The notes under the pieces are model-generated. The model made no database searches. It was not told where the DNA came from and worked only from the letters and a program-made list of their open reading frames with translations. This document shows positions 1 to 64,000 of a stretch of DNA of 64,000 nt, in pieces. The position numbers and the translations under genes were made by a program. Every line of letters begins with the position of its first letter. The stretch's first letter is position 1. Source of the stretch: Tetradesmus obliquus (taxonomy: Eukaryota; Chlorophyta; Chlorophyceae; Sphaeropleales; Scenedesmaceae); NCBI GenBank assembly GCA_030272155.1, contig CP126200.1, forward strand, positions 1,178,001 to 1,242,000. The letters are read 5' to 3'.

Positions 1-3000
1 CAGCAGCACTACGTGCTAAAACCAGTTGATGGCTGCTCCATTGCCTCGAACGCAGCGGCTGTGTTTCCTTTTGATACACAAAAATCGTGCACCAGCATGG
101 AAGGGGCCGTCAGGGGTTCAGGGTCAGCAGGCCCTGCATTCCAGCTCCGAGAGCTTTTGAAGCCACTGCGAGGGTGCACATGCATCCTGATCAGAGCTGC
201 TGGATGCAACAGCAAAAGGGCCTAGAAGCACGGGGACATCAGCCGGCTGGCAGCAGCAATTGCGCATCGTGCTGTGGAACACTACAACAGCTGTTGCAGC
301 AGCAGGCAGCCGTTGACAGCGTTTGCTGTGGCACCACAGAATATTAATCAAGTGGGGCGCGCTGCAGGTGGTGTTCTTGATCTTGATGTTGGCTTGATCG
401 CCACGCACAGCTCAAGGAGCAGGAGAGGCTGGCGACACACTGATGATTGCTGTTTTGGTATTGGCCATGCACGCCGCCGGCGTACAGTGTTTCACATGGA
501 ACCTGTGTGCACACGTGGGCAGCTCTTGTATCCTGTGTCAACAGGATGTGCTGCATGCACGGACACAATGCCCATGCCTTCGAGCCCCTTGCCCCTGCAA
601 AAATCAGTAACCCGTCCTGCAGTTCTGCTCCATGACGACGTGCCTGTTTCAACGACCCACCTTTGCGTCTGACAAGCAACTGCTGGAGGAGCATGTGGAC
701 TTAGCCGCTTTGCACAGCAGCATGCATGAGGTCTCGTGTCTTTTTCGAAGCAGTGGAATGCTGCCCGCCCAACAGCCGCATATGCAGCCTTGGCTGCATG
801 CAGGCAACACAAGTGCTGCAGTGCCACTGGGCGCGAGCAACAGCACAGCAGTGCTGTGCTCTTGTGCATGCTGCCGACCTCACCAGTACAGCAGGTAGAA
901 AGCACCACACCCAACCCATTCAGACGATGACGAGCATGATATGTGTGGGGTGTTGGTGTGACCCAGCCTGAGATTGCAGCCACTTGCAGCAGGTGATGCA
1001 GACCTGCATTGTGCTGGCAGAGTATCCCGTGGTGCAGAAACAGCAGTGCCATTGGTTTGGAGTGACAGCATCCGCCAGCTGAAGGTACTGCAGCTTAGGG
1101 GGCTGGTTGAGTGGTTGTGCTGGGATGCACTTGGCACAGCAGCACGGGCGAGTGGCGCTGCACTGCATGCTGCTTGCCGCACTGTGGGGGAGGACGATGT
1201 ATGGGCAGCAGCAAGAGGACCTGCAAGCAGCATCAGGGCAAAGAAGATATGTCAGCACAGACCACGGCACAGAAACCATACAGATCAGGCGTTGACACAA
1301 GCAGTACAAGCAACATCAATGCACCACATACAGCTTCACACGCCAAGGGAGTATCAGTAAGGGTTCACGTTCTGTGTCATTAGCCGAAGCCTCACAAGGT
1401 GTCCTAAGATATGTGATTTTGGTCATCATTACTCCCATGCCACAGCATGCATACACTGAGAAACCAAACACAAAAAATCCGCCCTACATGGCAGGCGCTT
1501 GCAACACAACACATCACACGACGCCATGTGCAGACCAACAAAGGCTGCTGCACACCATATTTAGAAAATGATGCAATGCTGTGTCAAGACGCAGCAAGCA
1601 CGAAGAAACCACGTTTCACAGCCAGTTCAAGAACCTCTACCCTGACAGGACTACAAATATCATCATGCTGCATTGCATACCACATGCAGCGCTGCATGCA
1701 CAGGGCAAAACGCTGCTGTGGCTGCTGTGCCACTTTAACTATACTGATTGTGCTGGTCAATAAGCTCACCTAGCAGCAAGATGTTTCCTGAATCTTTCAG
1801 CTGCCACCGCCGCCGCCGCCGCAGCAGCAGTGGAGCCGCAGGCGCAGGCCTCGTTGCAGCATGTGATCAGATCGTACCTGCAGGGGGCGGCAGCATGCAG
1901 GACAGGCAAGTCAGCACTTTGACTGACAGCAATAGTACATGCAAGCACCAATCTAGTGGAAAAAAAGCCACAATGCACACGCCAGGCAACAATGCACACA
2001 GGTGGCTGCCGAGAGTCGGCAAGAACGCAGCAAGTTGTTTGTCAGTCAGTGGACATCAGTTCAAGCGTTGGATACTTGAGTCTCGTCATCCTCTGAGCAG
2101 CCACCTCACACATCACATTACACAATGTTCACCACTCAATACAAGCACACTTACAAGCACACAGGCCCGACAGGCACAGCTCACACACAACAGGCAGTGG
2201 CTCGCGAGGCCGATGTTGCACACAGGCTTGCACTGCACCACCACAGGCAGCATGAGCAGCCCAAGCCCACGTCACATGTGATCTCCTCAGTGAGTATTTC
2301 GGGGCGCCGACCTCTGGTTAAAGCAAAGAGGTGCGCACGGAGGATGAACTGAGTTGCAAGCAATGCAGCAGCCACACACAGCAACAGCAGCAACAGCACA
2401 CAGCAACGCACTCTCTGGGCTCCTCAGCTGCTTGCTTGGTTGTCAACATTCAAAGTTCAGGTCTCAAAGATTATTAAGCGCATCACTGGAGCCAATACAG
2501 TCAAGCACACACGCAGCCACCGCACAAAACCGGCTGCAGCCCACCTGTACAGAGCGGCCGCGCTTGCAGGATGGCGAGATGGAGGGCTGAACAGCAGTTG
2601 GTTGGATAAAGCGCTGTTTTAAGACGGTGAGCGTGGCGCAGCGAGCTTATGAGGGCGAGATCGTAACGTGTTGCGGCCGAAGGACATGTTACTCTCAGCC
2701 TTGTCACTGTCAGTTTCCTGCTGCTTTGTGGTACAGTCTGTATGCAATGTCGAACCCTTTGAAGGAATGTCAGGTGGCTGTTGAATTTGGCACTGGTGGC
2801 AGAAACCGATCCTTGACCAGGGCTTCGATAGCAGTTCAGCATTTCGTGTCGCTTGAATGCTACGGTGCCTGTCATACAATAACGTTTGATCCTTAGAACC
2901 TCTCTGTTTGAGATCGAGAACCTCCTGGAGCTGTAGCTGCATTGAGCAGCGTGTTGACGTAAGTGCTGGCCCTGGCCTGGCGTTACGTGCTTAAACTAAT

Positions 3001-3165
3001 GGTATTACACCTAAAAAATGTTTTTATAGCGCGCTGTGGCCGGCGTTAGTCTGCAGCTGATCATAGACGCGCGTCGTCTGGTCCACTGTGCCGAAACTGT
3101 ACGACTACCTGGTCTTGACTGGTCGCAGGCTCTCGATACGTTTGATACTTTGACGTTTGTGCGTC
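1..3165. other. upstream intergenic region, no gene recognised
   Basis: No open frame here has a recognisable domain, a splice-consistent extension or non-repetitive protein-like composition. The longest frames (for example 492-1052 on the minus strand) are rich in Cys, His and Ala in the way GC-rich noncoding algal DNA usually translates. The last few hundred bases before 3166 are expected to hold the GWD promoter and 5' UTR, but I see no clear TATA box or other motif. Confidence 0.5.
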
Positions 3166-3537
3166 ATGTCGACGCACACGAGCGGCCTGAGCTCGAGGAT
3201 CCAGGCCAACCACCTTTCAGCAGCAAGACCAGTTGTAGGGTCAACAACAAACTGCAGGGCGTTTTTTCCAGCATGCGGGCCGTCTCGATCATCTGCTGTG
3301 GCTCTGGCTTCATCAGGGGGCCGCGGTAGGCGCAGCTCGGGCTTGCTGGGCGTTCAGCAGGCAGGCAGCAGCAGTAGCAGCAGGCCCAGTGCAGCCAGCA
3401 AGATTGCCTGCAGGGCTACAAGCGTGCTTGCTGGGCCAGCAGCAGGCTCGGACCGTGCATCTGCAGAAGCAGTTGGTGAAGCACTTATCAAGCGCTGGCT
3501 GGGTGTTGCTGAGAAGGACAGCTTGCCAATCTTCAAG
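3166..3537 (+). other. GWD1: GWD exon 1: probable chloroplast transit peptide
   Basis: This 124-codon exon begins MSTHTSGLSSRIQANHLSAA and is rich in Ser, Ala and Arg with almost no acidic residues for about 90 residues, as algal transit peptides are. The mature-like part follows (AEAVGEALIKRWLGVAEKD). It ends in phase 0 at a GTGAGT donor. Plastid targeting is inferred from composition and from what is known of the GWD family. Confidence 0.7.
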
Positions 3538-5012
3538 GTGAGTGCTGTGCCTGGCATTGCTGAGTCAGCAGTTGCGTTCCTGCAAGCCAGCTGATGATCA
3601 GACGCACTATGCATCGAGTGCTGGTGTGCATTGTGATATTCGATATGTATCGAGATATTGTGCATACATTTTGCTCCCAATGCTGGCTCTGTGTGAAAGC
3701 AGCCGTCGCATCCAAGGAAATCTACTATGCAGCAGCAGCACAGCAGCACCCGCTGCTGCTGAGTGAATCAACCCGAGATCACCTGCAAAATAGCCAGGAG
3801 TTCCTTTGTTGCAAGTCTATCACTGTTCTGTCACTGTCCACCCGTTGGTTTTAAAAATACACAGCTAGCATGTCACAGCACACAAACCTATGCATTCCCT
3901 TGCCCTGTGCCTGAGCACCGTCATGCCTGATCAACCACCCCACTCACGCTTTGTTTGCTTGCAGGAAACTGGTCCCCTGAGGGAGACTGCCTGCGAGCTG
4001 ACCGTGTGTGGAGCAGCCGTCGAGTCCAAGGGCCGCAAGCATGCCCTGCTCGCTTTCATCATCACGCAAGGAGCAAGCAGCAGCAGCAGCAGCGCCAGCA
4101 AGCCAGGCAGCGGCGGTTTTGGCGTCACTGACCTGCCTAAACCCATGCTGCACTGGGGCACAGTGGCCCGCCAGGGCGACAGGTGGCAGCCGCCGCCAGC
4201 TGGCTGGTCAACGTGGCCTGACGTGTCACATGACGCGCGCTGCGGCGCGTGGCAGACGCCATTTGCGGAGCAGCAGCTGCCGGGCGGCGGCGTGGCGCTG
4301 ACGCTGCTGCTGCAGCTGCCCTGCGATGGGCCACTGGGGTAAGCTGGAGTGCTGGAGTGCGAGCGTGAAGCGTGTTAGCTGTGCGCCTGTTTTGCGTTGC
4401 TTCTTGCCAGCAGAGAAGCACGCCTTGCATTGCAACAGTTGAGCAGCGGGTGTCCAGTGGCAGGCGAGGGCTGTGCATGCTTGCAGGACTGCCTGCCAGC
4501 ACCTGCGGTTTTGTGATTCAGCAACAGGGGTTGTGTGGCACTTGATGGTGCGCTAGCTTGCTGCCGGCGCCTGCACAGCGCGTATTTGCCAATTTGCTCA
4601 CAGGCATGTGGCCTCCATGCCACGCATGCAGCAGCTCGTGCATCCCGACCGCACGCTAGCATGATTGCGCGCCTTGTATGTCTCGCTACGGTAATAAGAG
4701 GGGCTGTTGTTCCTGCATGCAAAAGCAAAGCCTCAGTCGCAGCAAGTTTTGTGACAACATGCATGCTAACCTGTTTCTTTACTTGGGTTTTGCAGGCACG
4801 GCGGGCTGTCGTTCCTGGTGAAGACCTCCAACAACAAGTGGCTGGGCAATGCAGCAACCTACAAGGACTTCTGGTACCCCACGGCGCAGCTGCCTGTGGT
4901 GGCGGCTGTGTCAGTGGGCAAGGCGCCTGGCAGCGCTGCTGCTGACCTGGCGGGGCCTGACAAGCAGCTGGATATGGAGAAGTGAGCATGGGGCTGATGG
5001 AATCAGCAGCTG

Positions 5013-5043
<31 letters not shown>

Positions 5044-8000
5044 ACAGATGGAACGGCTGCAGTGATGTGGGGTGCTGCACGTGTCCTTGCAATCCGTGGC
5101 GTGCAGAAATGTTATGTTCCTACTGGCGATCTAGCTCCAGCACCTGCAAAGGAATTAGAGCTATTTTTTCATCTGCGCTGTCCTGCAGGCTCGCTGCTGT
5201 GCCGGTGCCAGCGCCAGCGCCACAGCGCAGCCGCAGCCGCAGCGGTGAGCGCAAGAAGGAGCACAAGGACTGGCGCAACAGCCACAACGGCAACGGCAAC
5301 AACCACCACCACAGCAATAACAACAACCATCACCACCACGACAACCACCACCACCAGCAGCATGGCCAGGAGCCTGAGCTGCCTAATGCTGGCAGGAGGG
5401 AGAAGGAGCCAGCCTTTGACGAGACACAGGTGCGTGGTGCTGCATATGTATTATTGTATGAAAATTCATCTCCAGTTGTGTTTGTCACCGAATTTGCTGC
5501 AGCAATGCACCGGGCAGACATGCCGTGGTTGCTGCAATCGCTCTTGTGCACTCATACTTTTGCAGGGAAATGTGGCATGCGGCATTCATGCAGTTCCAGC
5601 CATCATCCATCGGAGCTGCTTGGCACCACTTCATATGCCTGTTTGTTGTGTGGTTGCTGAACCGCTGTGCCCTGCCCTTGCTACCTGCCCCGGCCTGCCT
5701 CTGCATGCCTCGTCAGGTGTGCACGATGTCCGCGCAGCAGCTGCGCGCGGCGGCTGGCGAGCAGCTGTCTGCGTGGGTGGCTGCGCAGCACGACCTGCAG
5801 GTGCCGGCATCAGGCCTGGACATTGAGCTGGTGAGCATCAGGGTAGCTGCTACTGCGCTGTACAGTACATAATTGAGGTTTGCAGGATAAGACTTGTCCA
5901 CTGCAGCGGGCTGGACATTGAGCTGGCGAGCACTGCAGACGACTGCTGCACTGTACACCACTTGACTCCCCCAAGCTGAACTAGGCGAATTAACATATGC
6001 TGCTTGCCGCCACTGCTGCAGCACGAGTGGCCTGTCAAGGGCCACCCCAGCACCCCTTTCGTCATCGCCAGCGCAGCACCCTTGGCCACTAGTTTCGTGC
6101 TCTTGCCCCTGCTGCTCACATTCTTGCTGTCTCTGCCGCCCCTGTCGCTGCTGCTGCAGCACGAGTGGCCGGTCAAGGGCCACCCCAGCACCCCTTTCGT
6201 CATCGCCAGCGCAGCGCTCTGGCGCAGCATCCCAGGCACCACCAGCCTCGCAGCAGCGCAGCAGCGCGAGCCAGTGCTGCTGCTGGCAGCCATGGGCGAC
6301 GTGGGTTTGACCGGCAAGCGCAGCCCAGGGCTCGTGCTGCACTGGTCTGCAGTGGGTGCGGAGGGCGCTGCGAGCGTGCTGCAGCGGCCGGATGCGGCTG
6401 CTACGGAGGCGACTGCCGCGCTGCCGGAGGGCTGGAGCACGCTGCCAGACATGTCTTGGGACGCAGGTGGGTTGAAAGGACTGAGCTTTCACTGGGGTGA
6501 AACTGCGTCAAGCTGATTGCTGCTTGTCATGGCAGTCGCATTTGTTGGGACGCAGGTGGGCGTAGCACTATTGTTCTTGAGCCAGGGTCAGCCTGCATCA
6601 TACAGCTGCTTGTTGTGGTGGGATCTGTACAACCACTGCAGACAGCAGTTAACTTGTTTGTGGCGCAACGTACAGCACATAGAGTTGGCTGTGATTATGT
6701 TCATGCAGAAACCTGGGACTGTGGTCAGCGCTGTTGCTGATAGTTGACATTGACTGTTTCACCGCTGCTTGTGTGCCGCTTCTGCTCACTGCTAGGCTCT
6801 GACTTCTGAGACACGCCCATGAACCCTCTCATTGTGCAGGCCTTTGTGTGCTGCATTGCTATCTATAAGTGCTGCCTATGTGTTGATGTGCCAGAACACG
6901 TCCTGCAGCGGCATGCGCAGCAGCACCGCGTACATGTCTGTTTAACCAATCGCTGCACTGCCATGCCTGCTGCACTGCCATGCCTGCCGCAGGTTCCGGG
7001 TTCTGGGACACGCCCATGACGCGCCACCTGCTGCAGCGCCCCTCTGCGGCCGACCTGGCTGCTGGCGTGGGCAGCTTCGACAGGCCCAGCAAGGAGGCGG
7101 CAGACATGTACGCGGTGCTGCTGCGCATGCCGCTGCAGGACGTGTTCTGGTGCGTGCGTTGCCGCGGGCGCTTAGTACTAGTTCGGCGCAGCAGCAGCTG
7201 TGGCATGTCGTGGCGCGTTGCTGCTGCGCATGCCGCTGCAGGACGTGTTCTGGTGCGTGTGGCGGCGTGCGGCCGTTTTGATGGCGGCGGCAGCAGCATC
7301 ATGTACTCATATTCAAAAGATATATGCTGTGTGATGCTATCTGCAGCTGAGTACCTGCAATGTTATCGTGCAAGCATGTATGTACTCATGTGTGGCTCAA
7401 ACAGGTAACGTCTGCCTTTGGCACAGCAACAGCTGCCATGCAGATGTATGTTGTATCTGAATGTCACCTTCTCTTGCCTGTCCTGCCTGCCCTGCGCTGC
7501 AAACGTGCGCTGCAACAACAGCTCTGGCGGCCTGCTGTTCACGATGCGCACCGCGCGCCGCCAGTGGGTGCGCCACGCCACCACGCGCGGCCCGTTCTAC
7601 CTGGACACCTCAGCGCACGCGAAGCGCCTCGGCATCTCTGCTGACACACCACGCCCAGCATCCCCCTCATCAACAGCAGCAGGCGCAGCCGCAGGGCAGC
7701 TCTCAGCAGATGAGGCTGCCTGGAACACCACGCATGCAGCTCTCACTGCGGCAGGACTCTCAGAAGATGAGATCGTTGCGTTTGCGGCCAGCATGCCGGC
7801 AAACAAGCCGCACCTTGCTGCTGCTGCTGCCAGCCACACTTCAAGCAGGCCTGGCAGCAGGAGCTCTAGCAGGCCTGGCAGCAGGGCTGGAGTGCGGCCT
7901 GACCAGGCGGCTGTTTTGGATACAGCTGATGCGGAGCTTGCAGCACACATCATCGCGCAGAGCGTAGCGAGCCTGGATAGCCGCAGCAGCAGCAGGGCTG

Positions 8001-11000
8001 GCAGGGGTGATGATCTGGAGGGTCTTCCGGAGCTGCTGGAGGCAGCTTCAGGCATGATGATGTCAGGAAATGCAGGAAATGCAGATGATGGAAGCGGCAG
8101 GGCCAGCTCAAAGTTCCTGCGGGACTTTGAGCCGCAGCCGCTGGACCTGTCGGGCTTGGGCTGGGGGCTAAGCGGAGAGGCCGGCAGCGGCAGGTGGGTG
8201 CTGGTTTGGTGTGATTTGGGCCGGATTTGAAGGGGGCTTGATCATGCCGGCTGCAGATGTGTGGCATCTTGTCAGGCTGCAATGCGCTTTTTGACGTTGA
8301 AGTTCCTGCGGGACTTTGAGCCGCAGCCGCTGGACCTGTCTGGCTTGGGCTGGGGGCTGAGCGGAGAGGCCAGCAGCGGCAGGTGGGTGCTGGTTTGGTG
8401 AGGTTTGGCCGGGTTGGGAGGGGGCTTGATTAGGCTGGCTGCAGATGTGTGGCATCATGTCAGGCTGCAATGCGTTTTTGTAATGTTGTAAGTTCCTGCG
8501 GGACTTTGAGCCGCAGCCGCTGGACCTGTCTGGCTTGGGCTGGGGGCTGAGCGGAGAGGCCAGCAGCGGCAGGTGGGCGCCAGGGCAGTTAGGCTGGGCT
8601 GCAGCTGTTGGTGGAATTCGGTTGGGTTGATATGCGGCTGGCGGGGTCGGGAAAGGGCTTGGCCGGGCTGGCTGCAAATATGGGTTACTTTGGGTGCAAT
8701 GCCTTTGTTTAATTTCAATTGGGGACTGTATGCTGCAGCCGCTAGATCTGTCAGGCTTGGAGCTGGGGGCTGAGTGGGGACGCCAGCAGGGGCACGTGGG
8801 GAATTGAGACAGCACCAAAAGCATCCCTGAGACACACTTGGGGCGCCAAGCAACACGTGGTGCAGTGCAGGCAACTTGTGCGTCATGCATACTAACAAGA
8901 CAGCTGGTTTTTAGTCAGCTTGTTGCTAACAGCTGACCACAAATCAGCTGACTTGTCAGTATGCATTGTTGGCGTCGTGATGACCACCCTCCTGGTGCTG
9001 ACAGCTTTTCTTGTCAGGGTGGTTGTTTTGTGCAATGCAAGGCATGCTCCCCTTCCCACACTTTGCAATGGCTGAATGATTTTATGCACAATGTTCAACC
9101 TTTGCCTGTGCCTTGATGTTTGTCACCCCTGCAGCGACTACATGGATGTCCCGGAGCTGTCACCCCGCCATGACCTGGTGGGCAGGATCGCTGACCTGGA
9201 GCACAAGGCGAAGCGCTCACTCATGCACAGGTACGGCACATGATCAAATACGTATCTGTCACTCTCAAGTGATGCTGTTCATGGTTGCATTGTAACCTAA
9301 ATGGCGCACAAGGCGCGCCACTCACTCATGCACAAGTGTTTGGTTGGGTGTTTGATCGTCTGATTGCTTGTTGGTGCTTGTTTCTGTGTTGTGGCTGTTT
9401 GCCAACATGCTGCTCAACACAGGCAGCTGCAACTACAGCTGCTTGCATCAGGCGGCCATCTAAAGAATCCGCTGCTGACCTGCTGTATCATGCATGCTGC
9501 CCACAGGTACAGCATTGCTGCGGACCTGGTGGGTGAGCTGCTGCCAGACATCAGGGCAGCAGCAGCAGAAGCACCGGCCTCACTGCTGTGGCCCCTGCAG
9601 CAGTCGCACAACCAGAACAATGACGCAGCGTGGCGCGGCGGCGGCGCTCTGGCGGGCCTAGTTGCTGTGGCTGTGTGGCTGCGGCTGTCATCGCTGCGGC
9701 TGCTGGTGTGGAACCACAACTATAATGTGAAGCCGAGAGAAATCAGTGCGGCGCTGGACACGCTCGGGGCACGGCTCATTGAGGTAAGGGGTGGCACCTG
9801 GTTCAATGTCAAAATCACGCAGTACTATTTGGACGCAGCGACAGCCCGTTGTAGTACCACTTTGCGTGCAATTCAGCGCTGGGCTGGCTGTGCGCGCCTG
9901 GTAGAGCTGGCAGATGCGCCTGCTTACTCAGCTACTATACAGCAGTGGGTTGCGAGTGAGACATACGCTGTCATGCTCGCCCCTTGCAGGTATACGAGGC
10001 TGCGCCGCAGCTCTTTGGAGTGGTACTGCTGGCGCAACCATGCAGCGAGCGTTTTTTTAAATGTTTTTGCTGTGCTCAACACTGCATTGCTCAGGTGTAC
10101 GAGGCTGCACCGCAGCTATCGGGCGTGGTGCTGCTGGCGCTGGCCTCGGCAGGGCGCGGCGGCATGGGCGACATGGGCCAGCGCATCCGCGACGAGATCC
10201 TGGCGATTCAACAGCGCAACGGCTGCAAGGTGGGAGCTGATATGTCTCCTGCTTCAAAGCTCTATTTGTTATCCCTGTGTGGCGTGCATTCCGGGCGTGG
10301 CTCAACTACTTGCAGGGTAGTGCCATTCAAGATCCCTCTGGCTCTCTACTTCACTGCTGTGATGGCTGCTGTGCTGCTGTTGTGCAGGGCGGCATGATGG
10401 AGGAGTGGCACCAGAAGCTGCACAACAACAGCAGCCCCGACGACCTGGCCATCTGCCAGGCGCTGCTGGACTACCTTGCGGCAGGGCAGGACCTGAGCGT
10501 GTATTGGGGCAGCCTGGCGGCACAAGGTAAGGATAAACAGCTTAGCGGCAGCGAGTATGTATGGGTAGATAGCTCGGTGTATATGCTGCTTAGTGGCCAT
10601 CTGCCAGGCGCTGCTGGACTGCCTGGCAGCCGGGCAAGACCTGAGCGTATATTGGGGCAGCCTGGCGGCACAAGGTGCGGACTGATAGCAGCTTCAGCAG
10701 CTGCTCGCTTCTTGATGGTTTGGTGGCATACCTGCTGCACTATCCGTACACCGGTGTAACAGAAGTTAATATAGAGTAAATCAATTAATGCGCCTGTTCA
10801 TGGTACCATGAACAGGCGCATCAAATGATTGACTCATTATTAAAATCTTCGGTCACTGCATTTCCCCGAGACGTGCATGCCTGCTCAGCAATAGTTTGGC
10901 CTGCGCTGCTGCGCTCATCCTGCATTGGTTTCACCTCCACGGTGCCCCTGCATGTGATGTCTTATTTTTGCTCCCGCCAGGCATCACCCCAGAGCGCCTG

Positions 11001-14000
11001 GCGTCCTTTGACCGGGCCATCACCTGCTAGGCCTGCGTTGCTGCCCTCATCTTCAATGTTGCATGCTCACTGTGCCATCCTGTGTCTTCTCTCTTCGCTC
11101 CTGCCAGGCATCACCCCGGAGCGCCTGGCCTCGTTTGACCGGGCCATCCGCAGCCCGCCGCAGAAGTTCCCAGAGCAGGTGCTGCCGCAGCTGACGGAGG
11201 ACCTGATCGCGTACAGGTGCGGCTGGTGAACTGCTATGTGAGATAAATTTACTTATGGGCGCAAGCATTGCTGCGATAATAGGACCTGGTTGCGTACAGC
11301 TGTGGCTGCTGAAGCGTCTAGTGCAATGCAGCGAGTGCGGCAGTACGGCGAACTCCTTGTCGCAGCATCGCCGGCAGGTTGCGCCGTGCATGCTTGCAGC
11401 GCGGCAGAGTGCTGGGTGTGCTGTTGCAGACTTCGGTTCTCAGTGATTGCTGATGGGTGTGTTCTGCTATGTTGTGATGTTCTGCAGGCGCACGCTGGCT
11501 GCGGTGCACAGCGGTGCGGACCTGTCTGCTGCCATCGATGGCGTGCTGGGCTACGACGCGGGCGAGTGCAAGGGTGGGTGCCAACAGATGTCATCATGAT
11601 GTTCTTGCTTATCATCAGTGCAATGCACCCTGCAGTTCACGTCAGTGTGCCTGGCGTTCTGGGCTATGATGCTGGACAGCGCAAGGGTGAATGCGCGGTT
11701 GTGACATCTGATGACATCTGATAGCAGCTGTTTGCAATCACTGCTAGAACGCTTCCATCTGGCAGATATCGGGTAGGGTGTCATTGCAGCTTGTTGACTG
11801 TGTTGTGTGTTGGTTGACCACTGCGTACGATTATTCTGCGCATGTGCTTGCTGCAGCACTGGTTCATTTTCTGCTGGTTGACCCTTGCATCGTTTGTGCA
11901 TGCGCCTCACACTCTTTTCTATCTCATACGCTGCTGCTCCCTGCAGGCAAGCGCGTGAAGGTTGAGCCACTGTCAGGCGTGGCCACGCCGCGCCTCAAGC
12001 AGCTGCTGTCAGCGCTGCTGCAGGTCGTGCAGGGCAGCACAAGCCCAGGTGGCACACCCTCAGCCACACGGCCAGGCACGCCGGCAGGCGATGCTCCAGG
12101 CACAGCCTTCGCTAACAACGTCGTCAGCACTGGACGCATCCGCATCAGCGACGAGTTTGTTAGTAACGGCGTTAGTAACAACGGGAGTAACAGCGGCGGG
12201 ATCAACAAGGTGTCTGCGATGATGAGCATGGACCGCTGCGTGAAGCTGCAGGCGCTGGTGGTGGCGGCGCGTGCATGCCTGGCGCCACACATCCGCGCCG
12301 GCAACGCAGCATGCCAGGGGCGGTGAGCAGCTAGATATTCGCAGGACAGCATGTTGCGAGTGCGGTTCTGTTGCTTTGCACATGGTGCTTTGGGTTCTTC
12401 TGCTGCCTGCTGAGCTGCATGCAGCATTGCTTGGTAGCTCCCAGCTTTGCAGCAGTAAAGTTATTGCTGCCTCCCCACATATGCCTGCTCATCACGCCCT
12501 TACGCTTCATGTGCCCCCCCCCCCCCCCTATTTTCCTCTTCGTCTCTCCTCCTGTAGGCTGCGTGACGTGCTGTTCCTAGACTTGGCCCTCGAGCTCGCC
12601 GGCAAGGGTGCACTAGAGCAGGGCCTGGCAGCAGTGCGTGCAGCAGCCCCTTCCACGCTGCTTGGAGGCCTACTGGCGCTGCTGGCGCAGCCGGTGGCGA
12701 GTGCATGCCTGAGCTCACTGCCCGGGCAGGGTGGCAATGCGGCGCTGCTGGCGGTGGCGGCGCAGCTGCAGCAGCTGAGCCAGGAGCATGCAGGTGTGTG
12801 AATTCGCAGTTGCCACACAAGGTTGCTGGGGTTTGATGTGTTCTTGCATGTGGTAGGATCCAGCCTGGTGGGTGGTGCAAAAGCATTTGGCCTATACCCA
12901 ACAGCCAGGGCAGGCACGAAGCAGCAACGCCATTTCATGCACGTTTGTTGCCAACAAAATCTATGCTACAGGTGATAGCAGCTGCAACTGCATTCAAGCC
13001 TGCAACATGCTGCTGTGTGCTGTGCTGTGCTGCTGCAGGCCTTGATGCGCGCGCCAAGGCACGCCACGCGCTGTCGCTGATTGAGCGGCTGCGCGTGCTG
13101 CTGGTGGCCAACAGCAGCAGCGCCACCAGCATGCTGCAGCCCACAGCTTACGCGCTGGCCAAGGCCCTGGAGGTGCGCGGCTGGCTGGGGTGGTGATCAG
13201 ATGCGGCTGTCTTCCTGCACTCTTGAGGGCACCCTACATGTGTGCATGGCAAAAGCGTCTGGTGGAGGTGGTACAACTGGCGCGCACACAAGTGATGGGC
13301 TTGCTTGTTCATGTGCCCTGTCTGTCATGCTGCAGGTTGAGGATAAGGAGCTGCTGGGCCTGGTCAGTGTGCTGCACACGTGCTGGACAGTGAGCACCGC
13401 ACCTTCGTGAACGTTGTCGAGCCTGCAAACTGCTGTGTGTGCCGGGTGGCTGCAGGTTGAGGACAAGGAGCCGCTGGGCCCGGTCAGCCTGCTGGCGGAG
13501 GAGGTGGTGCGCGGCAGCGCGGCTGCTGCCCTGAGCCAGTTGCTGACAGCGGTGGAGCCCAGGTGGGCAGTCAATGTCGCTGCAGCACCATTTTGTGGTG
13601 TGCGATTTGGTGTTGTAGTAGCGCACCTTGGCGGCATGCTGCATGCCCGCTGCTGACAGAAGTGGAGCCCAGTGAGGTGCCACAACTGCAGCAGCAGCAG
13701 CGCGCCCCGTAGCTATATAATGGGCTAGCAGCTACACACAGCAATGTGCCTGGCTGCACATGCGCATCAACTGTATGTGTGCATGATCCAACTCGCTCCA
13801 CCGCCGCACCCCGCAAGTCTCTATTCTCACTCGCTGTGCCCTGCCCCATTTGCTGCTGCTGCTGCTGCAGTCTGCGCCGCTGCGCGGGCGTGGGCGCCTG
13901 GTCCATCGTGAGTCGCCTGCCCACCCAGGTCAGCGGCTCCCTCAGCCGCCTGCAGCCCTGCCTCTCCCAGCTGCAGCCCGGCCTGCTGCAGCAGGGCCAG

Positions 14001-16992
14001 GGGCCTGTCATTTTGGTGCTGCAGCGCCTGGCAGGCGAGGAGGAGGTGCCGCCTGGTGTGGTGGGCGTGGTGGTGCTCGGGGACTGCCCGGATGTGCTGA
14101 GCCATGCGGCTGTGCGGGCGAGGAATTGCAGGGTGCCGGTGGTGGCGTGTCCCAGGTGAGAGCAGTGGCGGCTGGTTGGCAGCAGTTCAGGGTGGTGTGG
14201 AGTTCATGCATGCAGTTTGTTGTCATTTGGCTGTGCGGGCGCGGAACTGCAGGGTGCCTGTGGTGGCTTGCCCTGGTGAGAGTGGTGGTGCTTGGCGGCA
14301 AGCGCATCTGGTTTGTTGACTTGCATGTTGCATCTAGACGAGGGCGGCAGATGGCGTGCACGCCGCGGTGGTTGCTTGCCCCAGGTGAGAGCCGTGGCAA
14401 TTGGTTGGCAGTAGGCAGGGTGGTGTGGAGTTTATGCGCGCAATTTGTTGTCATGTGGATGTGCGGGCGAGGAACTGCAGGGTGCCAGTGGTGGCGTGCC
14501 CAAGGTGAGAATGTTTGTTGTTAACCTGGCAGGAAATGTGTGAGGCCTGCTTGTGCACATAGCGCAGTGGGTGATGGCAAGTGACACAGCCAACGTTCCA
14601 CAGCACGATACTACAGCGCCACTTGCGCTTGCGCCTGCGCCTGGTTGTGCTCATACTCATGCTGATGCTGTGATGTTTGTCTTTTATCCCGATCGTGTTT
14701 GTATCAAACAGTGCATCTGTTGCTGCGGCTGCGGCTGCTTACTGAACCTGTGCTGCAGCTCTGAGGAGGCCGTGTTGTCCCCGATCATGGCGATGGGACA
14801 ATTGGCTTCCAGTTACACTGACCTGGCGTACAACTGCTGCTGCTGCTTGCTGCCAATCTGCCCTGCAGCTCTGAGGAGGCCGTGGTCTCCCACATTGCGG
14901 CGCTGGCAGGCAAGCAGGTCACACTAGCCATCAATGGAGATGACGTCAGCATCACAGAGGCAGCGGCAGCAGCAGCAGCGCATTCAGCTCCTGCAAGTGC
15001 TGCTGCTGCTGCCAGCAACGGCCACGCCAAGCAGCAGCAGCAGCTGGTGGCGTCAGGCCGCTGGGACGGCAGCAGCTGGGCCTTGACGCCAGAGCAGTAT
15101 GCACCTGGCGTGGTGGGAGCTAAGGCGATGAGTGCACAGAAGCTAGCCTTGGCTGCAGCAGGCACCAAGTCTAACCTCAAGGCAGTATCCAGCTTGAACG
15201 GCAGCAGCAGCAGCAGCAACGGCAATGGCAAGTCTGGCGGAGGCTTCTTTGATGCACTGCTAGGCCGTAGCAGGAATGGAAGCTCTGCTACAGCCGAGGC
15301 AGTGCAGCAGCAGCAGGAGATGCTGCAGCTGCCAGCCTGGCTGAAAGTGCCGCAGTCTGTGGCGCTGCCGCATGGAGCTTTTGAGGCTGTACTGCAGGAC
15401 CCGGTCAACGCGGGTGTTGCTGGGCAGCTGCAGCAGCTGGTGGCGCAGGTGGCGGCAGCTGAGGAGGCGGCGGCTAACAACGGCGGCTCGGGCGGGGCGT
15501 CTGATGGAGACCTGCAGCACATCAGGTGAGGAGGGGGCGTGAAATCGCAGCTGCTGCTGTTGCAAGCAGTTGTGCAGAAGAATGCGCGGCTGCAGTGTTG
15601 TATGGCTCCTGCATTGGTTCAGTATGCGTGCAATGGGTGTGGTACGTGCGTCTAAAGGCCCCTGCTTTCATCAAATTTGGCCACAGACGTCAACATTCAT
15701 TGTGCTTTCCTGCCCATTGCTGGTGACATGTGCAGGAGGTTGGTGCTTCAGCTGCAGGCGCCCGCAGCACTGGGCCAGCAGCTAGACACGCAGCTGTCCA
15801 GCCTCGCTGCAGCAGCAGCAACCGGCAACGGCAGCAGCAGCAGCTACAGCTGGGACGCAGCCTGGGCAGCGGTCAAGGGTGTGTGGGCCAGCCAGTGGAA
15901 TGACAGGGCACTCGCAGCACTGCGCAAGGCGCGGCTGCCGCTGCAGCAGCTGCGCATGGGCGTGCTGCTGCAGCCGCTGCTGCCTGCACGCTACAGCTGG
16001 GTGGCGCACACTGTGAATCCTGCAAGCGGCAGTGCTGCTGAGGTGTCTGTGCAGCTGGTGGTTGGGCTAGGGGAGGTCCTTGTTGGCAACTACCCTGGGA
16101 GAGCTCTGAGTGGGGTCATCCGCAGAGACTCCCTGACTGCTGCACTGCAGCAGGCCTTGAGCGGCAGCAGCAGCGGCGGCATTGGTGGGGTGCTTGCAGG
16201 ACTGCAGCCGCCTGTGCCTGAAGATGCTCAGCTGCTGTCAGCTGTTGAGGTGGTGTCGTATCCCTCCAAGGATGCTGCGGTGGTACCTGCTGGCATGTCC
16301 CTGCCCTGCGAGGTCCGCAACGGCAATGGCAATGGCAACGGCAGCAGGAATGGCAATGGCGCTAGTGCTGCTGCTGGCGAGGTTGTGTTCATGGCGCGCT
16401 CGGACTCCAATGCAGAGGATCTGCCAGGGTGAGTTAGTGCTGAGTACAGCTGTCTATTGCTCAGGTGCAGGTGCTGTTATGTTTGAAAATGAGCTAGGCG
16501 CAGCAGGCTAGTCAGTGCGGGTTGTGATCAGCGTCTATCGCGGGCTGGTTCAGCTGCGGGTGCTGTGTTGAGTGGGCTGGGTGGAGCAGCACGAAGGGGC
16601 CTGTACAACATGACATGTGCCGTGGCTGCTGGAGCAGGTGTCACCACTTAAACATTCAAACCCACGTCCATGGTCGGGAAACTCACCTGTCACTTCTGTT
16701 GCTGTGCCTCTCCTGTTTGCTGTGTTGCAGGTTTGCGGGCGCGGGCCTGTTCGACAGCCTGCCAAGCGCCCCCACCCGCTCAGTGCTGATCGACTATGCA
16801 AAGGAGCCCCTGGTGTGGGACAAGGCTGCTGCTGCAACGCTGCTGTGGCAGTGCGCTCTGGCGGCTCTGGCAGCAGAGCAGGCAGTGGCAGCAGCAGATG
16901 GGGAGCTTGAGGAGGGTGTGGGGCAGGATGTGGAAGGGTGTGTCACACCTGATGGCGCCATCTGGCTGCTGCAGGCGAGGCCCCAGGTGTGA
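3166..16992 (+). CDS. GWD1: alpha-glucan water dikinase (starch phosphorylation), 22 exons
   Basis: GWD transfers the beta-phosphate of ATP to C6 of starch glucosyl units in the plastid, opening granules to degradation. Exons by splice junctions: 3166-3537, 3965-4338, 4796-4981, 5189-5429, 5717-5830, 6160-6466, 6993-7149, about 7531-8193, 9135-9230, 9507-9783, 10095-10229, 10388-10526, 11108-11216, 11488-11573, 11947-12322, 12558-12793, 13039-13172, 13456-13562, 13871-14155, 14869-15525, 15736-16428, 16731-16992. This gives about 2,000 residues; land-plant GWDs have about 1,400, and low-complexity insertions explain much of the excess. The Ser/Ala/Arg-rich start fits a transit peptide. LHWG and LHWS motifs mark two CBM45-like regions. 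Diagnostic blocks are WNHNYNVKPREIS, EEWHQKLHNNSSPDD, DVLSHAAVRARN with the phosphorylated His, ARSDSNAEDLPGFAGAGL and the terminal LLQARPQV. ATG 3166 starts the open frame. The exon 7/8 junction is uncertain. Family identity is very secure. Confidence 0.95.
3965..4981 (+). other. GWD1: GWD first CBM45-like starch-binding region (exons 2-3)
   Basis: The exon translates with LHWGTVARQGDRWQPPPAGW, the Trp-bearing signature of family 45 carbohydrate-binding modules, and the next exon carries GGLSFLVKTSNNKWLGNA and DFWYP, the second half of the same fold. In plant GWD these tandem modules bind raw starch weakly and reversibly. The spacing LHWG ... W..PP ... SFLVK is what I rely on. Confidence 0.75.
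5189..5429 (+). other. GWD1: GWD exon 4 with His/Asn-rich insertion
   Basis: After a short conserved-looking start (LAAVPVPAPAPQRSRSRSGE) the exon encodes about 25 residues made almost only of His and Asn, from roughly 5290 to 5365. It then resumes with EPELPNAGRREKEPAFDETQ. The frame is kept through the tract and the exon ends in phase 0 at GTGCGT, so the tract is probably translated. It lies in the linker between the two CBM45-like regions. Confidence 0.75.
6160..7149 (+). other. GWD1: GWD second CBM45-like region (exons 6-7)
   Basis: Exon 6 encodes HEWPVKGHPSTPFVIASAAL, then SPGLVLHWSAVGAEG and LPEGWSTLPDMSWDAG, and exon 7 continues with GFWDTPMTRHLLQRPSAAD. The LHWS and W-x-LP pattern repeats that of the first module. 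A copy of the exon 6 start lies just upstream at about 6023-6084 with its own CTGCAG acceptor. Confidence 0.75.
8110..8805 (+). repeat. tandem copies of GWD exon 8 end plus donor (4 copies)
   Basis: The last 28 codons of exon 8 (FLRDFEPQPLDLSGLGWGLS and on) with the GTGGGT donor and about 90 bases of intron recur at about 8110-8298, 8299-8489 and 8490-8600, and as a decayed copy near 8732-8805. The first three are nearly identical and keep the donor. The unit is about 190 bp. Confidence 0.9.
10789..10820. repeat. 32-bp perfect palindrome in a GWD intron
   Basis: The sequence reads TGCGCCTGTTCATGGT followed immediately by its exact reverse complement, centred on a KpnI-like GGTACC. Flanks extend the symmetry imperfectly (TCAATTAA on the left, TCAAATGATTGA on the right). 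It lies in the intron between exons 12 and 13, in a locally AT-rich stretch. Confidence 0.95.
13871..14155 (+). other. GWD1: GWD phosphohistidine-domain exon
   Basis: This exon encodes the swivelling domain: SIVSRLPTQVSG, VILVLQRLAGEEEVP, GVVGVVVLGDCPDVLSHAAV. The His codon at 14103-14105 corresponds to the histidine that is transiently phosphorylated in GWD and related PPDK-like enzymes. The surrounding LSHAAVRARN is intact, so the enzyme is predicted to be active. It begins at a CTG-repeat acceptor and ends at GTGAGA. Confidence 0.9.
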
Positions 16993-17148
16993 TCACACTG
17001 TGTTACATGACATGGTATGTGACAAAGCATGACAGTATATGGGCAGCAACCAGATGGGGAGCTTGAGGAAGGGGTGGGGCAGGACGTGCAGGGCTGTGTC
17101 ACGCCTGATGGCGCCATTCAGCTGCTGCAGGCAAGGCCTCAAGTGTGA
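16731..17148 (+). repeat. GWD last exon and duplicated 3' end with second stop
   Basis: The last exon ends DGELEEGVGQDVEG ... LLQARPQV and TGA at 16990-16992. About 60 bases further on, the same segment recurs at roughly 17044-17148, encoding DGELEEGVGQDVQG ... IQLLQARPQV and again TGA. The copy falls in the 3' UTR. Confidence 0.9.
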
Positions 17149-17178
17149 TGACATGTTAGGTCTGGTTACAATATGTTA

Positions 17179-17183
17179 TGTAA
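17179..17183 (+). terminator. possible TGTAA polyadenylation signal of GWD
   Basis: TGTAA is the usual poly(A) signal of chlorophycean algae. This copy lies about 190 bases after the GWD stop, just beyond the duplicated 3' end. Placement is inferred from position only. Confidence 0.35.
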
Positions 17184-19480
17184 CATGTCGGTTGGTGTCA
17201 TGGATGAGGATGCGGTGTAGGTGGTGCGAATGGCTGGGTCAGGCGCTTGGTTATTGCTTGCAGTCATGTGTTGGGTGGAGGCACCAGCTGCAGCATGCGT
17301 TGTCAGGTGTTGATGCATAATAGGACGTTGTTCTGCTAGTACATGGCGTGTGTGATGACGGAATAGTGCTGGGTTTGGCTGAGGTTTGCTGCGGTTGTGG
17401 AAGAACAGACTGTGCGGCGCATTATGGGTGTTTTGCGGTGTGTGGCAGCAGCGATAGCATCACTGCTTGTGTTTGGTTTGGCAGCGGCTGCAACAGCAAC
17501 GCCAGCAGCTTCTGCGTGCTGTTTGCATATGTAACGCAGGTGTGCTTTCGTGTTGTGCTACTATTGTTCTGCATGGATTTGCAGCTGCAGTTGATGCGGG
17601 CTCGAGCCTGCATTGGTGCCACAGCAGCAGGTGATGTTATGTATTGGTGTTATTCAGGACGCGATGAAGAAAGCAGCAGCAGGAGCCATGATACTGTGCA
17701 AGTATCTCGTCATATCTCGTCCTCATTGTGCATTGTGTTGATCCTGCCAGCGCAGGACTCGATACATGCGGCTGTCTGGCAGTTCATTCATCTGGTGCTG
17801 CTACATTGTGCTGTGGCTTTGGCTTTGCAGTATGTGACAGGGGTGGGTGATTTGGGCGGGGTTGGGGATGGTGGGGTTGGGGGAGGCATGGAGGTTGCAA
17901 CGCAGCTGGATAGCTGGGGCTGGGGTTGGGTTGGGCGGTGCATCACACCCTGATGATTGATTGATTGCTTGATCCTGGCAGATGAAACAGAGCTCTTGCA
18001 TGCTCTTGCGTGCGATTGTGGCATGACATGACACCGGCATTGTACTCTACACAGCAGCTGCTGCTGTCCCATGATCCACTACTACTATGACGTATGTACA
18101 CGTACTGTACTAGATTGCTGGATAAGCATTATCCGGTGGTGAAAGGTGCGCATGCAGTGCAAACCTCGTGGCGTGCATGTGCATGCAGTGTGTGTTGCCA
18201 TCAGCATAGTTTGCATCATGCTGCCACTCACGCTGTGCATCCTGCGTCTGACATGGTGTGTGCTGGTTATCAACAAACAGGCTCTGCATGCGGTTTTCTG
18301 GGTCGCACTGTGTGTATTGATGCTGACTACAGCACTAGCAGTATGAAGTCCTCTTGGTGTGTGTGCAGTCGGCATCTGGCGTGTGTCATTCCAACAGCTC
18401 AAAGAGTTGAGTTGCTGCGGCACGCTTCGGAGCTCTTTTTCATATCTAGCCATGATGTAACGCGCTCATCACAATGTATGTATGGTGTTTGGAACGGTAG
18501 GTGCTGGCTAGTTTTACGTGGCATTAAAACCGCACTGGAAAACAACACCAGAATATGGCGCAGGTACACTCGTCACAAGTCTGCAGGCCTGTGATCAGTT
18601 GCTGCGCAGGCTGGCTGCCCGGGCTGCAATAGCATGGCTCTAAGATGTATGGCGGAGTCTAATGCTGCACGCTGCAGCTGCAAGTGCACTAAGAGTCGTC
18701 ACCTGGGCTTGCAGTGCATTGACAATGCACCAGAACCCTAACACCTGCCTCCAACAGTCCTATGTTACGGCCTGCCCGCTGCACTCGACGCCCTTGCAGC
18801 GTCTTTCGCCCACGCACGACTGTACCTGCAATCTTTCAGGATGAAGGCATGCTGACGCGGGCAGTAAGTGCGCTTAGAACTGACACAGCACCGTCCAGTA
18901 CAACTGCAGCAGCAGCAGCACGCAGATCAGCTTGTCAGAATAAACACATTGCCCGCTCCGACATCTTAGGTCCAATTATATATTCGATTCAGCGTTTGAG
19001 CAGGCCGATTGGACTTACGGCCAGAGCTGTTCCGATGTCCAATCCAATAAGGTGCGTGGTGCTGCTGCGCAGCCTTGGCGCTTACGATGCACCTGTTTTC
19101 GTCTATATGAGCCTGTTTTATGGCGCTTGTAAGCGCATGAAGCGTCATCAAGTAGTCAACCAGGCTTTCATGCCTAGCAGCACTGTTGCTGCTGCTAGTG
19201 CCCTCTATCTGTGCTAGCAGGTGACGTGCAGGCTGTGCTGCACGTGCAATGAGCAGCACCGAATATTGATTGATATACAGCGTATAATTGCTTGTTGTGG
19301 TGGTTGAATGCACCTGCGCCCAGCAGCTGCAGCACGAAGCAGTTGGGCCTTTCGGCAGCACTGTGCTGCATTCATGCACATTCATGCTCCTGCACGGAGA
19401 GTAAGCAGTGCCACACGCATGCCTTGTGCTGTGCCTTTACCTGATGTGAGTGTCATAATTCTTGCCCCAGCACCAGAAAA
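17184..19480. other. intergenic region between GWD and HEN1, no gene recognised
   Basis: Only short, compositionally biased frames occur here. The HEN1 first exon and promoter should lie near its right end. A candidate ATG with a short coding stretch before a GTGACC donor occurs near 19487-19518, but nothing confirms it. Confidence 0.4.
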
Positions 19481-19486
19481 CACCAC

Positions 19487-19686
19487 AATGCGCTGCGTGA
19501 CGTCTGCCAGAAGCAGGTGACCTACACGCCTGCTTTGCACTGTAACTGCACACCGCTCCAACGCCCTTGGACTGCCTGCGCTGACATACTGCTGCTGAAA
19601 CAACACTTCCCTGAGTGCTACAGTGCGCTTCAAGGGATTCTACGAGCGGCTGCGGATCCATGCACCATGCCTTGTGCTGTGACCAC

Positions 19687-19749
<63 letters not shown>

Positions 19750-20466
19750 TTGCTGCTGCACCAACATGGCCGCCCACACTGCAGTGCGCTGCAGGAATTC
19801 TACCAGCGGCTGCACATGCCGCCCAGCAGCATCGAGTACACCACCTCCACCTACTGCCTGGACAGGTGGGGGCGGCTGGCAGGCCTGAGGTGGAAGAGGC
19901 ACAATGTTGCCGCCATACGACCATACCATCAGGATGCAACATGTGCCTGCCTGCCACCTGCTTGGTGAACCCCTCGCGCGCAAACCTGCCTGGTCTGTGC
20001 CTGCGGGCCTGAGCAGGCGGAGCAGCGCTTTGTGGTCTGTGAAGCTGCCTGCCGTACCAGGAATACCATCTGCACTGAAGTTTATTTCACTAAACTCTGA
20101 TACCTGTTTCTGCTCTTTCCTGTGCCTGCAGGCCTGAGCAGGCTGAGCAGCGCTTTGTGTGCTCAGTGAAGCTGCCTGCAGTGGTGCTGGGCGATGAAGG
20201 CGGCGTGGTGCGGCAGGTGTTGAGTGAAGAGGTATTTCAAGGGGAAGGAAGGAAGAAGGCTGATGCCAAGGTGGGCCATCGGCTGGGAATCAGCGTGGTG
20301 ACAGACATGAACAATCAATGCATGCACGCGGCTGCGACTGCTCTCAGCTGATACTGGTTCTGCAGTAGCTGCAATGCATTGCACAATTAATGCCGCCATG
20401 TCCGCTATGCTGCAGCCAGCCCTGAAACAGTGGATTTTCACAGTTGTGGCTGCTGTGTCTGCTTCG

Positions 20467-20516
<50 letters not shown>

Positions 20517-21285
20517 CACACCTTCTTTGTCTGCAGAGGGACGCGGCTGCCGCCGCTCTGGTGTACCTGCACCAGCAGCCCCTGTGGCAGCAGCTGCAGC
20601 AGCAGCGCCAGGCGCCTCTCCAAGACGTTCTGGCCGCCTGCTTGACAAACCAGGTGTGTTGATTGTTTGCTGTTACTTGGTGCCGCTTCGTTCATCTGCG
20701 CTGTGTCTGCAGCCGTGTCTGGCTGCAGGGGCAGCTTGCTGTGCACTGTTGGAGCGTGCGGTGGTCGTGTGAAGCATCGTATTGAAGCGGCACCAGCACT
20801 TGCACAAGCAGAGCTGAAAGGGAATTCGGTGCTGGCCGCTTGCATGGCCACCCAGGTGGGTGGATGTGTTGGAGGAGGGGGCTGGGGGTGCCATACAGGG
20901 TTACTGCACCAAGGTGCAAGCCACTTAAGCATGCGTCAGGTCTGCTCAACCTGTGCCAGGTATTTAGTATGCTCCACATACATGTCCTTCCGGAGACAAA
21001 GTGTGGGTGGTGTGGGTGGTGTCTGTTGCGGAGTGGTAGTTTGACGATGTCAGCTTTCAGCTGCCATCTTCAACTTATCACTCTACAACAGGCACTACTG
21101 CATAGGCTTTGAATGAGCTGTGATGCTGGTGCTGGGGATCCCAAAGTGCTTTTGGTGGTGCCAGCATGATCTTTGTACGCTGTGAACTTCCGTACTGGTG
21201 GCAGCCAAGCAGCTCAAGAGAGGCAGGTCCAGCCGCGATGGTTAGGAGCTGTTGCTGCTGGTGCTGCTGGTGGTGGTGGCTCATC

Positions 21286-21316
<31 letters not shown>

Positions 21317-21544
21317 AATGCGAAAAGGGCATCATCAAGGATGCTGAGCTCAGGGCTCACTGGACCTACTGCCAGCAGTACCCACTGGCACACCCAGCAC
21401 AGCAGCAGCAGCAGCAGCAGCGGCAGCAGGATGAGCCAGCAGCAGCAGCAGCAGCGCAGGCTGGTGCATCCCGTGAGGTGCTGCTGCCACTGACTGCCCT
21501 GGCTCACTCCAAGCAGCTGCTGCAGTGGCTGCGCCAGCAGCACA

Positions 21545-21576
<32 letters not shown>

Positions 21577-24500
21577 CAGGGAGGGACCAGCACACCACTA
21601 CCACCTGCAGCAGCAGCAGCAGAAGCAGAAATAAAAGCACCACCTGCGTCTATTCCCTTTGATGAGGGTGATGTGCCTGGGGTGATGCGCAGCATACGGC
21701 AACTGCTGCAGGAACAAGCTGCTGCTGGCATGCTGCCGCCAGGTGTGTGCAGCAGCACTGCTGTGTCGGCTGCTGCTGCTTACCCTGAACTTCACTCTGC
21801 AGTGCTGGCAATAGAGGCAACAGTTGTGTTCTGATATGCGTGTTGCTTGTTGCAGCTCACAACCTGCACCCACATCCTCAGAAAGCATTGCTGCAACATT
21901 GGCACAACCTTGCCATCACGTGCTACCTAGTGGATGATTGTTGCAGTAATGATATGTGTCATGCTGTGTTGCTGGCCTCTGCAGGTGTGTGCCTCGTGGC
22001 TGGTGGTATGGGTGTGTCTTGGCAGCAGGTGCTGCATGCAGCAGGCGGGGACAGGGGCGTGTCCCACCACCAGCATCAACATCACCATGCTGCTGCAGCA
22101 GCCCTGGCGCATGAGGTGTGGCAGCAGCAGCCAGTGCTGGTTGAGGTTCCCGTGGATGTGAGGTGAGTGGGGTTCTGTAATGCTGCTGTAGGGTTTTGTG
22201 TGGTGTTTATTGGTGTGGGGTTGTGGACGCCTCGGCACCTCTAGAGATTCCCAGATTTGGGCATGGAGCAGCAGCCTCTGCTGGTTGAGGTGCCCATGGA
22301 TATGAGGTGAGCGGCGGTTCACTACGCTGCTGGCTCTGTGTTGAAGAGAGGAGAGGTTTCAGCACCTCTTGGCATGGTAGCAGCAGCCGGTGCTGTTGCA
22401 GGTGCCTGTGGGCCGGCTGCTGTGCCCAGAAGGCAGTTTGCAGTTGCAGGGTGGGGTTACTGAAAGCAGACGAACAGCCGCTTCAACCCCACCCACCAAC
22501 AGCAAACTGCTCTCACTATCAGCCAGTGCTAGCCAACGCAACAAGTGCACAGTTGTGTTATGGTTCACATCTGATTCAGTTGCTGTACAGCTGCGAACCG
22601 CCTCTTGCTTGAAACAGCACGGCAAAGTGCGCACACCTGTGAATGACGTGTGTAAAATTACATGCTGTGTGGCGTGGTGGCGTGCTGTCCTTGCCAAGGC
22701 AGCTTGCAGTTGGAGGGTGGAGGTGATTATGCTGCCTCTAGCTGCTGCACCCACTCCCACCCACCACCAGCAAGCTAGCTAGCTAGCTTGATAAAGCACA
22801 GAGGTCTGCAGACATCTGCTTGATGCGACATCGAACAAGCATAGTGTGTGGACAGGCTGTCGTGCCAATACAACTTGCCAAGGCAGCTTGCAGTCGGGGA
22901 ATACGCTGCATGTGTGTTCACTTGCTCCACAAGCCAAAACCCAAGATCCCACCGCACCATACCAGCTGCAGTCTGCTTTGCCCGAGGAGCAGTACCGCAA
23001 TGCATACATGGGTGATTTGTTCGGTAGCATGCGGGCTTGCATGCGTGTTTGCCTTTGCGGTATGCAGTTGGTGGTGTAATGAAGAAGGCCGAGCTGGCAA
23101 TTGCAAGCTCAGCTTCTTCATCACCTCACCAGCTGCACGCCTGGGTGAGTCAGCTGCAGCGCTGGCACTAGTTATTACGTTATGTTGTGATATGTTATGG
23201 TACGCGGTGTTAATTTAACATGCTCCACTAGCATACAATGAAGTGAAGGAGACGGGTTGTGGTTTGTATGGTGCGGACATGCATTGCTTTGCGCATGTAT
23301 GCAGTTGGTAATATCTCATTGAGTTCGAGTACGCAAGCCTGGAGTCATTGTGACCTCAGCTGTACACCTGGTTATGGATGTAGCAGCAACGCTGGCGGCA
23401 GCATACAACGCATAGGAAGCATTGAATGTCTGCATAGCGTATGAGGCGCTCAGTAGCCTGAAGTATGCAGCTAGTCATGTAGCCAGAGGGGCCGGGCACC
23501 CAAGCCGGAACCCCTGTCCACCTGACCAGCTGCATACTTGATCTCTGCCCGCTGGTGCCCTAGCTGCAGTGTTTTGTGATGCTTGCGCGGATATACTTTC
23601 TGCAGCGTGCAGACATGCATGCTTGCCCCCTCCTCCTCCTCCTGGCGTGCAGCTGGCAATGTGACTGCGGCCCGCTTACGCGGCAAGCAGAGCCGTTGTC
23701 ACCTCATCAGCTGTGTATAAGGGCAGCTGTGTTGCTGCAGTGCTGGCAGTAGCATGTGGTGCATGCAACGACACACACAAACTTTTTGTAGGGTGTGAAC
23801 ATGCACGGGGCTGCTGCTGAGTTGTACAGCTGGCAGTGTGACAAGGTCTCATGATGGGCGGCAAGCCCACAGCCGTTATCACCTCACCGGCTGTGCACCT
23901 GGGTATGGGCCTGCTGCTGCGCTGGCACCAGCATTTGCAGCATTCAACTGGACAGACGTCTCTGAGTGGTGAGTGAGGACATGCACAAGTGTTACAAGGT
24001 ATGCAGCTGTCAAGGTGGTGTTTATTTCCTGGCAGAAAGCCTGGAGCCATCACCACCTCACCAGCTGCGCACCTGGTTAAGGGTCAGCAGCAGCGCTGGC
24101 CCTAGCATTCGATACATGCAGCAAGATAGGTGTTTCCATACGATGCTGACATCACGGTTATGCTGCTGAAGTGTGCAGCTGGCAAGGTTTTGATAGTCCT
24201 GTGGCTGTCAAGCTCAGAGCTATCACCACCTCACTAGCTGCGCACCTGGCTGTGTGCTGGCTTGCGCCCTTGCAGTTGTGTTTGATGTAGACGTTGGTCG
24301 CATGCTCAAAACTACAAAATTCTTTAGCGCTAGACGTGCATGGTTGCTGCCGTGGTGCGCCGCTCGTGATGTGATGATGTGATGATGTGATGATGTAATT
24401 GAGCTCAGCAAGCGCAGGCTCATTGTCACCTCACGAGCTACGCAACTGGCTGTGTGGCTGCTGCTGCCCTGCATGGCCTGCATGTAACAGCCTGACTGCG

Positions 24501-26298
24501 CAGCTGGCTTAACATGTCAAACAGGCAGTGAAGGTGTTTCATGTACAGCGGCTGGACATGCCTGGATATGGTTACGCTGCCGAATTGTGCAGCTGGCAAG
24601 GTGGGGAGGAATTCTGGGCTGTTGAGCTCAGAGTCATTGCCACCTCACCAGCTGTTCACCTGTGTACGTGCCTGCTGCTACCCTGCATGTACCAGCCTGA
24701 CTGCGCAGCTGGCGCAACAACACTTCGTGCAGGCAGTGATCGTATTTTGTCTTCAGCGGGTGGACATGCCTGCATATGGTTGCACCTTTGGTATGCAGCT
24801 GGCAAGGTCATGGGGACTTTTTGGCACAGCAAGCCTACAGCCACCACCACCTCACCAGCTGCCTACCTGGTCATGGGTCAGCAGCAGCGCTGGCACTAGC
24901 AATGGTTTGATACATGCAGCAAGACTGGTGTTTCTGTACGGTGCTGACATCACGGTTACGCTGCTGAAGTGTGCAGCTGGCAAGGTGGTGAGGACTTCTT
25001 GCAAGCCCACAGCCCTCACCACCTCACCAGCTGCACACCTGTGCATCGGCCAGCAGCAGCGCTGGCACTAGCATTGGTCGCAGTGAAGGATATATCCTTC
25101 AGGGTTTAGGTTTAAGGTTTCCTGAACCCTAAACCCTAACCCCCCTAACCCTAGTGCATATATATGGAAGTCTCTGTAGGATGCACGAGCCTGCTGAGGT
25201 ATGCAGGCGATGTGATCAGGCTTTCCTGCTGCGGCAAGCCCAGAACCCTGGTCAACTCACCAGCTGCGCACCTTAGTTCGCGCCTGCTGCCGCTCTGGCA
25301 GCATCACTTCATACGGTGATGCGGTCAACGACAGCTACACCTCTGTAGGGTGTGGACATGTATGGTTTTATCAAGGTTTGGACCTGGTGGATTGAAATTG
25401 TGGAATTGGAATAGGTGGACTGCATAGCTAACGGCAGGCTTCCCTACAGTGTGTCCACTTGCGTGGTTGCACATGAAGCATGCAGCTAGCCGCGTGTACA
25501 GTAGACGGTGTATCAGGGATGGTAGGAGGCGTGAATGCGCATGAGGTATCCCAATCGCCACACACGTCCCCTTCCTTAACTTACGCGGGTGTTAAGTTTG
25601 AACACACCACGCTTAGCTCATTTATTCATTCGGTGTATCAATCCCCAGCCCCTGTGCACCTGACCAGCTGCATACCTCAGGTAGTATGCAGTATTTTGTT
25701 GCAGTATGTTGGGTAAAACAACAATATGCTCACCTCATCCCTCTGCAGTTTGCGCGCTTTTGTATGGCGCACAACCGAACTGATTGGGCGCTGCTATTCG
25801 GCTGCCTGCCAAGTGTCTGACAGAATGCTTGAGCCGGTTGAGGGCTCATAGCATGAGCCGCTGTCTGTCATCAACTACTGCCAGTACACGCCCGCTGCAA
25901 TCAACAGCAGCAGCAGCCAGCCCAACAGCGCATTACGCTTTTCTCACCGCTACCCTGCACTGTCTTCAAACTGACCTTGATCCCCCTGCTGCATTTGCAG
26001 GCAGCCGTTTGTGGAGCACACTGTGCAGGCGCCTGCTGCTGCTGCAGCACCTAACAGCACACCAGCAGCAGCACCGCCGCCGCCACTTCTGCAGCAGCTG
26101 GCCAAGCTGCTACATCTGCGTGATCCTTTTCACCTGGTGTGCTGGGGCAGGGTGGGGCCCCGAGCTAGCTATGCAGCAACACCTGCAGAATGGCAGGAGT
26201 CACAGCAGCAGTGGCAGGCCATTGAGCAGCAGGCCCAACCGTTGCAGCAGCAGCAGCAGCAGCAGCAAGATACGGCACAGCAGCAAGAAGACACGGCA

Positions 26299-26329
<31 letters not shown>

Positions 26330-27121
26330 GGCTTGATCTGCCGCTGCAGGGAGCAGCAGGTGCCACTGAAACAGGGAGCCATGCAGCTCATACCGGCACA
26401 GCAGGCTCTGGAAGTGCACTGCTGCCCCCTGCTGCTGCTGCTGCTGGCATGGGCCGTGCTGCATCTGCTGGTGAGGCAGCAGCGCAGCCGCCGCCACCCA
26501 AGCGGCAACATGCAGCAGCAGCAGACGACGACGATCAGCAGCAGCAGCAGCAGGGAGTGGCTGCATCCAAGGAGCAGGGTCAACCTGCCGCTGCTGCTGC
26601 TCCTGCTGCTGCTGGTGGTGTGGAGTCTGTTGTGAGTGTGCTGGAGGCTGGGGGTGGGCCAGCAGCGATGGACTGGGAGGGGGCAGAGACCGAAGGTAAG
26701 AGGGTTGAAGCACTGAGGTTCAAGGTTCTGCTTCATTCCAAAGGTGGGACAGCAGCAACACAGGCTTTTACAGACACATGCACGTTGCATGTGCAATGTT
26801 GAATAGCATGTAATCATCATGTCATGTGGCAGACGGTGCAACACGCAGTAATGCAGGCACAGCACACACACTGTCTAATGCTGCCCACCGAACTTCTCCT
26901 TTTCTTGTGTACGGCCAACCACAATGCTTGCAATTGCCTTGCAGTTCCAAGCCAAGCAAACCAGCAGCAGCAGCAGTCCCCTCTGCACTCTGTGCTGCCA
27001 CCAGCAGTGGCCACCCCACCCTCAGCAGGTACCAAGCACCAGGCACCTCACGACAGCAGCAGCAGCAGTGCGGGCACGCACATGCTTGATGTGCCACCCC
27101 CGTTCATGTACAGTGTGTTTT

Positions 27122-27152
<31 letters not shown>

Positions 27153-29566
27153 GGGGCTGAACCTGCGGGCCAGTTGGCTGGCGGGCAGGGCGGTGTATGG
27201 TGCTGTGCTGCTGGCAGGCTGCGGCATTGCGCGTGGCCGGGTGAGTGTGTTGAAGAGCCTAGTGGCCGGGTGAGTGTGTTGAAAAGCCTAGTGGCCGGGT
27301 GAGTGTGTTGAAAAGCCTACTTCCGTTTCCGTTGTGATTCTGCTGTAGTCATCTATTCAATGATTGGTCCAAACATAACTGAATACAATATGAATACAAC
27401 AGCACTGCACGGCATGCTGATAGGTGGTATCACGCGTGGCCGGGTGATGCACGGCAGCCCTGCATTCATTCACTGGTGATCTGGTGGTGTTCAATACCTT
27501 CAATGATAGTGATAATCAGTTTGATCATCCTCGGTCTTGTGATAAAACGTACTATTGTTATCGGTTTTTGAATTTGACGGCCGGGTTGGCATGCTGCTGC
27601 TGGCGCTGGTGCTGCTGTTGGGGTTGTACATGGTGGTACACTCCACCTGCAGCCGCCAACACCAGCATGAACGCCAGCTGTGACAGCCTGGGCTGCTGTT
27701 TCAAAATCTACAAATGCCAAAAGATTTAGACTCCTTTCCAAGGTATTTTTCTCATAATTCTGATCTATGTGTAAGATGTGATATGGAGTTGCCAACCTTG
27801 TCCCTGCCGCTGCTGCCACCGCTGCTGCTGCTGCCGCTGCTGCTGCCGCAGTCCACGCAGCATGTCATCAAGTGGCGCAGCTACAGCGCCCGCTGCTGCT
27901 GGCTGAGCATGACTGCACTGATCCCTGCCAGAGCACATGCTGTCAGGGCAGCACCCGCGCCGCTGTTGATGCGGCTGCCAACGGCTTACAGGTGGGTTAT
28001 GAATGTGTGTATTGGCTTTTATGTTATTGCTACTGTTAACAGCTTTCAAGGTGTAAGTGCGGGGGGCTCTTAATTTGCTTTTACTGCGCAGGTAACATGA
28101 ATTACATTATGATGATGCATGATGATGCATAACCTACATTTTAATTGTGCCTTCTGATGCACTGTCTGTTGTCTGTAGGGTTGGCAACTGGCTGGGTGAT
28201 TCTCCCAAGCAGCAGCTGGAGCGATACACAGCTCGACACCACGGCTGGGTGACACAGGTCCAAAACCTGACGGCCAGCAATACCCTATATCCTGGCAGCT
28301 TGATTTCAGCAGCAGCAGCAGCAGCTGCTGCTCCAGCTGGAGAGGGCACTGCTGCTGCTGCTGGCGACTTGCTTGCTGCAGGGTTTACCAAAGATGCTGC
28401 AGCTGGGGCTCTAGGGTTTAGCAGCAGCAGTGCAGGCAGTGAGGGTTTAGGCCTGGACTGGTCATTGACAGTGCTGGATGCTGCAGTACCCTGCGGCAGC
28501 CTGGCAGGGTTTAACTGCGAGGCCCGGCTTAGGGTTCAGCCAATGGCAGCAGCGGCAGCAGCAGCAGCAGCAGGTGCCAGTGGCAGTGGCCTATCAGTTC
28601 TGGCAAGCTTGGGTTTGGATGCTGCTGCTGCAGCAGCGCTGGAGGTGCGGTGTGACACCGCTGCTGGCCCCGGCCTGGCTGTAGCACGGCTGGAAGTTGA
28701 AGAGTCAACCGGGCAGCTGCTGGTGGTGGCTGACTCAGGTGGGGTTTGAGGTTTTGCGATTTGGTGATGTAGGGTTTTGGGCTTGGTGCTGTTTACTGCG
28801 TGCGGCAAGCAGGCCTTGCTTTAGCAGGCAGAATTAGCAGCTATGATAGTATTGCGACGTATAGTAAATAGAGGTGTTGCTGCTGTAATAGTCGCGCGCA
28901 GCGCTGGCAGAGTACTCAGGTGACACCTTGACGCGGCCCCTGCTCATAGCATTGACAACCACAAGATATACCGTCGAAGTTTTGTCCCCTTATGCCTGCA
29001 GGCCCCGCCATGGGTCGCTTGGAGGCCCAGAACAGCGCCGCACTGGCAGCACTGCACCTGCTGCAGGCGCTGGATGCAGCAGCGCTGACAGGCACACCCC
29101 CTGCCCTGCCAGTGATCAATTCATCAACAGCAGCAGCAGCAGCTGGTCCTGCTGAAAACACTGCTATGGATGTTGACATAGCAGCAGCGGCGGCGGCTCC
29201 AGCAGCAGCAGCAGCAGCAGCAGCAGATGGTGGTGGCGGTGGTGGCTTGCTGAGTACTGTGCAGCTGCTGTGGCCGGGCCAGGGCGGTGGCCAGCTGCTG
29301 CCACGGCCAGGGCTGCTGGCAAAGGTGAGACCAGGTTTGAATTTTGAGGGTTTTGGTTGCTTGGTTCAGAGATTTAGGGTTCTGACAGTGCCATGTCGGC
29401 GTGCCTGTCATGCTGACAACCTCCACTTCAGCACTGACTGTGTTGTGCTGTGTCTGTGCCCCTCAGCATGCCTCTCCATGCTGATCAAGGCAGCTGCAGC
29501 CACTCAACGCACATCGTACTTCGTCATCTGGCTGCATCCCTTTCACTGCTGCTGCTGCTCCTGCTG

Positions 29567-29612
<46 letters not shown>

Positions 29613-30273
29613 AGGTGGATGCCCACCTATACCTGCCACCTGAGAAGGCATCACCAGCACAACTTGCCCCAGGCAGCAGCAGCAGCAGCAGCAGCAGCAG
29701 CGCCAGCAACCCTGCCTGCTACAGCCTGGACCTGCTGCGTGGCTGCAGCTTCCTGCTAGGCTGGGGGGCTGTGCTGTCACAACTTGAGGAGATTGTGATG
29801 CAGCTGGAAGTGGGTGCGGCAGCACAGGCCTGGTGAGTAGTAGTACTGTAGAATGTGGGCGCTGACTGTGCTTTTTGTCAAGCTGCCGGGCTGCACGTCT
29901 GTGCTGTCGCAGCTGGTGGCACTGCTGCTGCGGCTGGAAGTGGGTGCAGCAGCGCAGGCCTGGTAAGTGCTTTGGGGTTCGATGCTGCAGTTAGCTTTGC
30001 ATTCTGTTAGGCTTTGGGGCTGTGCTGCCGCAGCTGGAGGCGATTGTTATGCAGCTGGAAGTAGGAGCAGCAGCGCAGGCATGGTGAGTGAGGAGTGTGA
30101 AGATTTTTTGAAGTGTATGCTTGACTTTGATTCGTGTGAGCGTGCTGTGCATGTTGTGTGAAGGCGGTCCATATTTGCCTGATTCTGCAGCAGGTGGGCA
30201 CGACATGGTCCATGGAGAAGCTGTGACCAGCCCTCGCGCAACTTGATGATGCCTATATGCAACTGCCTTTCCT

Positions 30274-30330
<57 letters not shown>

Positions 30331-33063
30331 AGGGTGTCGGTGGCGTTTGAGGGCGTTGACGCGCTGGGCAGGTTCACCCCGCAACCTGCGCTGCTGGCGG
30401 TGCACCTGCTGGAGCTGGCGCAGCCCAAGGTGATTCATCATCTTTGGTTTCAAAAGTGACATGTACCATCGCATTGCTTGTTATCAATGATGGCAGCCCC
30501 TGTATGTGGCTCTCACCATCTAAGGGGGAGGCTGGACCCACATGCAGCTACACGTCTGACTCCACTCAAGTGCATTGTGTGCTGCGCGGAAAGAGGGGCG
30601 TGCATGGTAGGCAGCAAGTCCACCAGCCACAGGCACAAGCTTCAGTTGGCTTTGCACTGTCCTTTTCTGGTCTCAGACCTTGTGTTCAACCTGTTGTGGC
30701 TCATACCTGCGGAGCTTATGTGCCACAACGTTTTGGCACGTTCGTGCCGCGGCATCTCAGATGGTGCCAGGACTCACATGTAACTATCCTCTCTCAATTG
30801 GCACGCGACAGCACATGTTGTACTGCTGATTGCTTCTTGTGCTTCTGATTGCCATGCGTTAATCGACAGGCCTCAAGCGTGCTAAAGTTACCAAGCGCCC
30901 GCAAGCCCACTTGCTGCACTGCTGCTGCTGCTGCTGCTGCCGTACTGCAGGCCGCTACAGCAGCAGCCGCCTCCGGTCAAACCGCTGGTCAAACGAACGT
31001 CATCTTCGACCCCTCCCTCAGCCTGCAGCGCCGCCGCCTGGTCTCTCAGCTTGTGAAGCAGCAGCAGGCTGCAGTGGTCGTTGATGTTGGCTGTGGCGAA
31101 GGAGCTCTGCTGAAGCATCTGCTGTGTGATTGTGGCTTTACAGAATTGAGCCGCATTGTGGGGGTGGATGTGTCACAAAGTGCGTTGGCAGCAGCAGCAC
31201 GCAAGCTAGAGGGAATGGGGAGTCAGTGGCTGGCTGTGGGTGATGAGCCAGCAGCAGCACCAGCAGCAGCAGCACAGCCAGCAGAGAGTGCTGAAGTGAG
31301 TCCTGCTGTTCCGTCTGGCTCATCTGATGCTGCTGCTGATGCATCTCTAGGGGTTGGCTCAGTGCCTGCCTCGGTGGGTGAAGGCAGTACGCTGACTGAA
31401 ATGATGCTGTCAGGCCCTGCCAGCAGCAAAGTTCATGGTGGAAGTGTCATCCAGGTGAGCCTGGCGCAGGTTTGAACTGTATTTGAACAAGTGATTGGTG
31501 ATTTGTGATTTGATTTGACGTGATTTGAAGCATTGTTAGCCAGTGGGCTCAATCGGCTCCTACCAAAATGAGCATGACAAAGGGGCCCGGCATGGCTGCT
31601 GCTTTGCGGCAAATGACTGTGATCACTGCTTTACTCTTTGAAGCACACGATACAGCGATTTAGTTCGTTTCCAGTGCGCAAGTAGCCTGGAAGCATCTCA
31701 CTTCTCAGTGACACACATGCACCTAGGCAAGGTCATCACGTCAGGCACCCCATCAGCAAGCAGTCCGATTGAGACTGTCTGAGCCTGCTGCCTCCGGTGT
31801 TGCCTTTCGCCCTTACTGCAGGCCCGGCCACCAGCCAGAATGATGCGGCAGTTATCCATCTCAAGTGCAGTAGCAGCAGTGCCTGCAGCAGTTGCTGCTG
31901 CACTAGCAGCCGCCAGCAGAGCCCCACCCCTGCAGCAGCAGCAGCAGCAGCAGGCACCAGCAGATGGCAGCAGCAGCTGCACTTGGACAGCTCAGCTGGA
32001 CTTGTTACAAGCAGATGTTACAAACCCAGGGCTCACCAGCGCTGAACCCTGGCGTGCCCTGGGCCTAAACCCCGGCTGTGACCTGGCGGCCTGCATTGAG
32101 GTTTTGGAGCACCTAGAACCCCAGGTGGTTGACGCCCTAGGGCATAGCGTGCTGGGCGGGTTGAGCCCCAAAACCGCTGTCTTCACAACACCCAACTGGG
32201 AGTACAATGAGGTGCTGCGGCAGGTGGGCAGTGGCATGGAGGGGTGTGCAGTTGAAAAAAGATCCATGTGTGGGTGAAGGGTTACAGAGCTCAGCTAACA
32301 ACAGCTATTACACCCTGTGTGTGGGTGTGCCTAAGAGGGTGATGCCTGCAAACTCAGGCTCTGCCGCCATTCGTATCACTTCTTTGTTGATTGCCGCGCC
32401 AACACTGTCTTTGGCGCTGCTGCTGCTGCTGCTGCTGCTGCCGCTGCATATTCACTGCCAGGTGCTGGGCCCTGGCCTTGTGTGGCCCGGCCCGCCAGGC
32501 AGGGATGGCCAGCCGCTGCGACACGGCGACCACAAGTGAGTGCAGAGCAGGAGCAGTGGCAGAGTTCAAGGCCAGGGGCTTATGAGGGTATATGGTTTCC
32601 TTGCATGTTCTCATTGCTGCTCAGGGGAATCAGTGCATGGCTCTGCTGAGATGCATTATGGGCCTGGTGTGGCCTGGGCCGCCAGGCAGGGACGGGCAGC
32701 CGCTGAGGCACGGCGACCACAAGTGAGTGCAGAGCAGGGGCGATCACTCTGGGTTTGGCAGTGCTTGTGTGTCAGGGTTTCATCAGTGCTCATGTTTGTG
32801 CATGCCTGGGGTTGAGGTTCTGCTGATGTCTTGCTTTGCTGCTGGTGACACAGCACGATGGCAGCTGCAGGCATTGCAGAGTATCTAGTTTTTGGCGCAT
32901 GCAGCAGCACAGCGGCAGGGCTCCGTCATCAGCTGCATGTGTGACACAACATGCCACCGCTGCTGCTGTTGCCGCTGCCGCAGGTTTGAGTGGAGCTGTG
33001 CAGAGTTCCATGCCTGGCCAGCCGACTTGCCCAGCACCAACTGTGTAACATTGCTTGTTGCTC

Positions 33064-33095
<32 letters not shown>

Positions 33096-33319
33096 CGCAG
33101 GTTTGAGTGGAGCTGCGCAGAGTTTAGGGCCTGCGCCGCCAGCCTTCCTCAGCACAATTTGCATCAACATGCATGTTGCTGCTGCTGCTACCGCAGGTTT
33201 GAGTGGAGCCGTGCCGAGTTCAGGGCCTGGGCTAGCCGCCTCGCATTACAGCACGGCTACAGCGTGGACTTTGAAGACTTAGGCAGGGCCATACGGGAGG
33301 AAGAAGCCCTGCAGCAGCA

Positions 33320-33352
<33 letters not shown>

Positions 33353-33703
33353 TGATAACGCCGGCACTGCTGCTGATGATGTGGGCGAGGCAACAGGTAG
33401 CGCTGTTGCAATTGATACGGCTATGCCTCTTGCTGCGCATGCTGCCGGGGGTGGGGATGCAGCAGCAGCGCCTGGTGCGGCTGGTGTTGGTGGTGCTGGC
33501 GGTGCAGCAAATGAAAGGTTGCTGGCGCAGCTACCGACAGTGAGTGCTTCTGCAGGGCCAGAGGTTGCGGCTGCAGCTGCTGCGGTGTCGGCTGCGATGA
33601 TAGCTGCCGAGCAAGAGAAGCAGCAGCAGCAGCAGAAGCAGCAGCAGCAGGGTGGGGTGGTAGGTGGTGCAGGAAGTGCTGTTGGTGAGACCGTCCTGCA
33701 AGC

Positions 33704-33740
<37 letters not shown>

Positions 33741-34115
33741 GGTGGGGTGGTGGGTGGGGTGGCTGGTGGAGGTGCTGTTGGTGAGGCTTTCCTGCAAGCT
33801 CAGCAGCAGCAGCAGCAACAGCAGCCGCTGGATGTACGACCAGACAGTGGCTTTGGAGGAGCCTCTCAGGCTGCTATCTTCACAAAGCTGCCTGCTACTG
33901 CTGACACAGCAGCAACAGCAGCAGCAGCAGCAGCAGCAAATGTTGGCACCAGCAAGAAGGATGGTGGTGGTGGTGGCAGTGTGGGTGCAGCGTCGCTGCT
34001 GCGGTTGGTGTGGGGCCCTCAGTTTGCATCTATGACAGTTGGCGAGGTTGCTGGAGGACCGGCTGAGGGTGGGCAGGCTGCTGTGGTTGACGACGTGCCT
34101 GTGGAGCACTTCTAG
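19487..34115 (+). CDS. HEN1: HEN1-type small-RNA 2'-O-methyltransferase
   Basis: HEN1 methylates the 2'-OH of the 3' nucleotide of miRNA and siRNA, protecting them from uridylation and decay. Supported exons: about 19783-19865, 20132-20270, 20537-20653, one ending 20855, one ending 21742, 21985-22162, 26001-26695, one ending 27240, 27852-27991, 28179-28738, 29002-29324, 29615-29832, 30333-30429, 30870-31454, 31822-32223, 32462-32535, 33197-34115. A dsRBD is seen in RFVCSVKLPAVV plus RDAAAAALVYLHQQ. An FKBP-like part is seen in GWGAVLSQLEEIVMQLEVG. The methyltransferase has VVVDVGCGEGALLKHL (SAM loop), ACIEVLEHLEP (metal-binding Glu, Glu, His), AVFTTPNWEYNEVL and HGDHKFEWSRAEFRAWAS, and ends near GFGGASQAAIFTK. 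The gene is far longer than plant HEN1 because of poly-Gln and intron repeats. The first exon and the exons between 20.9 and 26 kb are uncertain; the family call is strong. Confidence 0.88.
20132..20653 (+). other. HEN1: HEN1 double-stranded RNA-binding domain (two exons)
   Basis: Two exons joined in phase give RFVCSVKLPAVVLGDEGG, LSEEVFQGEGRKKADAK and RDAAAAALVYLHQQPLWQ. The order beta strand, SE-x-F, KK-x-DA and an Ala-rich helix matches the C-terminal half of a dsRBD, as in plant HEN1 dsRBD1. A (CTG)n tract of about 45 bp lies just before the second exon. A decayed copy of the first exon start sits near 20008-20060. Confidence 0.7.
24363..24396. repeat. GATGATGT microsatellite
   Basis: A short tandem run of TGATGATG-type units (GTGATGATGTGATGATGTGA) lies in the HEN1 intron repeat region. 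Confidence 0.8.
25100..25153. repeat. interstitial telomere-like repeats, both orientations
   Basis: AGGGTTTAGGTTTAAGGTTT is followed after a few bases by AACCCTAAACCCTAAC and CCCCTAACCCTAG. These are TTTAGGG-type telomere units, degenerate, in head-to-head arrangement inside the HEN1 intron repeat region. Confidence 0.9.
25505..25632 (+). mobile_element. 3' end fragment of a retroelement inside the HEN1 intron
   Basis: About 125 bases (GGGATGGTAGGAGGCGTGAA to CTCATTTATTCATTC) match the reverse complement of about 41050-41180, the 3' UTR region of the nuclease-like retroelement fragment on the minus strand. Both end in an ATTC-type short tandem tail. This copy is only the 3' terminus, as expected of a heavily 5'-truncated insertion. 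Confidence 0.8.
27229..27320 (+). repeat. 29-bp tandem repeat carrying a splice donor (3 copies)
   Basis: The unit starts GGCCGGGTGAGTGTGTTGAA and ends AGCCTAGT. It occurs three times in a row, so the exon end and its GTGAGT donor are triplicated. A fragment (GCGTGGCCGGGTGATG) recurs near 27435. Confidence 0.9.
29615..30090 (+). repeat. HEN1 FKBP-like exon with two extra copies of its end
   Basis: The exon 29615-29832 ends GWGAVLSQLEEIVMQLEVG and then AAAQAW with a GTGAGT donor. The same end recurs at about 29884-29962 (SVLSQLVALLLRLEVGAAAQ) and 30010-30082 (LGFGAVLPQLEAIVMQLEVG), each followed by GT. The third is the closest to the FKBP-like consensus, so alternative use is possible. Confidence 0.85.
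30278..30332 (+). repeat. (CTG)n tract forming a HEN1 splice acceptor
   Basis: About eighteen CTG units run directly into CAG at 30330-30332, which is the acceptor of the exon encoding VSVAFEGVDALGRFTPQPAL. Similar tracts precede acceptors at 13871, 20537 and 29615. Confidence 0.9.
30870..32223 (+). other. HEN1: HEN1 methyltransferase core exons
   Basis: The first exon carries IFDPSLSLQRRRLVSQLV and the SAM-binding VVVDVGCGEGALLKHL, then IVGVDVSQSALAAAARKLE. The second carries DLLQADVTNP, DLAACIEVLEHLEP and VFTTPNWEYNEVL. Glu codons at 32098-32100 and 32107-32109 and the His codon at 32110-32112 correspond to the family's metal ligands. A poly-Gln/Ala insertion separates motifs I and II and is longer than in plant HEN1. 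Confidence 0.88.
32986..33300 (+). repeat. three copies of the HEN1 FEWS exon start with acceptor
   Basis: CCGCAGGTTTGAGTGGAGC occurs at about 32980, 33097 and 33191. Translations are FEWSCAEFHAWPADLP, FEWSCAEFRACAASLP and FEWSRAEFRAWASRLA. Only the last continues as HGYSVDFEDLG into the long terminal exon; the first two run into CTG-rich intron. The preceding exon end (GRDGQPLRHGDHK) is also doubled at about 32462 and 32660. Confidence 0.9.
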
Positions 34116-34310
34116 CTGCACAACAGCACACCAACGCCACTTCAATTTCAGCTGGCCTCGCCATAAGATGCTGTCTTTGATGCCGTGCCTTTTGAGCATG
34201 TCTAGGTATGGGACAGCACACCAGCGACACGTCACTTTCAGCCGGCCTTGCCATGAGATGCTGTGGTTGAAGACGTGCCTGTGGAGCACTTCTAGGCGCA
34301 CGACGGCACA
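34060..34310 (+). repeat. HEN1 3' end triplicated past the stop
   Basis: A unit of about 85 bp containing GTTGACGACGTGCCTGTGGA and GCACTTCTAG recurs with its stop codon at about 34085-34115, 34170-34205 and 34262-34296. The later copies lie in the 3' UTR. Confidence 0.85.
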
Positions 34311-34518
34311 CCAACTCCGCAAGCATGCAGCGTTCCTTGCTTTGGGATGCTGCTGCTGCTGATGCGCCAGTGGAGCGCTAACCAGCAAACTGGGCAGCAA
34401 CATATGCAGTTTAAGTTCCTGACATTCACTTGCTGCTGGTGGTCACGTTAGTGCCGGCTGCTTGCCCCACGCCTTGCCTGTTCGTATTGCTTTTATGTAG
34501 AACCGTGTGTTGTGTTCT

Positions 34519-34523
34519 TGTAA
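34519..34523 (+). terminator. possible TGTAA polyadenylation signal of HEN1
   Basis: First TGTAA after the HEN1 stop and its duplicated copies, about 400 bases downstream. Assignment rests on position alone. Confidence 0.3.
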
Positions 34524-34717
34524 CAGCCGGCGTCCTGACAATCAAGGTATGACAGCACTGTGTGATGCAGAACCGGCAGGCAAAAGGGGAGGCAACACCA
34601 CATCTGTCAAGCGATGCATACTGCAAAGAGTTGTTCATGGCCTGTTGTGACCAGTCCAGTACTGGCAAAACCTGTTATCCACGTGACAGGTGACAAAGCA
34701 ACGGTATAACGACAGCC

Positions 34718-35878
34718 TTACAGGAACACAGAGGAATGATACATATCTAGCATATCTCTGTGGACAAAATTGGAATGGGCACGCAGTTTGTGGTTACCGA
34801 CATCACAGGTTGCATCTGCCATGCTGCTGCATAAGATGCCAGAAACGAACCACATTACACCTGATATGCAGGGTTGGAGCGCGTTACCAGAACCCCACCA
34901 ATCACAAACCTGCACATCAGCATTGTTGAATGTGACACCATACGGCACATTCAGCACACACCCAGGACTGACACCTGCCCCAAGCACTACTGGCAGCCCT
35001 GTGAGCTGCTGCCCGGTGTTTTGTGAATGCTCTCTTTCAATGCCGAATGCCATGCACTGCCTGTGTCTATTGTAGAAACATTCCAACCACACAAAAACCC
35101 TCGGGTTTAGGCGAATGACAAGGCGCGGCACACCACCAACAACAAAGAACACGGAAGCCATGTACATGCAAATCAGCGTCCCAATTAGTCCAGATGTCCA
35201 CCAAATCGCCCGCAGCACTGCGTCAGGAAATGCCAGCAACAACTGCTCTGTAGCGTGCTGCAGCCCTTAAACCCCATGGCAGCTCACACAATGCACCTGC
35301 TGCAGCTGCACTACCAGCGACAATCGGCTCATGAGCTGCAGGCGCCTGCATGCATGCATGCTGAAGTGTGCTGCTGCCAAGCGTCTTCATAGCCAACGCA
35401 TATGCCTCTTGCTGCTGAAGAGCAGCCGGAGTAGGCACTCCCACGGCCCCAGCCCGCTTCAAAAGCGGCGCAACCCGATTCAGTTGCTACCCGCCGTATG
35501 CCAGGACACTCACACAGAAAATCAGCAGCATACAGCCGGCGATCACTGCCATGACACCCAGATTAGTAAACAAAACTGTTTTTATCAGCCGATCCACGCC
35601 AGTGCAGAATCCACACTGAGTTCGTAGCGGGCAACTGTCGCAGCCGTGAGCTGCTTTGCAGACGCCTTTGTCTTTTGTGCACCCATAAACGTACGCGCCA
35701 AGCCCACCAAAGCTCGGCCTGCGTAGCTATTCCTATTCTTTTGTGTGCTGCGGATGCCTGTGGGTTTGCTGCATGCCTGTTGGGTGGCTGCAGCCTGCAC
35801 AACGGCGGCACCAGCAGTGATGACAGCAACAGCAGTGATCTCCTGCTCGGAGGTGTTTGCACAACATTTTTGGCGCAA
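34718..35878 (-). CDS. hypothetical membrane protein, probably spliced or decayed
   Basis: No family is recognised. On the minus strand an open stretch at about 35756-35508 encodes a Cys-rich segment (GCTKDKGVCKAAHGCDSC, then LRTQCGFCTGVD) and one hydrophobic span (NLGVMAVIAGCMLLIFC). It ends at a possible GTGAGT donor. A second frame (35242-34718) starts with AVLRAIWWTSGLIGTLICMY and MASVFFVVGGVPRLVIRLN, two probable membrane spans, then a soluble part with CDWWGSGNALQPC. The order suggests a Cys-rich extracellular part followed by membrane spans. The exon joins are not resolved and it may be a pseudogene. It sits next to mobile DNA. Confidence 0.35.
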
Positions 35879-36269
35879 TCAAGTCTCGTTAACTAATGCA
35901 GGATGAGGCAAGTTTGGGTGAGACCTAATTTATGCGACATGCAAAGGGTTAATCAATCCACTTCATGCCGTGAATTTGCCAGCAAGCCCAACACAGCTTG
36001 ATGATTCACGGACAAGAAGTGCTGTGACAAACTACATTTCTTGCTTGCCAACGTGTAGATATGATTTGCATGTTACTTGCAAACACTCAAGCCTTACGGT
36101 GCTGCTGCTGTACATTGCTGGCAGTGCTTTTAACTGCTGCATTTCAAGCTAAACCGCCTTTGGTCTTGTCAAAGCGTCAACGTTGATGTCCGCGACGCAA
36201 CACAGCAGATGTTACACACCAACCAAACGGATACAGCCTTTCAGCGCCAGAGCCAGCTTCAGCCCTGCT

Positions 36270-36552
36270 TACATGTTGTAAAATAAAAACTCTCCATCTA
36301 AAACTGCTGCAGTAGGGCTCGCCTGGGCCGGAGCTTTGCTGCTGCACCTCTGCACTGCCCCAGCCTGGTGCTGCTTGCCAGCTGGAATCCGTCTTGGTGG
36401 CAAGCTTGCTGCCCTGCACATGCACATGCGTCTCGGAGTCAACTACGTGAGGGTTGTAGGTTGCTTGGGTACGTTTCATAGTTGTAATCTGGAAGAGGTG
36501 ACTAACCTCGTGGCTGCAGCTGCGGTCGACTGCAAGTGTGCGCTGCTGCTCG
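36270..36552. repeat. dispersed repeat, left flank of the CACTA-like element
   Basis: The stretch around 36310-36440 resembles 47530-47650. On the minus strand the two copies translate as SSWQAAPGWGSAEVQQQSSG and SSWQAGRGSDEAQQHSSG, so a protein-coding or paralogous origin is likely. Similarity resumes on the other side of the inserted element at 39395-39670. Confidence 0.6.
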
Positions 36553-36590
36553 CACTGTGACAAAGGCTGATCCACAGACAGTCCACTCAC
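36553..36590 (+). repeat. left terminal inverted repeat of the CACTA-like element
   Basis: CACTGTGACAAAGGC plus ATCCACA and CCACT blocks; preceded by the TCG target duplication. Confidence 0.85.
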
Positions 36591-37004
36591 TGTCCAGTGG
36601 GGGGTGTTTGGGCCATCCACAGCACCTGCTGTGGATGACTGTGAGGGCGAGTAGCTTGAACGGCTTGCGCTGTCTCATAAATGGTTTTTGTAGATTGAAA
36701 AAATGCTGTGGTGTGGCAGAACCTGCGCTAGGGCATGCTCATGACCCCAAACCAGCAGGTGGTCACCCATGGACACCCTTGACCCCCGACAGTGACATTG
36801 GCCTCCTGTTCACTGACCAAACAACAGAAATCAAGTTGCTTTTAATGATAAAGCTACTGCAAGAACGTTGATGATCGCAGAGTGGACTTGATTGGAACAA
36901 GTGAAGTAGATCGCCTCAGTGCACTGCCGGCAGCGTATAGCTGCTATTACTTGACTTCAAGAAAATACTATGTAAAACTTAAACTTACTTTAGTAGCTGA
37001 TCAC

Positions 37005-37400
37005 TCAGTCATCGTTTAACCTCTGCCCTGACAAGTAACAAAACTCAAACTGCCTGTCAACTTCTGTGGGCCAAGCATGGGCGTCTAAATGTTGCAATGA
37101 GTGTTCCTTAATTACTGGGCGGCAAATCTGTACTTTGTTAAAAGATCGCAGCCCCTTGAGAACCACCACAGGTGCAGTCAGTTCGCAACCAGCGGCCTGT
37201 GTACGTCCAGCTGCTAGTCTGATGTCTCGAAAATAGTATACGACGTTTGTATGGTCCCTGACGCACATTACATGGGAGCAGCTTGCAGCAGGAGACGCAA
37301 GGAGGCGCTGCCAGGTGCTGCCAGTGGCAGCCCCCCAGCAATCCTGCAACAGAACTGCACGAGCAGCTTCGATGAGGGAATCGTTGATATACGTGGAAAC
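37005..37400 (-). CDS. hypothetical protein fragment inside the CACTA-like element
   Basis: Open minus-strand stretch with balanced composition: INDSLIEAARAVLLQDCWG, SCSHVMCVRDHTNVVYYF, TAPVVVLKGLRSFNKVQICR, then FEFCYLSGQRLNDD and a stop. An AG acceptor (GTGAAAGCAG) lies at its start, so it may be a terminal exon. I recognise no family. It could be part of a degraded transposase or captured host sequence. Confidence 0.3.
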   Translation of the reverse strand, partial: VSTYINDSLIEAARAVLLQDCWGAATGSTWQRLLASPAASCSHVMCVRDHTNVVYYFRDIRLAAGRTQAAGCELTAPVVVLKGLRSFNKVQICRPVIKEHSLQHLDAHAWPTEVDRQFEFCYLSGQRLNDD

Positions 37401-39356
37401 ATGCGAGCTGCTTTCACAAACGGAATGGTGTGAGCTGGCCACAGGTGAACACCAGGGGCTCCAGCGCAGAGACGCTGCTGCTGCAGCAGCAGCAGCTGCT
37501 GCCAGCGACGCCTGCAGCAAACAGCACCTAGACTGCCAGCAAAACTCATTTGGTTGGTATTTGTGGCACTCAATGTGCGTATCTGACCGTCGCAGCATGC
37601 AATGACATGTTGCCAGCAGTCTCGCACGCAGCGCTATGCATGCAACTCCTGCCTGTCGACCTATCCAAGTTTGCCGCACTGCAGGTGTATGATAACTGCG
37701 CAGCGCCGGAGAAGGAAGCCAGCCACAGCAAATCAAGTGGTCAGTGCCAGGCCTAATGTAGTGCCGGAGGCAGGGACAACTTCAGCAGGTGCGCGGCTGA
37801 TTGTTGCTGCTGCTGCTCTGCTCGATCTGCATGATAACCTGCTGCAGCAGAACACCAGCAACGGTGGTGCTAGCATGACTGCAACAGCAGCGCTGTAGGG
37901 GCAGCAGCAGCAGCGGTGGCAGGGGGGCTTCAGCTCATGTAAGGAAGTGCACGCAGAAGTACATTGTTGCCGCCAAGCTGATTGGCGGTTGCAGCTAGGA
38001 TCTCATTTGGGGTGATGCAAGCACACTATACATTGCCAGAAGAGCTTCACTCAACAATACAGCATGGCAGACTCGCACTGCACACCCATCTACGTGTACT
38101 CAACTCATACTTCGCTTGCGTGCATATTGCAGGGTTCAAAGAAGGGGGCATTTTCCAGGACCCAGCCATAGAACATGCGTCATCGGCAGGCTGCTGAGGA
38201 GGCGCAAGGCTCAACCACAGCGCGTGCGCATGACGACAGGGTGAGTTGCAGGCAATGCAACGTGCCAGTCAGGCAGCAGACGTGTCCAGGGATTAGCTGG
38301 TGTCCTGCGCTTTTGCAGGCATTGCAGGTCCTGTGCATGACGGCCACAGTGTATTGCATCATTCCTGCAAGCACAACAGTGTGTGCCTGGCCTGAGCAGT
38401 TGCCTGTTGTCTTCTGCTGGTTTTGCTTGTTTCTGCAGGTGTTCAAGGCGTCGTTGGCAGTCAACTGCTGTATCCCCGCACTTGCCAATTGGCTCCAGCA
38501 AGGCGGTCATCACGCTGCTGGGACAGCGCAACCAAAATGGTCCAGCGGCTTATGAAGAAAGCCTCCAGGCAGCTCAACTCAGGGGCAGGCGCATGGCAGC
38601 AGGTGCAGCATTGCAGAAGGATGCTATGTCCAACCACCACAGTGCGGGCAGTAAGTAGAAGGTGCTACCAAGCGAGGGCAACATGCACGTCATGCAGGTG
38701 TAGATTGCAGCGAGGATTAAGCGCACGCAGCTGGGGCAGCAGCAGTAGCAGGGTATGCTGTCAATGCAACAGGCGGGCATGGGTGCAGCATCTGCTCAGC
38801 GACTGGTGTGCCGAAGCGCTCGGCCGCTTTTGTAACAGTCATGCAGTAGCTGTGGGCTTGCCATTATTGTTTGCTGTAGTGTCTTTGATTGCAAATGGCT
38901 TTGCAGATGCTGTGTGTGGCACTGTGCTGTTTGTGCAATCTCTGTGTGTACAAGGCCAACACACAGCTGGAGGTGTTGGAGTGCTTATGTGGGCCCAGTG
39001 CATCCTCTGTGTTGTGCATGTTGATCCCAATGTATGATATTTCATGGTTGCATTCAGTCTGGTAGACTGTTTGCACTTGTGCAGTACCTCCACTGTCTGG
39101 GGGGTGCAGCCCCGAGCTCGAAGTTCGCCCTGCAGCTCTGCCACTGTGCTCGATGAGCTGTTGCGCCTCATATGATGTTTATAATGTTATTTTTACAATA
39201 TAGTATACGTAACTGAACGGTTTGGCACTGTTCTGGGTCATCCACGAGTTCATCCACTGATCGCAGCAGCCCATCCACGGGCTCACTGGATACGTGCCCT
39301 CTGTGGATGACCACTGGACGCCATCCACAGGCCCACTGGACGGCCGTCCGTGGACG

Positions 39357-39394
39357 CTCAGTGGACGCTGTGTGGATGCGCCTTTGTCACAGTG
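39357..39394 (-). repeat. right terminal inverted repeat of the CACTA-like element
   Basis: Reverse complement of the left end: 15 terminal bases identical, then matching ATCCACA and CCACT blocks; followed by TCG. Confidence 0.85.
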
Positions 39395-39397
39395 TCG

Positions 39398-40661
39398 TCG
39401 TCTGCTGTGCTGCGCAGCACATGCGAGGCGGACGTTACATCAATGTTACGACACTTGAAGGCAATTCATGATGTTCTTAGAACTCTGTAGCACCGCAACA
39501 GCGCCTGGTATACAGCACCCGCGCTGCGACAGACTTGACATGCCATGCCGTATGGCACGACACGTGCCACACCGCGTGACGAGTCATCCACCACACTCGT
39601 CACAGCTGGCGGGAAACTGTGACTGGCGGGAAGCTGTGACTGGATTCATAGGGCGATTTTCAGTGACGTGCACGACACAGACAAGAATCATTGCAAGGTT
39701 TCAACAAATGGTGGCCATCTGACTCCCCTGCAGCATCATCAGGGTCAGGAAGCTGGAGGCACAGCTGCTGCACTGATGATCAGCACAGCCCTAGGCCATG
39801 CAGCGCCACACAGGACATGGTGGATTTATCTTGTCTATGACCAGCAGTTGATTCCTTTTACAAGGAACAAACAAACTTTGGAGCACAGGTTTGTACAGCA
39901 TTATGTTCACGCCTGTTGAGCAGCCATCCAACAGCGGCAGCGGGCAGTCACACCACTAATGCTGCTGTAGCAGGCAGCATCTGGTATACCACGTAGGGGC
40001 CGCAGCCACACTCCTGTCCCCTTCTTAGTCACCAGGGGGCTGCTGGCTTGCCTAGGCCTGTAGCTGCACACGCAGCTGGTGGTGGCGATACAGCAGCAGC
40101 TGCTCGTGCTGCTGGTGGTGGGGTTGGCTGTGCAGCTATGCCGGGACAAGCCACGTTCAGTAGCCCTGCCATGTGCATCAGACGTCGTCAGACGGCGTTA
40201 TGCACCACAAAGCAAATCCAGCATTGCTTGAATTTGCGCAGTTGTGCATTTATCGTGCCTAAAAACTGTCTTTTTACAAAGACAGAAAGGCATGGTTGAG
40301 CTGAGAGGGTGGCGGAGGCCTCGCACTGACAGCGGCAGTGACGGCAGCACACACAACAGTGAGGAGTATACTGCCGGAACGTCACAACAATGCGTTCACT
40401 GTTATCTCTTGGATGCTTCATTAGCCTGCTTGCATGCAACTGATGCAATTTCTATGTCAACAACCATCAACAATATGTTTTTTAAGGGGGTTGTTCAGAG
40501 ACGAAAAATAAAAATAAAATGCGGCGGTTGACATGGTTCCCAGCATGTGTTGCGCAAGCAGACCGCACCAAGAATTTCCATTGAAAATACTGGATGCAAT
40601 AGAGCAAAGTTGTGTTTTGGCCTTCCTGGAAGCCAGACTGCCTCCCCCCCCCCCCGCCGTC

Positions 40662-40702
<41 letters not shown>

Positions 40703-41045
40703 GCTGCTGCTGTTGAGCTGCTGCTGCTGGCTGCTGCTGCAAGGCCGTGTTCCCAGTGTGGTATACTAAACTGCAGCGGTTTTCTTGTTTTACTCACCAT
40801 ACTCACGGCTAGATGTGTTGCATTGGTGCGTTGTCAACGCAGCCTGGCGCGAGCTGCATTTGCTCAGGCAGTCCGTGTGCGTTCAAGGTTCCGGCTGTGT
40901 GGCAGATTTCTCCGCGCATAGCAGACCATATTGACTGCAGCACGCCGTACGTAGGCCATACAACGTGTGTACGCGTGGCATTTCTGCTGCAGGTAAGGCT
41001 TCAAGGAGCCTAACGGCTCACATCGACGGGTCGAACGGCTCACAC
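39398..41045. other. intergenic, with dispersed repeat, poly-C run and (CTG)n
   Basis: 39530-39670 resembles 47875-47990 (shared CCGTATGGCACG and CACGTG blocks). A run of 12 C occurs at 40644-40655, followed closely by about twelve CTG units from about 40664. No gene recognised. Confidence 0.5.
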
Positions 41046-41049
41046 CAAA

Positions 41050-41711
41050 AAAGAATGAATGAATGAGCTACGCGTGGTGTTTTCACACTTAACACCCGCG
41101 TAAGTTGAGGAAGGGACGTGTGTGGCGATGAGGATACCTCATGCGCCTTCACACCTCCTACCATCCCTACCGTACCCGAGGGTCCGGCAGGGTACCCGTG
41201 GGGCCATAATATATGCTACCTCTTGCGTCTCTTGGTGGTTCTGTGCGGAGGGATCTGATCAGGGCAGGCGCGCTTCATTCCCGAACCCCTCTTTGTCTTG
41301 GCGCCAAATTTGTTGTGTAGTAGTGCTCTTCTGTGTTTCCACATTTCGCCAACGGCCCCTATGTATTTTAGCTGTAGTTTTCTCAGCAGAGTGTCAAGGG
41401 AGCGGCCCTTCACCCCGAGGTCTTCTGACAGCCTTTGGCTGAAGTTTTTGTAAATCACTCCACCAACTCCCAGTAGGAGGACACAATGTGTAATTTTGGC
41501 GGCTTTGTCATGCTTGTTCAAAGCGTCCACTAGGCTTTTATGCTGCTCCGCGGCCCTGGCTTCTTGGTCTTCGGGCTGGGTGTCCCGGCAGTACTTGATC
41601 TCTACGATCGTGTACTCCCTACGGCCAGTGCTGCGGTTGTAGTTGTAGAGGAATGCGTCAGGGATACTGTGTGTGCTCAGCGTGGGCTTACTTTCGTTGC
41701 CCACTGCTCAC
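41050..41711 (-). mobile_element. retroelement 3' fragment with nuclease-like C-terminal domain
   Basis: The open frame 41704-41216 encodes STHSIPDAFLYNYN, REYTIVEIKYCRDTQPEDQE, HCVLLLGVGGVIYKNFSQRL and ends in a basic KRRKR. The D ... EIKYCRDT pattern, QH helix and LLGVGG strand match, from memory, the C-terminal PD-(D/E)XK-like domain found downstream of reverse transcriptase in some algal elements. The 3' UTR to about 41050 ends in ATTC tandem repeats and matches 25505-25632. The frame is closed upstream by TGA near 41712, so the reverse transcriptase is absent. The family name is not assigned. Confidence 0.6.
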
Positions 41712-41832
41712 ACCATACATGAGGGAAAAAGGAAATGACCTCATAACTGCAGATGTGGGGTTGAACAAGCGCAGGCGAGCTGAGGGGAAGGCTCCTCTAG
41801 ACGTGAATCGCACAATTCCGGAGTCGGTATAC
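41712..41832 (+). mobile_element. inverted 5' piece of the same retroelement
   Basis: Plus-strand codons give MREKGNDLITADVGLN, KRRRAEGKAPLDVNRTIP and ESVY. In related algal elements, as I recall them, a D-x-NRTIP segment precedes the nuclease-like domain that is found here on the opposite strand. Adjacent opposite-strand placement suggests that the 5' part was inverted during insertion. Assignment to the same element is inference. Confidence 0.4.
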
Positions 41833-41856
41833 CGACTAGTACTAGTCGCGACTAGT
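41822..41856. repeat. three overlapping 16-bp palindromes
   Basis: AGTCGGTATACCGACT (41822-41837), CGACTAGTACTAGTCG (41833-41848) and ACTAGTCGCGACTAGT (41841-41856) are each perfect palindromes and overlap in series. They lie at the outer edge of the inverted retroelement piece. Confidence 0.95.
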
Positions 41857-42039
41857 GCACAGTGTGTACACCACACACTACACACCCCTGCAGAATGAGG
41901 TGCTGGTTGACATCCCGACTAGAGGCTCTACTCCCAGGCCGCTGTTGGCGCAGCAACGCTCTTGCCAGCAAACAACAAAAAATCAGCAATTGATGGCAGG
42001 CTGATGCACGGCAACTTGGTGCTGCATCCTGTACACTGT

Positions 42040-42235
42040 ACAGCTGCCCCTTCTTGCTGCTGTCATGACCGCCACTGCCCTCCCCGCCCCTGCCCCTGCT
42101 ACGCCCTTCCACCCCTTCCACCACCCCTGCCCCTACCCTGCCTATGCTGCTGGCCGCGGCCGCCACCGCTGCTCTGCTGCTGCTGCTGCTGCTGCTGACG
42201 GTAGTCACCCGTTCCACCCCTTCCACCACCCCAGC

Positions 42236-42268
<33 letters not shown>

Positions 42269-42335
42269 TGCCGCCACCCCTGCCGCCACGGCCACTACCG
42301 CGCCAGCCATGCTGTTGCTGCTGCAACAACATTTC
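42040..42335 (-). pseudogene. stray copy of the helicase RGG/Gln-rich tail
   Basis: On the minus strand this reads GRGGRGGGRQQQQQ, QGWGGGRGGTGDY and GGGRGQQHRQGRGRG, closely parallel to the tail of the helicase at 48230-48460 in order and nucleotide sequence (for example CTGCCGCCACCCCTGCCGCC in both). No helicase domain is attached. It may be a partial duplication or the last exon of another RGG protein. Confidence 0.55.
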
Positions 42336-42339
42336 AGAC

Positions 42340-43350
42340 GTGACACAATGCACGTGTGCGTGCACAGCTGGCATGCGGTGCCAGCCAGCTGGCAGACAAA
42401 CTGCAAGGCGCAGTGCAATGTGTGTGCTACAAGTAATGACAAGACTGATGAGAACGTGAGTATACATCGCACACAGCCATACGGATGTGTGGGCCTGGGC
42501 TTCAATGCGCTGACTCAGCGGACCAGCTGGACTTGCATAGCTGTCAGGCCAGAAGCAGTGCTGGCCAGCTAGCTGCAGCCCATGCTTACTAGCACTGTGT
42601 GAATCTGGTAGCAATTTTGTGGTTTACATGCCAGGAAGCGATCAGCAGTTTGTCATTGTTGCGCACTTCAAGCTTTGAAACCATGAGACATGAGTGCAAC
42701 AGTCACACGAAGGTAGCATGCACCACCTTCTAGATGAAGCTGTACGTGTACCAATGTAACTTTGATGCATTACACGCATCAAAGTTTCCAGCCATTCATG
42801 CGTCAGCAACGTACAAGGCGTAGTCACCTCATTGCCCTTTTAAGGGATTCATCATCCTTGACATTGTGCATGTCAAAGTGTTAGCTTGTATAGTGGCAAG
42901 ACGTTTAAATCGTAAAGTCTGCGGCCTCAACACGAAAGCTGCAGGAATCTTGCAAATGCCAGGTACTCACACCAATCTTTGTTGATGCCTGCCACATCTG
43001 GCGGCAGCTGAAGCCAGCAGCTGTACTGGATGGCTGAGCTCTCAGGCCCAGGCCTGTCCTTGTCCTTCTCTAGTTTACGCACGGAAGAGCATAGGCTCAG
43101 GCAGGCTTGCCTGCCTCCAACGCGTAGGACTTGTAACTTGTAACTGGATGGCTGACTTTATTGAAATTCTCATAGGCTCATGCGTGCGTTCATTGCACGT
43201 CTGTAATGCCAAGACCACCAACAGCCATACACGACGCAACTGCATTCTGCCGCGCGTACGCAGCAACAAAAAGTTGTGCAGCCAGCGGTTGCAGCTAGAT
43301 TTACACTCCGGTAAGCCGCCGTCATCACACCGTGTGTGTGGCACACACAC
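42340..43350. other. intergenic, no gene recognised
   Basis: Short frames only, none with a recognisable domain. Confidence 0.5.
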
Positions 43351-43358
43351 ATGCTTAT

Positions 43359-43625
43359 TCAGCATGTAACACCAGCGTCTGTAGCATACACGCATTTCTG
43401 CATCAGCTCGGGCACCATGCCGCACACCCCACCAGTTATGAAATGTGCCATAGGTAGCAACACATAAGCTAGGGCACCACCTATGGCTTGAACCACAAAT
43501 GTTAGTAACACTACGGGAGAACATAACATTGTCATTGTAACTGTTGTACCGTTGGCTCGAGCAAAAATGTAACAGAAAAACATGAGCCCAGTAAACCCCA
43601 GCATAAACAAGATGAGCAGGAGCAC
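43359..43625 (-). CDS. hypothetical hydrophobic protein fragment next to the LINE 5' end
   Basis: An 88-codon minus-strand frame has hydrophobic spans (LLILFMLGFTGLMFFCYIF and VVLLTFVVQAIGGALAYVLL) and ends ELMQKCVYATDAGVTC. Its start falls almost exactly at the LINE boundary near 43613-43625, so the retroelement may have interrupted a longer gene. No homologue recognised; it could also be noncoding. Confidence 0.25.
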   Translation of the reverse strand: MLLLILFMLGFTGLMFFCYIFARANGTTVTMTMLCSPVVLLTFVVQAIGGALAYVLLPMAHFITGGVCGMVPELMQKCVYATDAGVTC

Positions 43626-43732
43626 GGAGGTTACAGCGCCTGTGTGCTCCTACAGCGACGACTGAGCAAATTTTTGCTGCATGTGAGGCGTGGTGTGATG
43701 CTATCCGACAGGCTGCAGAGCCCATCTTTGGT

Positions 43733-46459
43733 GTGAGTGGCAATGGTCGGTGCAAGCGTGCTCAGGATGGCCGTGTGGCAAAGCGGTGGTTTGTCCACTG
43801 CAAGCAGGAGTGGGCGGCATTACGTGCGGCAGTGCGCAGCCAGAACTCGCATGCAGCAGCAGCAGCGCGCAGGGTTTTCAATGCTGCTAAGCGCAGGGCC
43901 AGGCGGCATTGTGAGAAGCAGTGGCAGGCGCGTTTGGCAGATGATTTGAAGCACAATCCCAGGCGATTTTGGACGGCGTACAGGGGTCGGCGGATGACGT
44001 GCATGCTTCAGGACATGAGTGCTGTTGACAGACATTGGCGTGCCCTCTATGGGTCCCCTGGGCAGCACAGTTTACCTGAGGAGGGCGCAAGCCCTACCTC
44101 TTTTAAGGCGAAATTGTTGTCACAATGCCAGGACGGCCCAGCTGTGGCTGCTGCATCGCATCTGAATGATCCTTTTTCTGCGGGTGAGATGGAGACTGTT
44201 TTGCTGCGAATGCATAATGGGCGGATGCCAGGGCCAGATGGGCTGCGTGGTGAGCTGTTCAAGGGTGCATATAATGTTTATATCACGGGTCGAGGTTACA
44301 AAAAACACCTGTATGTCCTGCATGAGGACTTGAGCGCAATTTTCACAGCAGTCATGAAGTGTGGTCAGGTGCCTGGAGTGTGGTGTTCTGCTTACCTGTC
44401 AGCAGTGTTCAAAAAGGGTGACCCCAGTGACCTGGATAACTACCGTGGTATAGCTGTTGGCTCAGTCATGGGCAAAATGTTCAGTATGTTGATCGAGAAG
44501 CGTTTGGCAGCCTACTGTGAAGAGCGTGGTTACAGGGCGTGGGGACAGGCTGGTTTTAGGGATAGGCACAGGACGTGTGACCATGTTTTTGTGCTGAAGC
44601 ACCTTGTGGATCGCAGCCGTTTGGGTCATGGTCGCTTGTTTGCATGCTTTGTGGATTTCAGGAAGGCGTATGACCTGGTTCGACGCGACCTGCTTATGCG
44701 GTGCCTGGCAGACATTGGCTTGCGAGGCAATGTGCTAGCATCTATCGTTTCTATGTACTGGAATGCACCTATGATCACTAAGTTGTCAGGCAGAGTTGGG
44801 CAGCCCTTCGACAGCACTCGTGGTGTGAAGCAAGGCGACCCACTATCGCCTCTGCTGTTTGGCATATTCATCGATCGAGTGGAGCAATGGCTAGCCGACC
44901 GCTGTGGTGCGTGTGGCACGGCTCTGGGCAGCAGAATGGTGAGACTGCTGCTGTATGCTGATGACCTGGTGCTGCTAGCAGAAACAGCTGGCAAACTACA
45001 GCAGCTGCTGGATGCCCTGCAATCATTTTGTAGTGAGTATGACATGCAGGTTAATGTGGGCAAGACAGAAGTAGTTGTGTTTGACAGGAAGCGCTACAGC
45101 GGTGCAGCAGTGTGGCAGTACCAGGGGCAGCAGGTTCCGGTGTCACAGCAGTTCAGGTACTTGGGCGTCCAGTTCCATTCCACTCAGGGTGTGTCTGTTT
45201 GCACTGATGCTCTGGCTGCGGCTGGTAGTAGAGCGATGTGGGCTATGCTGGCCAGATGTAAGGAGCATGGCATTCGCAGTTTGTCAATGCAGGTGCAGCT
45301 CTTCAACTCTCTTGTGTCTCCAATTCTGTGTTACTGCTCCGAAGTGTGGGGTCCAGCCCTGCTCAGCCAGGCGGGCTCGGGTGCTGTTTTGGTCGGCAAG
45401 TTGCAGAACAATGTCATCAGCAGGGTGCAGTTCACGTTTCTGCGTACACTTGCAGGACGTGTCCGCAAGTCCACTGCTCGCTTGCTTCTGTCAAGAGAAT
45501 TTGGGGCCCAGCCTTTGGTCAGTTTGTGGCTTCGTGCGGCGGTGAGCATGTGGAATAGGGTTGTGGATATGGATGCGTCCTCCCTTTTGGCCTGTGCTAT
45601 GCGTGACAACTTACGGTTGTCCACTGCTTCCAGCAGCGGCGCAGTGTGGTGCACACAGTTGCGACGTGTACTTGAATATGTGCATGCCCACTCACAGCAG
45701 CTGGGAGATGCCGTGCAACGGCTGCAAAACTTCCAGTCTCTGCATCTGAAAACCATAGCGCGTGCTTTTGATGGCGTTTTGTATCAGCAGTGGCAGCGGT
45801 GCCCTGTCAACCCGCGTGATGCTGCTAGTGGTCATGGTGTCTACAGTACCTATGAGCGGTGGTTTGCGGCATGCTCTTCTGCTGACATGCTGTCTGTGAG
45901 CCCAGCTTTATGGTGCCCAGATTATGTCTCTCAAACTGCTGGGATCAACAGAGAGCATCTGGGGTCCTTGACCCGTTTCCGGTTGGGTGCCCATGATTTA
46001 CGTGTCTGCAGTGGCAGGTGGCAGCGACCACCTGTGCCGCGAAGTGACAGGGTGTGCCTACGTCCTGGCTGCCAGTCTGAGGTTGTTGAGGATGAGTTTC
46101 ATATGATCTTTGAGTGCCCTTTCTATGCACCAGTCCGCGAGCGATTTGCTATGTTGTTCGAACCCTTCGGGGACTCGTCACAAACATGGGCTACTATTGC
46201 TGGTTGCCACCCAGCAGGCGATGACATGATCACTTTTATGAAGCAGGCACCTGCTTTGGTGGCTGCTTTTGTGCACTGCTGCTATCTGATGCGGTGTCAC
46301 CCGGACACTGATCCTGAGGTCCTTCTGTCCTGTCAGGCTATTGCTCAAGTTATTGATGATGCTGATGAGTTTCTTTCTGCGATCTCTTCTGACGGTTGGG
46401 ATGATGATGAGTTGTTCTTCGATGTTTCCTCCCCCTATGAGCCTCTCGTTGGCTCCTGA
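43733..46459 (+). CDS. LINE reverse transcriptase, 908 codons, no endonuclease
   Basis: Copies the element RNA into DNA at the target. Numbering is from the GTG at 43733; the frame is open about 40 codons further upstream, so this is not a true start. An N-terminal basic region (FNAAKRRARRHCEKQW) precedes the polymerase. Motifs: LSAVFKKGDPSDLDNYRGIA, then CFVDFRKAYD with the first catalytic Asp near residue 308, GVKQGDPLSPLLFGIFID, LLLYADDLVLLA (YADD near 408-411), MQVNVGKTEVVVF and FRYLGVQF. Near the C-terminus CLRPGCQSEVVEDEFHMIF and ECPF form the Cys-Cys-His-Cys zinc finger common behind LINE polymerases. No stop or frameshift interrupts it. It probably cannot move on its own without the missing N-terminal endonuclease. 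Confidence 0.92.
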   Translation: MSGNGRCKRAQDGRVAKRWFVHCKQEWAALRAAVRSQNSHAAAAARRVFNAAKRRARRHCEKQWQARLADDLKHNPRRFWTAYRGRRMTCMLQDMSAVDRHWRALYGSPGQHSLPEEGASPTSFKAKLLSQCQDGPAVAAASHLNDPFSAGEMETVLLRMHNGRMPGPDGLRGELFKGAYNVYITGRGYKKHLYVLHEDLSAIFTAVMKCGQVPGVWCSAYLSAVFKKGDPSDLDNYRGIAVGSVMGKMFSMLIEKRLAAYCEERGYRAWGQAGFRDRHRTCDHVFVLKHLVDRSRLGHGRLFACFVDFRKAYDLVRRDLLMRCLADIGLRGNVLASIVSMYWNAPMITKLSGRVGQPFDSTRGVKQGDPLSPLLFGIFIDRVEQWLADRCGACGTALGSRMVRLLLYADDLVLLAETAGKLQQLLDALQSFCSEYDMQVNVGKTEVVVFDRKRYSGAAVWQYQGQQVPVSQQFRYLGVQFHSTQGVSVCTDALAAAGSRAMWAMLARCKEHGIRSLSMQVQLFNSLVSPILCYCSEVWGPALLSQAGSGAVLVGKLQNNVISRVQFTFLRTLAGRVRKSTARLLLSREFGAQPLVSLWLRAAVSMWNRVVDMDASSLLACAMRDNLRLSTASSSGAVWCTQLRRVLEYVHAHSQQLGDAVQRLQNFQSLHLKTIARAFDGVLYQQWQRCPVNPRDAASGHGVYSTYERWFAACSSADMLSVSPALWCPDYVSQTAGINREHLGSLTRFRLGAHDLRVCSGRWQRPPVPRSDRVCLRPGCQSEVVEDEFHMIFECPFYAPVRERFAMLFEPFGDSSQTWATIAGCHPAGDDMITFMKQAPALVAAFVHCCYLMRCHPDTDPEVLLSCQAIAQVIDDADEFLSAISSDGWDDDELFFDVSSPYEPLVGS

Positions 46460-46490
46460 CTGGGGTTCCCACTCCTCGTTGAGTGGAGCA

Positions 46491-46510
46491 TGTAATGTAA
46501 TGTAATGTAA
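46491..46510 (+). repeat. (TGTAA)4 tail of the LINE
   Basis: Four tandem TGTAA units follow the 3' UTR and are then followed by TGTTATTT. The unit equals the algal poly(A) signal. Confidence 0.9.
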
Positions 46511-46673
46511 TGTTATTTAGACTACAGTAATCAGTTGCAGCTGCCACAACCCTGCAAAGACCACAACATACAGCAGAAACTGCGTGATTCTGCCAATGAA
46601 GCCACCGGTACAAGACAGAAACACACTGATTCCAGCTGTGCAGGCAGCTGTTGCAGCAAGCTTGAGAAACCAC

Positions 46674-47372
46674 CTAACTTGCCGGCATCACATATTTACG
46701 CACCTTCAACACGAATTTACACAGCTGTGGACTGCCAAATAATTTTGCACAGCTCTCACTTCCCCTGGCAAGCTTAAATAAGCAGTCAAGCAATGAATAC
46801 ACAGCAGCCCTGTTGGCTGTAACTATATCACCGACCACTGGCCCATGAGCCGTCTGCAAGCCCGCCAAGCAGCCACCCGTCGCCTTCTGATATGTGCTGC
46901 TGCCAAAGCCATGGGCATACAATGCATGTGCGCCGCCACAGTTCTGAGCAGCAGCGTGCGTTGAAGCTCTCGCAGCTTGCTGGGGCATTGCCGCATGCCT
47001 TGCAGACAACAACTCCGTTACTTCGCCGCCCAGCCACAGCAGCACCAGCAGCAGCACACCAGACAGGCTGCCGAGCACTGCGCCGTGAGAGGTGGCCCGT
47101 GCAGCTCGAGCCAAGCCATGGCACGTGCTGCCTTGAATGGGAGCCTGGTGACTGCAGCTGTCTGGCTTGTACCTGGGACCTGCAAACACAACAGCAGCAG
47201 GTGTGAATTCGTCAGCAGGAGCAGCAGCCGCAGCCTCACATGCCAGACAGCTTTGACAGCAGTCAGCTGTCTGTTTAAGGGCACAGCGACATGCCAAATT
47301 CAAGGACAGCAAGAAAGTTGCATATGTCAGTTTGGTCGCAGGCGGTGCAAGTTGCTGAGGCTTTACAAACAA
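46674..47372 (-). CDS. hypothetical protein with one membrane span
   Basis: A 232-codon minus-strand frame with a long hydrophobic span (GAVLGSLSGVLLLVLLWLGG) in the middle and a plausible soluble C-terminal half (VVGDIVTANRAAVYSLLDCL, FKLARGSESCAKLFGSP). A CAG acceptor before GTCCCAGGTACAAG may mark an exon start inside it. No family recognised. It lies beside a dispersed repeat shared with 36.3-39.7 kb. Confidence 0.35.
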   Translation of the reverse strand: MFVKPQQLAPPATKLTYATFLLSLNLACRCALKQTADCCQSCLACEAAAAAPADEFTPAAVVFAGPRYKPDSCSHQAPIQGSTCHGLARAARATSHGAVLGSLSGVLLLVLLWLGGEVTELLSARHAAMPQQAARASTHAAAQNCGGAHALYAHGFGSSTYQKATGGCLAGLQTAHGPVVGDIVTANRAAVYSLLDCLFKLARGSESCAKLFGSPQLCKFVLKVRKYVMPAS

Positions 47373-47479
47373 AGCAGTTGTTGTGCATGCTGCTGTGGCA
47401 GCTGCTGACTCAGCAGTGCTTGAAGCACCGCCCTGCTGTCGTAGTACTGCTTAGATCGACCAGAAACCGTCAATTTGGT

Positions 47480-47990
47480 GCTTGTAAAACATATAGCAAC
47501 TTTGGATGTCGGATACCTGAACTCAGGCTCACTTGGGCCTGAGCTGTGCTGCTGTGCCTCATCACTGCCCCTGCCTGCTTGCCAGCTGGACTCGTTGTTC
47601 ATAGCAGCGAGATTGCTGGCCTTCAAATGCTGTTTCACGTCAATTTCTGTGTGATTCGTAGGGTTTTCAAGGACAGTGTTTGGTGTTGCAGCCTGCTGGG
47701 CTCACTCGTGGCGTTCGCCTGCAAGTACATGCCGCTGCATCCTCGCTTGCTGTGCCACGAGGCGGGCGAGACACCTTTTGTTGTTGACTTGATTGCATAT
47801 CGTGACGTCGAGAATACATGTGCGCACTGCCACAGCACCTATTAATCAAGCCCGCGCACACCTCAAAGACATGGCATGCCATGTCGTGCTGTATGCACCG
47901 TATGGCACGCCACGTGTCACTGCGCAGCTGACTAGAAACCGTGACTAGCTGCCCAGGCGCCCTCCGAGCGACGTGAGGGACATATTGCGA
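47480..47990. repeat. paralogous copy of the CACTA insertion site
   Basis: This stretch resembles 36270-36552 and then 39395-39670 in the same order, but without the 2.84-kb element between them. Shared blocks include CTTGCCAGCTGGA near the left and CATGCCATG plus CCGTATGGCACG near the right. Identity is moderate, so the copies are old. Confidence 0.55.
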
Positions 47991-48214
47991 AAGTGGCGGA
48001 ATTTTAATAAACCTTGTTGCAGCCACTCCACCCCAACCCAGCAGGCTGACATGCACAGACACGACACACGAGCAGCGCAACACAATTCCAACCTGCCTGC
48101 CTGCCAATATCCATGCAGCAATGCCCCGGCCACCTCAAGGGCAACACACGAGCGGGTACAGCCACAACCAGCTGCGAGCTTGCAGCCCAGCGCATACACA
48201 CTTGGCATTGCAAA

Positions 48215-48587
48215 CTACTTGTTGTCTGCTGTCATGGCCCTACCCCTGCCACGCCCCCCACCCCCTCCCTGTCTATGCTGCTGCTGATGCTGGCCACGGC
48301 CGCCACCTCTGCCACCACCCCTGCCCTGCTGCTGCTGCCCATCGCCACCCCTGCCACCTCTGCCACCACCCTTGCCCTGCTGCTGCTGCTGCCTGCCGCC
48401 ACCCCTGCCGCCACGGCCACCGCCGCGGCCACCATGCTGCTGCTGCTGCCCGCGGCCGCCAACCGGACTCTGGCCCCCCTGATGCTTCTGCTGCTTGCCC
48501 TTCCAGCCCTGCTGGCCACCCTGCTGCTGCTGCTGCTGCCCAGGGTCTTGCTGCTGCAGCTGCTGCCCCTGTGCAGCACCAAACATC

Positions 48588-48622
<35 letters not shown>

Positions 48623-50836
48623 AAGAACGGTGCTATCCGGCCCCATCACAAACTGCTGCATCGGCGGCCCACCCAAGCCAGCAGCAGCAGCAGCAGCGTG
48701 CTGCGCCTGCAGCACCATCATCTGAATGCCTGGCGGCTGCAGCAGCACTCCCTGCTGAGGCATCCCTGGCGCCCCCGGCTGCTGCTGCTGCTGCTGCTGC
48801 ATCAGCAGCTGCTGTGGAGGCCCTGCAAACCCAGCACCTGCTGCTGCTGCTGGTGGTGCTGCTGGAGCATAGCCTCCCTGCTGAGGTGGAGGTCCCAACA
48901 AGTGCTGCTGCTGCTGCTGCTGCTGGCCTGGCCCTGTTATAGCACCTGGTATAGCTCCACCAGGTGGCAGCGGCCCATGGCCAGGCAGAGCCAGCTGCCC
49001 TCCCTGCTGCAGCTGCTGCTGCTGACCTGGCACAAACCCTGCGGCAGCAGCCCCCTGCTGCTGCTGCTGCAGTGCTGGCAGCACCCAAGCCACATCAGCT
49101 GGCGACATGCGCTGCAGTGCACCAGCCACCTCCTGAGGAGTCATCGCTAACAGGATTCGCAGCATGCTTTGCTGCACCAGCGGAGTCAGCAGCCACAGCA
49201 CTGCTCCCTGCTTTGGTGTCATGCCCCGGTAGGTGTCAAAGCCATCACCCGGTGCACCCCACCACACCTCATCTTCAGCCACCTGCTGCTGCTGCTGCTG
49301 GTTGAGCTGCAGCTGCTGCATCTGCTGCTCTGTTGCCTGCTGCTGCTGCACGGGCGACTGCTGGCCTGCAGCAGCAGCAGCTCCCTCACCAGCAGCAGCA
49401 GCAGTAGTATGCTGTGGAGTCCCGGGGAGCTGGGGTGTGCCAGGAGCAGAGCCTCCTGCATCAGACCCCTCCCGCTGCTCTTCTGCCAGCAGCCGCTGCC
49501 GCTTGTTCTTCGGCTGCTGCTGCTGCTGCTGCCCCTCAGACTTGCGCTTGAGCTCTGCTGCTTGGCTTTCCCGCATCGCCTGCAGCCAGTCTTTAGTCGA
49601 GCCGTCATCAGCAGTGCCTGCTGCTGCTGCTGCACCCAGAGGCGGCGTGCCGGTTCGACCCTGCTGCTGCTGCTGCTGCTGATCTGATGGGTTTGTTGCT
49701 GCTGCTGTTGATGCATCGACCAGCATCCTGTCAGCTGCTCCGCCCTCCCGAACCCCACCATCCTCATCACCCACTGCTGCCGCTGCCGCAGCAGCATCCG
49801 CCGCCTGCTGCTGCTGCCAGCTGGGCATCATAGCTTCCTGCAGCTGTCGCGCCTTATGCAGCTTTCCTGCAAGCGCAGCTCTGCGCTGCTGATCCGCCAC
49901 ATCATCTGGCTGTGCATCCCACACAAGGCAGCCCCTTGCACCAGCATCACCAATCAGTGCGGCCCATGCAGGGTTTGAAACTAACGTGTCACAATGCCCT
50001 AACACATACAGCGCCTGGCGTGCGCGCGTGATCGCAACGTTCATGCGCCGCGTGTCGGATAGGAAACCGACGCCGCCCTTGCGCACAAGCTGCAGCGAAA
50101 TCGGCTCCTGCTGCTGCTGCTGATCTTCTGATGCTGCTGCATCCGCAGACGCTGCCTGCTCAGCTCGCTGCAGCGCCTTTTGTACTGCCTGCTGCGCTGG
50201 TCGATCTGCAGTTGTACTGCCGGTTGACTCCGGCCACTCAGCAGCAGCAGCAGCAGGACCAGCAGTACCGCACTTGGGAGCCCGCACACACGTCAAAATA
50301 ACAATGTCCAGCTGCTTCCCCTGAAAGCTGTCCACTGTCTCAATCTTCACCTCCTGCAAAACCGCCTTCCCAAAGCGCTGCTCAAACAGCCGCCGCAGCA
50401 GCGTGCGCTGGCCCCTGTAGGGCGTTATAACGCCCACATCTAACCGCAGCTGTGGCGGCTCCCGCGCCACGCTTGCTGCTGCTGCTGCCAGCGCTGCTGC
50501 CCGCACGCGCCGCACCTCACCATAAAGCGCTACTGCCATACGTGCCTCAAGTTCATTTTCTGGGCTCTTTCCGCCGCGGGCGGCAAAGCGCTCCCGGCCT
50601 CTACTGACATCATACACCACATATGGCAGCAGCACACTGCTGCTGCTGCTGGGTGCGGCAGCAGGGCTGGTAGTAACACCTGCTGCTGCTGCTGCTGCGT
50701 CGAACCAGGGCCGCGGCCGCTGCAGCACTGAGGGTGCATCAATGAGCTGGCTGTGATAGAAGTAGGCTGAGGGGAAGGTGCGGATGGCTGGGTGCATGCG
50801 GTACTGCACTGTGAGCACATTGACGGGGCAGCCGGC
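48215..50836 (-). other. helicase terminal exon: motifs IV-VI, poly-Gln and RGG tail
   Basis: This single exon of about 870 codons starts at a TTGCAG acceptor with AGCPVNVLTVQYRMHPAI. It completes the second RecA-like domain by about 49900. It then carries many short Gln runs broken by Pro/Ala-rich spacers, and finishes with GGRGGRGGGRQQQQ-type repeats between about 48460 and 48215. RGG boxes commonly bind RNA. The tail is far longer than expected and is repeat-driven. Confidence 0.88.
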
Positions 50837-53800
50837 CTGCAAGCAGCAGGAGATGAGGTATAACAAAGTAGACAGTTGTCAGGTTTGTCAGGAGGAGGTG
50901 CGTATGGCCGGGTGCATGCAGTACTGCACCGTGAGCACATTGACCGGGCAGCCGGCCTGCAAGCAGCAGGAGAAGGGGTACAGTAGCAGAGGCAGGTGTT
51001 GGCACTTTATCATGAGGGGAAGGTGTGTATGGCTGGGTGCATGCGGTACTGCACTGTCAGCACATTCACTGGGCAGCCGGCCTGCAAGCAGCGGGAGAAG
51101 TGGTACAGCGGCATAGCAGACTTGACATTTGACTGTGATGCAGCGTCTGTGTACGGCTGAATGCATGCCGTACTGCATCGACAACATGCGCACTGCGCAG
51201 TTCGTGTCTTCCGCACTGTTTTGTTGCTTGTATGTCTTCAAGCTCGCTTGTTTAAAGGTGCGGCTCACAGCGCATGGCAATATTGTGTTATTCCGCACCT
51301 CTGCCAGGCGTTCGAACAGTGAGCGCTCCAGTGCCAGCTGCTTGGCCGCCTGGCTGAACAGCGTGGCGGGCAGCTGCTGCGGGTCGCCCACCATCACCAC
51401 AGCCCTGCAGTGTAACAAGCAGTGTCCGGCACATGTCAGATGGTGTGCCGCGCATGCTGGATCTATTGCATGCTGGTTCGCCCACAATAAACAAACACAC
51501 GCAGTCACCCATGAGTGTGCAGCAACATGTAATGCTTGAAGACCATGCCATGCAGTGCCTGCACGTGACTGGAAGGTAGAGGGCAGCTGCTGCGGGGTCC
51601 CGCCCACTCCCTCATCAGTCACTTACTTGGCGCAATACACCAGCGGCTGCAGCGCGGAAATCTTTGCTACTTGTGCCGCCTCGTCCACCAGCACCAGCTC
51701 AAAGAGCTTTATTGCCCCAAAAAACCAACCCTATCAACCTTCAGACCCACTCACTTGGCACCGTACACCAGGGGCTGCAGCGCTGCTATCTCCGCCGCCT
51801 GTGCTGCCTCGTCCACCAGCACCAGCTCAAAGGGCGTGACCAGGCGGCTGAACACGTCACGCGCGCTGCTGCTCAGCGTAGTGAACACCATCTCCGCCTG
51901 CAGGGACATGTGGCGCAGCAGCAAAGCAGTCAACCTATCGGTCAAACAAAAAGTTGCAGCAACAATCAGAACATCAGTCAACTTGAATATCTAACCAAGA
52001 TGTCAGACATGGTATGCTTCGCGTCCACTTTACAAACAGAAGTTCCTAGGTAACAGTGCACCTCGTGCAGAATGCTGCACCACCAGTCAAAGCTGTCAAA
52101 CCAGCATGCAACCTACACTCCCACTGACACTCAACTGACAGTCAAAGTAACAGTCAACCAAAAGTCAACCTCACCTTCTCCACAAAAGACATCTCCAGGT
52201 CGCTCTGCACCTCGCGCGGCGCGGCCCTGAAAGCAGCGCGCCAGAACTCCGCCTGGTTGAAGTGCGGCGGCTGGCCAGGCTGGTGGGCCGCGTGCTGCTG
52301 CTGCTGCTTCTGCTGCTGGGCAGCCTGCGGACAGCAATGATATGTCGAGTTTAGGTTCAATTCAGGGGCAGGTTCGGACAGAAGCATGATGCCGGCAGAC
52401 TTAGAAAATCAGCCTGGGGTGCAGGGCAGCATGTGCACGGCTGCGCAATCTGCGTGGCCAATCAGAACAGCAAATCCAGTTTCCACACACCATTGCCACT
52501 GTGCTGTCCTTCTCATTAAGTATGCACACCTCAAAGCAAACAGCACAAGGCCAACCAAAGCAGCTGCCACACCCGAGCACAGTGCACCTGCAGTGCCGCC
52601 AGCCGCTTGCCCCACTCCACGCTTCCAGGCCCGCCACCAGGTGCTCCAGCACAGCCAGCCTGGCGCCTATTATGACCCTGCTTCCTCTCCTCTGCTTCAC
52701 CCATCCTGCTTGCTGCCCGCTTCCCAAACACAGCCAAGCCAGCACACAGCTGCCGACAGGGCTCCTTCCTGAGCTGCATGCTTGCAGAACTCAAAACCGC
52801 ACTCTTGAAGCCAAGTGCAGCATTTACTCCCTCACCTGCAGCGCCGCCAGCCGCTTGCCCCACTCATTGCTTCCAGGCCCCGCCACCAAGTGCTCCAGCA
52901 CCCTTGCAGAACAACAAGCCCACCTTGAAACCCCAAAAGATACACCACCAAAATAATCCTGTGCAGCACCCTCCACCCCTCGCACCTGCAGCGCCGCCAG
53001 CCGCTTGCCCCAATCCACCTGCCACGCCCCGCCACCAGGTGCTCGGCACAGCCAGCCTTGCTCCCATGACGACCCTGCTTGCTGCCCCCTCTATCAATCA
53101 CAGCCAAGACAGCCAACAGCTGCCCACAGGGCTCCCTCCTGAGCACGCTTGCACACTCAATTACTCATAAATTGGAAGGTCGAATGCAGCTTTAGCCCCT
53201 CGCACCTGCAGCGCCGCCAGCCGCTTGCCCCGCTCATTGCTTCCAGGCCCTGCCACCAAGTGCTCCAGCACAGCCAGGCAAACTTGTATTATGACCCTGC
53301 TTCCTCTCCTCTGCTTCAACCCAGCCACCATAGCACACCACTGCCCACAGGGCTCCTTCCTGAGCTGCATGCGTGCACACCTCAAATTCGTACTCATGAA
53401 AGCCAAGTGCAGCATTTACTCCCTCACCTGCAGCGCTGCCAGCCGCTTGCCCCACTCATTGCTGCCTGGCCCCGCCACCAAGTGCTCCAGCACAGCCAGG
53501 CGAGCCAGTGCCTGCTTGCTGCCCCCTGCCCTAAACACAGCTCCCTGTTAACAGCCTATCCAGCAAACAGCTGCCGCCTGGGCTCCTGTCAGATCATGCT
53601 TCCCCACTCAAACTTATGCATCGAAAGACCAAATCCGCTTTTGCACCCCTTACCTGCAGCGCCGCCAGCCGCTTGCCCCACTCATTGCTGCCCTGCCCAG
53701 CCACCAGGTGCTCCAGCACCCTTGCAACACAACAAGCCCACCCTAAACACCCCAAATTACACCATTAAAATCCTGTGCAGCACCCTCCACCCCTCGCACC

Positions 53801-56043
53801 TGCAGCGCCGCCAGCCGCTTGCCCCACTCATTGCTGCCCGGCCCAGCCACCAGGTGCTCCAGCACAGCCAGGCGAGCCAGCGCCTGCTTGATCTTCTGCA
53901 GCTGCTCAAACTCATTCACCAGCTGCGCCACGAGCCCCAACACCTGCTGCTCGTGTGTGGCTGCTGCTGCTGCAGAGTCGGCGCCGTCGGGCGCTGCTGC
54001 TGCGGCGCGCTCCTTGACCAGCATGGACTGCATGACCTGCAGCAGCAGCAGAATAGCATACAGCATCAAGCCTGAGCACAGCAACATGACGCAGCACGTT
54101 TAAACAAGCAGCGACGAGAAGCTGCGTCGGCTAATCTCACAACCCGGCACACCCTACACGTGGTCAGAAGCTGCTCAAAGGTTTATTTATCGATATCTGC
54201 GCTTGCTGCTGTGCCGAGCGCCAAACAGACGTGATGCATGCTTAAGCAGCACGGCCGAGCCCTGGCGCACTACTGACAGGTTGTTGCACCCATCCTGCAT
54301 GCGCAGGCTTCCCTCCACCGCCCTGCACCCCAGCTGCCTCCTGCAGCTTCCTGCAAGCTGCCTGCAAGCTTCATGCAAGTTCCTGCAATTTCCTGCAAAG
54401 CGGCGTGCTCACCTGCAGGGACTCTGTCAGGTTGTGCATGCGGCGCAGGCACAGCTGGAACTGGCGCTCCTGCTCCTGCCTCTCCGCCGTGTAAGAGGCA
54501 ACGCTATGGGCCAGCAGTCGCCCACACAGCTGCTCCACCCACACCTGCACGCAGAAAGATGCAAGTGAGATGAGACACCAATTTCCCTGTGATCAGGTAC
54601 TGCATATACACTGTGCCCCTGATACGTACTAGCTGACGTGTTTGTTGAAGGCAGAACAGGCATCGCCGCTGTACATTTCAGCTATACCATTAAGAGATGT
54701 ACGAGTGGTGCATCGAACCGCCCCACCGGTCTTGCCTCCTCACTGCCCAGGCGCACCACTCACTGTATGCAGAAGTCGATCATAATCATCATATTGCTCC
54801 TTACTGCAAACCCTCTCACCAGGCGCACCTTATCGCTGAGCACCTCTTCACTGCCCCGGCGCATCACGTCGGGGCAGCACAGCACACTCCCGCCACCCAT
54901 TGCAAAACATACAAGATCAGTTGCTGCACACACACCCTCACCTGTCTTGCCTCTTCACTCAGTGCCTCCTCACTGCCCAGGCGCACCACATCTGGCCGGT
55001 ACACGCGCCCGTTGACGTCACGAAACGTGCCCCTGCAATGGCAGCAGCAGCAGCAGCAGCATTGTCAGCCTACGATGCAGCATATCTGTTGCCTGAATTA
55101 TATGCTGCTCGCATGCACAGTAGATTGCTTGCGCAATAACGTACGCGCGCCTGCCCGCCCGCTCGCCTGCCCGCATGCACACACAAATTCAGAATATTCA
55201 CTTCCCATCCATAACATGCAATACACTACAAAGTTGTGGTGGGTTGGATGATTAAACAACTCCAGCACTCACCGCAGGATGCGTTCTAGCAGCTCGTCAA
55301 TAGCGGCGTTGCTGGGCGCGCACACCAGGATGCGCGGGCGCGGCGCCAGCCGGCCAGAGAAGCCGTCAGACGTCATCTCGGCGTCTGCAGCACCAGGTGT
55401 GCACCAGCAGAGCAGCAGCAGCAGCGGCAGCAGCAGCGAACAGTCAGTTGAAGGTTGATGTGTTGGTCGCCGCGAGTTATATTGAAATACACGCAGCGAG
55501 GACGCGGAACCTATTCTTGCCATACCACGGATTGGCACAGCAGCAATGCCTACATGCTGTCCATCATAAATGCACAGCCAGCATAACAATCATGTACGGC
55601 CACGCACGTACAAGTGGCATGCAACTGCCGCCGCAGGACCCGCCTAGCTTGGCGCCACGCTCCGCCAGCTCCCTCACCGGAGCATCAAGCGACACAAAGA
55701 AGCGCTGAACTGCGTGAGGTGCCTAGAAGCACCGCCAGTGCAGCAAGGCATGAACAGCCACACACGCAAATGCTCAGCGCCAACTTGCACCCAGCAGAGA
55801 GACAAAGTCTCACGCAACAGAGAGAACCAAAGACAAACAACAATGCACGCGACACAGAGGATGGCGCATGCTTGCTCACCCAGCTTTGCGCCGCGCTCCG
55901 CCAGCTCCCTCACTGCTGCATCCAGCGACAAAAAGAAGCGCTGGAACTGCGTGAGGTGCCACGCATTGAGCACGCCCAGCACCGTGTGTGTCTTGCCAGT
56001 GCCCGGAGGCCCTTGGATCAGCGTGAAGGGCACATACGGCTGG

Positions 56044-56075
<32 letters not shown>

Positions 56076-58233
56076 AGGATCAACTTCCTGCTGGTCATGC
56101 ATCTGCTGATCTTCATCTAGCTCATCTTGCTGCTCAGGCGTCGAACCTCGTTGCTGCTGTTGCTGCTGCTGCACTAGGTGTGCTGCTGCGCAGGTGATGG
56201 CATGGATCTGCGGGCCATCGAAGTGTTCTGTGAGGTAGCTCCGAAACGCGCTGCTGCCAACCTCGGACGGCAGCTCCTTCGCTGCTGCTGCTGCTGCTGC
56301 TGGGTCTGGCTGCTGCTGTGCTGCTTCAGTGCTGGCACTGCTGCGGCTGGCGCGTGTGCTGTTGTCATCACTCTTTTGCTTGCTGGGGTTCAAAATAAAG
56401 TCCAGCAGTGGTGGGTGCACAGCGCGCAGGCGCTCCAGTGTGCGGAACTCACGCACTGAGGTGACGATGGAGCCTGATGGGGTGAGCCGCCAGCTGCCGA
56501 GTGGGTGGTCCATCCACTGCTGCATCTGCTGCAGCACCTGCGGCAGGCAGCAGAAGAAAGTAAACAATCATTTGACCAGGGGTGAGGCAGGCTGACAAAG
56601 GTGCACCGAGGTGACAATGGATTTTGCTGGGGTGAGCCACCAGCTCCCGACTGGCCAGTTCATCTACTGCTGCATCTGCTGCAGCACCTGCGGCAGACAG
56701 ATGGTTGGCGCGCAATGGCAAGCGCGACAACGTCGCTGCAAAGGCGCGTAGATCAACTCTTTGTGGGAGTGTCTGGTGCTGTGTGTGCCGCGGTGCAAGC
56801 TATCCGTAGGCTGCTGCCAACTGTGACCTTCAAGTCAGGATACTGTCAGCATCAGCACTGTTAACGACTGCTTTGTTGGGATGCACAAAACATATCCTTG
56901 CTAGGCCTTTCCCGAGCGATGACAAGCCAAAATGCCTCACCTCGCAGCAGGGGCTGCTGGCCTCTGCTGGGTGCTTGCCACAGCACGGCCGCACATGCAC
57001 ATACTACTGGCAACAACTGCATTCATTCAGCCTTCATCACATGATGGTGCAGCGCATCCACTGCGCACATCATTGTGAGCCGTGTTGCTGCAGCAGCAGA
57101 GAAACCCTGCCATCTTACCTTGCAGCATGGGCTGCTGGCCTCTGCTGGGTGCTTGCTGCAGCACGGCCGCACATATGCAAATTAATTTTGCTGCCAAAGA
57201 AAACCCCGGTCACCTCACCTTGCAGCATGGGCTGCTGGCCTCTGCAGGGTGCTTGCCGCAGCACAGCCGCACATATTCAAATTCATTTAGCAGCAGCAGA
57301 AAAGTGCTGTCACCTCACCTAGCAGCACGGGCTGCTGGGCTCGGCAGGGTGCCTGCTGCAGCATGGATACACATAATATAATGCAATGCTGCAGCAGAAA
57401 AGCGCTGTCACCTCACCTTGCAGCACGGGCTGCTGGCCTCTGCGTGATGCCTGCCGCAGCATGGTACACATAATATAACTCATTTGCAGCAGCGGCGAAG
57501 CCCTGTCACCTCACCTTACAACATGGGCTGCTGGCCTCTGCAGGGTGCTTGCCACAGCACGGCCGCACATGCACATACACAGCACCCTGCTCCAGCTCCC
57601 ACCACCGCACCAAGCCAGTCACACGTGCTGCCAGCACTCCACGCTGCTGCTGCTGCTGCTGCCGGGAGCCAGGCGGCGACGTCGCTCGCTGCTCCTCATC
57701 TGCTGCCGCTGCAGCAGCGTCTGCTGAGATGTACAGTGATAGGACCACCACAGAGCAGTCCCTGTCTTGCTGCAGCTGCCGCAGTGCGGCAAGGGCCTCA
57801 GGCGTTGCTGCTGCCAGCCGCACGTTGTGCCACTCGCTGCTGAGAGAGCTGACGCTGCATCACAAATAGCAGCAGGCACGCCAAAGGTTGTTTTGCAGGA
57901 GTAATTGGGGAGGCATATGCGCAACAATAAGGGCCTGACAGGAGAGATACCACTACACAGACCTGCTGTTCACTGGCATGACAAGTGCATCATGTCTAAC
58001 CCCCACGCGCCACTCACATCTGCACCTCCACATCCGCGCCCCTGCCAGCCCTCTCGCTCTCCTCAAAAGCCGCTTTGATGCCCTCTGCTGCCTCCTCCAG
58101 CATCAGCGGCTCAAAGGCAGCCACATACTGCTGCAGGCTGCCAAAGGTGGCTGGCACTGCTGCTGGCAGCGGCGGCTGCAGTGCCTGGCAGGCAGGCTCC
58201 CACAGCCTGCTGCTGACGACTTGCTGCTCCAGC
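48215..58233 (-). CDS. SEN1/UPF1-type superfamily 1 RNA/DNA helicase
   Basis: Sen1-like helicases unwind RNA:DNA hybrids and help terminate transcription. Exons, in gene order: 58233-58018, 57848-57515, 56537-55880, 55384-55273, 55032-54942, 54544-54413, 54036-53800, 52324-52175, 51897-51755, 51404-51299, 50836-48215. Motifs in order: FTLIQGPPGTGKTHTVLG (Walker A), ILVCAPSNAAIDELLERIL (Ia), LVLVDEAAQAAEI (II), VVMVGDPQQLPATLFS (III), VLTVQYRMHPAI (IV), VGVITPYRGQRTLL, ETVDSFQGKQLDIVIL (V) and DTRRMNVAITRARQALYVLG (VI). All catalytic residues are present. The N-terminal part (FGSLQQYVAAFEPLMLEEAA) resembles Sen1-family flanking sequence. The tail is about 440 residues rich in Gln, ending in RGG repeats and MTADNK. 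The first exon is not located. Assignment to SEN1 rather than another UPF1-like branch is likely, not certain. Confidence 0.88.
50880..51216 (-). repeat. decoy copies of the helicase motif IV exon start
   Basis: The exon start CCVQAGCPVNVLTVQYRMHP-like sequence (TGCAGGCCGGCTGCC on the minus strand) is repeated upstream of the real exon at about 50890-50965 and 51010-51095, and weakly at 51150-51216 (MQYGMHSAVH). Each of the first two retains the CAG acceptor. Confidence 0.85.
51626..51712 (-). repeat. decoy copy of the helicase DEAAQ exon end
   Basis: FELVLVDEAAQVAKISALQP and LVYCAK followed by GTAAGT repeat the end of exon 51897-51755 (LVLVDEAAQAAEIAALQP, LVYGAK, GTGAGT). Confidence 0.9.
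52575..53800 (-). repeat. six intronic copies of a helicase exon end
   Basis: The end of exon 54036-53800 (VLEHLVAGPGSNEWGKRLAA, LQ and a GTGCGA donor) recurs downstream at about 53727-53650, 53490-53425, 53280-53190, 53050-52980, 52905-52835 and 52645-52575. Intervals are 140-240 bp. Most copies keep WGKRLAALQ and a GTGAGG, GTGCGA or GTAAGG donor. Confidence 0.9.
54700..54900 (-). repeat. decayed copies of helicase exon 55032-54942
   Basis: The exon end PDVVRLGSEEALSEEARQ is echoed at about 54880-54825 (PDVMRRGSEEVLSDK) and, more weakly, near 54770-54740 before an AGTGAGTGG donor-like sequence. Confidence 0.65.
55620..55720 (-). repeat. copy of the helicase Walker A exon end
   Basis: FFVSLDAPVRELAERGAKLG repeats the end of exon 56537-55880 (FFLSLDAAVRELAERGAKLG) about 240 bp downstream in the intron. 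The base after it is changed, and the donor is not intact. Confidence 0.85.
56600..56700 (-). repeat. stop-containing copy of the Walker A exon start
   Basis: VLQQMQQ, a TAG stop, then MNWPVGSWWLTPAKSIVTSV upstream of the real exon, which reads VLQQMQQWMDHPLGSWRLTP and SGSIVTSV. The CCGCAG acceptor is kept. Confidence 0.9.
56936..57575 (-). repeat. six copies of a helicase exon end with donor
   Basis: The end of exon 57848-57515 (RPCCGKHPAEASSPCCK, then GTGAGG) recurs at about 57465-57410, 57365-57308, 57275-57215, 57170-57115 and 56990-56936. The unit is about 100 bp. Donors stay GTGAGGTGA in nearly all. Confidence 0.92.
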
Positions 58234-58249
58234 CTGCGGCAATATACAT

Positions 58250-59030
58250 GAAAGGATGCAGCAATGGCTTAAGCATTGAGGAATGTGGTTGAAAAGGGCT
58301 GCAGCACTGACATGACTTGCTGCCTCAGCCAACAAATCAGGTGTGAAGTGCACCCCACAGGGTTTCAGGTGTGAAGGCGCAGGTAATCTCCCACAGCCTA
58401 CTGCCAACCATCGTCTGCGCTGTGGAGACTCTCTAAGGAGGGTAAGGTGCAACCTTGGAGTGAGGGGAAGGTGGTGCAGGCATGGTGTACGGCAGAGGGG
58501 TATGGTGGTGATGTGCCTCTGTGCATGTGCTGGTGGGGTCATGCCATAGCAAAGATGGGTCTCAAAGAGCTGGCAATAAGCAAGGGTGCACACAACAGCA
58601 TACAAGGAAAGGGCCCAAGACAGCTCATATGATGCATATGTGGCTGCTGTTGTGGGGTTCAAGCACCCACTAAACAGGTGCGAATATGGATGGATATGGA
58701 TAGGATATGGATAGGATATGAGTAGGATATGCATAGGATATGAATAGGATATGGATAGGATATGGACGTGGATATGGATATGGATATGAGTATGCACACA
58801 CTTGTAGCATGCAGGGGTCGAGTTGCCGTGCCATCCAAACACACAAGACCCAACAGCTACGCCTGCAGCAGCATCCCCACACGTCACCCATTTTGTCACA
58901 CCAACACATGCAGCAGCAGCTGCGTCTGTGTTGGTTGAAGCGCACACTGCACATGCACACACTGTTGGTACACTGTGCAGCTTTAGCGCACAGATAATGT
59001 GCATAAAACCAGCCTTCTAATCATGTGCAG
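58250..59030. other. helicase 5' region and intergenic, start not located
   Basis: A partial copy of the first recognised helicase exon start (GGCAGTAGGCTGTGGGAG on the minus strand) lies near 58390-58425. Further upstream no helicase coding sequence was recognised, so the true first exon may be short or lie in this interval. Confidence 0.4.
58681..58796. repeat. GGATATGGATA minisatellite
   Basis: About ten degenerate units of GGATATGGATA or GGATATGAGTA, mostly 11-12 bp each, shortening to 6-bp GATATG at the right end. Confidence 0.95.
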
Positions 59031-59034
59031 CACA

Positions 59035-59535
59035 TCAGCACACGCAACACGTCATGACGACAGCAGTATTGAAGTGCACCTGCTGTGTGCTTGTGACACT
59101 GCGCAACACACGTACACATGCGAGAACCTTACTCAACTGCTTGGTGCTGCTACAGCGCAATGCATAGAGGCGGCATTGTGGCACATGTTGCACTGCTGCT
59201 TCAATAATTGTGCTGCTTCTATTTCTGATGCACAAAATGCGCAGGGTCTCAGCCCCACCACAAGCACATTGATGAGCCAAGTCACCAGACACTCTTTCTG
59301 CATGTACAGGTATGTGTCTCACAACTGTAGGTGCTGACACCATAGATGCGCAATGCTGTTCATCAGCATCCGTAGCACAGATCAGATGTGCAGCAGTTGA
59401 CAGCTCAACATCAAACAGCCCCAGCTGCAGCAGCAAGACACTAAACATGCAGGCCTGTGCTGCAATTGCTGTAGGCAAAGCAGGGAATGCTGCAGGCAAC
59501 AGCCTGTGCCCAGTCGCCACCACAAAGGCCAATCC
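59035..59535 (-). CDS. possible hydrophobic exon of a small membrane protein
   Basis: After a good acceptor (GGTTGCAG) the minus strand encodes GLAFVVATGHRLLPAAFPAL, PTAIAAQACMFSVLLLQLGL and FDVELSTAAHLICATDAD, with at least two potential membrane spans. It may be a downstream exon of the gene starting at 60102. The rest of the frame is less convincing. No family recognised. Confidence 0.3.
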   Translation of the reverse strand, partial: GLAFVVATGHRLLPAAFPALPTAIAAQACMFSVLLLQLGLFDVELSTAAHLICATDADEQHCASMVSAPTVVRHIPVHAERVSGDLAHQCACGGAETLRILCIRNRSSTIIEAAVQHVPQCRLYALRCSSTKQLSKVLACVRVLRSVTSTQQVHFNTAVVMTCCVC

Positions 59536-59622
59536 TGCAACCAAGCAGACCTCGCACAATCATGCGCATCACGCAACACACACGTGTTGCTTCACCACCA
59601 GCCGTTGCCCGGCCTGCAGGTT

Positions 59623-60102
59623 TCAAACCCAATGCTTGCAGGACAATGCGTGTTGTGCTGTTGCTTGCGCCTTGGCCAGGCAAGAAGCCAGGCAAATCAA
59701 AAGGCCTCGCGGCCAGCAGTAGCGCAGCAAGGCTGCTATCTGCTTATATTGGTGGTAACTTGCATTCAAACCAACGACGCCCAGCACAACAACAGGATTC
59801 AAAACAGTGCCTTTCAACACACAACAGCACACTTGAAAAACATAACATACAACATTCCGTGCAGCTGTATACCTGGATGTGCTGGCAATACCCTCTTTGC
59901 CGCGCCCTGGGCGGGTGCCCCTAGGTGCAGCTGCAGCAGCTGCTAGCCGTGTCGCTGCAGCAGCTACCAGCCCAGCACCAGCAGCTGCTGCAGGCCCTCG
60001 CCGCTGCCTCTGCGCCCTCTGGCCTGTTGGCAGTTGCGAGCCATCCACAAGCATCGCCTGTGTCCTTTCCTGAACGTTCTTCTGCCATGTTGGGTCCGCC
60101 AT
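59623..60102 (-). CDS. hypothetical small protein with hydrophobic C-terminal part
   Basis: An uninterrupted 159-codon frame from ATG at 60102: MADPTWQKNVQERTQAMLVD, an Arg/Ala-rich linker, then LNPVVVLGVVGLNASYHQYK and GLLICLASCLAKAQATA. Charged helix, basic low-complexity linker and hydrophobic tail look like a small organellar or membrane protein. A donor (CCAGGTATAC) inside suggests it may be spliced instead. Function unknown. Confidence 0.4.
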   Translation of the reverse strand: MADPTWQKNVQERTQAMLVDGSQLPTGQRAQRQRRGPAAAAGAGLVAAAATRLAAAAAAPRGTRPGRGKEGIASTSRYTAARNVVCYVFQVCCCVLKGTVLNPVVVLGVVGLNASYHQYKQIAALLRYCWPRGLLICLASCLAKAQATAQHALSCKHWV

Positions 60103-60149
60103 GTTGCAGCAGTGCTGCTCTGCTGGCCAGACCGAGCGCACTCGGCTTT

Positions 60150-60905
60150 AGCCGGGCGATCCGGTATTTAATAGATTGTTCTGTTTCATGTGGTGTCAAG
60201 CATATGTACAGATCGTTTGCTCATTGTGTTTGTGACGATATTTGCTGCCGAAGTTGCGCAAATGCAAGAGCAATCGCGATTCGACAAGGCAAGGTTAAAA
60301 AACACCGAAACTTGCAGCCGTTTATGCTCAAGCCCTGCGCACAGTACGCCGCAGAGTGTGTGCAAGTTGCAGCGGTTGCTGCTGCTGCTCAGCAGCAGTA
60401 CTCTGCGCAGTGCGCTAAGGACAGCAACACATACCAACGTATATGGGGATAAAGCTGCAAACACTTGCAGCGCATATCTAGCAGGGGCTCCCACTTCAAT
60501 GGGTGTCACAACATGCAGAAACACTGCGGTTCTGGAAGTGACAATTGCAAGCACAGGCCCTGAGGGCTCGTTGTTGCGGTGGCGTCCACATTGTGATGGT
60601 ACAGCCCCTTCATGCCCTGACAGATTTCAGCGGCAATCAAACTAGAGGTATCCATCTATTTCAGGGTATGTATGCGCCACACTATTTCTATACAGCTGTG
60701 GCACGCATAGCTGCACAACAGCATTGCTTGAAGGTGCGCAGCTGTGCATGACCAGCGTACTTCGTAACCTGGCTTTGTCTAGAATTCGTCATTTCACAAC
60801 AAACCCAGCAAGGCAAGCCCATGGGTTTGCCCTGGCAGGGCAACCTGCAGGTCAGCAACTTGCAGGTCAGCTGACAATTTCACTTGGAGTCCGTTCTATA
60901 ACTCG
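60150..60905. other. intergenic, no gene recognised
   Basis: Short frames only. It separates the stop of the Fe-S protein gene from the start of the small hypothetical gene; both are on the minus strand. Confidence 0.45.
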
Positions 60906-60907
60906 GT

Positions 60908-62972
60908 TCAAACAATCAGCCACCACAGCTCAGCCGCCACTGCCAGCATCAGCAGCCGCTGCGGCAGCGCCGCCCGCCCCGCGCCCGCACTGCCCACCCC
61001 TTCCTGCAAGCTGGCCACCTTTCCTGCAAGCCCCCAGGACGCCGCCAGGCCCACCATCAGCGTCACACCCTGCGCCGCCGACACCACAGGCTCTGCGGCA
61101 GGACCCATCACCGGTAAGGCTGACAGCCACGCTGCATTTGGGTCTGCACCCAAGGACAGCGCAAGCCGTGGCACTACGAGCCCAAGCTCGGTCAGCAGCA
61201 GCTGCTCGTAATAAGCCAGGTTGCCTGCCCACACAAGGGGCAGCATGGAGTAGGCAAGCTTCAGGAACGGCACACTGCTGCTGCTGCTGCTGCTGCTGGG
61301 GCTGCATGCCGCTAAGCTGCTGCAACCGCCCATGGCCTTCGCAGCACCAACAGCACCACTGCTGCCCGCTGCCTCAGCGGCAGCAGCAGCAGCAGCAGCA
61401 GCTGGTGTGGCCCTGGCAGCCAGCATTGCGTTTGCTGCGTTGGTGCCAAGCCTGCAGGCATGATCCCAGAGCAAGGCAATGGCCCCTGGCGCTGCCAGTA
61501 GAGCCAGCGAGGCTGCAAAATGTGGCCCGGTCTGCTGCAGGATGACGTCCTGCGGCACTCCCAGCTGACCACACAGCTCCGGCAGCCTGTTGATTTGCAA
61601 GCACACATCAAGCAGAAGCACAGGTTGATGCTGTGGCCTGATGGGCGACATCATGTTGTTGATTCAACCATGATTGACACCCCTGTTGATTCAACCTCAT
61701 TGATTCAACACCTCACAAATTTCCGACAATGTTGCTGATGATCAAGCAGCAGCGGCGTCAACACACATGATGGCCGGCCTTGCACACTGTGCACGCCAAA
61801 CACAACAATTGTGCAAGCTCTTGCGATTTTTGCTAGCCGGCATACAGTTTTGACCCAAAAAACTCGAAGCTGCAATCCCTGACTATGTTGACACGTCAGC
61901 ACCAGTAATGACACAGCACTTGAAAGCCAGTACACCACTTGCTGTCATGCGGAAGTAGGGTACACTGCCGAGGAAGGGACACAGCAGGTGATGCAACGGA
62001 CTACCACCCTTGGATGCGGCCATGTTCAGCAGCTCACTTGTGAAGCAGCACTGCGCCTAGCAGCACATACATTAGTGTCAGCTCATGCCAAGCTGCAGAG
62101 TGGTCGCGCAGCAAGTCTGCTGCTGGAGGCCGCAGCCTCCACTGCAACATTACAAGCACAGCAACACCACACAGTGTTATTTGCAGAGCTGTTCTGCATG
62201 TGTGAGCTTGACTGTAAGAATATTGCCACCGTCAGGATCATTGGCATTCCTCATTCAATTGCCAAAGGTTGCCGAAGAAGTCGATCTCACACGTGCACTG
62301 GCGCGAATGTGCATGCAAGCTAGGCACTAACAACACACGTCAGGCGCATGGCAAAGTTGCTGTGGCTTAAGGTGGTAGGGTTACCTCTGAAACCTCAATC
62401 CTAGATTAACATGATGATGATGACGACATGTCAGGCCCATGGCAGCCCGCTGCCTGTTACTAGCATGCAGGACTACAGTTTGAATTGTGTTATAATTAAG
62501 TTATAACACAAACCGGCGCCTCACCTGTGCGCTGCCGGAGGGGCAAGCCCTGAGGCAGTTTGCACACATCACACAGTCCTTGTTGTCCACGTGCCTGCAG
62601 CAGCAGCAGCAGCAGCAGCAGCGGCGGCGGTGAAGATTGCTTGTAATGCTGACACAAAGACACGCCACAGCAGTGTAGCATCACTGCTGGCAAAGCAGAC
62701 AACATCAGGGGCAGCAGGTGACGCCATGTGACAGGCTGCCACAAAGGCGAGGCAGTAAGCTATATGGCCGGCAGTGAGTGAACCAGCAATCGTCGAGCTT
62801 TTAGCGTTGTAGAGAGGTGCCAGATGCTACTGCTTGCACAGCAAGCTCGTGCACTGCAAATCAAGGTGTTTAGTACTCACTTTGCAGGGTAGGTGTTCAT
62901 GGGGCACCCGGGCAGCTGCAGCGCAGCTATGCTGACCTCTGAACCCTCCAGAGGCCCAGCAAGGGTGCAGTA

Positions 62973-63006
<34 letters not shown>

Positions 63007-63396
63007 AGCATGAGTGCGGTTGACAGGGAGTGCCTCTCAGCTGCCATTGATCCGGTGGCTGCTGCCATGCCTGTCACCAGGCGGCCCTGTATGTCGGCAG
63101 AAAAAAACAATCAAACAACATGTGCTAGCAGGCTGTTGGTGTTGCTATCATGCAACACATCAGAGCACGGTTCAGTTTACTAATGTGACCATCAGGAAAT
63201 GCCTGCGCAACAGCCAGTATTCAATGCCTGATGCACTGCTCTGCCCTTTGATACTATCATGTGACATGTTATGTAACACATGTGTCATCTCACCTTGTGG
63301 CAGTGGCGGCTGCACTGGCTGGCTGCACATATGCCAGGCCTGCTGCGGATCTCGGTGCAGCTGAGCTTGGAGAATAGCCCATTCATGCCCTGGGCA

Positions 63397-63440
<44 letters not shown>

Positions 63441-64000
63441 GCGACGACGGCAGCAGCAAGATCAACCTGGCCGGCATGCAGTATGCTGCAATTGCGCTGG
63501 CGCACGCAAGCGGTTCAGCAGGCTGCCCTTTTCCTCATCATTGGGTGAGCTCAGATAAGCAGGCGAGATCTATAGACAGACGACTTAGCATAGTAGGTTT
63601 CAGCTGGCAGCAGCACAGCTAGCAGATCTCAGCTGGCAGCAGCACATGCAAACATAACGTGTTACTTCTATGTTTTAGGCGACATGGTGAGCCGGGCGCC
63701 TCTTCTGCACGCTCACATTACAGTTGAGCGCTAAGGCTCAGTAATGCACAGTAATGCTTTGGAGAGACGCATGCGTCTGCTGCTCATGCTTTAGAGAAAC
63801 ACATGTGTCATTGCCTTATAGGCAATGGGCACTGAAGCAACACCTTACACACGACAGAGCAGGTTCAACCTGATAGAGTCTAGCAGTCACATGCATGCGC
63901 CAAAGCTGCCAGTAATCCTGAATCCAGCCAACTCACCCCGATTGGGCAGATGTGCCTGCACCACAGCCGCTTCTCAAAGACCATGGAGAAGCCTACCGCA
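60908..64000 (-). CDS. polytopic 4Fe-4S membrane protein, partial (5' part beyond window)
   Basis: Exons in gene order: 64000-63937 (cut by the edge), 63389-63294, 63086-62881, 62594-62525 and a terminal exon from about 61590 to the TGA at 60908. The first encodes VGFSMVFEKRLWCRHICPIG, the next GMNGLFSKLSCTEIR and GICAASQCSRHCHK, the third LPGCPMNTYPA, and the fourth HVDNKDCVMCANCLRACPSG. These give WCR-x-x-CP-x-G, C-x-x-x-C, CPM and the classical CxxCxxCxxxCP motif of polytopic membrane ferredoxins (NosR/CcoG-like relatives). The terminal exon has hydrophobic spans (FAASLALLAAPGAIALLW, LAYSMLPLVWAGNLAYY) consistent with a membrane C-terminus. Joins of the first four exons keep phase. The join to the terminal exon is uncertain and an exon may be missing. 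Likely role: membrane electron transfer. Confidence 0.72.
62486..62510. repeat. inverted repeat in the Fe-S gene intron
   Basis: Arms TGTGTTATAA and TTATAACACA separated by five bases, about 15 bases inside the intron after exon 62594-62525. Confidence 0.9.
62525..62594 (-). other. [4Fe-4S] ferredoxin exon
   Basis: This 70-bp exon encodes HVDNKDCVMCANCLRACPSG SAQ between a CTG-repeat acceptor and GTGAGG. The Cys spacing C-x2-C-x2-C-x3-CP is diagnostic for one [4Fe-4S] cluster. It is too short to show up as an open frame by itself. Confidence 0.9.
62970..63002 (-). repeat. trinucleotide repeat in the Fe-S gene exon
   Basis: About eleven CTG (AGC on the gene strand) encode a poly-Ser run in the exon 63086-62881, between TALML and YCTLAGPLEG. 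A further (CAG)n lies at about 63400-63438 in the preceding intron, next to the acceptor of exon 63389-63294. Confidence 0.9.

Follow-up and report, generated by a model that had tools for sequence, protein, structure and literature searches.

Locally expanding tandem arrays with units of 100-190 bp are familiar as intronic minisatellites, and introners and the insertions made by double-strand-break repair leave direct repeats that flank intronic sequence at exon ends. The internal gene duplication of Gao and Lynch 2009 reportedly duplicates gene segments often. Reports on intron gain by tandem duplication (Hellsten 2011; potato RdRp, PMC4974935) describe short intragenic duplications that yield extra splice signals, in the potato gene by tandem duplication of an existing intron-exon structure.

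The algal copies described here, found in the window (the whole 64,000-nucleotide stretch of DNA that was analysed) and beyond it, share something with each of these systems. As in intron gain, a short duplication within a gene yields extra splice signals; the copies found here, however, are placed in introns that already existed or past the stop, the GWD match runs on across one copy-bearing intron, and no new intron was noticed. Unlike the intron-gain cases, the copies recur in our sample at roughly every eighth or ninth splice edge, and at stops as well. Segment duplication is frequent, as in internal gene duplication, but here the short units (about 120 bp) take in part of an exon only, are one-sided and gather in some genes. 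They form locally expanding tandem arrays of 100-190 bp units like intronic minisatellites, except that the founding unit nearly always holds a coding-sequence edge. They also border intronic sequence at exon ends with direct repeats, as introners and repair insertions do, yet their spacers keep a pooled likeness to the neighbouring intron, and the one intron stretch that was tested does not belong to a dispersed family: a single query with the GWD intron stretch 10529-10985 matched no other locus in the genome, which for this stretch speaks against a mobile element as the spacer. Tandem duplication at exon-intron junctions is of a known kind; its density and gene specificity look new. It offers a natural test, at many edges, of how splice sites are chosen between near-identical neighbours, and a concrete way in which introns could grow longer. 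Should the specificity for genes and edges extend to the whole genome, it would point to mutation linked with gene expression and not with DNA sequence alone.

Copies in the window

Our sample is 314 kb out of a 104.7 Mb genome, and the window is part of it. Repeat pairs score at least 45 bits and lie at most 1.5 kb apart, simple repeats having been masked first. The gene models come from our own small gene finder, trained on the same 314 kb from sequence without RNA. It fused GWD with the next gene, called some copies exons and draws no UTRs, and our edge and gene counts carry over these errors. A copy counts only on the non-coding side of an edge, downstream of a donor or upstream of an acceptor; under this rule, which counts that side only, the direction given in the preliminary description is as stated.

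The identity of GWD, proposed earlier, is borne out. Exons 10388-10526, 11108-11216 and 11488-11573, when joined, give one continuous match to solved alpha-glucan water dikinase with one single-residue gap (E 4e-34). This match leaves no room for either intronic copy, and it supports the exon original, not the copy, as the part that is in the protein. The exon end 10446-10528, whose junction agrees with solved GWD, has its copy at 10594-10676 (93%; 5 synonymous differences and 1 nonsynonymous), and the exon start 11094-11148, also in the match, has an upstream copy at 10967-11021 (91%). All edges listed from 5813 to 22332 are on the forward strand. Three further GWD edges escape the automatic rule: exon end 5813-5837 (donor about 5831) with its copy at 5908-5932, a span of 5813..5932 scoring 37 bits and seen by eye; exon start 6143-6215 with an upstream copy at 6005-6077 (95%), which the gene finder merged into one exon; and exon end 7111-7156 with a copy at 7214-7259 (98%), both called coding.

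The remaining donor edges of this region are an array of period about 189 (exon end 8111-8193, copies at 8300, 8490 and 8722, span 8111..8800), 9197-9232 with a copy at 9302-9337 (39 bits, by eye), 11539-11576 with 11652-11689 (38 bits, by eye), 14103-14161, copied at 14229 and again at 14452 (span 14103..14510), 16887-16997 with 17042-17153, and 22123-22188 with 22267-22332. Acceptor edges with upstream copies are 10092-10140 (copy 9987-10035), 13449-13494 (copy 13329-13374, partly called exon by the gene finder), 14836-14891 (copy 14728-14781), 19779-19813 (copy 19618-19653; 40 bits, by eye) and 20120-20182 (copy 19995-20055). A 29-bp array at 27233-27319 adjoins a donor-like site; it falls outside the edge rule, and its unit is shorter than those of the 85 splice edges counted.

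The gene called HEN1, a putative identity, is a methyltransferase gene as far as exon 30951-31454 goes, which matches methyltransferase domains. Copies in this region, on the forward strand, belong to a donor edge at 29753-29838 (copies 29883-29968 and 30004-30089), a second at 32474-32554 (copy 32661-32741, 90%, with 7 synonymous and 0 nonsynonymous differences) and an acceptor edge at 33174-33244 (upstream copy 32961-33030). At the stop of the methyltransferase gene, 34079..34318, the last codons, the stop and 3' sequence are repeated with a period of 90, just as had been said of last exons. The helicase, on the reverse strand, has AAA_11 and AAA_12 domains. Its donor edges are 51748-51835 (copy 51620-51707), 55879-55960 (copy 55643-55723, 89%) and exon end 53797-53890, which has six copies at 53644, 53425, 53196, 52976, 52833 and 52584, several of them called exons. 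Its acceptor edges are at 50768..51109 (repeated at 50890 and 51013 with a period of about 120) and 56453-56550 (copy 56603-56700), and an array at 56935..57578 has about five units of ~100 bp and a further copy, with a candidate exon edge among several units.

The automatic rule finds 37 coding edges with a copy in the window. We take 18 of them for copies that the gene finder wrongly made into exons (8392, 8516, 8572, 13362, ten in 52773-53710 and four in 57118-57355), which leaves 19. Six more escaped the rule: edges 5813, 9197, 11539 and 19618 score 37-40 bits, and 6143 and 7111 were missed where the gene finder made both copies coding. The total is about 25, in keeping with the earlier figure of at least 20 exon boundaries. 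The early observation itself is thereby confirmed, and its interpretation is supported in part.

Frequency, genes and shape of the units

That the copies are tandem duplications, as had been proposed, is supported by residual flank likeness and by their orientation: local pairs in the 314 kb are 255 direct, 3 inverted and 0 against reversed sequence (86, 2 and 0 in the window alone). Copies lie on the non-coding side of 42/323 donors (13.0%), 43/324 acceptors (13.3%) and 4/33 stops (12.1%), and of starts less often (1/30). Exon-interior points have one in 1.4% of cases, intron-interior points in 4-6% and intergenic points in 0.3-0.7%. Without the 14 miscalled helicase edges the counts are 35/316 donors and 36/317 acceptors, about 11%, and some 70-85 edges in the sample have a near-identical neighbouring copy. 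Stops and splice sites are thus affected at similar rates, which makes the edge of the coding sequence the apparent target. The first claim, that the copies are anchored at splice sites, finds no support: besides the stops, the intron makes up 43 bp or more of each splice-edge unit, and the sharp end of the likeness is at least partly a matter of faster intron decay.

The earlier statement that most introns of several genes have copies is too strong, given 13% of splice edges overall and a very uneven spread among genes. In one Clp gene 8/12 edges have a copy and in another gene 0/58; two neighbouring genes on C1 differ as 8/12 and 0/26. Hit edges cluster by gene far above chance. The copies recur on other chromosomes, but the claim of a genome-wide process should be narrowed to certain genes: the C2 stretch is nearly free of copies (1/64 donors, 1/64 acceptors), and in the C4 stretch 4/96 acceptors and 0/96 donors have one, all in one gene model.

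The unit is a tandem duplication with a median period of 122 bp. At splice edges it takes in the exon end and at least 43 bp of intron in 85/85 cases; its breakpoints are set back from the edge on both sides, and the homology starts inside exons beside unrelated sequence. We grouped the repeats into 77 arrays, a clustering that counts certain coding repeats as edge arrays: 67/74 non-exonic arrays straddle an edge, against about 30% under random placement, which predicts more intron-only (33%) than edge arrays (22%) where we observe 6 and 67. Our p-values assume independent arrays, whereas the arrays in fact cluster by gene. Intronic minisatellites would show a regular period and high copy identity; 14 arrays are contiguous at 85% identity or more, set against 77 in all, and 9/11 of the non-exonic ones straddle an edge. 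Class counts here move with the threshold: intron-only and edge arrays number 4 and 11, 1 and 9, 2 and 7, and 1 and 5 at 80, 85, 90 and 93% identity. Contiguous arrays contain the intron part of the unit.

That no internal exon segments are copied is nearly right, exon-only arrays being 3/77 overall and 3/14 of the contiguous ones. The contiguous three have periods of 108, 69 and 66, each a multiple of 3; those in the looser list have periods of 103, 117 and 247, one of them divisible by 3. One of the looser three is the array at 7111, which we read as a donor edge. Two other early claims agree with our data. Introns with copies are longer (median 482-594 nt against 255 nt), and most copies keep a splice-like site that could act as a decoy, GT in 24/30 donor copies and AG in 30/35 acceptor copies.

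Divergence of exon and intron parts

The 83 exon-copy pairs, in which one side has a coding fraction of at least 0.35 and the other below 0.1, are 77 to 100% identical. This filter favours pairs without intron likeness, and the edge-hit count was redone without it. The likeness has its apparent end at the splice site at least partly because the intron part decays faster. In sharp-ended pairs the intron flanks near the edge are more like those of their own partner than like other introns in a pooled permutation test (p 0.0002-0.0006 for 13 donor pairs; 0/5000 for 12 acceptor pairs), with z >2 in 3-4 of the 13 individual donor pairs and a possible contribution from local composition. An earlier per-pair test of spacer likeness ranked the own partner first in 15/56 cases and in the top half in 44/56; sharp-ended donor pairs looked random there and are positive in the pooled test. 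This pooled likeness disfavours a copying process, such as one from RNA, that would cut precisely at splice sites.

The simplest neutral decay of the copies is ruled out by their synonymous bias, stable GC3 and a decay simulation. Stratified N/S is 0.19, against the 0.5-0.55 we expect of a free copy, and third-position G+C shows no drift (85 vs 88 changes). In simulated neutral decay, 83% of pairs with a mean identity of 89% still align over more than 30 intron columns, as do 58% when that identity is 83%, where we observe 9/42 donors and 13/43 acceptors; the exon copies are therefore better kept than the model predicts. Between two intronic copies exon and intron rates are 0.118 and 0.122, in the alignable part only (213 intron columns). 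Nonsynonymous difference climbs with falling flank likeness (0.021, 0.040, 0.076). Synonymous difference does not follow the decay of the flanks (Spearman -0.06 over 68 pairs).

Explanations of the copies

We believe that recurrent tandem duplication, a tolerance filter and fast intron decay together probably explain the copies, by a modest preponderance of the evidence. A subset of genes would acquire short duplications time and again. Duplications across an edge would be tolerated, the inner copy staying exon and the outer one becoming intron or falling past the stop with the protein unchanged; frame-breaking duplications inside exons would be purged by selection. The intron part would then decay fast in both copies while selection holds the exon original, so that nothing but the exon end and splice-site consensus is left in old pairs, which then mimic copying exactly at the splice site. 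The direct tandem arrangement, edge preference and residual intron likeness are observed; we infer the filter and the order of events. In favour of this explanation are the like rates at donors, acceptors and stops against 1.4% in exon interiors, the intron part of at least 43 nt in all 85 cases, which a filter on workable splice sites would leave, the three contiguous exon-only periods, the pooled flank likeness of sharp-ended pairs, the presence of the intron part in contiguous arrays, the rise of nonsynonymous difference with falling flank likeness, and the GWD match. Against it stand the excess of edge arrays over random placement, contiguous ones included, the shortfall of aligned intron columns against simulation, the synonymous bias and stable GC3, the clustering by gene, the looser list of exon-only periods, the few donor pairs with z >2 and the lower rate at starts. 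It does not explain the gene specificity, the edge excess in contiguous arrays or the slow, mostly synonymous change.

An assembly artefact, with two haplotypes laid in tandem, is barely credible: nothing positive speaks for it, and the spread of identities, the arrays of five to seven copies, the synonymous bias and the homologies that start within exons beside unrelated sequence all speak against it. Unequal exchange between diverged alleles or relatives in a highly polymorphic population would let the synonymous differences predate the duplication. It would account for their independence of flank decay and for their height even where flanks are well preserved (27/182 synonymous, 11/526 nonsynonymous, 12 pairs), but several such pairs have near-identical intron or UTR flanks, and queries with GWD and Clp stretches turned up neither a paralogous source nor any second copy. 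We consider it very improbable. It is also unlikely, though less so, that the copies are functional, as spare sites or decoys that tune splicing with exon-like sequence and site both selected. The mainly synonymous differences, stable GC3 and kept GT and AG favour this, as do three of the four stop-side copies, which have no splice site and no synonymous bias (S:N 2:3, 4:10, 0:1). However, the fourth, at the C1 Clp gene, is as biased as any (7:0), and there is no phase signal of cassette exons. Lengths to the best partner site leave remainders 0/1/2 of 11/7/9 for 27 donor copies (a further 3 lack a site) and 8/14/9 for 31 acceptor copies (4 more have none). Spacings in a hand tally of 34 donor- and stop-side rows, acceptor rows left out, give 9/13/12. 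Partner-site scores are mostly weak, we found no in-frame use of copies, and we reject a reading as cassette exons, which would call for a second splice site and an in-frame length.

A mutational process aimed at the coding-sequence edges of certain genes, such as breakage or repair coupled to transcription or splicing, would reduce the tolerance filter to mere trimming. It is rather unlikely in our judgment, despite the edge excess in contiguous arrays (9/11 against about 30% by geometry), the few intergenic copies and the sharp contrast of the neighbouring C1 genes. Against it count the similar rates at stops and splice sites, the breakpoints set back from the edge to either side, and the small number of contiguous arrays (14). 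An extended form, in which an active gene-specific process adds 100-160 bp copies at coding edges, probably coupled to transcription or RNA processing, selection or conversion then holds exon-end copies as coding-like decoys, and introns grow outward from exon ends, we hold to be unlikely. Against an aimed process, too, the hit rate of the 314 kb gene models does not correlate with GC3, coding score, intron length or exon length; its relation to intron GC is borderline (p 0.054).

Exon-end copies and their placement

Our comparison stays within one genome, whose assembly has 17 contigs and a length of 104.66 Mb. It covers the window (C10:1178001-1242000) plus 250 kb from contigs C1, C4 and C2, or 314 kb in all, which is 0.3% of the genome. 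Base composition, a plant-type GWD and a Clp subunit point to a green alga as the probable source. Local direct repeats were counted at 45 bits or more with simple repeats masked. There are 255 of them (window 86, C1 109, C4 57, C2 3) against 3 inverted repeats and 0 in a reversed control, so the exon-end copies of the preliminary description are real. In many of the pairs, 25-110 bases at the end or start of an exon are matched by a copy in the adjoining intron. In GWD (alpha-glucan water dikinase), which is plant-type, the exons on both sides of a copy-bearing intron, once joined, match the solved enzyme continuously. It is thus the exon originals that fit the protein, whereas the intronic copies (10594-10676 and 10967-11021) do not.

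Edges, the borders of coding sequence, were taken from models made by a gene finder trained on the sampled sequence itself. Across the 314 kb, 42/323 donors, 43/324 acceptors, 4/33 stops and 1/30 starts have a copy on their non-coding side; without 14 probably miscalled edges in the helicase arrays, donors fall to 35/316 and acceptors to 36/317. Control points have a copy in 1.4% of cases inside exons, in 0.3 and 0.7% between genes, and inside introns in 3.6% (copy downstream) and 5.6% (copy upstream), the intron copies being by our reading partly members of edge arrays. The process had been described as anchored at splice sites. Stops are copied as often as splice sites, though the numbers are small. 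This speaks against the splice site itself being the anchor, and we replace that claim with duplication across coding edges.

The arrays themselves show the same placement. Of 77 arrays whose copies are at most 400 bp apart, 67 span an edge, 6 lie wholly in an intron, 3 wholly in an exon and 1 between genes, where random units of equal lengths would give 22, 33, 25 and 20%. For contiguous arrays the same four classes number 11, 4, 3 and 1 at an 80% identity threshold, 9, 1, 3 and 1 at 85%, 7, 2, 3 and 1 at 90%, and 5, 1, 3 and 1 at 93%. With exon-only arrays left out, 9/11 contiguous arrays are at edges against 30% expected (binomial about 6e-4), and 5/7 gives about 0.03. The exon-only arrays have periods of 108, 69 and 66 (contiguous, 85%) and of 103, 117 and 247 in the looser list of 77. 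The extra edge bias is strong in the 314-kb sample.

The duplicated unit and the probable decay of its intron part

We believe the best account is tandem duplication across coding edges with unequal decay of the intron and exon parts. A plain tandem duplication would span the coding edge, and the intron part of the unit would then decay faster than the exon part. The nearest copy is at a median spacing of 154 for donors and 139 for acceptors; taken over all arrays, the median period is 122 (quartiles 110 and 150). The intron part is at least 43 nt in 85/85 splice-edge units, an approximate figure that includes miscalled edges; exon parts may be slightly underestimated.

Some pairs seem to end sharply at the splice site. 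In 19 such donor pairs likeness is near background within about 6 bases of the donor, and in 15 acceptor pairs it declines across about 10 bases. Even so, the intron flanks resemble those of their own partner more than those of other introns (p 0.0002-0.0006 for 13 donor pairs; 0/5000 permutations for 12 acceptor pairs), so the duplicated unit did include intron. Neutral decay as simulated is rejected as the source of the sharp ends. At a mean identity of 89% it leaves more than 30 aligned intron columns in 83% of pairs, and at 83% identity in 58%, against 9/42 donor and 13/43 acceptor pairs observed; real ends are sharper than the simulation yields.

Duplication within genes is reportedly the subject of Gao and Lynch 2009, Rogers 1989 and Hellsten 2011. 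Tandem genomic duplication is described as a route of intron gain, with a potato case in which intron-exon structure was copied this way, in two papers (PMC4974935, PMC3443670). A search of mainly open-access literature found no title or abstract on recurrent copies at existing exon edges.

Differences between exons and their copies

The 83 exon-copy pairs differ at codon positions 1:2:3 as 103:79:281; synonymous differences number 260, nonsynonymous ones 194 and stops 6. After stratification by base and CpG context, N/S is 0.19, where we would expect 0.5-0.55 for a free copy of a constrained exon. Third-position G+C is 0.80 in exon and copy alike, with even exchanges (85 and 88), even though introns have 54% G+C. 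Weak constraint on the copies is one possible explanation. Several points count against it: by our arithmetic the nonsynonymous rate would give about 9 stops, so the 6 seen are no clear depletion; donor-side spacing has no preference for multiples of three; and in-phase partner splice sites for the copies were looked for and not found. In multi-copy groups copy-only differences fall 26:17:39 by codon position, though these may include exon-lineage changes between two duplications, and exon-only differences 1:2:19. Stop-side copies are mixed, with S:N of 7:0 in the C1 Clp gene (best-matching protein presumably from Chlamydomonas) and 2:3, 4:10 and 0:1 in the other three; the bias may thus be a property of splice-side copies or a more general one.

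Other possible explanations are rapid synonymous change in the exon itself, conversion, and an origin from diverged alleles. When pairs are grouped by how well their flanks are kept (12, 19 and 37 pairs, best kept first), N comes to 0.021, 0.040 and 0.076 and S to 0.148, 0.311 and 0.264; N tracks flank decay and S does not. In 14 pairs chosen for near-identical flanks, a choice that depresses the flank rate, differences amount to 33/200 for S, 50/626 in the flanks and 14/567 for N. In exon-copy pairs from the window and sampled pieces L003-L027, synonymous differences are more numerous than one would expect from their well-preserved flanks, intron or UTR; the clearest case is the stop copy of the C1 Clp gene, with 7 synonymous and 0 nonsynonymous differences and 1/48 in the flank.

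Gene specificity and other elements

Copies cluster by gene. For 27 gene models with 631 edges, 84 with a copy, the chi-square is 144.5, far above the largest of 5000 shuffles (69). Copies occur at 8/12 edges of the Clp gene, 19/42 of the helicase (inflated by miscalled copies), 7/19 of C1 36767-46097, 10/34 each of C1 59028-69773 and a gene with a mitochondrial-carrier exon, and 17/81 of the GWD plus methyltransferase model. Fourteen of the 27 have none; examples are C2 20901-35706 (0/58), a gene with a kinesin domain (0/42) and one that matches LRRs weakly (0/26). Gene specificity is strong in the 314-kb sample. Part of it may be only apparent, as old copies in poorly conserved genes would be masked where the protein evolves fast; the copy fraction has no correlation with GC3, coding score, intron length or exon length.

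Twin models 4.4 kb apart in C2 (L023:7210-8827, one exon of which matches the Arf family, and L024:1609-3226) both lack edge copies; they have equal exon layout and 181 aa each, the first 40 residues identical. Elsewhere, window 44354-45541 is a long open frame between gene blocks that in translation gives the impression of a non-LTR reverse transcriptase. Window 23100-25310, a large non-coding stretch, has degenerate repeats at about 170-210 bp and multiples, and 27233-27319 holds three 29-bp units with a donor-like site; the former are unlike edge units and the latter far shorter. In a GWD intron (10766-10843), 78 bases match their reverse complement at 87%; this inverted repeat is possibly a small hairpin element. 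Short sequences at L008 about 5790-5830 and 6260-6440 recur, often close together, at dozens of sites spread over many contigs and are perhaps a dispersed element. Predicted acceptors in the whole sample have a strong T-G-C-A-G consensus at -5 to -1, which means that many of them may have the palindrome CTGCAG at their end.
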